This document shows positions 1 through 53,149 of a stretch of DNA of 53,149 bases, piece after piece. The DNA is from Solirubrobacterales bacterium (GTDB lineage: Bacteria > Actinomycetota > Thermoleophilia > Solirubrobacterales > 70-9). The notes below the pieces were generated by a model. It was not told the origin of the DNA, ran no database searches, and worked only from the letters and a program-made list of their open reading frames with translations. The stretch is taken from positions 1 through 53,149 of the forward strand of contig JADGPJ010000007.1 in NCBI GenBank assembly GCA_017882505.1, given 5' to 3'. A program made the position numbers and the translations under genes. Each line of letters starts with the position of its first letter. Positions within the stretch are counted from its first letter, which is position 1.

Positions 1-669
1 CCGACCCGGCGCCTGGGAGTCGGCGAGATGGCTCGGGCTTCAAGTCGAGCTCCTCGGGGCGGACAACTCAAGTCCGGCGCTCCTCGATGATTCCGTGCTA
101 CCGGGGAGGAGGCCCGTCTGATGACGACCTTCCTTAGGTTTTGCGGCGTCCGAACCGCGTCCTAGCCTCCTTCCGATGCCTCAGGACCCCCTCGTTGAGC
201 TGATGCGGGAGGAAGTCTCCTTCTGGATCGGCGACGCAGGGCGACCGCCAAGGACGGATGAACCGGCGGGGGAGTCATGTTGGGAGATCACGCAGGATCA
301 GCAGCCCTCGCTGGATGCGACGACCCTACTCGCATGGACGATCATTTTGGCCGTCTGTGCTGTTTGCTGGTGGGCAGTCATCTCGTCGGTAGGCAGCTAT
401 TTATGAGCGGACCCTCGGATGACATTGCCGTTCGGTCGGGGCTGGCCCCGTTCGGTCTAAGGGGGGGCTAGGCACGCAACCTGTGGGGAACCTGCGTACA
501 TGAAGTCCTCGTTGACCGGATGGGGTGGCCGGGGGTCCGGACCCGCGGGACACGCTGCGGGACACAGACACGCGCCCTATATGACCCCGGGTGATGCCTC
601 TTGCGAGTTGATGATCTTGCGCCGCTGATACCGGGACCCCGCTGTTGTTGCGGAATCCCGGTTCTAAAG
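1..669. other. Gene-poor stretch at the left edge
   Basis: No recognisable gene lies here. The only open frame with protein-like features is the small membrane candidate at 176-406. Opposite-strand frames at 401-752 run through the tRNA-Ser gene and have no recognisable family features. Short GC-rich inverted repeats occur around 530-560, but there is no clear terminator T-tract, promoter or repeat family. The stretch is the 3' flank of the leftward tRNA-Ser. Confidence 0.5.
176..406 (+). CDS. Possible small single-pass membrane protein (doubtful)
   Basis: This 76-residue frame starts with ATG and ends TGA. Residues about 50-72 form one strongly hydrophobic segment (AWTIILAVCAVCWWAVI) that could be a C-terminal transmembrane helix after a polar, proline-containing N-terminal half. 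No good Shine-Dalgarno sequence precedes the ATG. Codon use is less GC3-biased than in neighbouring genes, which argues against a well-established gene. No family is recognised. It is listed because the hydrophobic tail is hard to obtain by chance, but it may be non-coding. Confidence 0.2.
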   Translation: MPQDPLVELMREEVSFWIGDAGRPPRTDEPAGESCWEITQDQQPSLDATTLLAWTIILAVCAVCWWAVISSVGSYL

Positions 670-758
670 CGGAGGGGGTGGGATTCGAACCCACGAGACG
701 CCTTATGACGCCCAACGGCTTTCAAGGCCGCCGCATTCAACCGCTCTGCCACCCCTCC
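670..758 (-). tRNA. tRNA-Ser (anticodon UGA)
   Basis: Read on the minus strand, the gene begins GGAGGGG, which pairs with CCCCTCC near its 3' end, followed by a G discriminator. The anticodon loop reads CTTGAAA (anticodon TGA, serine UCA codons). A long variable arm and the T-loop GGTTCGAATCC are typical of a class II serine tRNA. Length is 89 nt and CCA is not encoded. It is transcribed away from the MFS gene at 818. Confidence 0.95.
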
Positions 759-817
759 GGGGGGCTGCCGGGCGAATGCTAAAGGTCATGGGGCCCGCTC
801 AGGTTCGCTTGTATTGA

Positions 818-1993
818 TTGGATTGGGGTATGCGCCGGTTGCTCTTTCTCGCCTCGGCGATGATCTTCTTCGACGTCGCCTTCTTTGCCGCGATCGCGCC
901 GCTGCTGCCCGGGTATGTCGACGACCTCGGGTTGAGCAAGGCGCAGGCGGGGATCCTCTCGGCCTCCTACGCCGCGGGGACCCTGTTCGCCGCGCTGCCG
1001 GCGGGCTTTGTCGCCAGCCGGGTCGGCCCGCGGCGCACCGTGATCTCGGGGCTACTTCTGCTCGGCGTCTCCAGCCTCGCCTTCGGCCTCGTCGATCAGA
1101 TCGTTCCGTTGGACACGGCGCGCTTCACCCAGGGCATCGCCGGGGCGCTGATCTGGTCCGGGGCAATGAGCTGGCTCATCGCCTCCGCTCCCGAGGAGAA
1201 GCGCGGCTCGGTGGTCGGGACCGCGCTCGGTACCGCGGTCGCGGGCGCCCTGCTCGGCCCGGCTCTGGGAGCGGCCGCGGCGACGGTCGGCACCGGCCCG
1301 GTCTTCGGCTCCGTCATGATCGTCGCCCTCGCCCTCGCCTACGCGGCTTCGCGACTGCCGGAGGTTGGCGCTCCGGAGCGCCAGTCCCTGCACGAAGTCA
1401 AGGCGACCCTGCTGAGCCGGCCGGTCCGTGACGGCGCGATCTTCGTCGCCGTGCCCTCGGTGATGTTCGGCGCGATCGAGGTTCTGGTGCCGCTGCGGAT
1501 CGATGCCCTCGGCGGTGGGCACGGCGTGATCGCCGGCGGCTTCATCGCCGGCGCGGCGCTGGAGGCGGTGCTGGCGCCACTCGCCGGCCGCTACTCCGAC
1601 CGGGTCGGGCGGCGCAACCCCTACGTCGTCGGTCTCTCGATCTGTGCCGGGGCGGTGCTTGCAGTCGCCCTGGCGCAGACACTCGGGACCGTGCTCGGCG
1701 CTCTGATCGTCGCCTCGCTCGGCGCCGGCCTCTGCTTCGCGCCGGCGCTGACCCTGATCTCCGACCTCGCCGAGTCCAGCAGCCTGCACCAGGGATACGC
1801 CGCCGGGCTCTCGAACATGGCCTGGGCCTCCGGCCAGGTGGTCGGCGGCGTCGGCGGCGGCGTCGTGGCAAGCCTGACCGGAAACACCCTGCCCAGCATC
1901 GCGATCGCGGCGCTGCTCCTGCTCACCGTGGTCTACGCGTTTCGGACGATGGAACCTGAGACAGCTCCGGTCCCGCGGCCGGTGGAAGGGTAG
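818..1993 (+). CDS. MFS transporter
   Basis: A 391-residue polytopic membrane protein of the major facilitator superfamily, with about 12 hydrophobic segments and the usual length. The loop after TM2 carries a motif-A-like stretch (GFVASRVGPRRTV, about residues 62-74), echoed in the second half by GRYSDRVGRRNPYV near 255, the internal repeat expected of MFS carriers. The frame opens with TTG at 818; an in-frame ATG at 830 (MRRLLFLAS) is an equally good start. The oxidase gene follows after 8 bases, so the two are probably co-transcribed, hinting at uptake or efflux of the oxidase's substrate or product. The substrate cannot be read from sequence. Confidence 0.9.
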   Translation: MDWGMRRLLFLASAMIFFDVAFFAAIAPLLPGYVDDLGLSKAQAGILSASYAAGTLFAALPAGFVASRVGPRRTVISGLLLLGVSSLAFGLVDQIVPLDTARFTQGIAGALIWSGAMSWLIASAPEEKRGSVVGTALGTAVAGALLGPALGAAAATVGTGPVFGSVMIVALALAYAASRLPEVGAPERQSLHEVKATLLSRPVRDGAIFVAVPSVMFGAIEVLVPLRIDALGGGHGVIAGGFIAGAALEAVLAPLAGRYSDRVGRRNPYVVGLSICAGAVLAVALAQTLGTVLGALIVASLGAGLCFAPALTLISDLAESSSLHQGYAAGLSNMAWASGQVVGGVGGGVVASLTGNTLPSIAIAALLLLTVVYAFRTMEPETAPVPRPVEG

Positions 1994-2001
1994 GGCAGGC
2001 G

Positions 2002-3324
2002 ATGGCAGCCGGGAACGTCGAGGGGTCCGGGCGGGAGTGGGTCAACTGGGCCGGCGATCAGTCCTGCACGCCGCTCGAGGTCGCCCGCCCGGCGAGCCGA
2101 GACGAGCTGGCCGAGGTGATAGGCGCCGCCGCGACAGCGGGGCGCAAGGTCAGCGTCGCCGGCTCCGGTCACTCGTTTACCGAAGCGGCGATGACCGAGG
2201 GAACGATGGTCCGGGTCGAGTCGCTGAAGGGAGTTCTCGACGCCGACCCAGGCTCGGGGCTGGTCAGGGTCGGGGCCGGGACCGTCCTCGCCGACCTCAA
2301 CGAGGAACTGGCGGCGCTGGGGCTGGCGATGGAGAACCTCGGCGACATCGACCGCCAGACGCTGGCGGGGGCGATCTCGACCGGGACCCACGGCACCGGC
2401 GCCCGCCTGCGCAACATCTCCGCCCAGGTCGAGGGGCTGGAGCTGGTGCTCGCCGACGCCAGCGTCCGCCATCTCACGGCCGCCACCCACCCGGAGCTGC
2501 TGCGGGCGGCGCGGGTCGGGGTCGGCGCGCTCGGGGCGATCGCGGCGGTGACGATGCGCTGCGTGCCCGCCTTCACGCTCAGCCGGGTCGACACCCCGCG
2601 GCCGCGGGACGAGGTTTTCGACTCCTTCCAGAAGCTCGCCGACGCCAACGACCACTTCGAGCTCTTCACCTTCCCCTACGCCGACAACGTCCTCGTGCTC
2701 GAGCGCAACCGCAGCCAGGAGCCGCCGCGCCCGCGCCGCCGCGCCGCCGCCTACCTCAACGACGTCGTGCTCGAGAACTGGGCGCTTGGCGCGCTTTCGG
2801 CCACCGGCAAGGCCTTCCCGGGCTGGATCCCGTCGCTGTCGCGGCTGGCCGGCCGTCTCGCCTCCGGCAGTCGCACGCTCGACCGCAGCGACCGCGTCTT
2901 CGCCAACGATCGCCGTGTCCGCTTCACCGAGATGGAGTACGGCATCCCCCGCGAGCACGGTCCCGTGGCCGCTCGCCGGGTGATCGAGTGGGTGCGGGAG
3001 AACGAGTATCCGGTCTTCTTCCCGATCGAGATGCGGGTCGCCGCTGGCGACGACGCCTCACTCAGCCCCTCGCACGACCGCGACACCGCCTACATCGCCG
3101 TGCACCAGTACCGCGGCATGGAATGGCGTCCCTACTTCGAAGCCGTCGAGGAGATCATGGATTCCTACGCCGGCCGCCCCCATTGGGGCAAGCGCCACTT
3201 CCAGACCGCTGCGACCCTGGCGCCCCGCTACCCGGCCTGGGCGGAGTTCCAGCGCGCCCGCGACGAGCTCGACCCCGGCCGCGTCTTCACCAATGACTAT
3301 GTGGAGCGAGTTCTAGGGCCCTAG
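2002..3324 (+). CDS. FAD-linked oxidase, D-arabinono-1,4-lactone/alditol oxidase family
   Basis: A 440-residue flavoprotein of the VAO/ALO family. The N-terminal FAD-binding (PCMH-type) domain includes SVAGSGHSF, where His57 sits at the position that binds FAD covalently in this family, and GAISTGTHGTG near 125-135. The C-terminal ALO domain ends with the hallmark HWGKRH (394-399). Family members oxidise sugar lactones or polyols with O2, giving H2O2. It lies 8 bases after the MFS gene and converges on a PLP deaminase/aldolase gene. I believe this oxidase and deaminase are often neighbours in actinobacteria, but that is recalled, not shown here. The exact substrate is unknown. Confidence 0.88.
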   Translation: MAAGNVEGSGREWVNWAGDQSCTPLEVARPASRDELAEVIGAAATAGRKVSVAGSGHSFTEAAMTEGTMVRVESLKGVLDADPGSGLVRVGAGTVLADLNEELAALGLAMENLGDIDRQTLAGAISTGTHGTGARLRNISAQVEGLELVLADASVRHLTAATHPELLRAARVGVGALGAIAAVTMRCVPAFTLSRVDTPRPRDEVFDSFQKLADANDHFELFTFPYADNVLVLERNRSQEPPRPRRRAAAYLNDVVLENWALGALSATGKAFPGWIPSLSRLAGRLASGSRTLDRSDRVFANDRRVRFTEMEYGIPREHGPVAARRVIEWVRENEYPVFFPIEMRVAAGDDASLSPSHDRDTAYIAVHQYRGMEWRPYFEAVEEIMDSYAGRPHWGKRHFQTAATLAPRYPAWAEFQRARDELDPGRVFTNDYVERVLGP

Positions 3325-3386
3325 GCGAGCGAAAACCAAGCCTGGCTAGGACCGAGGACACCGTCAGGCGCCCGGTTTGCAGCCGC

Positions 3387-4604
3387 CTACAAGAACGCCT
3401 GGCCCTCGCCGCGATAGGTGGGGACGGCGTCGACGATCTCGTCGCCCTGGACGAGGTGGAGGGTGTCGAAGCGCTCGCAGAGCTCGCCGGCCTTGGCGTG
3501 GCGGAGGTAGGCGCGGTCGCCGACCGCGAGGTTCGCGGCCGCGTCGCCGAGCAGCGGGGTCTGGACCTCGCCGGCGCCCTCCTCGGGGTCGAGCTCGAGG
3601 CCGGGGGGGAGCCAGGGGACGGGAAGGCGCGCCGTGTCGCCGCTGCCGGAGGCGAGGTATCCGCCGCCGAGCGCGGTCGCGACCCGGGGGGATGGCTTGC
3701 GGACGATCGGCAGCGCGAACCCCGCCGCGGGGGTGAGGCTGAAGCGGCTGTAGTGGTCGAAGAGCGCGGGGGCGTAGAAGCCCGAGCCGGCCGTGACCTC
3801 GGTCACCGCGCCGTCGGCCGCGGTCAGCTCGAGGCTGCCGGTGCCGCCGCCGTTGACGATCTCGAGGTCGCTGAACTCGCCGACCGCGGCGACGATCGCG
3901 CCCCGCCGCTCCGCCAGCTCGGCGGCGGAGCGCCGCTGCATGAAGCGGATCGCGGCGCCGCGCAGGCGCCGCCCCGGCGGCTGGTCCGGGACCCCGGCGA
4001 TCTGCCCCTCGTAGGCCATCAGCGCGACCAGCTCGATCTGCGGCCGGCCGTCGATCTCCCGCGCCAGCGCCACCGCCTGCTCGACGGTGTGGACCGGCGA
4101 GCGCTTGGGCCCGACCTTGACCCGCCCCCGCAGCGCCCACCAGCCGGCGTCGAGGTCGATGCAGACCCGGACCGGCGCGGCGCCCGCGCCCAGCACCGAC
4201 TCGATTGCATTCAGGTGCTCGATGCAGTCGACCATCACCACCGGCGCGTCGCCCGGGTTGGCGACCGACCGCAGTGCCAGCTCGCCCAGCGCGCCGGCGT
4301 CGGCGGTCGGGTAGGCAAGGAGCAGATCCTCGAACCCCTGCTCGGCGAGCCAGAGGGTCTCCGGCAGGGTGTAGGTCATCAGCCCGGCGAAGCCCTGGTC
4401 GTGGCGCAGGATTGCCTCCAGCAGCGCCCGGCAGCGGATCGACTTGGTGGCGACGCGGACCGGCTTGCCGCCGGCGCGCTCCAGCATCGCTTCGGCGTTC
4501 GCCCACATCGCGTCGAGGTCGACGAAGGCGAACGGCGCCTCGACCTCGGCGAAGATCCGCTCGTAGCGGTCGTGGGACTGACTGGGCGGAGCGGACACCC
4601 GCAT
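3387..4604 (-). CDS. PLP-dependent amino acid deaminase/aldolase (alanine racemase N-domain, DSD-like)
   Basis: A 405-residue fold-type III PLP enzyme. The N-terminal alanine-racemase-like barrel opens with FAFVDLDAMWANAEAM and has the probable PLP lysine Lys54 in RVATKSIR. The C-terminal part (LGGGYLASGSG, GDRAYLRHAKAGE, about 320-380) matches the D-serine dehydratase-like domain of the D-threonine aldolase/D-serine deaminase group. Homologues are annotated amino acid deaminase/aldolase; activity would be on D-beta-hydroxy or related amino acids. It converges with the FAD oxidase, 62 bases apart. Start ATG at 4604. Good family match, substrate unproven. Confidence 0.85.
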   Translation of the reverse strand: MRVSAPPSQSHDRYERIFAEVEAPFAFVDLDAMWANAEAMLERAGGKPVRVATKSIRCRALLEAILRHDQGFAGLMTYTLPETLWLAEQGFEDLLLAYPTADAGALGELALRSVANPGDAPVVMVDCIEHLNAIESVLGAGAAPVRVCIDLDAGWWALRGRVKVGPKRSPVHTVEQAVALAREIDGRPQIELVALMAYEGQIAGVPDQPPGRRLRGAAIRFMQRRSAAELAERRGAIVAAVGEFSDLEIVNGGGTGSLELTAADGAVTEVTAGSGFYAPALFDHYSRFSLTPAAGFALPIVRKPSPRVATALGGGYLASGSGDTARLPVPWLPPGLELDPEEGAGEVQTPLLGDAAANLAVGDRAYLRHAKAGELCERFDTLHLVQGDEIVDAVPTYRGEGQAFL

Positions 4605-4657
4605 CAGCCTATCCCCGCCATGCCCTGTTAATTCCTACAATCGGGGCCGCAGTGCCC

Positions 4658-4746
4658 GGAGAGGTGGCCGAGTGGCTGAAGGCACTCGCCTGCTAAGCGA
4701 GTAGGGGGCGCAAGCTCTCTCGAGGGTTCGAATCCCTCCCTCTCCG
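4658..4746 (+). tRNA. tRNA-Ser (anticodon GCU)
   Basis: The acceptor stem GGAGAGG pairs with CCTCTCC and a G discriminator follows. The anticodon loop CTGCTAA gives anticodon GCT (serine AGC/AGU). There is a long variable arm and a T-arm with GGTTCGAATCC, 89 nt, without encoded CCA. The next 277 bases hold no gene except an inverted repeat before the PIG-L gene. Confidence 0.96.
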
Positions 4747-4972
4747 TCTTGCCGGGGTGTGATGCGATTGCACGAACACACCGCGCCGTTCGATCGGTCG
4801 GTGAGCTTGACGGTGCATACCACGCCGGCGCCAGGTCCGCGCAGAGTTCGAAGGTCGTCCCGTTAGGCCCATTGAAGGAAGCCCCGGACGGTGGGAGCTT
4901 CTGCGTTCTTGGAATCGGCGGGGATCAGCCGACATCGCGCTCCTTTTGAGCAGCTGGTGACGGCGCACCCTT

Positions 4973-5009
4973 CCTGGCCAGCACCGATGAGCAGGTTGTG
5001 CTGACCAGG
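4973..5009 (+). promoter_or_regulatory. Interrupted palindrome upstream of the PIG-L gene
   Basis: CCTGGCCAGCAC (4973-4984) and GTGCTGACCAGG (4998-5009) are inverted copies pairing over 12 positions with one mismatch around a 13-base loop. The right arm ends 14 bases before the ATG at 5024, where an operator or an mRNA hairpin masking the ribosome site would lie. No poly-T tract follows, so an intrinsic terminator is unlikely. Confidence 0.4.
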
Positions 5010-5023
5010 ACTAGGTTGTCTGA

Positions 5024-6241
5024 ATGCGCGAGACCCAGACCGTCCTCCACATCTCACCCCATCCCGACGATGAGCTCATCGGGGCGCCCGCGGCGCTTTT
5101 CGCGCTTCGCGACGCCGGCTTTGGCATCGTGAACCTCGCATGTGGCCTCGGCCGCAGCGGGCAGCACGCGCGCCGGGCGGCTGAGCTTCGCGAGGCGTGT
5201 CGGCGCGCGGGCTTCGAACTCGAGCTGCCTCCGGAGCCGATCGCGCTGTCGAGCTCAGACGACCTTGTCAGGGCCCAGCACGGGCTCGTGGACCTGATCG
5301 GGAAGACGGCTACGAGGCTCCGACCTGCACTGATCGTCTCGCCCCAGCCGCATGATCGCCACCACGCCCACGAGCTCGTCGCGCGAGCCGTCCGCGACGT
5401 GATCGTCGATCAGCGAGCGGGTAGTTGCTCGCGTTGGTGGATGTGGGGCCTGTGGGGTGACTTGCCCCTGCCCACGATCACGGTCGCGTTCGACGAGCGA
5501 AGGCTCGACGAGATCGCGGGCGCGCTCGAGGCCCACGAGCAGGAGCTAGGGCGAAACGACTACCGGCGACTCGTTCGCGGACGGGCGGAGATGAACGCCA
5601 CCCGCGGCCCCGAGCTCGTCTTCGGCTTCGGATCAGCCGGCGATCCGGGACCCTACGTCGAGCTCCTCACCGAGGCGGTACTCACGAATGGCCGCTGGCT
5701 GCTCGGGACCCCACGCCGGCTCGATCCCACCTCGGCCCTCAGTGAGCCACCCGGTGGCGTTGAGATCGGCGACTGGCTTTACCGCGAGACCGTGACGCAG
5801 TGCTACGGCTCTCCAGGCGCGCTGCGTGAGGGCGCGAGGTTCGAGAACGAGGCCCAGCGCGACCGGATCTGGGACCACCGGCTTCACGAGGACGCCCAAT
5901 TCAACCAGCGGCTCAACTTCTTCCTGATCGCCGAGGCCATGCTCGTCGTGGCGGCAGCTCAGGTGCTGTCGAGCGACACGCCCAGCCCGTGGCTCGGAGC
6001 CGGGATCGCCGCCGTGGGGCTCGGCCTCACCGGGGTCTGGGCGGGGGTCAACCGGCGCCAGGTCAAAATCATGCGCCACATCCAAGATCGAGCAATGAAG
6101 TCGCTGCCTGAGTTCCGCAAGCATTACGAGACCAGGCCCAAGGGCCATTCCTCGACCCGCTGGCTGCGCGACGGCATCCCGGTGATCATCGCCGTCGTCT
6201 GGGTGATCATCCTCGTTGTGGCGATCACCGACCTCGTGTAA
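5024..6241 (+). CDS. PIG-L/LmbE-family deacetylase fused to a C-terminal membrane module
   Basis: A 405-residue protein with two parts. Residues 1-250 are a PIG-L (LmbE-like) zinc N-deacetylase domain: SPHPDDELIG (11-20) supplies the catalytic Asp and zinc ligands, and PQPHDRHHAHEL (about 106-117) supplies the downstream His. Such enzymes remove N-acetyl groups from GlcNAc-type sugars. The rest is unusual: hydrophobic segments at about 296-315 and 322-342 form a hairpin, then a basic stretch (NRRQVKIMRH), then a third hydrophobic helix at the extreme C-terminus (385-405). The segment FNQRLNFFLIAEAML resembles the start of SLATT/RipA-type small membrane modules, though I cannot confirm this. 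It stands alone between tRNA-Ser(GCU) and pyruvate kinase, with a palindrome before its start. Confidence 0.8.
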   Translation: MRETQTVLHISPHPDDELIGAPAALFALRDAGFGIVNLACGLGRSGQHARRAAELREACRRAGFELELPPEPIALSSSDDLVRAQHGLVDLIGKTATRLRPALIVSPQPHDRHHAHELVARAVRDVIVDQRAGSCSRWWMWGLWGDLPLPTITVAFDERRLDEIAGALEAHEQELGRNDYRRLVRGRAEMNATRGPELVFGFGSAGDPGPYVELLTEAVLTNGRWLLGTPRRLDPTSALSEPPGGVEIGDWLYRETVTQCYGSPGALREGARFENEAQRDRIWDHRLHEDAQFNQRLNFFLIAEAMLVVAAAQVLSSDTPSPWLGAGIAAVGLGLTGVWAGVNRRQVKIMRHIQDRAMKSLPEFRKHYETRPKGHSSTRWLRDGIPVIIAVVWVIILVVAITDLV

Positions 6242-6483
6242 CGCCGCCACGAAGGTCGGCGGGACACAAGGTCGGGGCTGTCGATCGGACCGGCGGGAGA
6301 GGGTGGCGCCTGGCCGACGAGCTCCTCGGCAAGGCCGGTCTCGGGGGCGGTCGCGGTCGTCGGCACCCGTACGAATGCTACACAGATCGATGTCACAAGC
6401 TGGCACCCCGCATTCGGGGGTTTCGAACCGGAGTTACAGCACATTCACGAGACCCGCTCCTGCCGGCCTCTACAGTCACGTCC

Positions 6484-7941
6484 GTGTACGCGAATCCGAT
6501 TGCAAGGGGGGCCGCCCACATCGGCCGCCGCACCAAGATCGTCGCCACCGTCGGCCCGGCGAGCTGGTCGCCGGCCGTGCTCGAGCAGATGATCGCCGCC
6601 GGCACCGACGTCTTTCGCCTCAACTTCTCCCACGCCGGCTTCGAGCGCCAGGCGGGCACGATCGAGGACATCCGCGCCGCCGCCGAGCGGGTCGGCCGCG
6701 AGGTCGCCGTGCTCGGCGACCTGCCGGGCCCGAAGCTGCGGATCGGCGAGCTGCAGGGCGACTACGCCGAGCTCGAGACCGGCATGCACGTGACCCTGAC
6801 GCCGAGCGAGATCGAGGGGGACAAGGAGCGGATCCCGGTCTCCTGGCCAGGCGTCACCGAGCTGCGCGAGAACCAGCTCGTCTACCTCGCCGACGGCGCG
6901 ATCCGGCTGCGGGTCCGCGATCCCGAGCCAGACGGTGTCGACTGCGAGGTCGAGGTCGGCGGCACGCTCTCCTCCCACAAGGGGATGAACATCCCCGGCG
7001 GCGCCGCGCTGCCGGCCGCCACCGATGGCGACCTCGGCTGGGTCGAGTTCGCCGCCAAGCACGGGATCGACCTGATCGCCGTCTCCTTCGTCTCCTCCGC
7101 CCAGGACCTGGTCCCGGTCAAGGAGCGCCTCGCGGCGCTCGGCTCGAGCATCCCGGTGATCGCCAAGATCGAGCGCCAGCAGGCGGCCGAGAACGTCGAG
7201 GAGATCGTCGAGGCGGCGACCAGCGGGATCATGGTCGCCCGCGGCGACCTCGGCATCGAATTGCCGCTGGCCGAGGTTCCGGTCGTCCAGAAGCGACTGA
7301 TCCGCACCGCCGGCCTCCGCTCCAAGCCGGTGATCACCGCGACCCAGATGCTGGCCTCGATGGTCACCGCCCGCCGTCCGACCAGGGCCGAGGTGACCGA
7401 CGTCGCCAACGCGATCTACGACGGCACCGACGCGATCATGCTCTCCGAGGAGACCGCGGTCGGCGAGAACCCGGTCGAGGCGGTGCGGGTGATGGACCAG
7501 ATCGCCCGCGCCACCGAGCCCGATCTCCCTTATGGCGATTGGCTGTTCTCGCGTACCGACCAGGGCACTCAGGACGTCGCCGACTCGGTCGCCCAGGGGG
7601 CCGTCGGCGCCGTCTACCGGCTCGGCCTGAAGGCGATCGTCGTGCCGACCACCAGCGGCCGCACCGCCCGCCTGATCTCCGCCCACCGCCCCAACGTCCC
7701 GGTGCTGGCGATCTCGCCGAAGATCGAGACCGTGCGCCGGCTCAGCCTGCTGTTCGGGGTGACCGCGGTGCAGAGTGAGCACGAGGACGACATCCGCACC
7801 CTGCTCGGCAGCTGCGCCGAGCTCGCCGCCCACCACGGGATCGCCGAGCCGGGCGACGTGATCGCGATCGTCGCCGGGCTGCCCGAGCAGGAACTTGGCA
7901 CGAACCTGTTCGAGGTTCACCGCGTGCCCGGCAAGCGGTAG
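6484..7941 (+). CDS. pyk: Pyruvate kinase
   Basis: A 485-residue pyruvate kinase (phosphoenolpyruvate + ADP to pyruvate + ATP), of normal length. The sequence opens with RRTKIVATVGPAS (15-27), then FRLNFSHA, GDLPGPKLR and the B-domain. The active-site segment VIAKIER holds the catalytic Lys228 and is followed by MVARGDLGIE. Allosteric/C-domain motifs KPVITATQML and TDAIMLSEETAVG are also present. Start is GTG at 6484; the 240 bases upstream contain no gene. The aldo/keto reductase gene follows by 16 bases and may be co-transcribed. Confidence 0.96.
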   Translation: MYANPIARGAAHIGRRTKIVATVGPASWSPAVLEQMIAAGTDVFRLNFSHAGFERQAGTIEDIRAAAERVGREVAVLGDLPGPKLRIGELQGDYAELETGMHVTLTPSEIEGDKERIPVSWPGVTELRENQLVYLADGAIRLRVRDPEPDGVDCEVEVGGTLSSHKGMNIPGGAALPAATDGDLGWVEFAAKHGIDLIAVSFVSSAQDLVPVKERLAALGSSIPVIAKIERQQAAENVEEIVEAATSGIMVARGDLGIELPLAEVPVVQKRLIRTAGLRSKPVITATQMLASMVTARRPTRAEVTDVANAIYDGTDAIMLSEETAVGENPVEAVRVMDQIARATEPDLPYGDWLFSRTDQGTQDVADSVAQGAVGAVYRLGLKAIVVPTTSGRTARLISAHRPNVPVLAISPKIETVRRLSLLFGVTAVQSEHEDDIRTLLGSCAELAAHHGIAEPGDVIAIVAGLPEQELGTNLFEVHRVPGKR

Positions 7942-7957
7942 GGCGGGGGGACTTGTC

Positions 7958-9016
7958 ATGAGTGAGCTGCGTGCTTTGGGAAGGACGGGGGTCGAGGTCA
8001 GCTCGCTCTGCCTCGGCACGATGATGTTCGGCGCCTGGGGCAACCCCGACCGCGATGACTCGATCCGCGTCATCCACGCCGCCCTCGACGCCGGCATCAA
8101 CTTCATCGACACCGCCGACGTCTACTCGGAGGGGGAGTCGGAGGAGATCGTCGGCAAGGCGCTGGCCGGCGGCAGGCGCGACGACGTCGTCCTCGCGACC
8201 AAGTTCCACGCCCCGATGGGTGAGGGGCCGAACCGCGGCGGCAACTCGCGCCGCTGGATCATCCAGGAGGTCGAGAACAGCCTGCGCCGTCTCGACACCG
8301 ACTGGATCGACCTCTACCAGGTGCACCGCCCCGAACCCGGCACCGATGTCGACGAGACGCTCGGCGCTCTCTCCGACCTGATCCACGCCGGCAAGATCCG
8401 CTACGCGGGCAGCTCGGCCTTTCCGGCCGAGATGATCGTCGAGGCGCAGTGGACGGCCGAGCGCCGGGGCCGCGAGCGCTTCGTCTGCGAGCAGTCGCCG
8501 TATTCGATCCTCGCCCGCGGCATCGAGGCCGGGGTGCTGCCGACCTGCGAGCGCTACGGGATGGGCGCGGTCACCTACAGCCCGCTGGCCGGCGGCTGGC
8601 TCTCGGGCCGCTACCGCAAAGGCGCCGGCTCGCCCGATTCCGCCCGGGCCGAGCTGATGCCGGAGCGCTTCCAGATGAAGACGCGTCACGACGCCGAACT
8701 GCCCCGCAATCGGGAGAAGCTCCAAGCCGCCGAGGACCTGGCCGTGCTGGCCGAAGAGGCCGGCATTAGCCTGGTCGAGATGTCGATCGCCTTCGCCCTC
8801 GAGCACCCCGCCGTGACCGCGCCGATCATCGGCCCGCGGACTGTGGAGCAGCTGCAGGGCCAGCTCCGCGGGGCCGAGGTGAAGCTGAGCGCCGACGTCC
8901 TCGACCGGATCGACGAGATCGTCCCGCCCGGCACCACCTTCAACGTCGGCGACGCCGGCTGGCGGCCGCCCGCCCTTCTGCCAGAGAACCGACGCCGGCA
9001 GGCGGAGCGCGGATGA
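7958..9016 (+). CDS. Aldo/keto reductase
   Basis: A 352-residue NADPH-dependent aldo/keto reductase barrel. It shows the catalytic tetrad of the family: Asp in INFIDTADVY, the proton-donor Tyr in the same segment, Lys in LATKFHAPMG and His in YQVHRPEP. The C-terminal nucleotide-binding part (APIIGPRTVEQL) is intact. The open frame extends further upstream into pyruvate kinase, but ATG 7958 has a G-rich Shine-Dalgarno (7945-7950) and gives the canonical N-terminus. Its stop overlaps the ATG of the enoyl-CoA hydratase gene by 4 bases (ATGA). Substrate unknown. Confidence 0.9.
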   Translation: MSELRALGRTGVEVSSLCLGTMMFGAWGNPDRDDSIRVIHAALDAGINFIDTADVYSEGESEEIVGKALAGGRRDDVVLATKFHAPMGEGPNRGGNSRRWIIQEVENSLRRLDTDWIDLYQVHRPEPGTDVDETLGALSDLIHAGKIRYAGSSAFPAEMIVEAQWTAERRGRERFVCEQSPYSILARGIEAGVLPTCERYGMGAVTYSPLAGGWLSGRYRKGAGSPDSARAELMPERFQMKTRHDAELPRNREKLQAAEDLAVLAEEAGISLVEMSIAFALEHPAVTAPIIGPRTVEQLQGQLRGAEVKLSADVLDRIDEIVPPGTTFNVGDAGWRPPALLPENRRRQAERG

Positions 9017-9804
9017 GCGAGGGCGAGAAAGCCGTCCGCGTCGAGCGCGAGGAGAGCGGCCTCACCGTGCTGACCCTCGACAGCCCGCCGCTAAACCTCT
9101 TCGACCAGCGGATGATCGACGAATTCCGGGTGGCGGTCGAAGACCTCGCCGCCGAGCCGCCGCGGGCGGTGCTGATCCGGGCCGAGGGCCGAGCCACCTC
9201 CGCCGGCGTCGACGTCCACGTCTTCGACGGCCTCTCGCCAGAGCAGGCGAGCCTGCTCTGGGACGAGCTGCTGGGGACGATCGACCGGCTCGAGGCGCTG
9301 CCGGCGCCGATCGTCTTCGCCGCCCACGCGATCACCCTCACCGCCGCCTTCGAGATCTCGCTCGCCTGCGACCTGATCGTCGCCTCGCCGAAGGCGAAGT
9401 TCGGCCTGGTCGAGAAAGTCGTCGGGCTGACGCCGTCGATGGGCGGCACGCAGCGGCTCGCCGAGCGCGCCGGATCCGGCCGCGCCCGCCAGTTCGTGAT
9501 GACCGGCGTGTTCTTCGACGCCGAGGAGATGGAGCGCTGGGGCGTCGTCAACTCGATCTTCCCAGCCGACGAGTTCGAGGCCCGCTCCCGCGCCCTCGCC
9601 GAGGAGCTGGCCGCCGGCCCGACCAAGGCCCACGCGATGACCAAGCACGTCCTGCGCCGCTTCCGCGAAGGCGGCATCCCCGCCGCCGACGAGGCGATCC
9701 GGACCGAATCCGCCGAGCTCTTCGCCACCGAGGACCTGCAGAACGCCGTTCGCACCTTCCTCGAGAAGGGCGGCCCCGGCCACGCCGAGTTCCACGGCCG
9801 CTGA
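9013..9804 (+). CDS. Enoyl-CoA hydratase/isomerase (crotonase family)
   Basis: A 263-residue crotonase-fold protein. The oxyanion-hole region reads ATSAGVDVHVF (usual SAGADL), and GLVEKVVGLTPSMGGTQRL matches the second signature with a Glu at the catalytic position. The second glutamate region FFDAEEMERWGVVN is also present, so hydration of trans-2-enoyl-CoA is plausible. It overlaps the preceding AKR by 4 bases and is followed 25 bases later by a hotdog thioesterase, suggesting one transcript for acyl-CoA metabolism. Confidence 0.9.
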   Translation: MSEGEKAVRVEREESGLTVLTLDSPPLNLFDQRMIDEFRVAVEDLAAEPPRAVLIRAEGRATSAGVDVHVFDGLSPEQASLLWDELLGTIDRLEALPAPIVFAAHAITLTAAFEISLACDLIVASPKAKFGLVEKVVGLTPSMGGTQRLAERAGSGRARQFVMTGVFFDAEEMERWGVVNSIFPADEFEARSRALAEELAAGPTKAHAMTKHVLRRFREGGIPAADEAIRTESAELFATEDLQNAVRTFLEKGGPGHAEFHGR

Positions 9805-9829
9805 GTCGCGGGCCGGGTAGGGTTTCCGG

Positions 9830-10315
9830 ATGCCCGGAATCCCTGAAATGCCGAACGTCGACTTCGACGCGATCGCCAAGGGGATGACCATGGCGGTGCC
9901 ATTCATTGGGCACCTCGGCCTCGAGATCACCGAGATCTCAGCCGGAGAGGCGACCGTCCGTCTGCTGCGCCGGTCGGAGCTGACCAATCACGTCGGCAGC
10001 CTGCACGCCGGCGCCCTCTTCACCGTCGCCGAGACCGCCTCCGGCGCGGCCTTCGTCGGCGCCTTCGCGGTGCGCATGGGTGACATCACCCCGCTGGCCA
10101 GTAGCGCCGAGATCGACTTCCTGAAGGTCGCCAACGGCCCGATCACCGCCAGTGCCAGGCTCGGTGTCGACGCCGCCGAGGCCCTCGCCACGCTCGACGC
10201 CGACGGCAAGGTCGAGTTTCCCTGCGAGGTCGAGCTGACCGACGAGTCCGGCACCCGGGTCGCGAGCGCGACCATCAGCTGGCACGTACGGCTCAAAGAG
10301 CAGCCCGCCGCCTGA
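9830..10315 (+). CDS. PaaI/DUF4442-type hotdog thioesterase
   Basis: A 161-residue single hotdog-fold protein. The region NHVGSLHAGALFTVAETASG (about 54-73) is the PaaI-like HGG-type active-site helix, with Gly-Ser-Leu-His-Ala-Gly in place of the usual HGG motif. Family members hydrolyse acyl-CoA thioesters to free acid and CoA. Start ATG at 9830; ATG 9848 is an alternative. It sits between enoyl-CoA hydratase and an SDR gene, consistent with CoA release in the same pathway. Confidence 0.82.
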   Translation: MPGIPEMPNVDFDAIAKGMTMAVPFIGHLGLEITEISAGEATVRLLRRSELTNHVGSLHAGALFTVAETASGAAFVGAFAVRMGDITPLASSAEIDFLKVANGPITASARLGVDAAEALATLDADGKVEFPCEVELTDESGTRVASATISWHVRLKEQPAA

Positions 10316-10411
10316 GCGGCGATTGATGAATCCCACAGGCCGAAGTCAGATTCGGTTTCGGCGCCGCGAATCCCCCGCCACAATCAGGGCAATCGATCGA
10401 GGGGGTTCCTG

Positions 10412-11224
10412 GTGAGTTTGAGTGGAAAGGTCGCGGCCGTGACCGGCGGCGGCTCCGGGATTGGCGAGGCGACCTGCGTCCGGCTGGCCGGCGAAGGTGC
10501 CCGGGTCGCGGTGATCGACATCGACGCGGGGACCGCGGGACTGACCGCGAAGCTCGCCGGCGAAGGCCTCGCCGTGATCGCCGACGTCAGCGACAGCGCC
10601 GCGGTCGATTCCGCCCTGGAAACGGTCGAGGCAGAGCTGGGGCCGGTCGACATCTGGGTCAACAACGCCGGCATCTCCGGCGGCGCCCACTCCGACCGGG
10701 TCAATCCCCGCGCCGAGAAGCAGCTGGCCGAGATGGCGGAGGGCGCGGTGGCGACGCCGCTCGAGGCGCTGGTGCGGATGACCGACGAGGAGTGGAGCCG
10801 GATGCTCGCGGTCCATCTCAACGGCACCTTCTATGGGACCCGCGCCGCGGCCCGGTCGATGGCGGCGAAGGGCGGCGGCACGATCGTCAACGTCGCCTCG
10901 ATCTGCGGGATCGAGGGCTGCACCGGGCATCCGCACTACTCGGCCGCCAAGGGCGGCATCCTCGCCTTCACCCGCTCGGTCGCCAAAGAGCTGATCCTCC
11001 AGGGCGTGCGGGTCAACGCAATCGCGCCGGGATTCGTCGAGACTCAGCTGGTGACCGGATCGCTGACCGAGCCGCTGGTCGGCGCCGTGGTGATGGGAAC
11101 TCCGCAGGGGCGGCTCGGCCGCCCGGAGGAGATCGCCGCGACGATCGCCTTCCTCGCCTCCGACGACGCCAGCTTCTTCGTCGGCGAGACCGTCAGCCCC
11201 AGCGGCGGGTTCGTGACCGTCTGA
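10412..11224 (+). CDS. SDR-family oxidoreductase (3-oxoacyl-ACP/CoA reductase-like)
   Basis: A 270-residue classical short-chain dehydrogenase. TGGGSGIGEA (about 10-19) is the NAD(P)-binding glycine motif, WVNNAGISGG the NNAG motif, and YSAAKGG carries the catalytic Tyr and Lys with Ser in NVASICG. About 30 extra residues follow the NNAG motif (EKQLAEMAEGAVATPLEALVRM), a small insertion relative to FabG. Start GTG at 10412 after GAGGGGG. Its TGA shares one base with the ATG of the HMGL-like gene, so the two are translationally linked. Probably a 3-hydroxyacyl-CoA dehydrogenase or reductase. Confidence 0.9.
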   Translation: MSLSGKVAAVTGGGSGIGEATCVRLAGEGARVAVIDIDAGTAGLTAKLAGEGLAVIADVSDSAAVDSALETVEAELGPVDIWVNNAGISGGAHSDRVNPRAEKQLAEMAEGAVATPLEALVRMTDEEWSRMLAVHLNGTFYGTRAAARSMAAKGGGTIVNVASICGIEGCTGHPHYSAAKGGILAFTRSVAKELILQGVRVNAIAPGFVETQLVTGSLTEPLVGAVVMGTPQGRLGRPEEIAATIAFLASDDASFFVGETVSPSGGFVTV

Positions 11225-12693
11225 TGGCCCACATCGAGTTCATCGACCAGACGCTGCGCGACGGCCAGCAGAGCCTCTGGGGGATGCGGATGCGCGCCTA
11301 CCAGACGACGCCGATCCTGCCGCACCTCAACCAGACCGGCTTCCGCGTCGTCGACCTCACCGGCGGCACCCTCTTCGTCGTCATGCTGCGCGAGTCCGGC
11401 GACGACCCCTGGGCGGCGCTCGACCACATCATCGCCGGCCTGCCCGACGTCGGCCACCGGGCCGGCATGCGGCCGGTCGCGGTCGGCAGCTTCGGGTTCG
11501 TCCCCGACTCGATGCTCGACCTCTGGGTCGGGACGCTGGTCAAGCACGGGATCCAGACCCACTGGCTCTTCGACTGCCTCTACGACATGCCGCTGATGAA
11601 AGCGAAGGCGGAAGCGATCCAGCGGGTCGGGGGCGAGGTCGTGCCGGCGATCATGTACGGGCTGACCGACCTCCACACCGACGAGTTCTTCGCCGACCGC
11701 GCCCGCGAAATGGCGAGCTGGGACGGCGTCAACACGATCTACGTCGAGGACGCGCCCGGGGTGCTGACGCCCGAGCGTGCGTCGACGCTGCTGCCGGCGC
11801 TGCAGGAGGCGACGCCGGGCGTTCGCCTCGAGCTCCACGTCCACAACACCACCGGCCTGGCGCCGCTCGTCTATGTCGAGGGGATCAAGGCCGGGATCGA
11901 CATCCTCCACACCTGCTCGTTGCCGATGGCGAACGGTCCCTCGCTGCCCTCGACCGAGGCTATGGTCGAGATCGTCGAGGAGCTCGGGCACACCCACGGC
12001 CTCGACAAATCGCACCTGCCCCCCGTCGCCGAGCACTTCGCCCGCGAAGCCAAGCGCCTGGGCTGGGAGACCGGGGTGCCGAACGAGTACCGGATGCTGC
12101 CCTACCGCCACCAGCTGCCCGGCGGCATGACCGGGACGCTGAAAAACCAGCTCAACGAGTACGGGATGCCGGAGCGCTTCCCCGAGGTGGTCGACGAGAT
12201 CGTCCGCGTCCGCGAGGAGCTCGGCCAGCCGATCATGGCGACGCCGTTCTCGCAGTTCGTCGGCATCCAGGCGGTGCTCAACGTGGTCCTCGACGAGCGC
12301 TACAAGGTCGTCCCCGAAGAAGTCCTCCACTACGCGCTCGGCCACTACGGGCCGCTGATGCGGCCGATCGAACCGGAGATCGCCGACAAGATCTTCTCGC
12401 AGCCGCGGGTCAAGGAGCTCGAGAAGTGGGAGCGCCCGCAGACGACGCTGGAGGAATTCCGCAAGCAGCTCGGTCCCAACCTCTCCGACGAGGAGCTGCT
12501 GCTGCGCTACTTCTGCCCGCAGGAGCACGTCGACAAGATGCTCGCCTCCGGGCCACTGCGGACCGAGCCGCCGGCGACCTCGCCGGACCTCGGCGAGCAG
12601 CTGATGGAGCTGATCGCCAGCGCCGAGTCGCGGCCGATCTCCCACCTCTCGCTGAGTCAGCCGGGGATCAAGATCGATCTTCGACGCGACTGA
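11224..12693 (+). CDS. HMGL/pyruvate-carboxyltransferase-like protein lacking the carbamylated lysine
   Basis: A 489-residue protein related to the carboxyltransferase domain of pyruvate carboxylase, oxaloacetate decarboxylase alpha and transcarboxylase 5S. It begins FIDQTLRDGQQS, the family's metal-binding Asp motif, and LELHVHNTTG keeps the two metal-binding histidines. The family segment KDMAG, whose Lys is carbamylated and binds metal in biotin carboxyltransferases, reads EDAPG here. A conserved-carboxylase-like C-terminal region follows (about 290-460). There is no biotin domain. It may therefore be a lyase or aldolase rather than a carboxylase. The open frame runs further upstream inside the SDR gene; ATG 11224 is the family start. 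Confidence 0.8.
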   Translation: MAHIEFIDQTLRDGQQSLWGMRMRAYQTTPILPHLNQTGFRVVDLTGGTLFVVMLRESGDDPWAALDHIIAGLPDVGHRAGMRPVAVGSFGFVPDSMLDLWVGTLVKHGIQTHWLFDCLYDMPLMKAKAEAIQRVGGEVVPAIMYGLTDLHTDEFFADRAREMASWDGVNTIYVEDAPGVLTPERASTLLPALQEATPGVRLELHVHNTTGLAPLVYVEGIKAGIDILHTCSLPMANGPSLPSTEAMVEIVEELGHTHGLDKSHLPPVAEHFAREAKRLGWETGVPNEYRMLPYRHQLPGGMTGTLKNQLNEYGMPERFPEVVDEIVRVREELGQPIMATPFSQFVGIQAVLNVVLDERYKVVPEEVLHYALGHYGPLMRPIEPEIADKIFSQPRVKELEKWERPQTTLEEFRKQLGPNLSDEELLLRYFCPQEHVDKMLASGPLRTEPPATSPDLGEQLMELIASAESRPISHLSLSQPGIKIDLRRD

Positions 12694-12738
12694 CGGGCGC
12701 TGGAAGGCGGCCAGTCAGGGCGTTCCGAGGGGGAGCCG

Positions 12739-12761
12739 GAGAGGGCATCCCCATCCCTCTC
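12739..12761. terminator. Weak hairpin between convergent genes
   Basis: GAGAGGG (12739-12745) and CCCTCTC (12755-12761) form a 7-bp stem with a 9-base loop in the 83-base gap between the rightward HMGL-like gene and the leftward ligase gene. Neither side has a proper T-tract. Position favours a bidirectional terminator, but the structure alone is weak. Confidence 0.3.
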
Positions 12762-12776
12762 GCAAAATGGCAGCCC

Positions 12777-14309
12777 TCAAGACCCACTGGCCGCGAGAAG
12801 CCCGCGGACCGCGACCTTGGCGATCTTGCCGCTCGCGGTCTTCGGCAGCTCCGCGACCGTGACCACGACGGTCGGGCACTTGTAATGGGCGATGCGCTCG
12901 CGGCAGTGGGCGATCACCTCGTCGGTGGAGACCTCGGCCCCGTCGACTGAGGTGACGACGGCGCACGGCGTCTCGCCCCAGCGCTCGTGCGGGAGCCCGA
13001 TCACGGCGACCTCCGCGACCAGCGGGTGCGTCGCGACCGCCTGCTCGACCTCGATCGAGGAGATGTTCTCGCCGCCGGAGATGATCAGATCCTTCTTGCG
13101 GTCGACGATCCAGATGAAGCCCTGCTCGTCGGCGCGGCCGATGTCCCCGGTCGCGAACCAACCGTCGGCGTCGAAGGATTCGGCGGTCTCGGTCGGCTTG
13201 CGCCAGTAGCCGGCGCAGATGTTGCGGCCGCGCAGCTGGATCTCGCCGACCCCGCCGGGCTCCAGCGCCGCACCCTCTTCGTCGACGATTCGCGCCTCGA
13301 CGTGGAAGAAGGGGCGGCCGATCGAGCCGGGTCGCTCGACCTGGTCGCCGGGGCCCATCGTCGTCGCCGAGGAGGTCGTCTCGCTGAGGCCGTAGCCCTG
13401 GCGGTAGTCGAGTCCGAGCTCGGCGAAGCGGTCCATCAGCGGCTGCGGGCAGGCGGCGCCGCCGGAGCCGACGAAGCGCAGGCGGCCGAGGTCGAGATCG
13501 GCCAGCTCCTCGGTCGCCAGCATCATCTGCCAAGCGGTCGGGATCGCGAACCAGACGGTGATCCGCTCGCGCTCGGCGAGCCGCACCGCCTCCGCCGGGT
13601 CGAAGTCCTCCATCAACACGACCTTGCCGCCCTTGTACAGGAGCGGCACGGTGAGGATGTAGAGGACGACGTGGAAGATCGGGTTGACGACGACGGTCGC
13701 GTCGTCGCGGCGCAGGTCCCAGTCGGCGAGGTAGTTCTGGACGTTGACGAGGACGCCCTCGTGGGTGAGGACCGCGCCCTTGGGCGATCCGGTCGTGCCC
13801 GAGGTGTAGACGATCGAGACCGGGTCCCGCGGCTTCACCGGGTGCGGCTCGGCCGGCTCGGCGGCGTCGCGCCAGGCCGCGTACTCGGCGCCGGGGCCGT
13901 CGACGCCGATCACCCGGACCCGTGTCTCCTCGAGCTGCTCGAGGGCGGCGAAGACCGCCTCCGCGGTGCTCTCCTGGACGACCGCAAGGGTCGAGCCGGA
14001 GTCGCCGAGGGCGTAGGCGACCTCCTCGCTGGCGAGGCGGAAGTTGAGCGGCACGAAGACCGCGCCGGCGCGGGCGACGCCGAAGAGGAGCTCGAGGAAC
14101 TCGACCCGGTTCTTCAGCGCCACCGCGACGCGGTCGCCGGGCCGGACGCCGGCGTCGCGCAGAGCGCCGGCGACGCGCCGGGCGGCGGCGTCGAGCTCGG
14201 CGTAGGTCGTCCGCCGCTCGCCGCAGACGATCGCCGTGCGATCGGGGTCCCGGCGTGCCCGCAGGCTGGTCCAGGAGCCGATGTTGTCGCTCAGGTAAGC
14301 GGCGCTCAC
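12777..14309 (-). CDS. Acyl-CoA synthetase (AMP-forming, class I adenylate-forming)
   Basis: A 510-residue acyl-CoA ligase activating a carboxylic acid through acyl-AMP. It carries the P-loop YTSGTTGSPKG (about 190-200), the A5 motif YGLSETTS, the A7/A8 region GWFATGDIG and DRKKDLIISGGENIS, and the terminal catalytic Lys in LPKTASGKIAK. The length is typical. Start is GTG at 14309, overlapping the stop of the HDAC-like gene by 4 bases (GTGA), so the two are translationally coupled. Acid chain length cannot be assigned from sequence. Confidence 0.93.
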   Translation of the reverse strand: MSAAYLSDNIGSWTSLRARRDPDRTAIVCGERRTTYAELDAAARRVAGALRDAGVRPGDRVAVALKNRVEFLELLFGVARAGAVFVPLNFRLASEEVAYALGDSGSTLAVVQESTAEAVFAALEQLEETRVRVIGVDGPGAEYAAWRDAAEPAEPHPVKPRDPVSIVYTSGTTGSPKGAVLTHEGVLVNVQNYLADWDLRRDDATVVVNPIFHVVLYILTVPLLYKGGKVVLMEDFDPAEAVRLAERERITVWFAIPTAWQMMLATEELADLDLGRLRFVGSGGAACPQPLMDRFAELGLDYRQGYGLSETTSSATTMGPGDQVERPGSIGRPFFHVEARIVDEEGAALEPGGVGEIQLRGRNICAGYWRKPTETAESFDADGWFATGDIGRADEQGFIWIVDRKKDLIISGGENISSIEVEQAVATHPLVAEVAVIGLPHERWGETPCAVVTSVDGAEVSTDEVIAHCRERIAHYKCPTVVVTVAELPKTASGKIAKVAVRGLLAASGS

Positions 14310-15415
14310 CCGCTCGTCGGCACCGCGGCGGCGGCCTTCGCGGCTTCTTCGATGACCTTTCCCTGGTGGGGCTGGAGGTCCATGTAGCCCATCCCGCGGA
14401 AGGCATCGATGTAGGGGTCCTCGACGCTCTCGTCGAGGCCGAGCAGGCCCTCGATCACCGCGGCGCCGCAGAACGGCACGTAGGAGGAGGAGTAGCCGCC
14501 CTCGTGGATCGCGACGAGCTTGCCGTCGCAGATCCGGGCGGCGAGCTCGACCATGATGTCGGTCATCCGCCGGTAGCCCTCGCTGGTCACCATCATCATC
14601 GCCAGCGGGTCCATCATGCTGGCGTCGAGTCCCGAGGCGATGATCAGGATCTGCGGCTGGAAGGCCTCGACGGCGGGCACGACGACCCGTTCCAATGCCG
14701 CCTCGTAGGCGCCGTTGCCGGAGCCGGGCGGCAGCGGCACGTTGACGGCGCAGCCCTGGCCCTCGCCGGCTCCGGTGTCCCCGACCAGTCCCGATTCGGC
14801 CGGGTAGAGACCGTCCTGGTGGAGGGAGATCGTCAGCACCCTGGGGTCCTCGTAGAAGGCGTGCTCGGTGCCGTTGCCGTGATGGACGTCCCAGTCGACG
14901 ATCGCGACCCGCTCGAGGCCGAGCACGTCGAGCGCGTGGTGGGTGGCGACGGCGATGTTGGCGAAGACGCAGAAGCCGCGACCTTCGTCGCTCTCGGCAT
15001 GATGGCCAGGGGGGCGGGTGAGGGCATAGGTGTTGTCGACGTCGCCGTTCCAGACCGCCTCGACGGCGCTGATCGCGCCGCCGGTCGAGAGCAGGGCGAT
15101 CTCGTAGCCACCGGGGCCGAACGGCGCCAGCTCGCCGCCGTCGCCGCCGCCCGCCTCGCTTTCGCTCTTGACCCGGTCGACGTACTCCGCGGTGTGGACG
15201 TAGAGCAGCTCCTCGCGGGTCGCCTTGCGCCCGGGGATCGCCACGGTCTGGTCGAGCAGCCCGGTGACCTCGAGCAGGTTGCGCAGGCGCCGCTTCGTCG
15301 CCGGGCTCTCGCCGTGCTGCTCGGGCTCGACCAGCCCGCCGGTGCTGAGGAATCCCGACCCGGTGCCGGTGTCGTGCCAGGCGTAAAGCTCGTTCCAGTG
15401 AAATCCGGTGGACAT
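14306..15415 (-). CDS. HDAC-superfamily amidohydrolase (acetylpolyamine amidohydrolase-like)
   Basis: A 369-residue class II histone-deacetylase-like zinc hydrolase. It shows the catalytic His pair in TRPPGHHAES, zinc ligands in IVDWDVHHGNGT (Asp and His), the third zinc Asp in ASGLDASMMDP, and the transition-state Tyr in HEGGYSSSY. Bacterial members deacylate polyamines or other small amides. The frame is open far upstream, but ATG 15415 begins the family N-terminus. It is the first gene of a two-gene leftward operon with the acyl-CoA synthetase, suggesting that the acid released from an amide is then activated to its CoA ester (inference). A 165-base divergent gap separates it from the acyl-CoA dehydrogenase. 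Confidence 0.88.
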   Translation of the reverse strand: MSTGFHWNELYAWHDTGTGSGFLSTGGLVEPEQHGESPATKRRLRNLLEVTGLLDQTVAIPGRKATREELLYVHTAEYVDRVKSESEAGGGDGGELAPFGPGGYEIALLSTGGAISAVEAVWNGDVDNTYALTRPPGHHAESDEGRGFCVFANIAVATHHALDVLGLERVAIVDWDVHHGNGTEHAFYEDPRVLTISLHQDGLYPAESGLVGDTGAGEGQGCAVNVPLPPGSGNGAYEAALERVVVPAVEAFQPQILIIASGLDASMMDPLAMMMVTSEGYRRMTDIMVELAARICDGKLVAIHEGGYSSSYVPFCGAAVIEGLLGLDESVEDPYIDAFRGMGYMDLQPHQGKVIEEAAKAAAAVPTSG

Positions 15416-15459
15416 CGTTCCTCCGTCTCTATTGCTGTGAACCCCGACCGACCATAGAT

Positions 15460-15482
15460 CGGCCGCGCCGGGCTCGCGGCCG
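15460..15482. promoter_or_regulatory. Inverted repeat in the HDAC-like/acyl-CoA dehydrogenase divergent gap
   Basis: CGGCCGCG (15460-15467) and CGCGGCCG (15475-15482) are perfect 8-bp inverted arms with a 7-base spacer in the region serving two divergent genes. It could be an operator, for example for the TetR regulator of this block. GC-rich palindromes arise easily by chance in such DNA. Confidence 0.28.
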
Positions 15483-15580
15483 CCCGGCGGCGCCGAATTT
15501 GAGTTCCTCCAAAGTTCGCCGGCGAGCGCCTGTCGATCCGGCGCGCGGCCGTCACGCTGTCCTGAGTCCTTCGCCAGCTG

Positions 15581-16732
15581 ATGAAACGCGCACTCTTCGA
15601 AGACGAGCACAACTGGTTCCGCGAGTCGGTCGCCGCCTTCGTCGATCGCGAGCTGATGCCGAACCGCGAGCGCTTTCGCAGCCAGCGCTCGATCGACCGT
15701 GAGGCCTGGCTGAAAGCGGGCGAGGCCGGGTTCCTCGGGCTCGGTGTCCCGGCCGAGTACGGCGGCAGCGGCATCGACGACTTCCGCTTCAACGCCGTCT
15801 TCGGCGAGGAGCTGGCGCGGGCCGGATTCGCCTACGCCTCGAGCTTCGGGATCCAGACCGACGTCGTCGCCCCCTACCTGCTGCGGCTGACCACGGAGGA
15901 GCAGCGCCGGCGCTGGTTGCCGGGCTTCTGCAAGGGCGAGATCGTCACCGCGATCGGGATGACCGAGCCCGCCGCCGGCTCGGACCTGAAGGGGATCCAG
16001 TCGACCGCTCGCCGCGACGGCGACGGCTGGTCGCTCTCGGGCAGCAAGACCTTCATCACCAACGGCTACAACGCCAACCTCGTCGTCACCGCCGCCCGCA
16101 CCCCCGACCCCGGCGGCATCAGCCTTTTCGCGGTCGAAGAGGGGATGGAGGGCTTCAACCGCGGCACCAAGCTGCACAAGCTCGGCCAGCACGAAGCCGA
16201 CACCGCCGAGCTCTTCTTCGACGAGGTCGCGCTGCCGGCCGAGAACCTGATCGGTGAGCCGGGGCGGGGGATGGCGCTGATGATGGGCCACCTCTCCCAG
16301 GAGCGGATCAGCACCGCCGTCGTCAACGTCGCCCACGCCGAGAACGTGATGCGGCTGACCCTCGAGTACGTGATGGAGCGCAAGGCCTTCGGCCGCCCGA
16401 TCGGCAGCTTCCAGAACAGCCGCTTCGTCCTCGCCGGGTGTGACGCCGAGCTCGACATGGCCCGCGTCTACGTCGACCGCTGCGTCGAGGCCCACGTCGC
16501 CGGCGAGCTGACCGCGGTCGAGGCGGCGAAGGCGAAGCTGATCAGCTCCGAGATCCAGAACCGGGTGATCGACGCCTGCATGCAGCTGCACGGCGGCTAC
16601 GGCTACATCGAGGAGTACGAGGTAGCCCGCTCCTGGGTCGACGCCCGGATCACGAGGATCTGGGCCGGCACCAACGAGATCATGAAAGAGGTCATCGGCC
16701 GCTCGCTCGGCCTCGAGGAGCCGCAAGGCTAA
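15581..16732 (+). CDS. Acyl-CoA dehydrogenase
   Basis: A 383-residue FAD-dependent acyl-CoA dehydrogenase. Signature 1 appears as [15 protein letters not shown], and signature 2 covers [34 protein letters not shown]. The Glu that is the base in MCAD-type enzymes (xEGTxEI) is Ala here, as in LCAD and isovaleryl-CoA dehydrogenase types, which place the base elsewhere. Start ATG 15581. The end overlaps the convergent MaoC gene by 4 bases. It is divergent from the HDAC-like/ligase operon and likely oxidises the CoA ester made there. Confidence 0.93.
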
Positions 16733-17193
16733 GGGCGGCGGTGCATCAGGGCGGCGCGCTCGCAGAGCGCGACCAGCTCGTCGCGCTGGTTGTAGCCGCG
16801 GTGCTCGAAGTGGACGATGCCGGCGTCCGGGCGCGAGCTCGAAGCGCGCGCCTTGACCACGGTCGTCTCGGCGTGGAGGGTGTCGCCGTGGAACATCGGC
16901 CGCGGGAACTCGACCTTGCCGAAGCCGAGGTTGGCGATCGTCGTCCCCAGGGTCAGCTCGTAGACGGTGAGCCCGACGAGTAGGCCGAGGGTGAGGAGGC
17001 TGTTGACGAGGCGCTCGCCGAACTCCGACTCCGCGGCGAAATGCGCGTCGAGGTGGAGCGGCTGCGGGTTCATCGTCATCGTCGAGAACTGGGTGTTGTC
17101 CCCCTCGGTGATCGTGCGGGTGACGGCGTGGCGGACGACGAGCCCCTCGGGCAGGTCCTCGAACCAGCGGCCGGAGATCGGGCGCTCGCTCAT
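16729..17193 (-). CDS. MaoC-family dehydratase (hotdog hydratase)
   Basis: A 154-residue (R)-specific hydratase-like hotdog protein. The hydratase-2 active-site signature is visible as [12 protein letters not shown] (about 38-49), with the Asn and His positions of MaoC enzymes followed by the conserved [15 protein letters not shown] helix. Members hydrate enoyl-CoA or mesaconyl-CoA-type substrates. It overlaps the upstream carboxyltransferase gene by 4 bases (17190-17193), so the two are coupled, and it converges on an acyl-CoA dehydrogenase. Confidence 0.88.
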
Positions 17194-18707
17194 ACCGGGA
17201 AGGCTCCGTGGTGGCGGCCCGGCGGCCGGCGCTCCCAGCCGTCGGCGTCGGCGAGGCGCCGGCGCAGCTCCTCGCGCAGCTGCTGCGGCGGGATCACGGT
17301 CTCGATCAGCAGCTCGCTCGCCAGTCGCATCGCGTCGAGCTCGGGTTCGTACTCGGCGACGTGTTCGGCGACGAAGGCGGCGCGCTCCTCGGGATCCTCG
17401 ATCGCCTCGATCCGGTTGGCGTAGACGGCGTTGATCGCCGCCTCCCCCGCCATCGCCCCGATCTGGGCGCCCTCGAGGGCGATCGTCGCCCGCGGCTCGA
17501 AGCCGGGGCTCGACATCGCGTAGTAGCCGGCGGCGAAGGCCTTGCGCAGGACTACGCAGAAGCGCGGCACTTCGGCACTCGACATCGCCGCGACCATCTT
17601 GGCGCCGTGGCGGATGATCCCCTGGCGCTCGACCGCGGACCCGATCATGAAACCGGGGATGTCGCAGAGGAACAGCAGCGGCAGGTTGAAGGCGTCGCAG
17701 AGGGCGATGAAGCGGGCCGCCTTGTCGGCGGAGTCGACCTGGATCGCGCCCGAGCGGACCGCGGGCTGGTTGGCGACGATGCCGGCGGCGCGGCCGTCGA
17801 TCCGGGCGAAGCCGACGACGATCTCCGGCGCCCAGCGCGCCTTCACCTCGAAGAAGCTGCTGGCGTCGGCGACCCGCTCGATGACGCCGCGGACGTCGTA
17901 GCCGGCGCGGTGGTTGTCGGGGATGACGCCGTCCCAGTCCTCACTCGCCGGCGCCAGCGGCGGCGCCGGCGCCGGCTTCTCCTGCCAGGAGCCCGGCAGG
18001 AAGGAGAAGAAGTCCTTGGCCGCCGCGATCGCCCCGGCGTCGTCCGCGCAGAGCTGGTCCCCCATCCCGGAGACGGAGGTGTGCATGCCGGCGCCGCCCA
18101 TCTCCTCGAGGGTGACGGTTTCGCCGATCGCCTTCTGGGCGATCCGCGGCGAGGCGAGGAACATCGAGGCGTTGCCGTCGACCATCCCGACCCAGTCGCA
18201 GAAGGCAGGCATGTAGGCGCCACCGGCCGCCGAGGGGCCGAACAGGCAGCAGATCTGCGGCACCCGTCCCGAGAGCCGGACCTGGAGGTGGAAGATTCGC
18301 GCCGCCCCGCGCGGGCCGGCGTGGAAGCCGAGCTGGTCGGTGAGGCGGCCGCCGGCGGAATCGACCAGGTAGAAGACGGGCAGCAGGTCGCGGTCGGCGC
18401 GTTCGAGCAGCCGGATCTGCTTCTCGACCGTGCGCCGGCCCCAGGACCCGGCCTTGACCGTCGGGTCGGAGGCGACGACGCCGACCGGGCGGCCGCCGAC
18501 GGTGCCGGAGCCGACGATCACGGCGTCGGCGGGGAGCCCCTCGTCGAGAGCGCTCGCCAGCAGGCCGTCCTCGACGAAGGAGTCGGGATCGAGCAGGAGC
18601 GCCAGTCGCTCCCGGACCGGTAGCTTCGTGCCGAGCCGCGAACGGTCGCCACCGGCCCGCGCCAGCTCCGATGTCTCGGCCAGACTTCGACCACTGAGTC
18701 GAATCAT
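17190..18707 (-). CDS. Acyl-CoA carboxylase carboxyltransferase (beta) subunit
   Basis: A 505-residue carboxyltransferase subunit of a biotin-dependent acyl-CoA carboxylase (PccB/MccB type). N-terminal half: [34 protein letters not shown] and [14 protein letters not shown]-terminal half: [22 protein letters not shown] and [27 protein letters not shown]. No biotin carboxylase or biotin carrier gene lies in the window, so the partner must be encoded elsewhere. ATG 18707 gives the family N-terminus although the frame stays open upstream. It is coupled to the MaoC gene. Confidence 0.93.
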
Positions 18708-18714
18708 CGCCGTT

Positions 18715-18720
18715 ACTATA
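18715..18720 (-). promoter_or_regulatory. Candidate -10 element, possibly leaderless transcript of the carboxyltransferase
   Basis: Read leftward the sequence is TATAGT, 7 bases before the ATG of the carboxyltransferase gene (18707). Transcription would then start at or next to the start codon. The -35 region is weak (TTGATC lies at a short 14-base spacing). Leaderless messages are common in actinobacteria, so the arrangement is plausible but unproven. Confidence 0.35.
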
Positions 18721-18791
18721 TCCAGCCTTGAATCGATCAAATGGCCAACTCTTCGACTGTTGGGTCTAATCTTTCTTGTGAGAACCCTCTG

Positions 18792-19604
18792 ATGCGCAGC
18801 TTGCTGTTCGCGGGCGCGACCCGACCCGACCTCGTGGCCAAGCTCGCCCGCAGCGGCCCCGATGCGGTCGCGATCGATCTCGAGGACGCGGTGCCGGCCG
18901 ACGCCAAGCTCGAGGCGCGCGCGGCGCTGGCCGATCTGGTCGCCTCGGTGGAGGGACCGCAGGTCTTCGTTCGCGTCAACGGTCCCGCGACCGTCTGGTT
19001 CGAGGACGACCTCGCCGCCGCCGCGGCGCTGGCGATCGCCGGGGTCGTCGTGCCGAAGGCCGAGGGGCCGGCCGACGTCGAGCGCGCCCGCGCCGCGCTG
19101 GGGGAGGGAGCGGCGCTCGTCGCCGGGCTGGAGTCGGCGCGCGGGGTGGCGGAAGCGGGGCCGATCTGCGAAGCGGGCCCCGAGGCCGCCTACTTCGGAG
19201 CCGAGGACTACATCGCCGATCTCGGCGGCCGCCGCACCGCCGGCGGCGAGGAGGTGCTCTTCGCCCGTTCCCAGGTCGCCCTCGCGGCGCGGCTGGCCGG
19301 CGTTCCCACGCTCGACCAGGTCGTCGTCGATTTCCGCGACGAGGGCGCCTTCGAGCGCGACGCGGAGGCTGGCCGCGCGATCGGGTACCGCGGCAAGCTC
19401 TGCATCCATCCCTCGCAGGTCACGATCGCCAACCGCGTCTTCGGCGCCTCCGCGGCGGAGGTCGGGCGAGCGCGGGCGCTGCTCGCCGCCTGGGAGGAGG
19501 GCGCCGCGCGCGGCGTCGCCGCGGTCGACTTCGAGGGCGCGATGGTCGACGGCCCGGCGCTGCGGATGGCCCGCGACACGATCGAACGGGCGGGCGAGTC
19601 GTGA
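18792..19604 (+). CDS. HpcH/HpaI (CitE-like) CoA ester lyase
   Basis: A 270-residue member of the citrate-lyase-beta/malyl-CoA lyase TIM-barrel family. Motifs: LLFAGATRPDLVAKL at the N-terminus, AVAIDLEDAVPADAK (about 27-41), VVVPKAEG, GAEDYIADLGG and GKLCIHPSQV near the C-terminus. It would cleave or make a 3-hydroxyacyl-CoA such as malyl- or citramalyl-CoA. The frame opens at 18741, but ATG 18792 matches the family start. It is divergent from the carboxyltransferase and overlaps the next gene by 4 bases. Confidence 0.88.
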   Translation: MRSLLFAGATRPDLVAKLARSGPDAVAIDLEDAVPADAKLEARAALADLVASVEGPQVFVRVNGPATVWFEDDLAAAAALAIAGVVVPKAEGPADVERARAALGEGAALVAGLESARGVAEAGPICEAGPEAAYFGAEDYIADLGGRRTAGGEEVLFARSQVALAARLAGVPTLDQVVVDFRDEGAFERDAEAGRAIGYRGKLCIHPSQVTIANRVFGASAAEVGRARALLAAWEEGAARGVAAVDFEGAMVDGPALRMARDTIERAGES

Positions 19605-20638
19605 GCCCCGCGGCGACCACCGACCCACCCGGGATCAGCGCCGATGCGGTTTCGGAGTGGATCGCCGTGTGCGTCCCCGGGGTGCGGGCGCCGCTGAGCT
19701 TCACCGCGGTCGGCAACGGGCGCTCGAACCTCACCTACCTCGCCGAGGACAGCGACGGGGGCGCCGTCGTCGTCCGCCGGCCGCCGCTCGGCCACGCGCT
19801 CGAGTCCGCCCACGACGTCGCCCGCGAGTTCCGCGTCCTCAGCGCCCTGCACCTGCTCGGCCAGCCGGTGCCGAAGCCGTTGGCGCTCTGTGAGGACAGC
19901 GCCGTGACCGGGGCGCCGTTCTGCGTGATGGAGCGGGTCGAGGGCGCGCTCGTCGACTCCGCCGAGGCCGCCGAGGCGGTCGATCGCGGGGCGCGGGTGC
20001 GGGCGGGGCGAGCGATCCCGGAGACGCTGGCGGCGCTGCACGAGGTCGATCTCGAGCGCGCCCGCCTGGCGGGCATGGCCCGCGCCGAGGACCACGCCGG
20101 GCGCCAGCTGCGGCGCTGGAGCCGTCAATGGGAGGCGTCCCGCACCCGCGAGCTGCCGCTCGTCGACGAGCTCGGAGCGCGGCTGCGCGAAGCGGTCCCG
20201 CCGCAGCCGGAGACGACGATCGTCCACGGCGACTTCACGCCCAACAACCTGCTGATGGCGTCCGACGGCGAGGTCGCGGCGATCCTCGACTGGGAGCTGT
20301 GGACGCTCGGCGACCCGATTGCCGACGTCGCCTGGCTGCGGATCTGGTGGCCGCCGAACGCGGAGCGGGCGCCGCTCGGCGGCGATCCGCCCTCGGCGGT
20401 CGACGGGGCTCCGCCCGCGGCCGAGGTGATGGCGACCTACGCCGAGCGCTCCGGCCGCGAGCTCGACCGCCTCGCCTTCTGGACCGCCCTCTCCTACTGG
20501 AAGCTGGCGATCATCCTCGAGGGGGTCTTCCGCCGCTGGCGCGAGGACCCCGCCAACGGCGGCGAGAGCGCCGGCGACATCCGCCCCCGCGCCGACGCGA
20601 TGGTCGCGCTTGCGCTCGAGGCCCTCGAACACCCATGA
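19601..20638 (+). CDS. APH-family phosphotransferase (ACAD10/11 kinase-domain type)
   Basis: A 345-residue aminoglycoside-phosphotransferase-fold kinase. The N-lobe contains FTAVGNGRSNLTYLAE and VVVRRPP (ATP lysine region); the catalytic loop is TIVHGDFTPNNLLM (about 205-218), and AILDWELWTLGDPIADVAW holds the DxD/metal Asp. The arrangement resembles the kinase domain fused to acyl-CoA dehydrogenase in animal ACAD10/ACAD11 and the kinase LvaA of levulinate catabolism. Here it immediately precedes a separate acyl-CoA dehydrogenase, so phosphorylation of a 4-hydroxyacyl-CoA rather than antibiotic resistance is likely (inference). GTG start overlaps the CitE-like stop. Confidence 0.87.
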   Translation: MSPAATTDPPGISADAVSEWIAVCVPGVRAPLSFTAVGNGRSNLTYLAEDSDGGAVVVRRPPLGHALESAHDVAREFRVLSALHLLGQPVPKPLALCEDSAVTGAPFCVMERVEGALVDSAEAAEAVDRGARVRAGRAIPETLAALHEVDLERARLAGMARAEDHAGRQLRRWSRQWEASRTRELPLVDELGARLREAVPPQPETTIVHGDFTPNNLLMASDGEVAAILDWELWTLGDPIADVAWLRIWWPPNAERAPLGGDPPSAVDGAPPAAEVMATYAERSGRELDRLAFWTALSYWKLAIILEGVFRRWREDPANGGESAGDIRPRADAMVALALEALEHP

Positions 20639-20654
20639 CAAAGGAGCCCCTCGC

Positions 20655-21824
20655 ATGAGCAGCGCCCCGACCCTCTCGCCGTCCGCCTTCGAGCTCGACG
20701 ACGACCACCGTTCCTTCCAGGAGGTCTGCCGCACCTTCGTCGCCCGTGAGTGCGCGCCGCGCGTCCGCGAGGCCGAGAAGGCGGGAACCTTCCCGGCCGA
20801 GCTCTGGCCGGCGATGGCCGCGGCCGGGCTGCTCGGCGTCGGTCATCCCGAGGAGTACGGCGGCACCGGCGGCGGCGTCCTGGCGCTGGCGATCCTCTCC
20901 GAGGAGCTCGCCCACGCCTCCGGCGGCCTGGCGATAACGCCGCTGGTCAGCTCCTACATGGCCGGCCCGCACCTCGCCCGCTACGGCAACGAGGAGCAGA
21001 AGGAGCGCTGGCTGCGGCCGCTGCTCGAAGGCAAGTGCGCCGCCGCGATCGCGGTCACCGAGCCCGGCGCCGGATCCGACGTCGCCGGCCTCGCCGCCAG
21101 GGCGACCGCGGTCGGCGGCGGCTACCAGCTGCGCGGCACCAAGATGTTCATCACCAACGCCGGCCTCGCTGACGTGATCATCGTCGCCGCGAAGACGGAC
21201 TCCGACGCCGGCCACCGCGGCATCACCACCTTCCTGGTCGAGCGTGGCGCCGAGGGGATGACCCTGAGCCCGCCGCTGGAGAAGCTCGGCTGGCACGCCT
21301 CCGACACCCGCGAGGTCGCCTTCGAGGAATGCTTCGTCGCCGAGGACGGGATCCTCGGCGAGCGCGGCCGCGGCTTCCACCAGATCATGGAGGCCTTCCA
21401 GGTGGAGAGGATCTCGCTGGCCGGGATGGCGCTCGGCCTCGGGCAGGCGGCGCTCGACGAAGCCGTCGCCCACGCCAAGGAGCGGCGCACCTTCGGCACC
21501 ACGCTCAGCAAGCACCAGACGATCCGCCACCGCCTCGCCGCGGCCTCGGCCGAGCTCGAGTCGGCGCGCGCCCTCACCTACCAGGCGGCGGCGCGCTGGG
21601 ACTCCGGCCATCCCGAGGCGGCGACGACGACGGCGATGGCGAAGCTGGTCGCGCCGCGGGTCGCCTCGCGCGTCGTCGACGAGGCGCTGCAGGTGTTTGG
21701 CGGCTACGGCTTCATCGAGGAGACTCCGGTGGCGATGCACTACCGCGACGCTCGCATCCTCCGCATCGGCGGCGGCACCGACGAGGTCCAGCTCGAGATC
21801 CTCTCCAAGCGGATGGGCCTGTAG
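20655..21824 (+). CDS. Acyl-CoA dehydrogenase (partner of APH-like kinase)
   Basis: A 389-residue acyl-CoA dehydrogenase. AIAVTEPGAGSDVAGL is signature 1, and LQVFGGYGFIEETPVAMHYRDARILRIGGGTDEV is the C-terminal signature. The MCAD-type catalytic Glu position (before GT) is Gly. The start ATG 20655 has a clear AAGGAG site 10 bases upstream; an upstream in-frame start lies inside the kinase gene and is rejected. It follows the kinase gene by 16 bases, the order seen as a fused protein in ACAD10/11, and precedes a TetR regulator. Confidence 0.92.
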   Translation: MSSAPTLSPSAFELDDDHRSFQEVCRTFVARECAPRVREAEKAGTFPAELWPAMAAAGLLGVGHPEEYGGTGGGVLALAILSEELAHASGGLAITPLVSSYMAGPHLARYGNEEQKERWLRPLLEGKCAAAIAVTEPGAGSDVAGLAARATAVGGGYQLRGTKMFITNAGLADVIIVAAKTDSDAGHRGITTFLVERGAEGMTLSPPLEKLGWHASDTREVAFEECFVAEDGILGERGRGFHQIMEAFQVERISLAGMALGLGQAALDEAVAHAKERRTFGTTLSKHQTIRHRLAAASAELESARALTYQAAARWDSGHPEAATTTAMAKLVAPRVASRVVDEALQVFGGYGFIEETPVAMHYRDARILRIGGGTDEVQLEILSKRMGL

Positions 21825-21826
21825 CG

Positions 21827-22429
21827 ATGGCCGTCGACCAGCGCGTCGTCCTGCGCCAGGAGGCCCGCCGCCGCGAGGTGATGGAGGCGGCGATCGCGGT
21901 CTTCTCCGAGCGCGGCTACCGCGCCGCCTCGATGAACGACATCGCGACCAAGATGGGGATGGGCAAGGCCTCGCTCTACCACTACGTCTCCAGCAAGGAG
22001 GAGGTGCTGATCGAGCTCTACGAGGACGTCCTGCGCGAGAACGTGATCGCCGCCCGCCGCATCGCCGGCTCCGAGCGCACCGCCCTCGACGCCCTCGCCG
22101 AGCTGCTCGCCGACCGCGTCGCCTACACCTGCCGCAACCGCGAGCTGCTGCGGATCTTCTTCGAGGAGGAGGCCGAGCTCCCAGCCCGCCAGCAGTCGCG
22201 CCTGATCAGCGTCCGCCACGAGTACGAGCAGACCCTGCTCGACATGGTCGCCCGCGGCGAGGAGGCGGGAGAGTTCACCCTGCCGACGACCCCCCAGATC
22301 TTCGTCAACACCGTCCTCGGCGCCGCCAACTGGGTCTACAAGTGGTACCAGCCCCAGGGCCCGCTCTCGCCCGCGGAGCTCGGCTCCCAGATCGCCGGCA
22401 TCCTGCTCGCCGGGCTGCGAAGCCCCTAG
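21827..22429 (+). CDS. TetR/AcrR-family transcriptional regulator
   Basis: A 200-residue TetR-family repressor. The N-terminal DNA-binding domain reads [41 protein letters not shown] in two halves (about 15-55), the canonical TetR helix-turn-helix. The C-terminal two thirds form a helical ligand domain of the usual size. ATG at 21827 lies 2 bases after the acyl-CoA dehydrogenase stop, so it is the last gene of the CitE-kinase-dehydrogenase operon and probably controls the acyl-CoA block through a CoA-ester ligand (inference). Confidence 0.92.
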
Positions 22430-22482
22430 AATCCGCGATCCCGCATCGCGGCGACGCCGCATGGCCGCGATTTGCAGGGCAC

Positions 22483-22556
22483 GCGCCCGTAGCTCAGCCG
22501 GATAGAGCGTCGGTCTACGAAACCGAAGGTCACTGGTTCGAATCCAGTCGGGCGCA
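22483..22556 (+). tRNA. tRNA-Arg (anticodon ACG)
   Basis: Acceptor GCGCCCG pairs with CGGGCGC, with A discriminator. D-arm GCTCAGCCGGATAGAGC, anticodon loop TCTACGAA (ACG, reading CGN arginine codons) and T-arm ending GGTTCGAATCC are all intact, 74 nt, no encoded CCA. Its last 31 transcribed bases before the discriminator are duplicated near 42,215, making this the likely attachment target of an integrated block. Confidence 0.97.
22525..22555 (+). repeat. Direct repeat, copy 1 (3' part of tRNA-Arg; att-like)
   Basis: The 31 bases from the 3' side of the anticodon stem to the end of the acceptor stem recur at 42215-42245 with one mismatch (T at 22534, C at 42224). The final 21 bases are identical. 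Confidence 0.85.
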
Positions 22557-22590
22557 TTCTGCGGAATCGCCGCAAACGGCTTGGGGAATG

Positions 22591-22674
22591 GGCGGAACCC
22601 GGTCGCCCTCGGCGTTCCGCCAGTCGGCTCCCGATCGACGAGGGGATCGGCTGCGATAATCCAAGTCGGGAGCC
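22591..22674 (+). promoter_or_regulatory. Paired inverted repeats and candidate -10 after tRNA-Arg
   Basis: The 125-base gap between tRNA-Arg and the flavin-reductase-like gene holds GGCGGAAC (22591-22598)/GTTCCGCC (22614-22621) and GGCTCCCGA (22626-22634)/TCGGGAGCC (22666-22674). A candidate -10 hexamer GATAAT (22655-22660) lies inside the second pair, 21 bases before the ATG at 22682. The second pair could be an operator; no convincing -35 was found. Confidence 0.33.
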
Positions 22675-22681
22675 CTCGCCA

Positions 22682-23284
22682 ATGGAGAGACCAGCGCACG
22701 GACACGTACCGGTTTCGATCGAGACGCCCATCTGGAGTCGGTTCTACACGATCGCTCCCCTTGTGATCGTGGGAACCAGGGAGGGCGACGGGCACGACCT
22801 TGCTCCGAAGCACATGGCGATGCCGCTGGGGTGGGACAACTACTTCTGCTTCGTTTGCAGCCCCGAGCACGCGACTCAGGCGAACGCCCAGCGGACCCGC
22901 CAGTTCACCGTCAGCTTCCCTCGCCCCGAGCAGATCGTCGAGGCCAGCCTCGCCGCAGCGCCCCGGGAGGAGGACAGCTCCAAGCCCAGCCTTGCCGCCA
23001 TCCCCGTCTTCCCGGCCAGCACGGTCGACGGAGTGCTGGTGCGGGACGCCTATCTCTGGCTCGAGTGCGAGCTGGACAGGGTCGTGGAGGGGTTCGGGCG
23101 CAACACTCTGATCGTCGGGCGGATAGTGGCGGCGTCGGTGGACGAACGGGCGCTGCGCGTCTCCGACGCGGACGACGCGGACCTGATTCGCCAAGAACCG
23201 CTGCTCGCCTACGTCAGCCCCGGGCGCTTTGCCAGCGTCTCAGAGAGCTTCTCGTTCCCGTACCACGTCAACTTCAAGCTCTGA
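22682..23284 (+). CDS. Flavin reductase-like (FMN split-barrel) protein
   Basis: A 200-residue protein resembling the flavin-reductase-like FMN-binding split barrel. The N-terminal part, [27 protein letters not shown] (in two halves, about 25-51), matches the segment that binds FMN phosphate in flavoredoxin-type proteins, followed by [23 protein letters not shown], the typical switch from cofactor strand to helix. Start ATG 22682. Its TGA abuts the ATG of the M20 peptidase gene, so it begins a three-gene operon. It could reduce FMN or act on a small molecule; the precise role is unknown. Confidence 0.72.
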
Positions 23285-24451
23285 ATGGGCACGGAGGGGA
23301 GGGTCCTACTGGCCTGGCTGCGGGAGCGCACGGGCGAGATGACCGACCTGCTCGGCCGGCTTGCGGATGCCGAGTCTCCCTCTCTCGACCCTCAGGCCCA
23401 GCGCGCGGCTCGCGCGATCCTCGAACGCGAGCTCTCTGAGCTGGACCTCTCGGTCGAGCGTCTGCCCGGACGGGAGTACGGCGACCACCTGCTGGCCACG
23501 CCGCCGAACCGGCGGGACGGCGAGCCGAGCCAGTTGTTGCTCGGCCACCTCGACACGGTGTGGCCGGTGGGAACGCTCTCGAAGATGCCCGTGCGCATCG
23601 GCGACGGCCTGATCTACGGACCGGGTGTGTTCGACATGAAGGGGGGGTTGGTCCAGATGATCTTCGCCCTCCGTGCCTTGGCGGAGTGGGGGATCGAACC
23701 ATCCTGCCCCCCGGTCGTGCTGGTCAACGCCGACGAGGAGATCGGTAGCCGCGACTCGCGCAAGCACGTGGAGAGGCTTGCCCGCGACGCTGCCAGGGTG
23801 CTCGTGCTGGAGCCCTCGTTCGGGCCCGCCGGCAAGCTCAAGACCGCCCGCAAGGGTGTGGGCAGTTTCACCCTGACGGTTCGGGGCGTCGCGAGCCATG
23901 CCGGGCTCGACCCCGAGGGTGGCGTCAGCGCCATTCTCGAGGTCTCGCATCAGGTTCAGCGCCTGTTCGCGCTCAACGACTCCGATCGGGGGATCACGGT
24001 CAACGTGGGCACCATCGACGGGGGGTTGCGCCCCAACGTGATCGCGCCCGAGGCGGTGGCCCGGGTCGAGGCCAGGGTGATCTACGCCGAGGACGCCGAG
24101 TGGGTCGAGCAGCAGGTCCGCGGGCTGAAGGCGGTCGCCGAGGGCGTCTCGCTGGAGGTGGAGGGAGGCTTCGGGCGGCCGCCGCTGGAGCGAACCTCGC
24201 GCAACCGCGCGCTTTGGGAGCTCGCGTGCGACGCCGCCGCGGAGCTGGAGTTGGAGATCGGCGAGGCGCTCGTCGGCGGGGCCTCGGACGGAAACATCAC
24301 CAGCGCCTTCGCTGCGACCCTGGACGGGCTGGGCGCGGTCGGCGATGGAGCGCACGCGGAACACGAGCACGTGATCGTCGACCGCATGCCCGAGCGAGCG
24401 GCGCTGCTGGCACTGCTGCTCGCGACCCCTCCCAGCGAAAGGGCGATGTGA
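23285..24451 (+). CDS. M20-family metallopeptidase (glutamate carboxypeptidase/deacylase type)
   Basis: A 388-residue M20 zinc amidohydrolase. LLGHLDTVWPVG carries the first zinc His-x-Asp, GPGVFDMKGG the bridging Asp, and NADEEIGSRDS the catalytic Glu and following zinc Glu. A dimerisation-domain-like segment (SHAGLDPEGGVSAI) follows, and HAEHEHVI near the C-terminus provides the last zinc His. Enzymes of this group remove terminal amino acids or N-acyl groups. Its start abuts the flavin-reductase-like stop, and its stop overlaps the next start (GTGA), so all three are co-transcribed. Confidence 0.9.
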   Translation: MGTEGRVLLAWLRERTGEMTDLLGRLADAESPSLDPQAQRAARAILERELSELDLSVERLPGREYGDHLLATPPNRRDGEPSQLLLGHLDTVWPVGTLSKMPVRIGDGLIYGPGVFDMKGGLVQMIFALRALAEWGIEPSCPPVVLVNADEEIGSRDSRKHVERLARDAARVLVLEPSFGPAGKLKTARKGVGSFTLTVRGVASHAGLDPEGGVSAILEVSHQVQRLFALNDSDRGITVNVGTIDGGLRPNVIAPEAVARVEARVIYAEDAEWVEQQVRGLKAVAEGVSLEVEGGFGRPPLERTSRNRALWELACDAAAELELEIGEALVGGASDGNITSAFAATLDGLGAVGDGAHAEHEHVIVDRMPERAALLALLLATPPSERAM

Positions 24452-25455
24452 ACTCGCCGAAGACGGTCCTGGGCAGTGTGACCCGGATCGCGGACTTCGA
24501 GCGACGCCCGCCCAGGATCGAGCACCGCCCCCGAACGCAGTGGGCCACCGGAGACTTCGTGGTCTGCGAGATGTTGGATTCCGGTCCGTACCGGGTCGAG
24601 ATCCCGAGCGGGGGCTATGACACGATCGGCCTCGGTGATCGCATCATCGGGGCGTTTGGAACGCGCGCTGCGACCTTGGAGGCGGTGGGGGACTGGCGCG
24701 CAGTGGAAGACGATCTGGTCCTCGACGCCCTGACACCGGCCGGGGTGCTCGGGCGCTGCACCTCGGCTTCGATCCCTCCGCCCCCGATGGCGAGGCTGCG
24801 CTACCTGGGCCACGCGATGCTGGACGGCGAGCCGTGCACGATGGGCGGGTCGGTCGAACAGGCGCCGACACGCCGGCTCGAGGCCCCCGTCGTGCTGATC
24901 ATCGGCACCTCGATGGACGCCGGAAAGACCGTTTCGGCCGCCGCCATCGTGCGGGAGCTGTCCGGCATGGGGCTCAGAGTCGCCGGTGCCAAGCTGACCG
25001 GCGTCGGCCGCTACCGGGACATCCTGGCAATGCGAAAGGCAGGTGCCGGCTACATCACGGACTTCGTCGAGGCCGGGTTGCCTTCGACGGTCGTTCCGCC
25101 GGACGAGTTCGAAACCGCCCTCCTGCTCATCTGCTCGAGACTCGCGGCCTACGAGCCCGACGTCGTTGTCGCCGAGGCGGGAGCTTCGCCACTCGAGCCG
25201 TACTGCGGCGCCGTGGCGATGCGCCTGCTCGCGGATCACGTGCGCGTGACCGTGCTCTGCGCCTCCGATCCCTACGCGGTCATGGGGGTGATCGCCGCAT
25301 TCGGGAAGGAGCCCGATCTGATCGCCGGTCGCGCCACCAGCACCGAGGCTGGGATCGCCCTGGTCGAAAAGTTGGTCTCCATACCGGCCCTCAACCTGCT
25401 CGACCCGACCAGCGGCCCGGAACTGGCCTCCTTCCTGCGCAAGCGCCTTACCTGA
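24448..25455 (+). CDS. P-loop NTPase-domain protein with beta-rich N-terminus (unrecognised family)
   Basis: A 335-residue protein from GTG 24448 (4-base overlap with the M20 gene). Residues 1-140 look beta-rich. Residues 147-161 read APVVLIIGTSMDAGKT, a Walker A with the long spacing of dethiobiotin synthetase (GTxxxxGKT), and the following GLRVAGAKLTGVGRYRDI and VVVAEAGASPLEPY resemble the later strands of such folds. A DUF1611-like enzyme is a second possibility, but the N-terminus does not look like a Rossmann fold. The longer upstream frame lies within the M20 gene. Coupling to a peptidase and flavin protein suggests small amide or amino-acid metabolism; function not assigned. Confidence 0.78.
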   Translation: MNSPKTVLGSVTRIADFERRPPRIEHRPRTQWATGDFVVCEMLDSGPYRVEIPSGGYDTIGLGDRIIGAFGTRAATLEAVGDWRAVEDDLVLDALTPAGVLGRCTSASIPPPPMARLRYLGHAMLDGEPCTMGGSVEQAPTRRLEAPVVLIIGTSMDAGKTVSAAAIVRELSGMGLRVAGAKLTGVGRYRDILAMRKAGAGYITDFVEAGLPSTVVPPDEFETALLLICSRLAAYEPDVVVAEAGASPLEPYCGAVAMRLLADHVRVTVLCASDPYAVMGVIAAFGKEPDLIAGRATSTEAGIALVEKLVSIPALNLLDPTSGPELASFLRKRLT

Positions 25456-25621
25456 TACAGCACCGGCCACCAGGAATTCTCGGCGCCGTGCGTCCAAGCC
25501 AGATCGCCGACCGTCAGGCTACGAAACCGGCCGTTCTTCGAAAGGGACGTCGGGGCAAGTTCTTGGCTGCGAGATGAGGGCGCAGCCACAACCGGGAGAC
25601 GGGGGGCTTCTCGAAGCGGGC

Positions 25622-26152
25622 CTACTTGACGAGCTGCTGAACAGCCTTGAACTCGGGCGTCCCGGCCTTGCCGAGCAGCTCGAACAGCGCCATCTCGACG
25701 CTCGTCCGCGCGCCGCCAAGCGCGGCAATTCGCCCGATCCCCACCTCGTGGTTGGCCGCCGTACGCGAAGAGACCGCGTCCTCCACGACCTGGACCTCGA
25801 GGCCCTGGGCCAGCAGTGCCGCCGCGGTCTGGTAAACGCAGATGTGGGTCTCGATTCCGCAGATCAGGACCTGGTCGCGGCCGTTGAGGTCGAAGCCCTC
25901 CGCGTCGGTGGCGGCGAAGACGGTCTTCTCGAGGGGGGTGACGTCGGTGAGGAGCGCCGAAATCTCGGCCACCGTCGACCCCAGCCCACGGGGGTACTGC
26001 TCGGTGACGATCGCCGGGATCCCCATCACCCGGACGCCACGCAGCAGCGTCTCGATCGAGCCAACCATCTCGTCGAAGCCGGCGATCACGGGCCGGAATC
26101 CCTCCTGCACGTCGACCACCACGACTGCCGCGCGGTCGCGATCGAGCGCCAT
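25622..26152 (-). CDS. Isochorismatase-like cysteine hydrolase
   Basis: A 176-residue hydrolase of the isochorismatase fold. The catalytic triad is visible: Asp in VVVVDVQEGF, Lys in TPLEKTVFAAT and Cys in GIETHICVYQTA. Such enzymes act as nicotinamidases or other amidases or hydrolases. ATG 26152 lies 7 bases after GGAGG; a GTG one codon upstream is an alternative. It is followed downstream by a 166-base gap to the convergent P-loop gene. Its upstream neighbour reads the same direction, 149 bases away, so co-transcription is uncertain. Confidence 0.87.
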   Translation of the reverse strand: MALDRDRAAVVVVDVQEGFRPVIAGFDEMVGSIETLLRGVRVMGIPAIVTEQYPRGLGSTVAEISALLTDVTPLEKTVFAATDAEGFDLNGRDQVLICGIETHICVYQTAAALLAQGLEVQVVEDAVSSRTAANHEVGIGRIAALGGARTSVEMALFELLGKAGTPEFKAVQQLVK

Positions 26153-26300
26153 CACCTCGCCTCCGGCAAGGGGCGGCGCACCGCGGCGGCGTGATAGGTC
26201 GGCAGCCGGCCGATATGGACCTTGGTCGCCATGCCGGCAACCATAACCTCGATCGCGGGGAGTTGAGCGGGCGGTGCCCGAGCCTATCCGTCGCCAGGCG

Positions 26301-28502
26301 CTATTCGCCGGCCGTGCTGAGGTGGAAGATCTGGTGGCGGTCGAGGTGGGCGCTCCGGCCTGGGGGGATCGCGAAGGTGGTGGCCACGGACTCGACGATG
26401 GCCGGTCCGGTGATCTCGTTGCCGGGCTTGACCTCGCTGAGCTCGAAGATGTCGGTCTCGATGGCCGCGGCGGGGCCGTCCGTTTGCCACCAGACCTGGC
26501 GGCTCGCCTTGGTCGCGGGCGTGCCGGGGATTTCCTCGGCGTCGGGTAGGGCCGGCTTCTCGACCTCGACCTCCCCGAGCACGATTGCGTGGGTGACGAG
26601 GTAGCCCAGCTCGGGCGAGCGGGCGGAGCGGGCGAAGATCTTCCCGTAGGCGTCCTCGAAGACGTCGATCAGGTCGTCTACCTGCGCCGCATCAGCGATC
26701 TCGGCGTGGGGGGAGACGATCTCGATGTCGTTGAGCTGGCCGAAGTACTGCATCCGCACCGCATGGGTGAAGGTGATCGCCTCGCGCTCGATGCCGGACT
26801 TGTCGAACTCCGCCGCGACCTTCTCCTCGAGGCCCTTCCAGGCACCGGAGATCATCGTTCCGATCCCGGCCCTGGCAGGCTCGTCGAAGGCCGGCAGGAT
26901 CGGCAGGTCGACCGTCTGGTCATAGCGATACTCGAAGGGGGCGCAGGCGCAGCCGTAGGCGCTGAACCCGGCCGCCCAGGCGGGAACGAGGATGTCGCGG
27001 TAGGGCACGCCCTCGCTGTAGCCGGCGACCTGGAGCGGTCCGCCGCCGCCGTAACAGAGCAGTGCGTAGTCGGCCGGCGAGTAGCCCTTGCCGAGGATGC
27101 GGCCGACCGCCTCGTTCTTCAGCGTCTGCTCGAACAGCTCGATCACCCCGGCGGCCGCCTGCTCGACATCGAGGCCCAGGGGCTCCGCCACCTGGCGCTT
27201 CACCTCGGCGCGGGCTCGCTCGGGGTCGAGCTCGACGTCGCCGCCGAGGAAGTAGTCCTGGTTGACCCTGCCGAGGACGAGGTGGAGGTCGGTGACGGAG
27301 ACGGTCTCGAGTCCGCCCTCGGGCCAGCAGACGCCGATCCGAGAGCCGGCCGAGTCGGGGCCGATCTCCGGCCGGTTCGAGTTCGGATTGACGCGGACGA
27401 AGGAGCCGGTGCCGGCGCCGATCGAGTCGATCTTGACCAGCGGCATCGCCAGCAGGAAGCGGGCGATGTCCGGCGTCTGGGTGATCTCGAAGCGACCGTC
27501 GGTGATCAGCGCGATGTCGAAGGAGGTGCCGCCGATGTCGGTGCAGAGCACGTTTGGCAGCTCCAGCACCTCGGCGAGCCGGCTGCCGCCGACGACGCCG
27601 CCGATCGGCCCGGAGACCAGCGTTCGCGCCAGCTCCTTGGCCTCGATCGAGATCGTGCCGCCGTGCGACGCCATCACCCGCAGCTCGAAGCCCGCGCCTG
27701 AGCTCTTCGTCTTCTCGCGCACCGCCTGCAGGGTGCCGCGCGAGGGCTCCGCCGCGTAGGCCTCGATCAGCGTCGAGTTGAGCCGCGGCAGGTCGCGCCG
27801 CATCGGGTAGAGCTGAGAGGAGACGAACACCGGCACCTCGTCCCTGACTCCGTTGCCGCCAGAACCGCCCGCCGAGCCCAACCCTCGCTTCGCCTTCTCG
27901 TCCTCGACGATCTCCGCGACGCGCAGCTCGTGCGCCGGGTTGCGGTAGCTGAACAGCAGGGAGATGCAGATCCCCTCGACGCCCGCGTCGAGCAGCTCAG
28001 CGGCCGCCTCGCGCGCGTCCTCGTCCCGCAGCGGCAGCACCTCGGCACCCATCACGTCGATCCGTCCGCGCACGCCCTTCATCCGCTCGCGGGGGACGAT
28101 CTGGTCGTTGTGGAAGTGGGTGGCGAGGTGGAGCCGGTCGGAGTAGGAATAGCCGAGGTAGGTCTGGATCGCGCGCTCGATCCGCAGGTAGTCCTCCTGG
28201 CCGGCGCTGACGATGGCGCCGATCTTCAGGCCCTGGCGCGAGAGCAGCCGGTTCAGCATCGCGGTGCCGCTGAAGATCCCCGAGACGATCTTCGGGAACG
28301 ACTCCGCCGGGGTGGAGTTCCACTGCGCCAGCGCGTCCTCGCAGGAGAGCATGAACCCGACCGACTCGTCCTCCGGCGTCGATTGCGCCTTGCCGACGAC
28401 GAACTCACCCGCCTCATCGACGATGAAGGTGTCGGTCATCGTGCCGCCCGAGTCAATCGCGAGGACCCGGGGCTTGCGGACGTCGCGCTCGTCGGACCCC
28501 AT
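26301..28502 (-). CDS. Acetone carboxylase beta/hydantoinase A-type subunit
   Basis: A 733-residue HyuA/AcxA-family subunit. The N-terminal ASKHA-type motif VLAIDSGGTMTDTFIVDEAG and the later CTDIGGTSFDIALIT bind nucleotide; ACAPFEYRYDQ and the long C-terminal region match the hydantoinase/oxoprolinase family. Length fits acetone carboxylase beta (about 717). It is divergent from a gene encoding alpha fused to gamma, and together these complete the three functional parts of an ATP-dependent ketone carboxylase. The open frame extends to 28601, but ATG 28502 gives the canonical start. Confidence 0.85.
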   Translation of the reverse strand: MGSDERDVRKPRVLAIDSGGTMTDTFIVDEAGEFVVGKAQSTPEDESVGFMLSCEDALAQWNSTPAESFPKIVSGIFSGTAMLNRLLSRQGLKIGAIVSAGQEDYLRIERAIQTYLGYSYSDRLHLATHFHNDQIVPRERMKGVRGRIDVMGAEVLPLRDEDAREAAAELLDAGVEGICISLLFSYRNPAHELRVAEIVEDEKAKRGLGSAGGSGGNGVRDEVPVFVSSQLYPMRRDLPRLNSTLIEAYAAEPSRGTLQAVREKTKSSGAGFELRVMASHGGTISIEAKELARTLVSGPIGGVVGGSRLAEVLELPNVLCTDIGGTSFDIALITDGRFEITQTPDIARFLLAMPLVKIDSIGAGTGSFVRVNPNSNRPEIGPDSAGSRIGVCWPEGGLETVSVTDLHLVLGRVNQDYFLGGDVELDPERARAEVKRQVAEPLGLDVEQAAAGVIELFEQTLKNEAVGRILGKGYSPADYALLCYGGGGPLQVAGYSEGVPYRDILVPAWAAGFSAYGCACAPFEYRYDQTVDLPILPAFDEPARAGIGTMISGAWKGLEEKVAAEFDKSGIEREAITFTHAVRMQYFGQLNDIEIVSPHAEIADAAQVDDLIDVFEDAYGKIFARSARSPELGYLVTHAIVLGEVEVEKPALPDAEEIPGTPATKASRQVWWQTDGPAAAIETDIFELSEVKPGNEITGPAIVESVATTFAIPPGRSAHLDRHQIFHLSTAGE

Positions 28503-28529
28503 CCTCAGCGAGTCTAGCCCTATAGACCA

Positions 28530-28545
28530 CATCGGCCGGCCGATG
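28530..28545. promoter_or_regulatory. Perfect palindrome between the divergent carboxylase genes
   Basis: CATCGGCCGGCCGATG is a perfect 16-bp palindrome in the middle of the 97-base gap between the two divergent starts (28502 and 28600). This is the expected place for an operator controlling both directions. No regulator gene lies next to it. Confidence 0.45.
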
Positions 28546-28599
28546 AAGGATGCTCGGCGCCGCAGTAGTCTGGGGCCGACCACCCGAGAGGAGGCTCGC

Positions 28600-31383
28600 A
28601 TGGCGATAATCGAGGCGACACGGGGCCTGGAGGCTCAGGCCGAGGGGATCGGCGGGGATGGCAGGCGCCTCGACGCGATGCTCGCCGAGTCCGAGCGCCT
28701 CTTCGCGGAGACCGGGCACTACCACGGGGTCACCGACCTCCAGATGATGGAGTCCGACCCGATCGGTTACGAGAAGCTCTTCGCCCGGCTTCGCGGCGGA
28801 CTCGTCTCCGCCCGCGAGACCGCCCTCAACATCTCCGCCTCGCCGATCGTGCGCGAGCTGGGCGAGCTCTGCTTTGCCCTCTACACCCCCGAGGGCGACT
28901 CGATCGCGCTTTCGACCGGGATCATCGTCCACGTCCACACGATGTCGGACGCGATCAAGTTCATGGTTCGCAACGGCTGGGAGGACAACCCGAAGATCCG
29001 GCCGGGCGACATCTTCGCCAACAACGACCCGGTGATCGGGGATGTCCACAACGCCGACGTGCAGACCTTCGTGCCGATCTTCTGGGAGGACAAGCTGATC
29101 GCCTGGGCGGGAGGCGTGACCCACGTGCTCGACATCGGCGCCTCGACTCCCGGCGGGGTCCCGGTTGGGCCGACCAACCGCCTCGACGACGGCATCGACC
29201 TGCCCTGCATGAAGATCGGCGAGAACGACGAGCTTGCGGCCTGGCACATGCTGCGCTGTCAGAAAAAGACGCGAGCGCCGATGTACTACGTGCTGGACGA
29301 GCGCACCCGCCTCGCCGGCTGCCACATGATCCGGGAGGCGGTCGAGCGGGTGATCCTGGAGGAGGGCGTCGACCGCTTCAGGCAGTTCAGTCGCGAGGTG
29401 ATCGAGGAGGGGCGGCGCTCGTTCAAGGCGCGAATCCGCGAGATGACCGTGCCCGGCCGCTACCGCGCCTCCGCCTTCATGGACACGACCTTCGCCGACA
29501 AGCCGCAGCTCCCCGCACGGGCGCGACGCGACTTCGTCATGCACGCTCCCTTCGAGGTGCGGATCGGCGGCGACGGTGATTACGCGCTCGACATGGACGG
29601 CACCTCCGCCTGGGGCTGGCACTCGATGAACTGCACGCCCTCGGGCATGCAGGGGGCGATCTGGGTGATGTTCACGCAGACCCTGATCTGCGACGACAAG
29701 GTCAACGACGGCGCCTACTACGCCATCGAGACCAACTTCCCCGAGGGCACGATCGCCAACCTGGGAGATGCCGAGGGCTCGACCGGGATCGCCTGGGCGT
29801 TCCTGCAGCCCGCCTTCACCGGCTATCCGCGGACGCTCTCGCGGGCGCTGCAGTCGCGTGGCTTCATCGAGGAGGTGATCGCCTCCTACTCGGTCTCGGG
29901 CAACGTGATCCAGGGCGGCGGGGTGGACCAGTACGGCAACTCCTCGGCGATCATGAACTTCGAGATCGCCGCTCAGGGCATGGGCGGCAAGTACGTGCTC
30001 GACGGGACCGACACCTGCGCGGCGATGTTCAATCCCGAGGGCGACGCCGGCGACGTCGAGATGTGGGAGCTGATCTGCCCGATGGTCTACCTCTCGCGAC
30101 GCCTGAAGGCGAACAGCGGCGGCCCGGGCCGCCACCGCGGCGGCTCCAGCTTCGAGTCGCTGCAGATGGTCTGGAATACCCCCTTCTGGGAGCTGCAGAA
30201 CCTCGGCACGACGCGTATGTTCACCTCGCAGGGGGTCTTCGGTGGCTACCCGGGGTCGACCGCCTACATCCACAACATCAAGAACAACAACCTGCGTGAG
30301 CTGGCCGAGGCGGGGGAGGCCTACCCGATCGCCGACGGGCCGTTCGACGAGCCGGAACTGCTGGCGATCGAGGGAGATCGGGACCTGCGGCTGGACAACT
30401 GGACGCTGCTCGAGCCGTTCGCCGCCGGCGACCTCTACCTGTCGGTGATGAAGGGCGCCGCCGGCCTCGGCGACGCCCTCGAGCGTCCCGTCGACGCCGT
30501 CGAGCGCGACGTCGCCGAGGGCCACCTGCTGCCGCGTTTCGCCGAGTCCGTGTATGCCGTCTCCGACCGCGACGCGGCGCGCGCGAGGCGCCTCGCGCGC
30601 GCCCGCCCGGCGCGGGAGTGGTGGGCCGAGCAGAGGGAGCGCGTCCTCGCCGGGGAGATCATCGATCCGGTCAAGGTCTCCTACGCGGAGTCGATGAAGC
30701 TCTCGCCACGCTGGGCGGCGGAGTTCCGCGGCTTCTGGGACCTGCCGGAGGACTTCGAGTTCGAGATCGAGACCCCGACGGTGCCCGCCACGGTGACGAC
30801 CAGCCCGGGGAAGGTCACCCCCGAGCAGTCGGCGGCCGGGTTCCTCGCCTCCTCGCGGGTCTCAGAGGTGGAGCCGTCACGCGCCGCCGGACGGGCGCTG
30901 GAGCGCGACACCCTCGCCGCCCTGCTCGACGAGAAGCTCACGCGAGCGGAGGTCAAGGACATCCAGTCCGGCTACAAGGACCCCGACCGCTTCGAGAAGT
31001 GGGTCGACGTCCTCCAGGAGCGAGTCCCCTACGACGACCCGATCGTGCTGCCGGTGGGGGAGGGGCTGAACGTGGTCCGCCGCGCCGCCGACGGCGAGCT
31101 GGTGATCCGCTCCGACGCCGGCCACGACTTCTGCCGCTTCGACGGGAACTGGAAGATGCACGCGACGATGCTGGTGCGTGACAGCGACGAGCTGCTGGAG
31201 GAGATCTATCCGCGTATGGCCCACTGCGACCCCGACTGGATGGAGCTGCGCGAGTTCTACTGTCCGGTGTCCGGCCGCTTGCTGGAGACCGAGGCGGTCA
31301 CGCCCGGCTATCCGGTGGTCCACGAGTTCCTGCCGGATATCGAGGGCTTCTACCGCGGCTGGCTCGGCCGCGAGATTCCTTGA
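28600..31383 (+). CDS. Acetone carboxylase-type alpha-gamma fusion protein (HyuB + AcxC)
   Basis: A 927-residue protein. Residues about 1-750 match HyuB/acetone carboxylase alpha: GDIFANNDPVIGDVHNAD, PGGVPVGPTNRL, RHRGGSSFE and the long catalytic barrel. The C-terminal part (about 800-927) looks like the small gamma subunit: CRFDGNWKMHATMLVRD, then CDPDWMELREFYCPVSGRLLETEA, a Cys-rich tail that may bind metal. The length nearly equals alpha (about 770) plus gamma (about 165) of the three-subunit enzyme, which uses ATP to carboxylate acetone to acetoacetate. Start ATG 28600 after GAGGAGG. The fusion is unusual; the ketone substrate is not known. Confidence 0.82.
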   Translation: MAIIEATRGLEAQAEGIGGDGRRLDAMLAESERLFAETGHYHGVTDLQMMESDPIGYEKLFARLRGGLVSARETALNISASPIVRELGELCFALYTPEGDSIALSTGIIVHVHTMSDAIKFMVRNGWEDNPKIRPGDIFANNDPVIGDVHNADVQTFVPIFWEDKLIAWAGGVTHVLDIGASTPGGVPVGPTNRLDDGIDLPCMKIGENDELAAWHMLRCQKKTRAPMYYVLDERTRLAGCHMIREAVERVILEEGVDRFRQFSREVIEEGRRSFKARIREMTVPGRYRASAFMDTTFADKPQLPARARRDFVMHAPFEVRIGGDGDYALDMDGTSAWGWHSMNCTPSGMQGAIWVMFTQTLICDDKVNDGAYYAIETNFPEGTIANLGDAEGSTGIAWAFLQPAFTGYPRTLSRALQSRGFIEEVIASYSVSGNVIQGGGVDQYGNSSAIMNFEIAAQGMGGKYVLDGTDTCAAMFNPEGDAGDVEMWELICPMVYLSRRLKANSGGPGRHRGGSSFESLQMVWNTPFWELQNLGTTRMFTSQGVFGGYPGSTAYIHNIKNNNLRELAEAGEAYPIADGPFDEPELLAIEGDRDLRLDNWTLLEPFAAGDLYLSVMKGAAGLGDALERPVDAVERDVAEGHLLPRFAESVYAVSDRDAARARRLARARPAREWWAEQRERVLAGEIIDPVKVSYAESMKLSPRWAAEFRGFWDLPEDFEFEIETPTVPATVTTSPGKVTPEQSAAGFLASSRVSEVEPSRAAGRALERDTLAALLDEKLTRAEVKDIQSGYKDPDRFEKWVDVLQERVPYDDPIVLPVGEGLNVVRRAADGELVIRSDAGHDFCRFDGNWKMHATMLVRDSDELLEEIYPRMAHCDPDWMELREFYCPVSGRLLETEAVTPGYPVVHEFLPDIEGFYRGWLGREIP

Positions 31384-31422
31384 GAGTCCGAGGGTGGCCG
31401 CGGCGAGGTACGCTCGCCGTCG

Positions 31423-32628
31423 GTGCCAGTTGACTTCTCCCTCACCGACGAGCAGCGTGAGATCCAGGCCGTCGCCCGCGATTTCGCCAGGCGCGAGATC
31501 CGGCCGGTGGCAGCTGAGTACGACGCGCGGGAGGAGATGCCCTGGCCGGTGCTCGAGAAGGCGGCTCGAGTCGGCCTCCTCAGCTACGGCCTTCCGGAGG
31601 AGTACGGCGGGGGCGGGGTCGCCGACGGCATGGTCGGCATCACGAACTTCCTGGTCACCGAGGAGCTTGCCTGGGGATGCGCGGCGATCGCGACGGAGAT
31701 CGGCTCGAGCAGCTACGCAGCCGGGCCGATTCTCGCTTTCGGCACCGAGGAGCAGAAGCACCGCTACCTACCGCGCTTCTGCGACCCCGAGGCGGTCAGG
31801 CTCGGCGCCCTGTGTCTGACCGAGCCGCAGGCGGGCTCCGACATCGCAGCGATCGCCACCACGGCGCGGCACGTTGGCGAGGGGTGGGTCCTCGACGGCC
31901 GCAAGCAGTTCATTACGAACGGCGGCATCGCGGATGTGCATGTGGTCTTCGCCCGGGTTGCCGACGAGGGGGGGATAGCCGCCTTCATCGTCGAGGGCGA
32001 CACACCGGGCCTGATCATGGGCCACAAGGAGCAAAAGCTCGGCATGCGCGCCTCGCACACGGCGGAGGTCATACTCGAAGGCTGCCAGGTGCCGCTCCGG
32101 AACCGGCTCGAGACGCGCTTGTCCGCGCACACGCCGGCGGCGGCGAGTGCCCGCCCCGACGAGGAGCTGTCCGGCGCGGCCACCGCGCTGACCCTGCTGC
32201 AGTACTCGCGCATGACGTTCGCCGCAGCGGCGCTCGGCGTCGCGCGCGCGGCTTTCGAGTACGCGCGTGATTACGCTCTCGAGCGGACGACGTTCGGAGT
32301 GCCGATCGCCCGTCACCAGATGGTCGCCGCCAAGCTCGCACAGATGGCGATGGAGATCGAGGCGGCGCGGGCCTTGCTCTGGCGGGCGGGCTGGATCGCG
32401 CTCTCCGGTCGCCCATTGGCTCTGGCCGAGGGCTCGATGGCCAAGTGCATGGCCGCCGACGTCGCGGTGCGTTGTTGCGATGAGGCCGTCCAGATCCTCG
32501 GCGGCCATGGCTACGTCCGGGACCACCCCGTCGAGAAGTGGTACCGCGACGCGAAGCTCTACCAGATCTGGGAGGGGACCAACGAGATCCAGCGGCTCAT
32601 CATCGCTCGCGCGATCACCACCCGCTGA
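31423..32628 (+). CDS. Acyl-CoA dehydrogenase
   Basis: A 401-residue acyl-CoA dehydrogenase. Signature 1 is GALCLTEPQAGSDIAAI; the C-terminal signature is QILGGHGYVRDHPVEKWYRDAKLYQIWEGTNEIQ, which keeps the MCAD-type catalytic Glu (WEGT), unlike the two enzymes at 15581 and 20655. Residues about 230-245 (HTPAAASARPDEE) form a small extra loop. GTG start at 31423 lies 39 bases after the alpha-gamma carboxylase stop, so the pair may be co-transcribed. Confidence 0.92.
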   Translation: MPVDFSLTDEQREIQAVARDFARREIRPVAAEYDAREEMPWPVLEKAARVGLLSYGLPEEYGGGGVADGMVGITNFLVTEELAWGCAAIATEIGSSSYAAGPILAFGTEEQKHRYLPRFCDPEAVRLGALCLTEPQAGSDIAAIATTARHVGEGWVLDGRKQFITNGGIADVHVVFARVADEGGIAAFIVEGDTPGLIMGHKEQKLGMRASHTAEVILEGCQVPLRNRLETRLSAHTPAAASARPDEELSGAATALTLLQYSRMTFAAAALGVARAAFEYARDYALERTTFGVPIARHQMVAAKLAQMAMEIEAARALLWRAGWIALSGRPLALAEGSMAKCMAADVAVRCCDEAVQILGGHGYVRDHPVEKWYRDAKLYQIWEGTNEIQRLIIARAITTR

Positions 32629-32730
32629 GCCCGAGGACGCGAAGCGGCCGGTGGGCTGTCGCTGACTTCCGGCCTACATACATGGCGACGCCCCAACAGG
32701 ACCACAACCCGGGCAGGAGAGGAGTTCGAC

Positions 32731-33216
32731 ATGTACTTTGCGATCCGCCGTAGCAAGGACGGCCAGTATTGGTGGCGCGCGGTCGGGGACAACAACGAGA
32801 TCATGGCGGCCTCGGAGTTGATGACGACCAAGCAGAGCTGCGAGCACGCTGTTCGGGTAATCAAGGCCGAAGCTGCGGCCGCTTCCGTGCATGATCAAAG
32901 CGGCCCAACTGGACGAACCGCAGTCGAGGACACCGGGGCAAGGCACGCCACGGTCGAGAAGGCGACTGAGCTGTCCGAGCGGGTGCTGGAGGAGGTCAAG
33001 AACGGTCAGCAGAGCGCGATCGAGGCCGTGCGCCACTTCATGGAGTCCGTCGACAAGGCACTGTCCCTGCACGGCGAGAGCCCGTCCAGGCGCCAGGAGG
33101 TCATCGACTCCGCGCTCGAGATGTCGGAGAAGATGGTCCAGACGCAGCACGACTTCCTGCGCAGCGTCGTGCAGAGCGCCGGTGAGACGCTGGGGGAGTC
33201 GAGCAAGAAGGAGTAG
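32731..33216 (+). CDS. DUF1508 (YegP-like) protein with phasin-like helical tail
   Basis: A 161-residue protein. Residues 1-45 form one DUF1508 repeat: FAIRRSKDGQYWWRAVGDNNEI then TTKQSCEHAVRVIK, the typical pair of strands plus helix. Residues about 68-155 are predicted helical and amphipathic (ELSERVLEEVKNGQQSAIEA, then EMSEKMVQTQHDFLRSVVQSAG), resembling phasin or apolipoprotein-like coiled helices that coat storage granules. Usual YegP proteins have two DUF1508 repeats and no such tail. A strong Shine-Dalgarno (GGAGAGGAG) precedes ATG 32731. No operon partner is certain. Confidence 0.75.
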   Translation: MYFAIRRSKDGQYWWRAVGDNNEIMAASELMTTKQSCEHAVRVIKAEAAAASVHDQSGPTGRTAVEDTGARHATVEKATELSERVLEEVKNGQQSAIEAVRHFMESVDKALSLHGESPSRRQEVIDSALEMSEKMVQTQHDFLRSVVQSAGETLGESSKKE

Positions 33217-33223
33217 GAGCCTT

Positions 33224-33763
33224 CTACTTCCACTTCACACCACAACCCACCGGCTCCGTCTCGGCCGGGTCCGGCCGGCCACCACCGAGCACGGCCTCCA
33301 GCGCCGCCCGCAGCCAAGCCGCATCCTCGGCGGGATCGTCGTAGTCGGCGTCGGGGGCGCCCCGGTAGCGAAGACGAAGATCGCGGTCGAACACAAAGAC
33401 CTCCGGGGTCCTTCGCGCACCGAAGGCGCGGGCAGCGGCCTGGCTCTCGTCGTGGAGATAGGGATGCGGCCATCCGCCCTCTCGCTCGACTCGGCCGACC
33501 ATCGCATCGAAGGAGTCGGCGGGGTAGCGGCCGGCGTCGTTGGAGTTGATCGCGATCACCCGCACCCCGCGGCTGGAGTAGTCGCGGGCGACATCATGGA
33601 GGCGGTCCTGCCATGCCAGCGCGTAGGGGCAGTGATTGCAGGTCCAGTAGACAACCGTGGCCGTGCTCGCGTCATCGACGCCGAGATCGTGCTGAGCTCC
33701 GTCGGTCCCCGGCAGCGTCAGGGCCGGTGCCTTGTCGCCGATCGCCATTCCGTTCTCGCTCAT
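33224..33763 (-). CDS. Thioredoxin-like redoxin (AhpC/TSA-type)
   Basis: A 179-residue thioredoxin-fold protein. The region KAPALTLPGTDG begins the redoxin fold, and VVYWTCNHCPYA gives a CxxC pair (Cys42, Cys45). The conserved cis-Pro region is RRTPEVFVFDRD. Such proteins reduce peroxides or disulfides. It overlaps the start-proximal neighbour by 4 bases at 33760-33763 and converges on the DUF1508 gene with only 7 bases between stops. Confidence 0.85.
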   Translation of the reverse strand: MSENGMAIGDKAPALTLPGTDGAQHDLGVDDASTATVVYWTCNHCPYALAWQDRLHDVARDYSSRGVRVIAINSNDAGRYPADSFDAMVGRVEREGGWPHPYLHDESQAAARAFGARRTPEVFVFDRDLRLRYRGAPDADYDDPAEDAAWLRAALEAVLGGGRPDPAETEPVGCGVKWK

Positions 33764-34086
33764 CCACTTCTCCTCGCAAGCGCATCCCTGAGGTCGTTCG
33801 GGTCGGGAAGGGGCGAGAAGCGGCCGTCCCGGCGCCGGTAGACCCGGCAGGTTAGGCCGATCGCCTGCTCGGGGTCCGGCGGCTGGATGTCAATCCCGTC
33901 GACCAGGATCGTCGGCGATCCCGGGAACCCAAGGCACTCGGCATCCGCCTCGTCCTCGATCTCGATCACTTCGAGCCGCTCCTCGCCGAGGCCCAGCGTG
34001 GCCATCTGCTCTCGAAGCATCGTCAATGCCCGTTCCCACGAGGGGCACCCGCGCCACCAGAGGAGTTGGATCTCGGCCGCCACCAT
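33760..34086 (-). CDS. Thioredoxin-like protein with single-Cys active site
   Basis: A 108-residue small thioredoxin-fold protein (ATG 34086, with GGGAGA 6 bases upstream). The N-terminal strand IQLLWWRGCPSWERA has one Cys (Cys14) where a CxxC would be, and the cis-Pro loop is GFPGSPTILVDG with Cys51 and Cys80 elsewhere. Monothiol thioredoxin-like proteins of this type occur next to redoxins. It is translationally coupled to the redoxin downstream (4-base overlap). The longer frame to 34464 lacks typical start signals. Precise role unknown. Confidence 0.7.
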   Translation of the reverse strand: MVAAEIQLLWWRGCPSWERALTMLREQMATLGLGEERLEVIEIEDEADAECLGFPGSPTILVDGIDIQPPDPEQAIGLTCRVYRRRDGRFSPLPDPNDLRDALARRSG

Positions 34087-34187
34087 CGCCATTCTCCCGG
34101 GTGGCGAGGGAGAACCTGGCAGAACCATCGCCCAAAGCGGCAATTTGCATTCCCTGGAGTCCCGGCGTGCATCCCGCGCTCGACCGG

Positions 34188-35513
34188 TCAAGCCTCGACC
34201 GCGAAGAGACGCCACTCGCCGGGGGCGCCCTTCAGCGTGTGCTCGCCACGCTCGGCGAACTCCAAGCCGGAGCCGACCACCAACTCCTTCACCGTGCTGG
34301 AGACGCGAACCTCTCCCCGGTCGGCGAGGGCGCCGATGCGAGCGCCGATATTGACTGCCATGCCGCTCACGTCGTCGCCGATCAGCTCGACCTCGCCGGT
34401 GTGGATGCCTGCACGTACCTCGACCCCGATCCCCCACAGCTCGTCTCGGATCGCGCAAGCGCAACGGATCGCGCGGGCTGGGCCGTCGAACGTGGCCAGG
34501 AACCCGTCGCCCATCGTCTTCACCTCGCGACCCCGATGGATGTCCAGCTGCTGGCGGACCATCGCATCGTGGCGCTCCAGCAGATCGCGCCAGCGGCGGT
34601 CGCCCAGCTCCGCCGCCCGCTCGGTGGAGCCGACGATGTCGGTGAAGAGGACGGTGGTGAGGGCGCGTTCCGGCTCGTGGGCGCGACGGCTGCCGACCAG
34701 GAACTCCTCCACCTCGTCGATCAGGGCGTCCTGGTCGCCCACCATCGCCAGGTGGTCGTCACCGCTCAGCTCGACGTAGCGGGCGCCGGGGATCTGCTCG
34801 GCCAGGTAGCGGCCCTGGCGCACCGGCACGACCCTGTCGTCCTCGCGGTGCAGGATCAGGGTCGGCACCCGGATCGTCGGCAGGATCGCCCTCACGTCGA
34901 TCTCGCGGTAGAGCTCCATGAGCGCGATCGCTCCGGCCGGACTGGTCCCCTGGCGCAGCAGCCTGGCCCACCAGCGTTCGAACTCCGGGTCGCCGTCGCC
35001 GCCAGGCGCCCACAGCGGCACCCCGACCGGGCCTCCCCACTCGCGTCCCATCATCTCCCCCCACCTGTCGAGGGCGTCGTTGGGAATGCCACACGGAAAG
35101 CCGGGGGCCTGCACCATCCGCGCGTAGGTCCCGTAGAGCACCAGCGAGGAGATCCGGTCGGGAAACGTGGCGGCGAAGAGGATGGACATCGGCCCGCCCT
35201 CCGAGATGCCGAAGATCGCGGGACGGTCGCAGCCCGCCGCCTCCATCACCGCCCGCAAATCGCCCATCGAGTCCTCGAGGGTCGGCGGATCGGCGGGACG
35301 GTCGGAGAGCCCCTGCCCCCGCTTGTCGAAGACGATCAGCCGCGAGAACGATGCGAGGCGCCGCAGGAAGCGGGCCACGACGGGCTCATCCCAGAGCAGC
35401 TCAACGTGGGAGACGAAGCCCGGAACGAAAACCAAGTCAAGCGGCCCCTCGCCGTTCACCTGGTAGGCGATACTCACTCCGCCGGAGTTCGCGTAGCGGG
35501 TAGCGGCTTCCAT
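34188..35513 (-). CDS. Alpha/beta-hydrolase fused to class III adenylate/guanylate cyclase
   Basis: A 441-residue two-domain protein. Residues about 1-270 are an alpha/beta hydrolase: GPLDLVFVPGFVSH, then IFGISEGGPMS (nucleophile elbow with Ser) and a C-terminal DDHLAMVG with the catalytic His. Residues about 275-441 are a class III nucleotidyl cyclase: TVLFTDIVGST (metal Asp), EVKTMGDGF (second metal Asp) and GMAVNIGARIG (transition-state Asn and Arg). It could make cAMP or cGMP in response to a ligand bound by the hydrolase domain. ATG 35513 gives the family start. It faces the AdhE stop across a 19-base gap in the same direction. Confidence 0.9.
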   Translation of the reverse strand: MEAATRYANSGGVSIAYQVNGEGPLDLVFVPGFVSHVELLWDEPVVARFLRRLASFSRLIVFDKRGQGLSDRPADPPTLEDSMGDLRAVMEAAGCDRPAIFGISEGGPMSILFAATFPDRISSLVLYGTYARMVQAPGFPCGIPNDALDRWGEMMGREWGGPVGVPLWAPGGDGDPEFERWWARLLRQGTSPAGAIALMELYREIDVRAILPTIRVPTLILHREDDRVVPVRQGRYLAEQIPGARYVELSGDDHLAMVGDQDALIDEVEEFLVGSRRAHEPERALTTVLFTDIVGSTERAAELGDRRWRDLLERHDAMVRQQLDIHRGREVKTMGDGFLATFDGPARAIRCACAIRDELWGIGVEVRAGIHTGEVELIGDDVSGMAVNIGARIGALADRGEVRVSSTVKELVVGSGLEFAERGEHTLKGAPGEWRLFAVEA

Positions 35514-35532
35514 TGGCTTGACCTGGAGGCTT

Positions 35533-38136
35533 CTACGGACGCCCCTCGTATGCCGCCGTGAGCAGTGAGGCAAGCTCAGCGAGCATGGGCATCCTCGGGT
35601 TCGTCCTCAGGCTCGGGTCGGCGAAGGCGTTCTTGACCAGTTCCGGCAGAGCGGCCTCGAACTCCTTGCGGTCGACGCCCGCATCGGCCAGCGAGGGGGG
35701 CATGCCGACCGCATCGAGAAGCTCGTCGACGCGGGTGAAGAGGCGCTCGCGCCTCTCGTCCATGTCCCTGCCGCCCAGCCCCAGCACCCAGCCCATCTGC
35801 GCGTACTTGGCGGGGGCCACGTAGGTCGAGTACCCGGGCGCCGGCATGAACTTGGTCGGTATCGAGGCGTTGTAGCGCAGGACGTGGGGCAGGAAGATGC
35901 CGTTGGCGCGGCCGTGCGCTATCCCGAAGCGTGCCCCGACGGAGTGCGCCAGCGCGTGGTTGACGCCGACGAAGGCGTTCGAGAACGCCAGCCCGGCAAT
36001 CGTCGCGGCGTTGGACATCTTCGTCCGCGCCTCGAGGTCGGCGCCGTCCGCGCAGGCCCGGGGCAGGGCCTCCATGATCAGGTTGATCGCCTGCATGCAG
36101 AAGGCGTCCGTGTAGGGGGAAGCGAATATGGACACGCCCGCCTCGAGAGCATGGGTGAGGGCATCGACCCCGGTGTCGGCGGTCACTGTCGGCGGCATCG
36201 AGAGGGTGAGGGTGGGCTCGATGATCGCGATGTCGGGGACCAGCGAGTAGTCGACGAGCGTCACCTTGCGCCCGCCGGCGCTGACGACGGCGGCCGGGGA
36301 GACCTCGGACCCGGTGCCTGACGTGGTCGGCACGGCCACCAGCCGGATCGTGTGCTCGACCTCCGGATAGTGGGCCACCCGCTTGCGGGCATCGAGGAAG
36401 GGAAGAGAGAGCTCCTGCAGGGTCAGCTCGGGGCTCTCGTGGAACAGCCGCATCGCCTTTGCCGCGTCCAGAACCGAGCCTCCCCCCACCGCGACGATGC
36501 AGTCGGCGCCGAACTGGCCGAGGACATCGGTGCCGGCCCGGATCTGCGACTCGGTCGGCTCCGGCTGGATGTCGGAGAAGACGTGAACGCCGGATCCGTC
36601 GAGGTAGCGGCGCACCTCGTCTGCGACCCCTCGCGCCTCGCCGTCGACGTCGGTGACGATGAGGAACTGCGAAGCCTTGACTTCACGCAGGTTCTCGAGC
36701 GCCCCGGCATTGAAGTAAGTGTCGGAGGGAACGCGAAACCACTGCGGGGGGGCCTGGCGCCGCGAAACGGTCTTCACGTTGAGGAGGTTGCGGTAGTTGA
36801 CATTGTCGGTCGTGTTCGAGCCGCCCCAGGTCCCGCAGCCGAGCGAGAAGGTCGGGGTGAGGGAGTTATAGATGCCGCCCAGGGCGCCGACCGCGGTGGG
36901 GGCGTTGACGAGGATGCGGCCGGTGCGAACCCGTGCGGCGAAGTGTTCTATCACCGCCTCGTCGGAGGCGTAGACGGCCGAGGTGTGCCCGAGCCCACCA
37001 TGCTCGGTGACCAGCTCGCAGGCGGCAACCGCATGATCGACTGAGGGTGAGCGGACGAGGCCGAGCACCGGCATCAGCTTCTCCTGGATCAGGGGGTGCG
37101 CGGCCAGCGCCGCCAGGTCGGAGGGCAGTGGCGCCAGCAGGACCTTGACGTTGTCGGCGACCTGGAAGTCAGCCATCGCCCCGAGGTTCACGCAGGACTG
37201 GCCAAGCGCGCGGACGTCGACGCTCCCGTCGGCAGCGAAGGCGAGGCCGGCGAGGGCCTCCACCTCGTCAGCGTCCAGCATGCGCCCGCCCAACCGCTCG
37301 AACTCGCTGACGACGTCGTCGTAGATCAGCTCGTCGATCACGCAGGTCTGCTCGGCCGGGCAGATCACCGAGGAGTCGAAGGTCTTGGAGATCAGCATGT
37401 CGACGACTGCCATCTCGATCTCGGCGCTGCGGTGCAGGTAGACCGGCGCGTTCCCGGCGCCGACGCTGAGCGTCGGCTTGCCCGCTGCGTTCGCCGCCGC
37501 GACCGCCTTCGGCCCTCCGGTGGTCCAGATCAGGTCGACGCCGTCGTGGTGGAACAGGTACTGGGAGACGTCAAGCGTCGGATCGGGGATGACCTGCAAT
37601 GCGTTGGGCGGCAGCCCGGCGGCCTCACCGGCCTCCTGGAGGATCTCCACTGCCCGTACCGCGCAGTCGGCGGCTCGCGCCGAGGGGCGGAAGATGATCG
37701 CGTTGCGCGTCTTCGCGGCCACGATCGACTTGAAGAGGGCGGTCGAGGTCGGGTTGGTGATCGGGACCAGCGCAAGGACGACGCCGATCGGCTCGGCGAC
37801 GTACTGGATGCCGTTCTTGGGGTCCTCGTCGATGACACCGACCGATCGCTTGTCCTTGAGGTAGTCATAGAGGAACTCGGTGGCGATGTAGTTCTTGACG
37901 ACCTTGTCCTCGAGGACGCCGAACCCGGTCTCCCGCATCGCGAGCTCGGCCAGGTCGAATGCGCTCTCCAGCCCGGCGACGACCATCGCCCAGACGATCG
38001 CGTCGACCGCCTCCTGGTCGAACCGGCGGAAGCTCTCCGCGGCTCTCTGGGCCCGATCCACGAAGCCGTCGAGGCGTTCGGCCTGGACGGCGTCGACGAC
38101 AGGCTTCGGCTGAGGCTGGGTCTGGGTGGGGGCCAT
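35533..38136 (-). CDS. adhE: Bifunctional acetaldehyde-CoA/alcohol dehydrogenase
   Basis: An 867-residue AdhE. The N-terminal aldehyde dehydrogenase domain has a catalytic Cys in DSSVICPAEQTCVID. The C-terminal iron-type alcohol dehydrogenase domain has GGGSVLDAAKAM, EVSPAAVVSAGG and the metal-binding GVNHALAHSVGARFGIAHGRANG. It interconverts acetyl-CoA, acetaldehyde and ethanol with NADH. Length is normal (about 870-890). It is the first leftward gene of a short group with the cyclase fusion downstream. An AdhE is somewhat unexpected beside aerobic fatty-acid genes. Confidence 0.95.
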   Translation of the reverse strand: MAPTQTQPQPKPVVDAVQAERLDGFVDRAQRAAESFRRFDQEAVDAIVWAMVVAGLESAFDLAELAMRETGFGVLEDKVVKNYIATEFLYDYLKDKRSVGVIDEDPKNGIQYVAEPIGVVLALVPITNPTSTALFKSIVAAKTRNAIIFRPSARAADCAVRAVEILQEAGEAAGLPPNALQVIPDPTLDVSQYLFHHDGVDLIWTTGGPKAVAAANAAGKPTLSVGAGNAPVYLHRSAEIEMAVVDMLISKTFDSSVICPAEQTCVIDELIYDDVVSEFERLGGRMLDADEVEALAGLAFAADGSVDVRALGQSCVNLGAMADFQVADNVKVLLAPLPSDLAALAAHPLIQEKLMPVLGLVRSPSVDHAVAACELVTEHGGLGHTSAVYASDEAVIEHFAARVRTGRILVNAPTAVGALGGIYNSLTPTFSLGCGTWGGSNTTDNVNYRNLLNVKTVSRRQAPPQWFRVPSDTYFNAGALENLREVKASQFLIVTDVDGEARGVADEVRRYLDGSGVHVFSDIQPEPTESQIRAGTDVLGQFGADCIVAVGGGSVLDAAKAMRLFHESPELTLQELSLPFLDARKRVAHYPEVEHTIRLVAVPTTSGTGSEVSPAAVVSAGGRKVTLVDYSLVPDIAIIEPTLTLSMPPTVTADTGVDALTHALEAGVSIFASPYTDAFCMQAINLIMEALPRACADGADLEARTKMSNAATIAGLAFSNAFVGVNHALAHSVGARFGIAHGRANGIFLPHVLRYNASIPTKFMPAPGYSTYVAPAKYAQMGWVLGLGGRDMDERRERLFTRVDELLDAVGMPPSLADAGVDRKEFEAALPELVKNAFADPSLRTNPRMPMLAELASLLTAAYEGRP

Positions 38137-38303
38137 GTCGTTCTAGGCTCAGGAACACCGTACCGGCTGGGACGCATCGTGAACGAACTTCTCCTCCCCG
38201 AGGCGCGTTTCGGAGGCAAGGCCGCCGTTGGACCTGTCTCGGATCACCACGTTCGGCGCGTTGCGGGAAGCAGTGCCTCCCATGGCCCAAGCCGTGGCCG
38301 CGT

Positions 38304-39725
38304 CTACCCGGCGCCGACCGCCGGCCGGCGCCGCGGCTTGGGCTCGGGCGGGCGCAGCTCCGAAAAAGAGCGCTTGATGCCCTCCGCGAGCACCTCTACG
38401 TCGGGCGCTGCCATGCGGTCGGCGTTGAGGCCGAAGACCATCTGGCCGGCGTACGTGACGACCGCGATGCCGATCGTGTGTCCGGCAAACAGCGGTACGA
38501 GCGGGAGGATCTCGACGAGGGGGGCGCCGAACGCGTACAACCGCTGCGGGGACGCGGGGACGTTCGTGATCGTCAGGTTGAACATCCGGGTGCCACCGAA
38601 CATCGACCGCGCGAGCAGGGCGCCGGCGAGCGGCGGTCCCATATCGGCCAGGTCGACGATCGTCTTGCCCCCGGCGCGTTGCGAACCGGCCTTGAGCTGC
38701 TCCGCGCGCTCGACGACGCGGCGGTAGCGGGCGATCGGGTCCGCCTCGGTCACCGGCAGCTCGACGAACAACGACGTCAGCTCATTGCCGAGCGCGTGCT
38801 CCTGGTCCTCTGACCGGATGTTCACCGGCACCTGCGCCCGCAGATTGCTCTCGGGCAGCGCGTCACCGCGGGAGAGCAGCAGGTGTCGCAGCCCGCCCGC
38901 GCAGAGCGCGAGCACGACGTCGTTGACCGTGCCACCAAGGCGCGTCTTCGTCGCCTTGACGTCTGCGAGGTCCAGCCGCACGGTGGCAAAGAGGCGCGTG
39001 CCGCTCATCGGCCCGTTCAGGCTCGACTGCGGCGCCCCGATCACCTCCTCGCGCACTATCAGCTCGGCGGCCGCCCGCATGCGATCGAGTGATTCGCGCG
39101 GGTGTAGCGCCGCACCGACGCCGGCCCGCGCCCCGCGCAAGACCAAGCCGGGCGAGAGCCAGAATCGGCCAGTTCCCTGCTCCCCGAGCTCCTCCTCACC
39201 TCCCTGCAGCGGCTGCGGGTGCGACGGCGGAGCCTCCGGGGAGGTGTCGAGCAGGGCGTTTCCGATGTCAACCGAGCCGACGCCATCTACGAGGCAGTGG
39301 TGCGTCTTGGTCGCCAGCGCCCAGCGCCCTTTCTCAAGCCCGTCAAGCAGCGTCATCTCCCACAGCGGTCGGTGGCGGTCCAGGCGGTGTGACCAGAAGT
39401 CCCCGAGCCACTCGTGCAGCTCGGCCTCGCCGCCCGGCGCCGGCAGCGTCGCGCGATGAACGTGGGCGTCGAGGTTGAACGCTTTTGCCGGCTCCCAGGT
39501 CAGCCACCTGAGCGGACCCGCGTGCCGACCAGACAGCTGCTGGGCGAAGCGCGGCAGGATGCCCACCCGCCCGCGCACGTAGTCGCGGAACTCGGTGATG
39601 TCCGGCGTTCCGCCGCCGGGGAGCGGATCGAAGATGAGCGCCGCGCCGATGTGCATGTGCGCGGTCTCGTCGAACTGCTCAAGCTCGAGGAACATCGTGT
39701 CCAACATGCTGAGCTGCTCACCCAT
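38304..39725 (-). CDS. Wax ester synthase/diacylglycerol acyltransferase (WS/DGAT)
   Basis: A 473-residue bacterial acyltransferase of the WS/DGAT family, which joins acyl-CoA to fatty alcohol or diacylglycerol to form storage lipid. The active-site motif HHxxxDG reads HHCLVDG (about residues 134-140), preceded by the N-terminal MLDTMFLELEQFDETAHMHIGA and the PLWEMTLLDGL motif. The C-terminal NLTITNVPASP motif is also present. ATG 39725 gives the family start; the frame upstream is a long open reading with no homology. It is divergent from the CocE-like gene; AdhE starts 167 bases beyond its stop end. Confidence 0.92.
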   Translation of the reverse strand: MGEQLSMLDTMFLELEQFDETAHMHIGAALIFDPLPGGGTPDITEFRDYVRGRVGILPRFAQQLSGRHAGPLRWLTWEPAKAFNLDAHVHRATLPAPGGEAELHEWLGDFWSHRLDRHRPLWEMTLLDGLEKGRWALATKTHHCLVDGVGSVDIGNALLDTSPEAPPSHPQPLQGGEEELGEQGTGRFWLSPGLVLRGARAGVGAALHPRESLDRMRAAAELIVREEVIGAPQSSLNGPMSGTRLFATVRLDLADVKATKTRLGGTVNDVVLALCAGGLRHLLLSRGDALPESNLRAQVPVNIRSEDQEHALGNELTSLFVELPVTEADPIARYRRVVERAEQLKAGSQRAGGKTIVDLADMGPPLAGALLARSMFGGTRMFNLTITNVPASPQRLYAFGAPLVEILPLVPLFAGHTIGIAVVTYAGQMVFGLNADRMAAPDVEVLAEGIKRSFSELRPPEPKPRRRPAVGAG

Positions 39726-39824
39726 GGCCGCTGACTCCCACTTAGCGTGACCTTGAGGTGGAACATAGCGCGCGAGGCAGGAAGCGGCATCGGCGGGACA
39801 GCGGCGTGGTAGAACTGGCTCATC

Positions 39825-42137
39825 TTGTCGAGGGGCGGAGCTCTCTGGGGCTGGTGGTGGTGGCGCTCGGCGCTGGGGTGTCTGGCGCTCGGTTGCGGGT
39901 TGCTCGCTCTGCTGCTGCCGGCCGGCCCCGCCGTCGCGGCCGCGCCGTCGTTCGAGGCGCACGGGAGCGTCGAGCAGGTCTATGCGACGGGACTGGGCCC
40001 GGGGGCGCGGATGACCCTCTTCGACCGCAAGGGTCGGAAGGTCGCGACCGAGCGGGCCGACAGCCTTGGCGGGGTCCTCTTTCGCAAGCTGGCGCCGGGT
40101 GGGGGTTACCGAGTCGGTCTCGCTTCCGGGGGGGCGAAGTCGGGTCCGCTGCGGGTCCTCTCGACCAGGTCCGCGCCGCCCAGCACCGACCTCTACAACC
40201 AGTCGATCCCGGCGAGCGGATACGGGTACCTGACCACCCGCGACGGCACCCAGCTGGCGATCGACGTCCATCCCCCGCAGGACGTCACGCACGTCGCGCC
40301 CGGCCTCGAACTGCCGACGATCCCAACCGGTCCCACCCCGACCCTGATCGAGTATTCGGGCTACGGGTACGCCGACCCGGCCGGACCGCAGAGCGGGTTG
40401 GCGATCCTCGCCAACCTGATGGGATTCACGGTGGTCGACGTGAACATGCGCGGAACCGGGTGCTCGGGTGGCGCCTTTGACTTCTTCGAACCGCTGCAGA
40501 ACCTCGACGGCTATGACGTCATCGAGACGATCGCGCGTCAGCCGTGGGTGTCGAACCACAGGGTCGGGATGATGGGGATCTCCTACGGTGGGATCAGCCA
40601 GCTGTTCACCGCCGCCACCAGGCCACCGAGCCTGGCCGCGATCGCGCCGCTCTCGGTGCTCGACAGCACCCAGACGACGCTCTATCCGGGCGGTCTCCTC
40701 AACACCGGGTTCGCGGTCCCCTGGGCCGAAGAGCGGGCCCACGACGCCAAGCCGGCATCGTCCAGCGAGGGCCAGGCGTGGGCCTACAAGCGCATCCAGG
40801 AAGGCGATCAGACCTGCAACGCCAATCAGGCACTCCACGGCCAGGCGGTGAACCTGTTGGCGATGATCAAGGCCAACAGCCATTACAGGCCCAAGGTCGC
40901 CGACCCGCTCTCGCCGATCACCTTCGTGCACAAGATCGAAGTGCCGACCTTCATGGCCTGCCAGTGGACCGACGAGCAGACCGGTGGACACTGCCCGGAC
41001 CTGGCCGAGCACTTCACCGGAACGCGGCAGAAGTGGTTCACCTTCACCAACGGCACCCACATCGACGCACTCGACCCCGCCACCTTCAACCGCTGGTACG
41101 ACTTCCTCGAGCTCTACGTCGCAAGGGAAGCGCCGATCGTCCGCTCCGCGGCGATCCAGGCCGCCGCACCGCTGATCTACCAGGAGGCGATGGGGATATC
41201 CGGGGTGACGCTGCCGCCCGATCCCGTCCAGCTGCAGCCGACCTACGAAGGAGCGCTGGCCGCCTTCGAAAGCCTGCCGCCGGTTCGTGTCCTGTTCGAC
41301 AACGGCGCCGGCGGCTCCTCGCCCGGAAAGCCCTACCCCGGCTTCGAGCAATCCTTCAGCGAGTTCCCGATCCCGGGCGTCGAAGCCCATGCCTGGTACC
41401 TCTCGACCGGGGGCGGCCTGCGCGGCAATCCGCCGGGCCGCCCGCATGCCGACGCGTTCACCTGGAACTCGCACTCCCTGCCGATGACCGACTTCAGCGG
41501 CGACACCGCCTCGGGCTCCGGCGGCCTCTGGACCGCCGCGCCCGCCTACGAATGGGCACAGAACCCAGCGGGCAGCGCGGTCTCCTACCTGACCGCTCCG
41601 CTGCCCGGGAACACGACGGTGATCGGCGCCGGAGCCGTGCAGCTCTGGGTCCGCTCCTCTGTCCCCAACGTCGACCTTCAGGCGACGATCAGCGAGGTCA
41701 GGCCCGACGGTCTGGAGACCTTCGTGCAGAACGGCTGGGTGCGGGGCGACGAGCGCAAGCTCGACCCTGGCAAGAGCACCCCGCTGGAGCCCGTGCTGAG
41801 CCTGCGGAAGTCCGACGTGTCCCCGCTCCCGCCCGACCACTTCGTCAAGGTCACGATCCCGCTCTACTACGAGGGTCACGCCTACCGTGCGGGCTCGCGG
41901 ATCCGGGTGACGATCGCCGCCCCCAACGGCACCCAGCCGATCTGGGCCTTTGCTCACAGCCAGCCGAAGGGGACCGCGAAGGTCGCGATCGCCTACTCGA
42001 AGCGGATGCCCTCGAAGCTCGTCCTCCCGGTCGTGCCCGGGGTGGAAGTGCCGACCGGCCTGCCGCCGTGCCCGGGCCTGAGGGGGGAGCCGTGCCGCGG
42101 CTACCAGCCCTACGTCAACCGGGCGGGCAAGCCCTGA
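39825..42137 (+). CDS. Secreted CocE/NonD-family (X-Pro peptidase-like) hydrolase
   Basis: A 770-residue alpha/beta-hydrolase. An N-terminal signal peptide is likely: basic MSRGGALWGWWWWRSA then a hydrophobic core and an AVA-like cleavage region (about 24-36). The hydrolase core shows DVNMRGTGCSGG, the nucleophile elbow GMMGISYGG (Ser) and a C-terminal beta-rich galactose-binding-like domain (VQLWVRSSVPNVDLQATI, IRVTIAAPNGT). It is likely exported and hydrolyses esters or peptides. TTG start at 39825; no closer start is credible. Divergent from WS/DGAT. Confidence 0.87.
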   Translation: MSRGGALWGWWWWRSALGCLALGCGLLALLLPAGPAVAAAPSFEAHGSVEQVYATGLGPGARMTLFDRKGRKVATERADSLGGVLFRKLAPGGGYRVGLASGGAKSGPLRVLSTRSAPPSTDLYNQSIPASGYGYLTTRDGTQLAIDVHPPQDVTHVAPGLELPTIPTGPTPTLIEYSGYGYADPAGPQSGLAILANLMGFTVVDVNMRGTGCSGGAFDFFEPLQNLDGYDVIETIARQPWVSNHRVGMMGISYGGISQLFTAATRPPSLAAIAPLSVLDSTQTTLYPGGLLNTGFAVPWAEERAHDAKPASSSEGQAWAYKRIQEGDQTCNANQALHGQAVNLLAMIKANSHYRPKVADPLSPITFVHKIEVPTFMACQWTDEQTGGHCPDLAEHFTGTRQKWFTFTNGTHIDALDPATFNRWYDFLELYVAREAPIVRSAAIQAAAPLIYQEAMGISGVTLPPDPVQLQPTYEGALAAFESLPPVRVLFDNGAGGSSPGKPYPGFEQSFSEFPIPGVEAHAWYLSTGGGLRGNPPGRPHADAFTWNSHSLPMTDFSGDTASGSGGLWTAAPAYEWAQNPAGSAVSYLTAPLPGNTTVIGAGAVQLWVRSSVPNVDLQATISEVRPDGLETFVQNGWVRGDERKLDPGKSTPLEPVLSLRKSDVSPLPPDHFVKVTIPLYYEGHAYRAGSRIRVTIAAPNGTQPIWAFAHSQPKGTAKVAIAYSKRMPSKLVLPVVPGVEVPTGLPPCPGLRGEPCRGYQPYVNRAGKP

Positions 42138-42214
42138 CGGCCCGTTCTCCCGCCCGATCCAGGTGGCCGTGAATTGACCAGGGAGCCGGGACCGCGGTGG
42201 AGGTGAGGGACGCT

Positions 42215-42245
42215 GAAGGTCACCGGTTCGAATCCAGTCGGGCGC
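42215..42245 (+). repeat. Direct repeat, copy 2 (tRNA-Arg 3' fragment; att-like)
   Basis: These 31 bases match 22525-22555 with one mismatch. There is no 5' half of a tRNA upstream (the GCGCCCGTAGCTCAG segment is absent), so it is a fragment, not a gene. It overlaps the 3' end of the convergent LacI-type gene. Confidence 0.85.
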
Positions 42246-43263
42246 GTTCCTGCGCTGCTCCGCCGAGGGTCGACTCGCGCTCGATCACTCGGGTCGGGAC
42301 GATCCGGTGGCGGGGCTCGACCTCGACGCCCTCGACGATGTCGATCAGCATCCCAATTGCCTCCCGGCCGATCCGCTCGGGGTTGAGGCCGAGCGTCGTC
42401 AGCGGCGGCCGGGCGGCCTGCGCGGCGACGCTGTCGGTGCAGGCGGCGACCCGCAGCCGCCCCGGGACGTCGACGTTCCTCGCGTTGGCGGCGAGGAGGA
42501 CGCCGATCGCGAGTCGGTCGAGCGCAGCGTAGATCGCGTCGGGAGGGTCGGGACCGTCGAGGAGGGAGATCGCGGCCTCGAAGCCGCCGTCCTCGGTCAC
42601 CGTCGGCGCCGTCGCCACTCGCTCCTCGATGCCGTGCTCCGCACACCAACCCGAGTACCCGGCGCGGACGTCGACGACGTAGGAGGCGAAGGAGCGCGGC
42701 GCCACCAGCGCGATTCGCTTCGCCCCCACCGCGGCGAGGTGGTCGAGGACGCCACGGACGCCGGCGACGTGATCGTTGTCGACCCAGTAGTCCTCGTCGG
42801 AGCCGTCGAGCACGCGGCCCGTCGTCACGATCGGAATCCCGCGCTGGCGCAGGTAGGCGAGCGAGCTGTCGCCGGGCACGGGGTCGACGACGATCGCTCC
42901 GTCGGGGGAGATCTTGTGGAGCGTTCCCTCGGCCTCGGCGGCGGGTGCGATCGCCAAGGCATAGCCACGGTCGAGCGCCGCCGTGGTCGCGTAGCGGATC
43001 AGGCTCGCGAAGTAGTCGAAGTCGCCGAGCTGGAAGGCGAGGTCCTCGACCTGGGACACGGCCAGCGCCAGCAGGCCGCTGCGGCCGCCGGCAAGGTTGC
43101 GCGCGTTGACGTTGGGTCGGTAACCGAGCCGCTCGGCGACCTCGCGGACGCGGTCGCGGGTCCCGTCGGGAAGCCTTCCTTTGTCGTTGAGCGCGTGCGA
43201 GACGGTCGTGATCGAGACGCCCGCGGCGGCAGCGACCTCCTTGATGCCGATCTTCGCCCCCAT
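42220..43263 (-). CDS. LacI-family transcriptional regulator
   Basis: A 347-residue LacI repressor. The N-terminal helix-turn-helix reads IGIKEVAAAAGVSITTVSHALN (split, about 5-26) with hinge-proximal RVREVAERLGYRPN. The rest is the periplasmic-binding-like ligand domain (LAYLRQRGIPIVTTGR, VDNDHVAGVRGVLDHLAAVGAKRIALV). ATG 43263 is the family start, although the frame extends to 43335. The last residues (ARLDSNR) and the stop codon lie inside the antisense strand of the tRNA-Arg fragment. It is divergent from the agmatinase operon and two LacI-type operators lie between, so it probably represses that operon and itself. Confidence 0.93.
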   Translation of the reverse strand: MGAKIGIKEVAAAAGVSITTVSHALNDKGRLPDGTRDRVREVAERLGYRPNVNARNLAGGRSGLLALAVSQVEDLAFQLGDFDYFASLIRYATTAALDRGYALAIAPAAEAEGTLHKISPDGAIVVDPVPGDSSLAYLRQRGIPIVTTGRVLDGSDEDYWVDNDHVAGVRGVLDHLAAVGAKRIALVAPRSFASYVVDVRAGYSGWCAEHGIEERVATAPTVTEDGGFEAAISLLDGPDPPDAIYAALDRLAIGVLLAANARNVDVPGRLRVAACTDSVAAQAARPPLTTLGLNPERIGREAIGMLIDIVEGVEVEPRHRIVPTRVIERESTLGGAAQERARLDSNR

Positions 43264-43288
43264 CGAGGGGCAATCTACCGGAGCGCAC

Positions 43289-43348
43289 TTGACATGCAAA
43301 AGCGTTTCTGCATAAGCTGGCCCCGAATTCTGCAAAAGCGCTTTGTCA
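43289..43348 (+). promoter_or_regulatory. Promoter with two LacI-type operators for the ureohydrolase operon
   Basis: TTGACA (43289-43294) is a consensus -35; with a 16-base spacer, CATAAG (43311-43316) is a candidate -10. TGCAAAAGCGTTTCTGCA (43295-43312) fills the spacer and TGCAAAAGCGCTTTGTCA (43331-43348) lies just downstream. Both share TGCAAAAGCG, with the second core AAAGCGCTTT palindromic. Repressor bound at the first would block RNA polymerase, and the 36-base spacing would suit cooperative binding. The promoter reads toward the GTG at 43392. Confidence 0.6.
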
Positions 43349-43391
43349 CCTGAGAAGAGGCGGCGCCGAAGCCAGCAAGGGGAGTGAGAGA

Positions 43392-44360
43392 GTGAACGCG
43401 GATCCGCCGGATCGGACGATGTGGAACAGCATCCTGCACTCGGGCCTGGCCGGCTCCTTCATGTCTTTTCCCCACGTCCCCCCGGATGCGGATGCGCTGC
43501 GGCAGGCGGGAGCGAAGGCGGCGATCTACGGGATTCCCTTCGACTCGACCTCGATCAGCCGCACCGGCGCCAACTACGGACCGCGCGGGATGCGCGAGGT
43601 CTCCTGTCAGTTCCTCACCTACAACGCGACCCTCGACTTCGACGTCGCCGACGCGCTCGCGCCGGTGGACTGTGGCGACTGCGACCTGGCGCTCGCCAAT
43701 CCGGCCGTCACCTTCGAGCGGGCCAAGGCCGACCTGCTCGAGATCCTCCGTGCCGGTGCCCTGCCGGTGACGCTCGGCGGCGATCACTCGGTGACGATCC
43801 CGGCGGCCTGGGCGGTGCGCGAGCACGTCGCCGACCCCGGCCTGGTCCTGATCGACACCCACCTCGACACCGCCCCGGACGTCGGCGGCGAGGAGCTCAA
43901 CCACTGCTGCCCGATCACCCGCGCCGTCGACGCCGGCTTCGATCCCGCGCGGATGGTCCTGATCGGGATGTCCGGCTGGATGAACCCGCGGACCGAGATC
44001 GAGTACTGCCGGGAGCGCGGAATCCGGGTGATCTGGCTCGAGGAAATCTGGAAGAAGGGCACCGCCTGGGCGGTCGCGGAGGCGGTGAAGGTCGCCCGCG
44101 ACGGCAGCGACGGCGTCTATCTCACCTTCGACGTCGACTCGCTCGACGCGGCGCACGGCGCCGCCACGTGCTGCCCGACGCCGGGCGGACTGACCAGCCG
44201 CGAGGCGATCGAGCTGGTCCGAGGAGTGGCGGCGGGGGGCCTGCTCGGGGTTGACGTCGTCGAGGTCGCCCCGAGCCTCGAGGCAACTCCCGCGACCAGT
44301 CTGATGGGGGTCCGGATCGCCGTCGAGGCGATGGCCTTCCACGCCGGGGCGAGCGTGTAG
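43392..44360 (+). CDS. Ureohydrolase (agmatinase/arginase family)
   Basis: A 322-residue binuclear-metal ureohydrolase. Metal ligands follow the family pattern: GGDHS (His), LIDTHLDT (Asp-x-His-x-Asp) and TFDVDSLD (Asp-x-Asp). Two active-site loops are unusual: ELNHCCPITRA and GAATCCPTPGG each contain a Cys-Cys pair, where agmatinases usually have SHGT-like and PGTGTP-like loops. It probably hydrolyses a guanidino compound, releasing urea. GTG start at 43392 after AAGGGGAGTGAGAG. It is the first gene of a LacI-controlled operon. The exact substrate is unknown. Confidence 0.87.
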   Translation: MNADPPDRTMWNSILHSGLAGSFMSFPHVPPDADALRQAGAKAAIYGIPFDSTSISRTGANYGPRGMREVSCQFLTYNATLDFDVADALAPVDCGDCDLALANPAVTFERAKADLLEILRAGALPVTLGGDHSVTIPAAWAVREHVADPGLVLIDTHLDTAPDVGGEELNHCCPITRAVDAGFDPARMVLIGMSGWMNPRTEIEYCRERGIRVIWLEEIWKKGTAWAVAEAVKVARDGSDGVYLTFDVDSLDAAHGAATCCPTPGGLTSREAIELVRGVAAGGLLGVDVVEVAPSLEATPATSLMGVRIAVEAMAFHAGASV

Positions 44361-44362
44361 GC

Positions 44363-45163
44363 ATGCGGGCGCTTCTCGCTCAGCTGACCCCGGAGCCGGG
44401 GGCGCTCGCTGAGAACGCCGCGCGCGCGGCGGCTGCGATCCGTTCGCGTCCCGAAGCCGATATCGCCGTCTTCCCCGAGCTGTTCCTCAGCGGCTACCGG
44501 CTCGAGGACCTCGACGCGGTCGCCTCTGACGCCGACGGTGCCGAGATGCGGACGATCGCGGCCGCCTGCGCCGGGTCCGAAACGGCGGCGGTGATCGGGT
44601 TCGTCGAGCGGGGTGGGTACGGGTTTCGCAACGCGGTTGCCTGCATCGACCAGGAGGGCCAGTACGTCGCCACCTACCGGAAGGCGCAGCTGTTCGGTGC
44701 CGAGGCGGTTGCCTTCACGGCCGGTGAATCGCTGCTGATCGTCGAGCTGGCCGGCCGCGCCGTGGCGCCACTGATCTGCTTCGACGTCGAGTTCCCGGAG
44801 CTGGCCCGCGCCGCCGCGATGGCCGGAGCCGACCTGCTGGTGACGGTGGCGGCCAACATGGAGCCGTTCGGGCCTGAACACATGATCCACGCGACGGCGC
44901 GAGCGCTCGAGAATCGAATCCCCCACCTCTACGTGAACCGTGGCGGCGGCGAAGGCGACTTCGAGTTCGTCGGCGAAAGCCGCGCCGTCGCCCCCGACGG
45001 CTCGATCACGGCCGAAGCCGCCGGCAGCGCGGACGAGCTGCTTGTCGCCGAGGTCGGCCCGCGTGGAGCCGTGGACTCACGCGTTGACTACCTCGCGTTC
45101 GAACCGAGCCGACTTCCAGTTGAAGTGCACGAAAAGAGCCACTCTCAAGGAGGATTGGGATGA
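44363..45163 (+). CDS. Carbon-nitrogen hydrolase (nitrilase superfamily)
   Basis: A 266-residue nitrilase-superfamily amidase. The Glu-Lys-Cys triad is visible in FPELFLSGY, YRKAQLFG and LICFDVEFPE. Relatives are omega-amidases, N-carbamoylputrescine amidases or other carbon-nitrogen hydrolases. It starts 2 bases after the ureohydrolase stop and overlaps the next gene by 4 bases, so it acts in the same pathway, probably on an amide or N-carbamoyl product derived from the guanidino substrate (inference). Confidence 0.9.
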   Translation: MRALLAQLTPEPGALAENAARAAAAIRSRPEADIAVFPELFLSGYRLEDLDAVASDADGAEMRTIAAACAGSETAAVIGFVERGGYGFRNAVACIDQEGQYVATYRKAQLFGAEAVAFTAGESLLIVELAGRAVAPLICFDVEFPELARAAAMAGADLLVTVAANMEPFGPEHMIHATARALENRIPHLYVNRGGGEGDFEFVGESRAVAPDGSITAEAAGSADELLVAEVGPRGAVDSRVDYLAFEPSRLPVEVHEKSHSQGGLG

Positions 45164-46791
45164 GCATCGGGGAGACGGGCGGGTCCCCAGCGGCCGCGCC
45201 GGAGCTGTTTACGAGGAAAGCCACGGGCCTGGTCCGCGAGGGCCGCACGGTCGACGCGCTCTTCTACAACGTGATGTGGTCGAGCGTCGCCCTGACGTTC
45301 GCCTTCTTCTGGCTTCTGTACTCGTTCTACTACAACGGGTCGAGCGCGATCCTCGCCTTCCTGATCGCGGCGGCGCTGGGTTTGCCGGGGGCGTTCCTCT
45401 ACGCGATGCTGTCGCAGATCATGCCGCGCACCGGAGGCGACTACGTCTTCAACAGCCGCGCGCTTCACCCCTCGATCGGCTTCGCCGCGAACGCCAGCTT
45501 CTGCTTCTGGCTCGCGGTCGTCTACGGCGTCTACACGACCTACTTCGCCACCTATGGAATTGGCGCGTTCAGCCACATGATGGCCGGCTACACCGGCTCC
45601 AGCGGCTGGCTCTCCTTCGGCGAATGGTTCTCGACCGAAGCCGGACTCTTCATCACCGGCACGGTTGCGGTGCTGATCTCGGCCGGGGTCTTCGTCCTCG
45701 GCGGCGTGCGTCTCTTCTTCCGCCTCCAGGTCGGCGCCTTCGTCCTCTACATGCTTGGTGCCTTTCTGCTGCCGGTTCTGATCGGGCTGTTCGGCTCAGA
45801 AGCCGGTTTCATCTCCAACTTCAACGACTACGCCTCCAACCTCGGCGTCGGCAACGCCTTCGGCGCGATGCAGCATTCCGCGACCGAAGCGGGCTTCGTC
45901 CAGTCCGGCTTCGACTTCGAAGCCACGCTCAAATCGGTTTCCGTCTTCTGGTTCATCTTCGGCTTCATCTACTCGAGCAACTACTTCGCGGGCGAGATCC
46001 GGCTGAAGAAGAGGACCCACATGCTCTCCATCCCGGGCGCCGTCGCCGTCGCCGTCGTGGCCCTGCTCCTGCTGACGCCAACCTTCACGGGCGTCGTCAG
46101 CTACGCCACCAACGGCCAGTTCGGCTTCGCCGACCCGGCCGCCTACGGGTTCGCGGGTGCGCCGGCCTACCCGGAGCTGATCGCGATCGCCTCGGGCAGC
46201 GCCGTCTGGGGGACGATCGTGATCCTCGGCTTCAGCGTCGGGCTGCTGATCTGGCTGCCGCAGACGATGATGCTGATCAGCCGCAGCATGTTCGCCTGGT
46301 CCTTCGACCGGATCATGCCCGAGCGCCTCTCCTACGTCGAGCCGCGCTCGCACTCGCCGATCTACGCGATCGCGATCGTCAGCCTGCTGGCCATCGCCAG
46401 CACCGCGATCTACGCCTTCACCGAATGGTTCAGCACGCTCTCGGTGCTGCTCGGCCTCTCGCTGACGCTGCTGGTCACGGCTTTCTCCGGGGTCGCGCTG
46501 CCGTTCACCCAGCCGGCGATGGTCGAGAACTCGCCCTTCAACCGACGGGTCGCCGGCGTGCCGCTGCTGTCGCTCGTCGGTGGGCTCGCCGTGCTGGGCT
46601 TCGGTGGCGCGATCGCGATCCTGCTCTGGGACCCGGGCTCGGGAACCAGCCTCAGCGCCAACCCGGGCAAGCTCGAGCTCGCGATCCTGGTCTACGTGGT
46701 CGCCTTCGCCGTGTATTTCGTCTCGCGCACGATCCGCCGCTCCCAGGGCATCGACATCGAACTGGCCCACACCGAACTCCCACCGGACTAG
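45160..46791 (+). CDS. APC-family amino acid/polyamine permease
   Basis: A 543-residue membrane transporter of the amino acid-polyamine-organocation superfamily, with about 12-13 hydrophobic segments. The first membrane span after a cytoplasmic start (YNVMWSSVALTFAFFWLLYSFYY, split) is followed by a conserved MLSQIMPRTGGDYVF segment, the APC signature. ATG 45160 overlaps the amidase stop (ATGA). In this operon it probably imports the guanidino or amine substrate. Confidence 0.9.
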   Translation: MSIGETGGSPAAAPELFTRKATGLVREGRTVDALFYNVMWSSVALTFAFFWLLYSFYYNGSSAILAFLIAAALGLPGAFLYAMLSQIMPRTGGDYVFNSRALHPSIGFAANASFCFWLAVVYGVYTTYFATYGIGAFSHMMAGYTGSSGWLSFGEWFSTEAGLFITGTVAVLISAGVFVLGGVRLFFRLQVGAFVLYMLGAFLLPVLIGLFGSEAGFISNFNDYASNLGVGNAFGAMQHSATEAGFVQSGFDFEATLKSVSVFWFIFGFIYSSNYFAGEIRLKKRTHMLSIPGAVAVAVVALLLLTPTFTGVVSYATNGQFGFADPAAYGFAGAPAYPELIAIASGSAVWGTIVILGFSVGLLIWLPQTMMLISRSMFAWSFDRIMPERLSYVEPRSHSPIYAIAIVSLLAIASTAIYAFTEWFSTLSVLLGLSLTLLVTAFSGVALPFTQPAMVENSPFNRRVAGVPLLSLVGGLAVLGFGGAIAILLWDPGSGTSLSANPGKLELAILVYVVAFAVYFVSRTIRRSQGIDIELAHTELPPD

Positions 46792-46794
46792 GGA

Positions 46795-47775
46795 GTGGGA
46801 ATCTTTACGGGAAGAGCCTCCCGCGGCGGGAGCCTGCGCCTCTACTACGCGTCCGACATCCACGGAACCGAGGTTCTGTGGCGGAAGTTCCTGCGCGCCC
46901 CGGAGGTCTACAAGGCCTCGGTGCTGGTGATGGGAGGCGACCTGACCGGCAAGGCCGTCGTGCCCCTGGTCGACGACGGGTCGGGCGGATGGGTGGCGCA
47001 GCTCTTCGGGCAGCGGGTCGAGGCCGCGGGGGAGGAGGAGGTGACGAAGGTCGAAGACCGCGTGCGGGCGAACGGCATGTACCCGCACCGGATGACCCGG
47101 GACGAGGTCGACCGCGTCGCCGCGCTGCGCCCGGAGGCGCGCGAAGAGTGGTTCGAGGTGGTGATGCTCGACACCTTCGCCAAGTGGCTCGAGCTGGCGC
47201 CCAAGCGGCTGACCGATCCGGCGGTGCGCTGCTTCGTGATGCCGGGCAACGACGACCCGCCGGGGGTCGACCTGGCGATCGAGCGCGCTGACCGGATCGA
47301 GGCCTGCGACGACCGCGTCGTCGAGTTCGACGGCTACACGATGGTCTCGCTCGGCTACTCGAACCGAACTCCGTTCGACTCGCCGCGCGAGCTCGACGAG
47401 GAGGAGCTGCTGGCCCGCATCGAAGCGCTCGCCTCGGGGGTCGACAACATGGGCCGATGCGTGTTCAATCTCCATGTGCCCCCGTTCGACTCCGGCCTCG
47501 ACACCGCCCCGGAACTCGACGCTGACCTGACCGTGGTGACGGTGGCCGGCCAGCCGAGCATGGCGCCCTGCGGGTCGACGGCGGTTCGCGAGGCCATCGA
47601 GCGCTACCAGCCGCTGGTGTCACTGCACGGGCACGTCCACGAGTCGCGCGGGGCGAACCAGATCGGCCGCACCCTGTGCATCAATCCCGGCAGCGATTAC
47701 CACACCGGCCGCATCTCGGGTTGCCTCGTCCACCTCGCGGAGGAAAAGGCCAACTACCAGTTCGTCGTCGGATAG
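46795..47775 (+). CDS. Metallophosphoesterase
   Basis: A 326-residue calcineurin-like phosphoesterase. Metal motifs are present: YYASDIHG (Asp-x-His), VMGGDLTG, MPGNDDP (the Asn-Asp), FNLHVPP (His) and HGHVHESRG. A region of about 130 residues between the second and third motifs (VEAAGEEEVTKVEDRV and following) is longer than in small phosphatases. GTG start 3 bases after the permease stop, and the next gene follows by 7 bases. Its place in an amine/guanidine operon is unexplained. Confidence 0.85.
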   Translation: MGIFTGRASRGGSLRLYYASDIHGTEVLWRKFLRAPEVYKASVLVMGGDLTGKAVVPLVDDGSGGWVAQLFGQRVEAAGEEEVTKVEDRVRANGMYPHRMTRDEVDRVAALRPEAREEWFEVVMLDTFAKWLELAPKRLTDPAVRCFVMPGNDDPPGVDLAIERADRIEACDDRVVEFDGYTMVSLGYSNRTPFDSPRELDEEELLARIEALASGVDNMGRCVFNLHVPPFDSGLDTAPELDADLTVVTVAGQPSMAPCGSTAVREAIERYQPLVSLHGHVHESRGANQIGRTLCINPGSDYHTGRISGCLVHLAEEKANYQFVVG

Positions 47776-47782
47776 GGCAGCG

Positions 47783-48556
47783 ATGGCGGGGAACCCCGAA
47801 GCGGACCTGACCAGCGAGGCGATTCGCCTGCTCTCCGCGGCAGACGCCGAGGGGATCCCAGCTCGCCTGATCGGCGGCATGGCGATCAGGCTGATCTCCG
47901 GTGACCGCCTCGATCCCGCCTTCGCCCGCGAGATCGCCGACCTCGACTTCGTCGTCGGGCGCAAGGGGGGCCGGGGTCTCGGCGAGCTCCTCGCCACTTC
48001 GGGCTACGAGCCGGACGCGGAGTTCAACGCCCTCCACGGCGCCCGGCGGATGCTGTTCTGGGATCAGGCACACGGCCGTCAGGTGGACGTCTTCGTCGGC
48101 AGCTTCGAGATGTGCCACGCACTTCCCCTGGCCGATCGTCTCGAGCAGCGACCGCAGACCCTGGCGGCGGCGGAGCTGCTGATGACGAAGCTGCAGATCG
48201 TCGAGCTGAACGCAAAGGATCGTGGCGACGCCTTCGCCCTCCTGCATGCCCACGAGGTCTCGGACTCCGACCGTGACCCGAACGGCGGCGACGCGATCAA
48301 CGCCAGCCTGATCTCCTCGCTCACCTCTCACGACTGGGGCCTGCAGCGGACCTTCGAGATCAATTTCGAGCGCCTCACCGTCTCGGCTGGGGAGTTGCAG
48401 ATCGACGCCGGCGGCAAGGAGCTGATTCGCGGGCGCATCGCGCGTTTGAAGGCGGAGATCGAGGTCGCGCCGAAGTCGCGCAAGTGGAAGCTGCGCGACC
48501 GGATCGGCGAGCGTAAGCAGTGGTACGAAACGCCGGAAGAGGTCGACAGGGCCTGA
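47783..48556 (+). CDS. Nucleotidyltransferase-fold protein (AbiEii/MenA-like, uncharacterised)
   Basis: A 257-residue protein. The NTase-fold signature is visible: LIGGMAIRL (Gly31-Gly32) followed by IADLDFVVG (Asp53-x-Asp55). These match the GG and DxD motifs of predicted nucleotidyltransferases, some of which are toxins of type IV toxin-antitoxin systems. No antitoxin-like gene is adjacent; it ends the five-gene LacI-controlled operon and the convergent membrane gene lies 70 bases away. A housekeeping or metabolic role is equally possible. Confidence 0.7.
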   Translation: MAGNPEADLTSEAIRLLSAADAEGIPARLIGGMAIRLISGDRLDPAFAREIADLDFVVGRKGGRGLGELLATSGYEPDAEFNALHGARRMLFWDQAHGRQVDVFVGSFEMCHALPLADRLEQRPQTLAAAELLMTKLQIVELNAKDRGDAFALLHAHEVSDSDRDPNGGDAINASLISSLTSHDWGLQRTFEINFERLTVSAGELQIDAGGKELIRGRIARLKAEIEVAPKSRKWKLRDRIGERKQWYETPEEVDRA

Positions 48557-48626
48557 CCGCGGGCGATCCAGGCCGAGACGATCTCGCCCACCGTCAGCCC
48601 GCTGCAGCCCCCGCCGGGTCGGTCGC

Positions 48627-49268
48627 CTAGATCCACCCCAGCACGGGGCCGAAGACGGCCAACGACGTGGCGACGACGGCCGCCATGGCGCCCACCACCC
48701 GCAGCCGGGCGCGGTCGTCGGGGCGGTCGTAGACGTAGGCGGCGATGAGGAAGAACCAGAGGTATCCGAAGACGACGATCGGGAAGACGAAGGGGAAGTT
48801 CCACCACCAGTACTCCCAGTGGAAGTAGCCGGTGCCGTGGAGCAGCACCTCGACGAAGACGGCGAAGATCGAGAAGCCGAGCGCGATCGTCAGCCGGTTC
48901 GGCAGGCCGAGCAGCTTCGTTCGGGGATCCTCGGGAAGCGTTTTCGCGTAGACGACGCCGGAGATCGCGAACATCAGCGAGATCTCGATCGTCAACCCGA
49001 TCAGGATCAGGTAGGCCGTGTCACCGGTCGCGGTCCACAGTGCGGCGCGGTGGCCGAAGTGGAGGATGAGCGAGTTGGCGATCTCGTTGATCCAGTCGGC
49101 GAGCCAGAAGGCGAGGCCGGCGAGGATCACGTCCCAGCGCCCTCGCTCGACCTCGACCGAGTAGACGTAGAGGACGAGGACGAGCAGCGTGACGACGTAC
49201 CACTTGAACTGCGTCGGGTCGCGCAGCAACCGCTGCGCTTCGACCGTGAAGTCGGTGACCGCGGTCAC
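48627..49268 (-). CDS. Polytopic membrane protein of unknown function
   Basis: A 213-residue integral membrane protein with about six hydrophobic segments (for example FKWYVVTLLVLVLYVY, GFSIFAVFVEVLL, FGYLWFFLIAAYVY). GTG 49268 overlaps the CoA-binding protein stop by 4 bases, so the two are coupled. The frame extends upstream, but the N-terminal additions look like shadow sequence. No catalytic or transporter motif is recognised. Confidence 0.7.
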   Translation of the reverse strand: MTAVTDFTVEAQRLLRDPTQFKWYVVTLLVLVLYVYSVEVERGRWDVILAGLAFWLADWINEIANSLILHFGHRAALWTATGDTAYLILIGLTIEISLMFAISGVVYAKTLPEDPRTKLLGLPNRLTIALGFSIFAVFVEVLLHGTGYFHWEYWWWNFPFVFPIVVFGYLWFFLIAAYVYDRPDDRARLRVVGAMAAVVATSLAVFGPVLGWI

Positions 49269-49741
49269 ACCTTCCTTGGGACGTTGCCACTCCAGGTGAG
49301 GGCGATGCGCATCGCCTTGTGACCGAGATCGGCGGTGGGGCCGAACATGCACGGGCAGCCGCCGTCGATCACGGTCAATCCCCGCTGGCGGCCGTACTCG
49401 GTGGCCTTCTCGGAGACGCTCCCGGTGCCGGGGCCGCGGTGCATCCAGACGTGCTTGATGGCGAGGTCGGCACACTCGCGAACCGTCGCTTCGGCGAGCT
49501 CGGGCCTGGTCGCGATCACGACCGCATCGACGCCACCGGGTATCGAGCGCAGGTCGGGATAGCAGGCGTCTCCTTCGACGACGTCCGTGTTGGGATTGAC
49601 GGCGAAGACTTCATAGCCGCGCTCCCGAAGGCGCTTGTACACGACGTTGCTGCCGTGGGATTTCGGGTCTCTGGACACGCCGGTGACCGCCACCCGCTTG
49701 TTGGCCAGGAACTCCGATGCGGCCTCTTTGATCTTCTGCAT
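49265..49741 (-). CDS. CoA-binding domain protein
   Basis: A 158-residue Rossmann-fold CoA-binding protein. RVAVTGVSRDPKSHGSNVVYKRLRERGYEVFAVNP covers the first strands in two halves (about 17-51), followed by DAVVIATRPELAEATVRECADLAIKHVWMHRG (split), typical of YccU/CoA-binding domain proteins related to the N-terminus of acyl-CoA synthetases. ATG at 49741 gives the family start. It overlaps the downstream membrane gene by 4 bases. Its role is unknown. Confidence 0.85.
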   Translation of the reverse strand: MQKIKEAASEFLANKRVAVTGVSRDPKSHGSNVVYKRLRERGYEVFAVNPNTDVVEGDACYPDLRSIPGGVDAVVIATRPELAEATVRECADLAIKHVWMHRGPGTGSVSEKATEYGRQRGLTVIDGGCPCMFGPTADLGHKAMRIALTWSGNVPRKV

Positions 49742-49996
49742 GGCACCTTCCCTTCGAGAGGCGGCCTGACGAAGCCGCGATCGAGCACGGGTGTACAAGC
49801 GAACCTTTGCGCGACGAGGGCCGGGGCGCATCCGGGCGCGGCGCGGATCCGTGCTGCGGCGAAGTACGTACCCGCCACTCGAGCGAGCGCCGCTGATCGC
49901 CAGCCTGGCTCCGCCGCCGCGGGCAGTTTGGGCAGCGGTCGGTCTCGCCCCGGGTAGGGTGCCTCCAGCGGTATCCGCAACCGAACGGAGAGGTGC

Positions 49997-50344
49997 ATGA
50001 CCGACTCAGCGAAAGGGCCCGAACCGCCTTATCACCTCCTCCTCGAGGGGGACGAGGTTCGGGTCGCCGAGACCGCGCTGACCCTGCTCATCTCCGACGA
50101 GGCGCATGAGCCACAGATCCGCCGGCTGGCGCGAGAGGTCCTCGCGGGTCTGGGGGAGGATCCCGGGGAGAACGGAGTTCTTTCCTTGACGCTCGCGCCC
50201 CAGCAGATGCGGATCACGCATACCGCGGTCAGGATCTTGCTCGACGACCTGCAGCGCGGGCAGGCTGCCGAGCGCGAGATCCTGCGGGGGATTCTGGAGA
50301 AGCTCCCCGACGAGCACACCATGCGCGCGATCCAGCTCGACTAG
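49997..50344 (+). CDS. Small acidic protein of unknown function
   Basis: A 115-residue soluble acidic protein, not recognised. It has two internally similar helical segments (VAETALTLLISDEAHEPQIRRLAREVL and ITHTAVRILLDDLQRGQAAER, quoted in part), suggesting a helical repeat pair. AACGGAGAGG before ATG 49997 is a good ribosome site. It is divergent from the CoA-binding protein across a 255-base gap with no other feature, and is followed by another unknown gene. Confidence 0.72.
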   Translation: MTDSAKGPEPPYHLLLEGDEVRVAETALTLLISDEAHEPQIRRLAREVLAGLGEDPGENGVLSLTLAPQQMRITHTAVRILLDDLQRGQAAEREILRGILEKLPDEHTMRAIQLD

Positions 50345-50430
50345 CGCCTTCCCGCGCGAGAGGAGGGACCGGCCCCCGATCGAACGTTGCGTCGGCTCAT
50401 GCCGGGGCGACGCCGGTAGTCTGGGCCGGG

Positions 50431-50946
50431 ATGGGGCTCTTCGACAAGCTGAAGGAGAAGGGTCGCGGGATAGTGACCGCGGCCAAGCCCGCCGACGGAG
50501 TCGAGGCGCAGCCTCTCGAGCAGGTGCAGCAGCGCCTGCTGGCGATTTCGGGGAAGGGAATCGAGACCGGCAGCGACGAGGGCGAGGTCGTGATCTCCTG
50601 GTCGGCCAAGGTCGCCGGCGCCGGTGCCGGCGGCGGCGAGTACGAGTACCTCTACCGTGCGATCCGGCTGAAGCTCGACGAGGACGAGCACAGCGCCAGC
50701 GCTCTCTGCTTCAAGACCACCACCGAGGCCGAGGTCGGCTCCGGGGGCTTCTCCGCGTCCAAGGGCTGGGAGAAGGGGCAGCACATCGGCTCGGAGTCGG
50801 TCCAGGTGATTGCCTGGCTCGGACCCCACCGGACCGAGGGCGGGGCCGACGAGCGCGGCTACAAGTTCTCCTGGTCGGATCTGCGCGACCCGGCGATCGA
50901 GGCTGTGACCGGCGCCGGTTGGACGTACAAGCCGAGGAAGTTCTAG
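50431..50946 (+). CDS. Hypothetical soluble protein
   Basis: A 171-residue soluble protein, not recognised. It begins MGLFDKLKEKGRG, an amphipathic or basic N-terminus, then a beta-rich body (ISWSAKVAGAGAGGGEYEYLYRAIRLKL) ending SWSDLRDPAIEAVTGAGWTY. Codon bias is like its neighbours, and it lies 25 bases before the pyrophosphatase gene in the same direction, so it is probably a real gene. ATG 50431 is preceded by a weak ribosome site. Confidence 0.72.
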   Translation: MGLFDKLKEKGRGIVTAAKPADGVEAQPLEQVQQRLLAISGKGIETGSDEGEVVISWSAKVAGAGAGGGEYEYLYRAIRLKLDEDEHSASALCFKTTTEAEVGSGGFSASKGWEKGQHIGSESVQVIAWLGPHRTEGGADERGYKFSWSDLRDPAIEAVTGAGWTYKPRKF

Positions 50947-50971
50947 GGCCGCCCCGCCCACCGCTCGACCG

Positions 50972-51493
50972 ATGACCCACGTCGATCTCACCGAGCAGCT
51001 GCTGGCCTTCGTCGAGATCCCCAAGGGCGGTCGCAACAAGTACGAGTACGACGAGGAGAGCGGCCGGATCGTGCTCGACCGCTTCCTCTCCTCGTCGATG
51101 GTCTACCCGGCCGATTACGGCTTCCTGATGGGGCACCGCGGCAGCGACGGCGATCCCCTCGACTGCCTCGTCTGCGTTTCGGAGGCGACCTTCCCCGGTT
51201 GCGTGATTCCGGTCAACCCGGTGGCTATGTTCGAGATGGAGGACGAGGCGGGGATCGACGACAAGATCGTCTGCGTCCCCGTCAGCGACCCGGGCTGGAA
51301 CGCGGTCACCTGCCTCGAGGAGCTTCCCGAGCAGCTCAAACTCGAGATCCCTCACTTCTTCTCGGTCTACAAGGACCTCGAGCACGAGGAGGTCAAGGTC
51401 GGCGGCTGGAAGTCTCGCGAGGAGGCGGAAGCGACGATGAAAGAGGCCCGCCGGCGCCAGCTCGACTACGACGCCGAAAACGGTCGCGGCTGA
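50972..51493 (+). CDS. ppa: Inorganic pyrophosphatase
   Basis: A 173-residue family I inorganic pyrophosphatase, which hydrolyses pyrophosphate and drives biosynthesis. The signature DGDPLDC (family D-x-D-P-x-D) is at about residues 59-65, after VYPADYGF, and KYEYDEESGRIVLDRFL is the typical N-terminal substrate-binding region. Length matches bacterial enzymes. ATG 50972. Housekeeping gene. Confidence 0.96.
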   Translation: MTHVDLTEQLLAFVEIPKGGRNKYEYDEESGRIVLDRFLSSSMVYPADYGFLMGHRGSDGDPLDCLVCVSEATFPGCVIPVNPVAMFEMEDEAGIDDKIVCVPVSDPGWNAVTCLEELPEQLKLEIPHFFSVYKDLEHEEVKVGGWKSREEAEATMKEARRRQLDYDAENGRG

Positions 51494-51516
51494 ATCAGCC
51501 GTAGTCACCGGCCCGC

Positions 51517-53055
51517 ATGCTCCGCAGCTCTCGCTCCCGGACTCTCGCCGCCGCGCTCGCCGGTGTTGTCGGCTACGACCTCGTCCAGCGCCGGCGCGCG
51601 GTCCTGCGCAACTTCCCGATCGTCGGCCACCTGCGCTACGCGCTGGAGGCGTTCGGGCCCGAGCTGCGCCAGTACATCGTCACCTCCAACAACGAGGAGC
51701 GGCCGTTCTCCCGCGACCAGCGGCGCTGGATCGCCGCCTCCTCGGAGGGCGAACCGAACGTGTTCGGCTTCGGGACCGATGACGAGATGGAGGCGGTGGA
51801 GAGCCTGCTGATCATCAAGCACTCGCCGTTCCCGGCGCCCGGACCCGCGGCCGGTGAGCCCGGCGGCCCGCCGACCTACAGCGTCCCCTGCGCGAAGGTG
51901 CTGGGCGGGGCGCACCGGCGGCCCCATGCCTTCCGCCCCTCTTCGCTGGTCAACGTCTCGGCGATGAGCTACGGCTCGCTCTCCCCGGTCGCGGTCGAGG
52001 CCCTCAACCGCGGCGCGGCGATCGCCGGCTGCCTGCAGAACACCGGTGAGGGCGGCATCTCCGCGGCGCACCGTCACGGCGGCGAGCTGGTCTTCCAGAT
52101 CGGCACCGGCTACTTCGGCTGCCGCGACGGCGATGGCCGCTTCAGCCTCGGGCACCTGCGCGAGCGGGTCGAGGGGGCGCCGGTGCGGGCGATCGAGATC
52201 AAGCTCTCCCAGGGGGCCAAGCCCGGGCTCGGCGGCCTGCTCCCCGGAGTCAAGGTGACTCCCGAGATCGCCGAGTGCCGCGGCGTCCCGATCGGCGTCG
52301 ACTGCGTCAGCCCGCCGGCGCACGCGGAGTTCTCCGACGTCGACGGGCTGATCGAGTTCGTCGAGAGGATCGCCGCCGCGACCGGCCTACCCGTCGGGAT
52401 CAAGTCGGCCGTCGGCGAGGGCGAGTTCTGGCGGACGCTCGCCGAACGCATGGCGAGCACCGGCGGCGGGCCCGACTTCGTCACGATCGACGGCGGTGAG
52501 GGCGGTACCGGCGCCGCGCCGCTCTCCTTCTCCGACCACGTCGCGCTGCCGTTCAAGCTCGGCTTCTCCCGCGTCTACGGCACCTTCGCCCGCGAAGGCC
52601 TGGCCGAGGACGTCGTCTTCATCGGCTCCGGCCGGCTCGGCTTCCCGGACTCGGCGCTCTTCGCCTTCGCCCTCGGCTGCGACCTGATCAACGTCGCCCG
52701 CGAGGCGATGCTCTCGATCGGCTGCATCCAGGCGCAGCGCTGCCACACCGGCCGCTGCCCGACCGGGATCGCGACGCAGTCGCGCTGGCTGATGCACGGC
52801 CTCGACCCGGATCTGAAGTCCACGCGCGCGGCCAACTACCTGGTCGCCTTTCGCGCCGAGCTTCTCGCCCTGGTGCGCTCCTGCGGCGTCTCGCACCCGG
52901 CGCTGGTCACTCCCGAACACATCGAAATCGTCTCCGAGAGCTACGGCTCGGCCGCGCTCGCCGACGTCTTCGGATACGCGCCCGACTGGCCGCTGCTCTC
53001 GGCCGAGCGGCGCCGGCAGGTCGGGGACTCGCTGCTGGCGGCGCCGGCCGCCTAG
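51517..53055 (+). CDS. FMN-binding glutamate synthase family protein
   Basis: A 512-residue GltS central/FMN-domain-like protein. A hydrophobic N-terminal segment (about 9-20) and conserved SLVNVSAMSYGSLSPVAVEALNRGA (split) begin the FMN barrel; TIDGGEGGTGAAP is the FMN phosphate loop. SIGCIQAQRCHTGRCPTGIATQ (quoted in parts: CIQAQRC, GRCPTGI) provides the three Cys of a 3Fe-4S cluster. It lacks the amidotransferase domain and resembles archaeal or stand-alone GltB-type proteins. ATG 51517 lies 23 bases after the pyrophosphatase gene. Actual activity is uncertain. Confidence 0.88.
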   Translation: MLRSSRSRTLAAALAGVVGYDLVQRRRAVLRNFPIVGHLRYALEAFGPELRQYIVTSNNEERPFSRDQRRWIAASSEGEPNVFGFGTDDEMEAVESLLIIKHSPFPAPGPAAGEPGGPPTYSVPCAKVLGGAHRRPHAFRPSSLVNVSAMSYGSLSPVAVEALNRGAAIAGCLQNTGEGGISAAHRHGGELVFQIGTGYFGCRDGDGRFSLGHLRERVEGAPVRAIEIKLSQGAKPGLGGLLPGVKVTPEIAECRGVPIGVDCVSPPAHAEFSDVDGLIEFVERIAAATGLPVGIKSAVGEGEFWRTLAERMASTGGGPDFVTIDGGEGGTGAAPLSFSDHVALPFKLGFSRVYGTFAREGLAEDVVFIGSGRLGFPDSALFAFALGCDLINVAREAMLSIGCIQAQRCHTGRCPTGIATQSRWLMHGLDPDLKSTRAANYLVAFRAELLALVRSCGVSHPALVTPEHIEIVSESYGSAALADVFGYAPDWPLLSAERRRQVGDSLLAAPAA

Positions 53056-53123
53056 TGTCCTGAGTCGTAAGTCCTGCACCTCCCCGGCGGCGTCTCGCCG
53101 TCCGTGGCGGCGTCCTCGGATTT

Positions 53124-53145
53124 GCCTTTGCCAACCGGCAAAGGC
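53124..53145 (+). terminator. Hairpin after the glutamate-synthase-like gene
   Basis: GCCTTTGCC (53124-53132) and GGCAAAGGC (53137-53145) form a perfect 9-bp stem with an AACC loop, about 70 bases after the stop at 53055. It could end the transcript, but the window closes 4 bases later so a T-tract cannot be judged; it could also be part of a repeat or operator. Confidence 0.4.
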
Positions 53146-53149
53146 TGCA

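Follow-up and report, generated by a model that had tools for sequence, protein, structure and literature searches.

A displaced 3' end of tRNA-Arg(ACG), probably a relict attachment scar, at an integration hotspot in the family of a Solirubrobacterales bacterium

In a stretch of 53,149 nucleotides from a Solirubrobacterales genome (contig JADGPJ010000007.1, positions 1 to 53,149; the window), the 3' end of an intact tRNA-Arg(ACG) gene and a 31-base copy of it are spaced by about 19.7 kb. The question raised by this locus is whether the two copies delimit a genomic island that entered as a unit and lost its integrase, as an earlier note on this DNA had proposed, or whether the copy records another history. 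The host genome is a draft of 2.63 Mb in 127 contigs (93% complete). The features of the locus are given in Table 1.

Table 1. Coordinates of the tRNA copies, the block between them and neighboring features in the window
Feature	Position	Strand	Method
About 12 kb from thioesterase gene to tRNA-Arg	10316..22482		
Intact tRNA-Arg(ACG), presumed attB/regenerated tRNA	22483..22556	+	ARAGORN + Rfam
Duplicated tRNA 3' part (tRNA positions 43-73)	22525..22555	+	Pattern search
Block between the two tRNA copies; mosaic, native composition, no integrase found	22557..42214		
Flavin reductase-like protein	22682..23284	+	Pfam
M20 peptidase	23285..24451	+	Pfam
DUF1611-type protein, weak match	24448..25455	+	Pfam
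Isochorismatase-family protein	25622..26155	-	Pfam
HyuA (hydantoinase/oxoprolinase, acetone carboxylase-type), within 5.1-kb piece common to G019	26301..28601	-	
HyuB + acetone carboxylase gamma domain, single frame	28603..31383	+	
Acyl-CoA dehydrogenase	31423..32628	+	Pfam
AdhE-like aldehyde/alcohol dehydrogenase	35533..38136	-	Pfam
Wax ester synthase/DGAT; start estimated within longer open frame	38304..39734	-	Pfam
S15 peptidase, last gene before scar	39825..42137	+	Pfam
Displaced tRNA 3'-end copy, presumed relict att scar, 1 mismatch	42215..42245	+	Pattern search
LacI-type regulator, frame ending within tRNA copy	42220..43263	-	Pfam

The repeat pair in the host genome

A pattern search allowing up to 3 mismatches located two sites in the whole window, at 22525-22555 (0 mismatches) and 42215-42245 (1 mismatch), both on the same strand, and none of 100 dinucleotide shuffles of the window gave a match to the 31-base pattern, confirming the recurrence described in the earlier note. 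In a repeat search the pair reaches 35 nt, with 94% identity. The distal copy comprises the T arm and the 3' acceptor strand (tRNA positions 43-73) and has no tRNA 5' half, as had been noted, giving the layout of a tRNA island with the intact tRNA at one end and a same-strand 3' fragment at the other. The anticodon-loop half is absent, so that the copy does not span the crossover region from the anticodon loop to the 3' end, and its T to C mismatch would disrupt a T-stem pair.

One further copy was found in the host genome. It stands at the beginning of contig C68 and is identical over 37 nt (tRNA positions 37-73); the weaker matches to the tRNA-Arg 3' end resemble other tRNAs, and the fragment is thus not scattered over many unrelated places. 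By synteny the C68 copy lies upstream of tRNA-Arg and is inverted. That it might mark the distal end of the array that holds the window copy was considered and rejected, since in G002, G003, G006, G008, and G009 the C68 Mrp gene is found some 15-41 kb upstream of tRNA-Arg, and C68 genes adjoin the left part of the window in relatives.

No integrase or integrase remnant was found in the window by a six-frame profile search of frames of at least 40 aa with E values up to 1, as the earlier note had suggested searching for, and Pfam detected none among the called genes of the block. The profile was checked on seven other loci, four of which hold a known integrase; all four were found, and these four had helped to build the profile. 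The genome as a whole gave five PF00589 matches, with C108, C20, and C69 among the matches listed.

tRNA-Arg(ACG) copies and bounded units in the host's family

Two or more copies of the tRNA-Arg 3' core are present in 21 of 50 family genomes. In the fetched stretches holding the tRNA, all 29 fragments, including that of the window, lie on the tRNA's own strand. Of the 70 fragments listed, 66 begin between tRNA positions 27 and 37, either in the 5' stem of the anticodon loop or in the loop itself, with a filter that allowed starts up to 45. Several same-strand att copies stand in tandem downstream of tRNA-Arg in relatives, as in accretion arrays, and such arrays are also present in the one-contig genome G014. 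A copy away from the tRNA is found in G012, on C4, while its tRNA is on C2. Replacement of the tRNA 3' half by an incoming element would be expected to yield differing T-stem alleles, and at least one fragment with a T-stem allele different from that of the tRNA yet internally paired occurs in 5 of the 20 genomes having both; such a fragment is the only one in G005 and G010, where it shares the contig of the tRNA. Because 15 of the 20 genomes have no such fragment, allele exchange, as read from these alleles, is visible in a minority of genomes only. The tRNA-Ser(GCT) control gave no 3'-only fragments among the family rows listed. A second Ser control, which also matches other tRNA-Ser genes, gave repeated copies in G029, G022, and G028, and tRNA-Arg may therefore not be the sole array site. 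Viral contigs were scanned twice for exact core patterns, a search that diverged sites would escape, and gave no match.

A tyrosine integrase is encoded in 6 of 47 closed units, or in 5 of 46 when the integrase-bearing unit G019:C113:24 to 5131 is set aside, whose right fragment is partial and which starts at another tRNA, probably tRNA-Glu. Integrases lie within tRNA-Arg-bounded units in G005, G007, G010, G021, and G036, and adjoin tRNA-Arg in G040. Border fragments are short or weak in some units (G022:C28, G068:C1, G019:5131), and G032:C97, which has fragments on either strand, was for that reason omitted from the unit table. Units in relatives range from about 170 bp to more than 20 kb and carry, among others, 1-kb toxin-antitoxin units, a restriction-modification unit, and catabolic units; the family scans took 136 of the 139 unit proteins listed, a count that excludes the window's proteins and the 18 encoded by the large G004 unit. 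This G004 unit, in a congener, runs from tRNA-Arg to a fragment over 21.5 kb and holds metabolic genes and no detected integrase, and both of its ends match ends in other genomes.

Of 96 left unit ends, 94 had the length needed for a test, as had 66 of 70 right ends. Compared with other genomes, 43 left and 30 right ends score above the null 99th percentile, whereas compared with other genera only 11 left and 13 right ends do so. Ends are therefore shared between genomes, chiefly congeneric ones and in some cases those of different genera, and since cross-genus matches are far fewer than cross-genome ones, the likeness, which is largely within genus, could partly reflect common descent. In G003, a 1.2-kb integrase-less unit matches the integrase-bearing unit of G007 at both its left and right ends above the null maximum; this is the clearest case of integrase-less units keeping the ends of integrase-bearing elements, a pattern shown for some units and not for all. 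From the copy counts, the strand rule, the integrase-bearing units, and the recurring unit ends it follows, on the evidence of sequence, that in the host's family tRNA-Arg(ACG) is a hotspot of integration, at which units accrete in tandem.

Composition, content and ends of the block

The tetranucleotide percentiles of 5-kb chunks of the block are 51-70 of 70 own-genome chunks and its GC is native, so that a GC and tetranucleotide comparison, which the earlier note had proposed against the flanks, gave values equal to an own-genome sample, and composition was rejected as a sign of foreign origin. Gene calls were made with a simple custom caller that is unreliable at overlapping opposite frames, and the block genes were checked with Pfam. 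The HyuB frame ending at 31383 has 94% protein identity to G019, compared with 64% at best for own-genus copies, and the hyuA-hyuB DNA, over 5,108 bp, is 91.2% identical to that of another genus, compared with 75-89% for six backbone pieces longer than 300 bp; by this measure hyuA-hyuB is a 5.1-kb piece exchanged separately with another genus. AdhE has only matches of 30-40% identity among 40 relatives. Orthologs of the S15 peptidase are present in 7 of 11 congeners (84% identity in G001 and 73-76% in G003, G006, G007, G008, G009, and G011), and to judge by these values it is a gene of the host's genus.

The arginase gene adjoining LacI, followed at 70% identity or more, lies on a contig other than that of tRNA-Arg in all seven relatives that have it. 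The DNA downstream of tRNA-Arg differs among the relatives compared, none of which is strain-level, and no empty or alternative allele of the exact site was seen among them. Gene order around both flanks is unlike that of the congeners; the gap between the thioesterase gene and tRNA-Arg holds at most one gene in five congeners and is about 1.7 to 3.8 kb in three others, compared with about 12 kb in the window.

Neither end of the block is recognizable against those of other genomes, the best scores being 14.5 (left) and 14.0 (right) where the null 95th percentiles stand at 16.5 and 15.8. When four stretches had previously been compared with every end on either strand, the left end matched weakly (P = 0.023), as did the sequence beyond the copy, starting at 42246 (P = 0.020, opposite strand); neither value is corrected for four tests, and the right end and the C68 flank had no match. 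These weak matches are suggestive at most, and the window ends were rejected as intact unit ends.

Origin of the copy and meaning for the family

We consider it probable that 42215-42245 is a relict att scar at an active hotspot and that the interval is a mosaic block. The tRNA-Arg(ACG) gene would be used by tyrosine-integrase elements across the family, an incoming element recombining at the anticodon loop and supplying a new tRNA 3' half while the old half is displaced to the element's far end, and repeated insertion would lead to tandem arrays in which most units lack their own integrase. The copy in the window would be the worn far end of an old insertion of this kind, from which the integrase, the terminal sequences, and one half of the displaced tRNA piece would later have disappeared, and the interval would have been rebuilt piecemeal, as suggested by the hyuA-hyuB exchange, the resident S15 peptidase gene, and an AdhE without a congeneric ortholog. 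We infer the action of an integrase at the exact site in the host lineage, as well as the losses and their order.

The entry of one 19.7-kb metabolic island as a whole, a cis-mobilizable element that lost its integrase but still has both att sites, would fit the layout of a tRNA with its displaced 3' end, the distant AdhE, and the precedent of the 21.5-kb unit of G004, and yet it appears unlikely, as the composition is native, unit-end sequences are absent from the block, the S15 peptidase belongs to the genus, the hyuA-hyuB exchange spans 5.1 kb only, and the LacI operon is off the tRNA-Arg contig in every relative with the operon. What the earlier note proposed as a unitary island finds no support on these same grounds; its alternative of entry in steps is favored by the separate exchange, and its reading of the repeat as an integrase-type tRNA scar gains from the family hotspot, from the units with and without integrase, and from the G004 unit. 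Somewhat less likely still is an ectopic or rearranged att copy moved beside the LacI operon by inversion or translocation, with the 19.7-kb distance incidental. Copies away from the tRNA do exist, on C4 of G012 and C68 of the host, and gene order differs from congeners at both flanks, but a position 20 kb downstream on the same strand would arise at random in 2.6 Mb in roughly 0.4% of cases by a rough estimate, and the copies of relatives are as a rule same-strand and downstream. Chance similarity or an assembly artefact, which a 127-contig draft might invite, is very improbable given the shuffles and the same arrays in one-contig G014.

The relict-scar reading places the locus beside several described systems. 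Dehalococcoides has tandem islands downstream of one RNA gene, ssrA, each bounded by a 3'-end direct repeat, and of 31 islands 16 have an integration module and 15 do not, the latter being possible cis-mobilizable elements (PMC3146451). Tandem 3'-end repeats downstream of one RNA gene and metabolic cargo are shared with these islands, which use ssrA and a serine recombinase (PMC3146451), whereas the family described here uses tRNA-Arg(ACG) and tyrosine integrases with units down to 170 bp. Integrase-less att-bounded units stacked at the 3' end of a target gene are shared with CIMEs and tandem accretion (PMC5704250), from which the window differs in the unrecognizable ends of its block and in mobilization that is putative. 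The additive flexible genomic island of Ca. Methylopumilus has recurring 20-bp tRNA-Lys 3' repeats and variable islands that measure from 330 bp up to 42 kb; recurring tRNA 3' repeats are common to both, in another bacterial group and at another tRNA, and conserved unit ends are apparently not among the features described there (PMC10872708). A regenerated target gene at one end and a displaced fragment at the other are shared with the tRNA islands of Islander, where integration is described as catalyzed by tyrosine integrases (PMC4383910), none of which was found in the window block. The arrays of the family belong to an already known kind of system, and its members here are new.

Integron cassette arrays likewise consist of same-oriented site repeats, mostly with no integrase per unit and with toxin-antitoxin cargo. 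Integron attC sites are palindromes, whereas the sites here are straight tRNA 3'-half copies with flanking motifs. A tRNA-anchored cassette system, in which integrase-less units of about 170 bp to more than 20 kb are moved in trans by a few integrase lineages, is proposed here only tentatively. If true, units would keep ends with repeated motifs, tRNA-Arg(ACG) would be the site of movement, and an integron-like layout would be built on tRNA att sites, with the window scar as its fossil; trans-mobilization is open to direct testing with the small units that have recurring ends and no integrase. The block, a patchwork of native composition, cautions that a tRNA scar alone is no island boundary. 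With the repeat accounted for in this manner, one tRNA gene is a store of variable genes in the host's family, in which restriction-modification, toxin-antitoxin, and catabolic units are kept.

The repeated 3' end of tRNA-Arg

A pattern search of the window shows that the 3' part of tRNA-Arg(ACG) is repeated on the same strand with a single mismatch. The whole window has no further site within 3 mismatches, and none of 100 shuffles of the window contains the pattern, so that the 3'-end repeat claimed by the earlier note is borne out. The displaced copy comprises tRNA positions 43-73, that is, the T arm and the 3' acceptor strand, with the anticodon-loop half missing. A third copy in the host genome (2.63 Mb, 127 contigs), with 37 identical bases, lies at the start of contig C68 (L016:23-59, a perfect match to the 3' part of tRNA-Arg); judged by synteny, it is positioned upstream of tRNA-Arg, inverted and near tRNA-Ser(TGA).

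Coordinates of features in the window
Feature	Position	Remark
Thioesterase-to-tRNA-Arg gap	10316-22482	about 12 kb
Stretch resembling the genome's own contig C79	17184-18663	80% identity
tRNA-Arg(ACG)	22483-22556	
Repeated part of tRNA-Arg	22525-22555	
Block	22557-42214	
HyuB + acetone carboxylase gamma domain	28603-31383	one open frame
Displaced copy	42215-42245	

tRNA fragments and closed units in relatives

When the tRNA and its leader were used as the query against the host genome and 60 relatives, the matches listed contained the tRNA plus extra 3'-only pieces (fragments) in many same-family genomes. A pattern-search census of the 3' core, covering the whole genomes of 50 family members, found at least one copy in 43 and at least two in 21, with the highest counts in relatives G032 (14, which takes in tRNA-Arg and one further near-full-length tRNA-like match) and G021 (8). 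In the fetched stretches holding the tRNA, all 29 fragments, counting the one in the window, share its strand, a count that is uninformative on position because the fetched DNA lies mainly downstream of the tRNA. In the whole-genome census, copies on tRNA-bearing contigs sit downstream, also in the one-contig genome G014. The fragments start at tRNA positions 27-37 in 66 of the 70 listed, which is the usual place for tyrosine integrases with crossover at the anticodon loop. When a collection of 84,980 species was scanned for the fragment core lacking the tRNA 5' side, 11 loci were found, of which 4 are titled Solirubrobacterales bacterium, 5 Thermoleophilia bacterium and 2 Actinomycetota bacterium. 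On contig C4 of G012 (L100:19918-19963) a fragment occurs with a short integrase gene, the tRNA being on a different contig.

Stretches closed by tRNA-Arg copies (units) number 47 including the window's; their median length is 3.2 kb, the shortest measuring 170 bp and the longest 21.5 kb. A tyrosine integrase is present in six, one of which begins at another tRNA, and in G040 an integrase lies directly 3' of tRNA-Arg. Among the 20 genomes with both tRNA and fragment, five (G005, G008, G010, G032 and G073) have a fragment with a different, internally paired T-stem allele, located on the tRNA's own contig in G005 and G010, as expected if the tRNA 3' half is exchanged when an element comes in; in the remaining 15 the allele is the same as the tRNA's or broken. 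One G032 fragment (L162:4949-4990) has T-stem sides seemingly from two tRNA alleles and is a possible recombinant.

Matches to ends in other genomes that score higher than 99% of random windows were obtained for 43 of 94 left and 30 of 66 right ends; across genera, 11 left and 13 right ends do so. In G007, G010 and one unit of another genus (G019) the left ends have common motifs at similar distances, and short paired motifs occur at the right ends. Both ends of a 1.2-kb integrase-less unit in G003 match an integrase-bearing G007 unit. Pfam matches among 136 unit proteins included 6 integrases, 3 PIN, 2 MazF-like proteins and 1 DNA methylase, as well as small helix-turn-helix proteins (up to 8 per family), and the first G003 unit encodes SacI-type and Vsr endonucleases. 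No integrase was found in the 21.5-kb unit of G004, a member of the window's genus, where the 10 of 19 called genes scanned include aldehyde dehydrogenase, Fe-ADH, proline racemase, dehydratase, P450 and GMC oxidoreductase. G032 units of 170-181 bp (L060 and L163) have no called gene, and repeated motifs are all that lies between their two tRNA-Arg 3' copies. Two adjoining units of about 3.4 kb in G014 (L051 9309-16146), with gene pairs seemingly paralogous by eye, may reflect unit duplication.

As a control, 3'-only fragments of tRNA-Ser(GCT) were absent in the family among the matches listed. A second Ser pattern, which also matches other tRNA-Ser genes, gave repeated copies in G029, G022 and G028, and arrays may thus exist at other tRNAs as well. 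This repeated 3' end of another tRNA-Ser (G029:C18, G022:C29 and G028:C46, spread across several kb in G029 and G022) is perhaps a second array site.

Separate histories within the block and its flanks

The block encodes flavin reductase, M20 peptidase, isochorismatase, HyuA, HyuB with the gamma domain, acyl-CoA dehydrogenase, redoxin, AdhE, WS/DGAT and S15 peptidase. Its composition is native, and neither end matches those of other units, apart from weak matches in one earlier test. The hyuA-hyuB pair is 91.2% identical to G019 DNA over 5,108 bp, the match stopping on both sides of the pair, compared with 75-89% for the backbone of the two genomes (six pieces >300 bp), and HyuB is at most 64% identical to own-genus copies. 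Two further copies of the HyuB/gamma-domain frame (62-63%) are found in the host genome on C79 and C90. AdhE has matches of 30-40% in 10 of 40 relatives, mostly to the C-terminal half. The S15 peptidase shares 84% identity with that of G001 and 73-76% with those of six other congeners, and in six of these seven it lies on a different contig from tRNA-Arg; for G011, a full tRNA-Arg match was absent among the matches listed.

To the right, a LacI-arginase-nitrilase-permease operon is kept in G003 and G006 (79-88% for LacI and arginase), and it lies on a different contig from tRNA-Arg in all seven relatives with arginase of at least 70% identity. The window's LacI frame stops inside the tRNA copy and has a tail that is absent in five relatives. 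To the left, the thioesterase gene directly precedes tRNA-Arg, or is separated from it by one ABC gene, in five congeners. The gap measures about 1.7 to 3.8 kb in G001, G002 and G009, and 0 to 3.8 kb across eight congeners, against the far longer gap in the window, at whose edge no tRNA fragment was found.

Origin of the block and known parallels

The earlier note proposed a hidden island that had lost its integrase. No integrase was found in the block, whose pieces have differing histories, and a single intact island is the less likely reading. The simplest account is an old integration at an active tRNA-Arg hotspot, of which the far att (integration site) copy survives in worn form, the region having since been rebuilt piecemeal. 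By analogy with the relatives, we infer that an integrase acted at this site in the window. For the arrays, a reading as trans-mobilised cassettes is the bold option.

Tandem islands bounded by RNA-gene 3'-end repeats, some having integration genes and others lacking them, are described at Dehalococcoides ssrA (PMC3146451), in CIME/accretion structures (PMC5704250) and, at tRNA-Lys, in Ca. Methylopumilus (PMC10872708). The literature matches listed, including the excerpt of PMC9903846, contained no report of such arrays in this bacterial group. Tandem islands at RNA-gene 3' ends are thus already known, and the tRNA-Arg arrays of this family are an added case.
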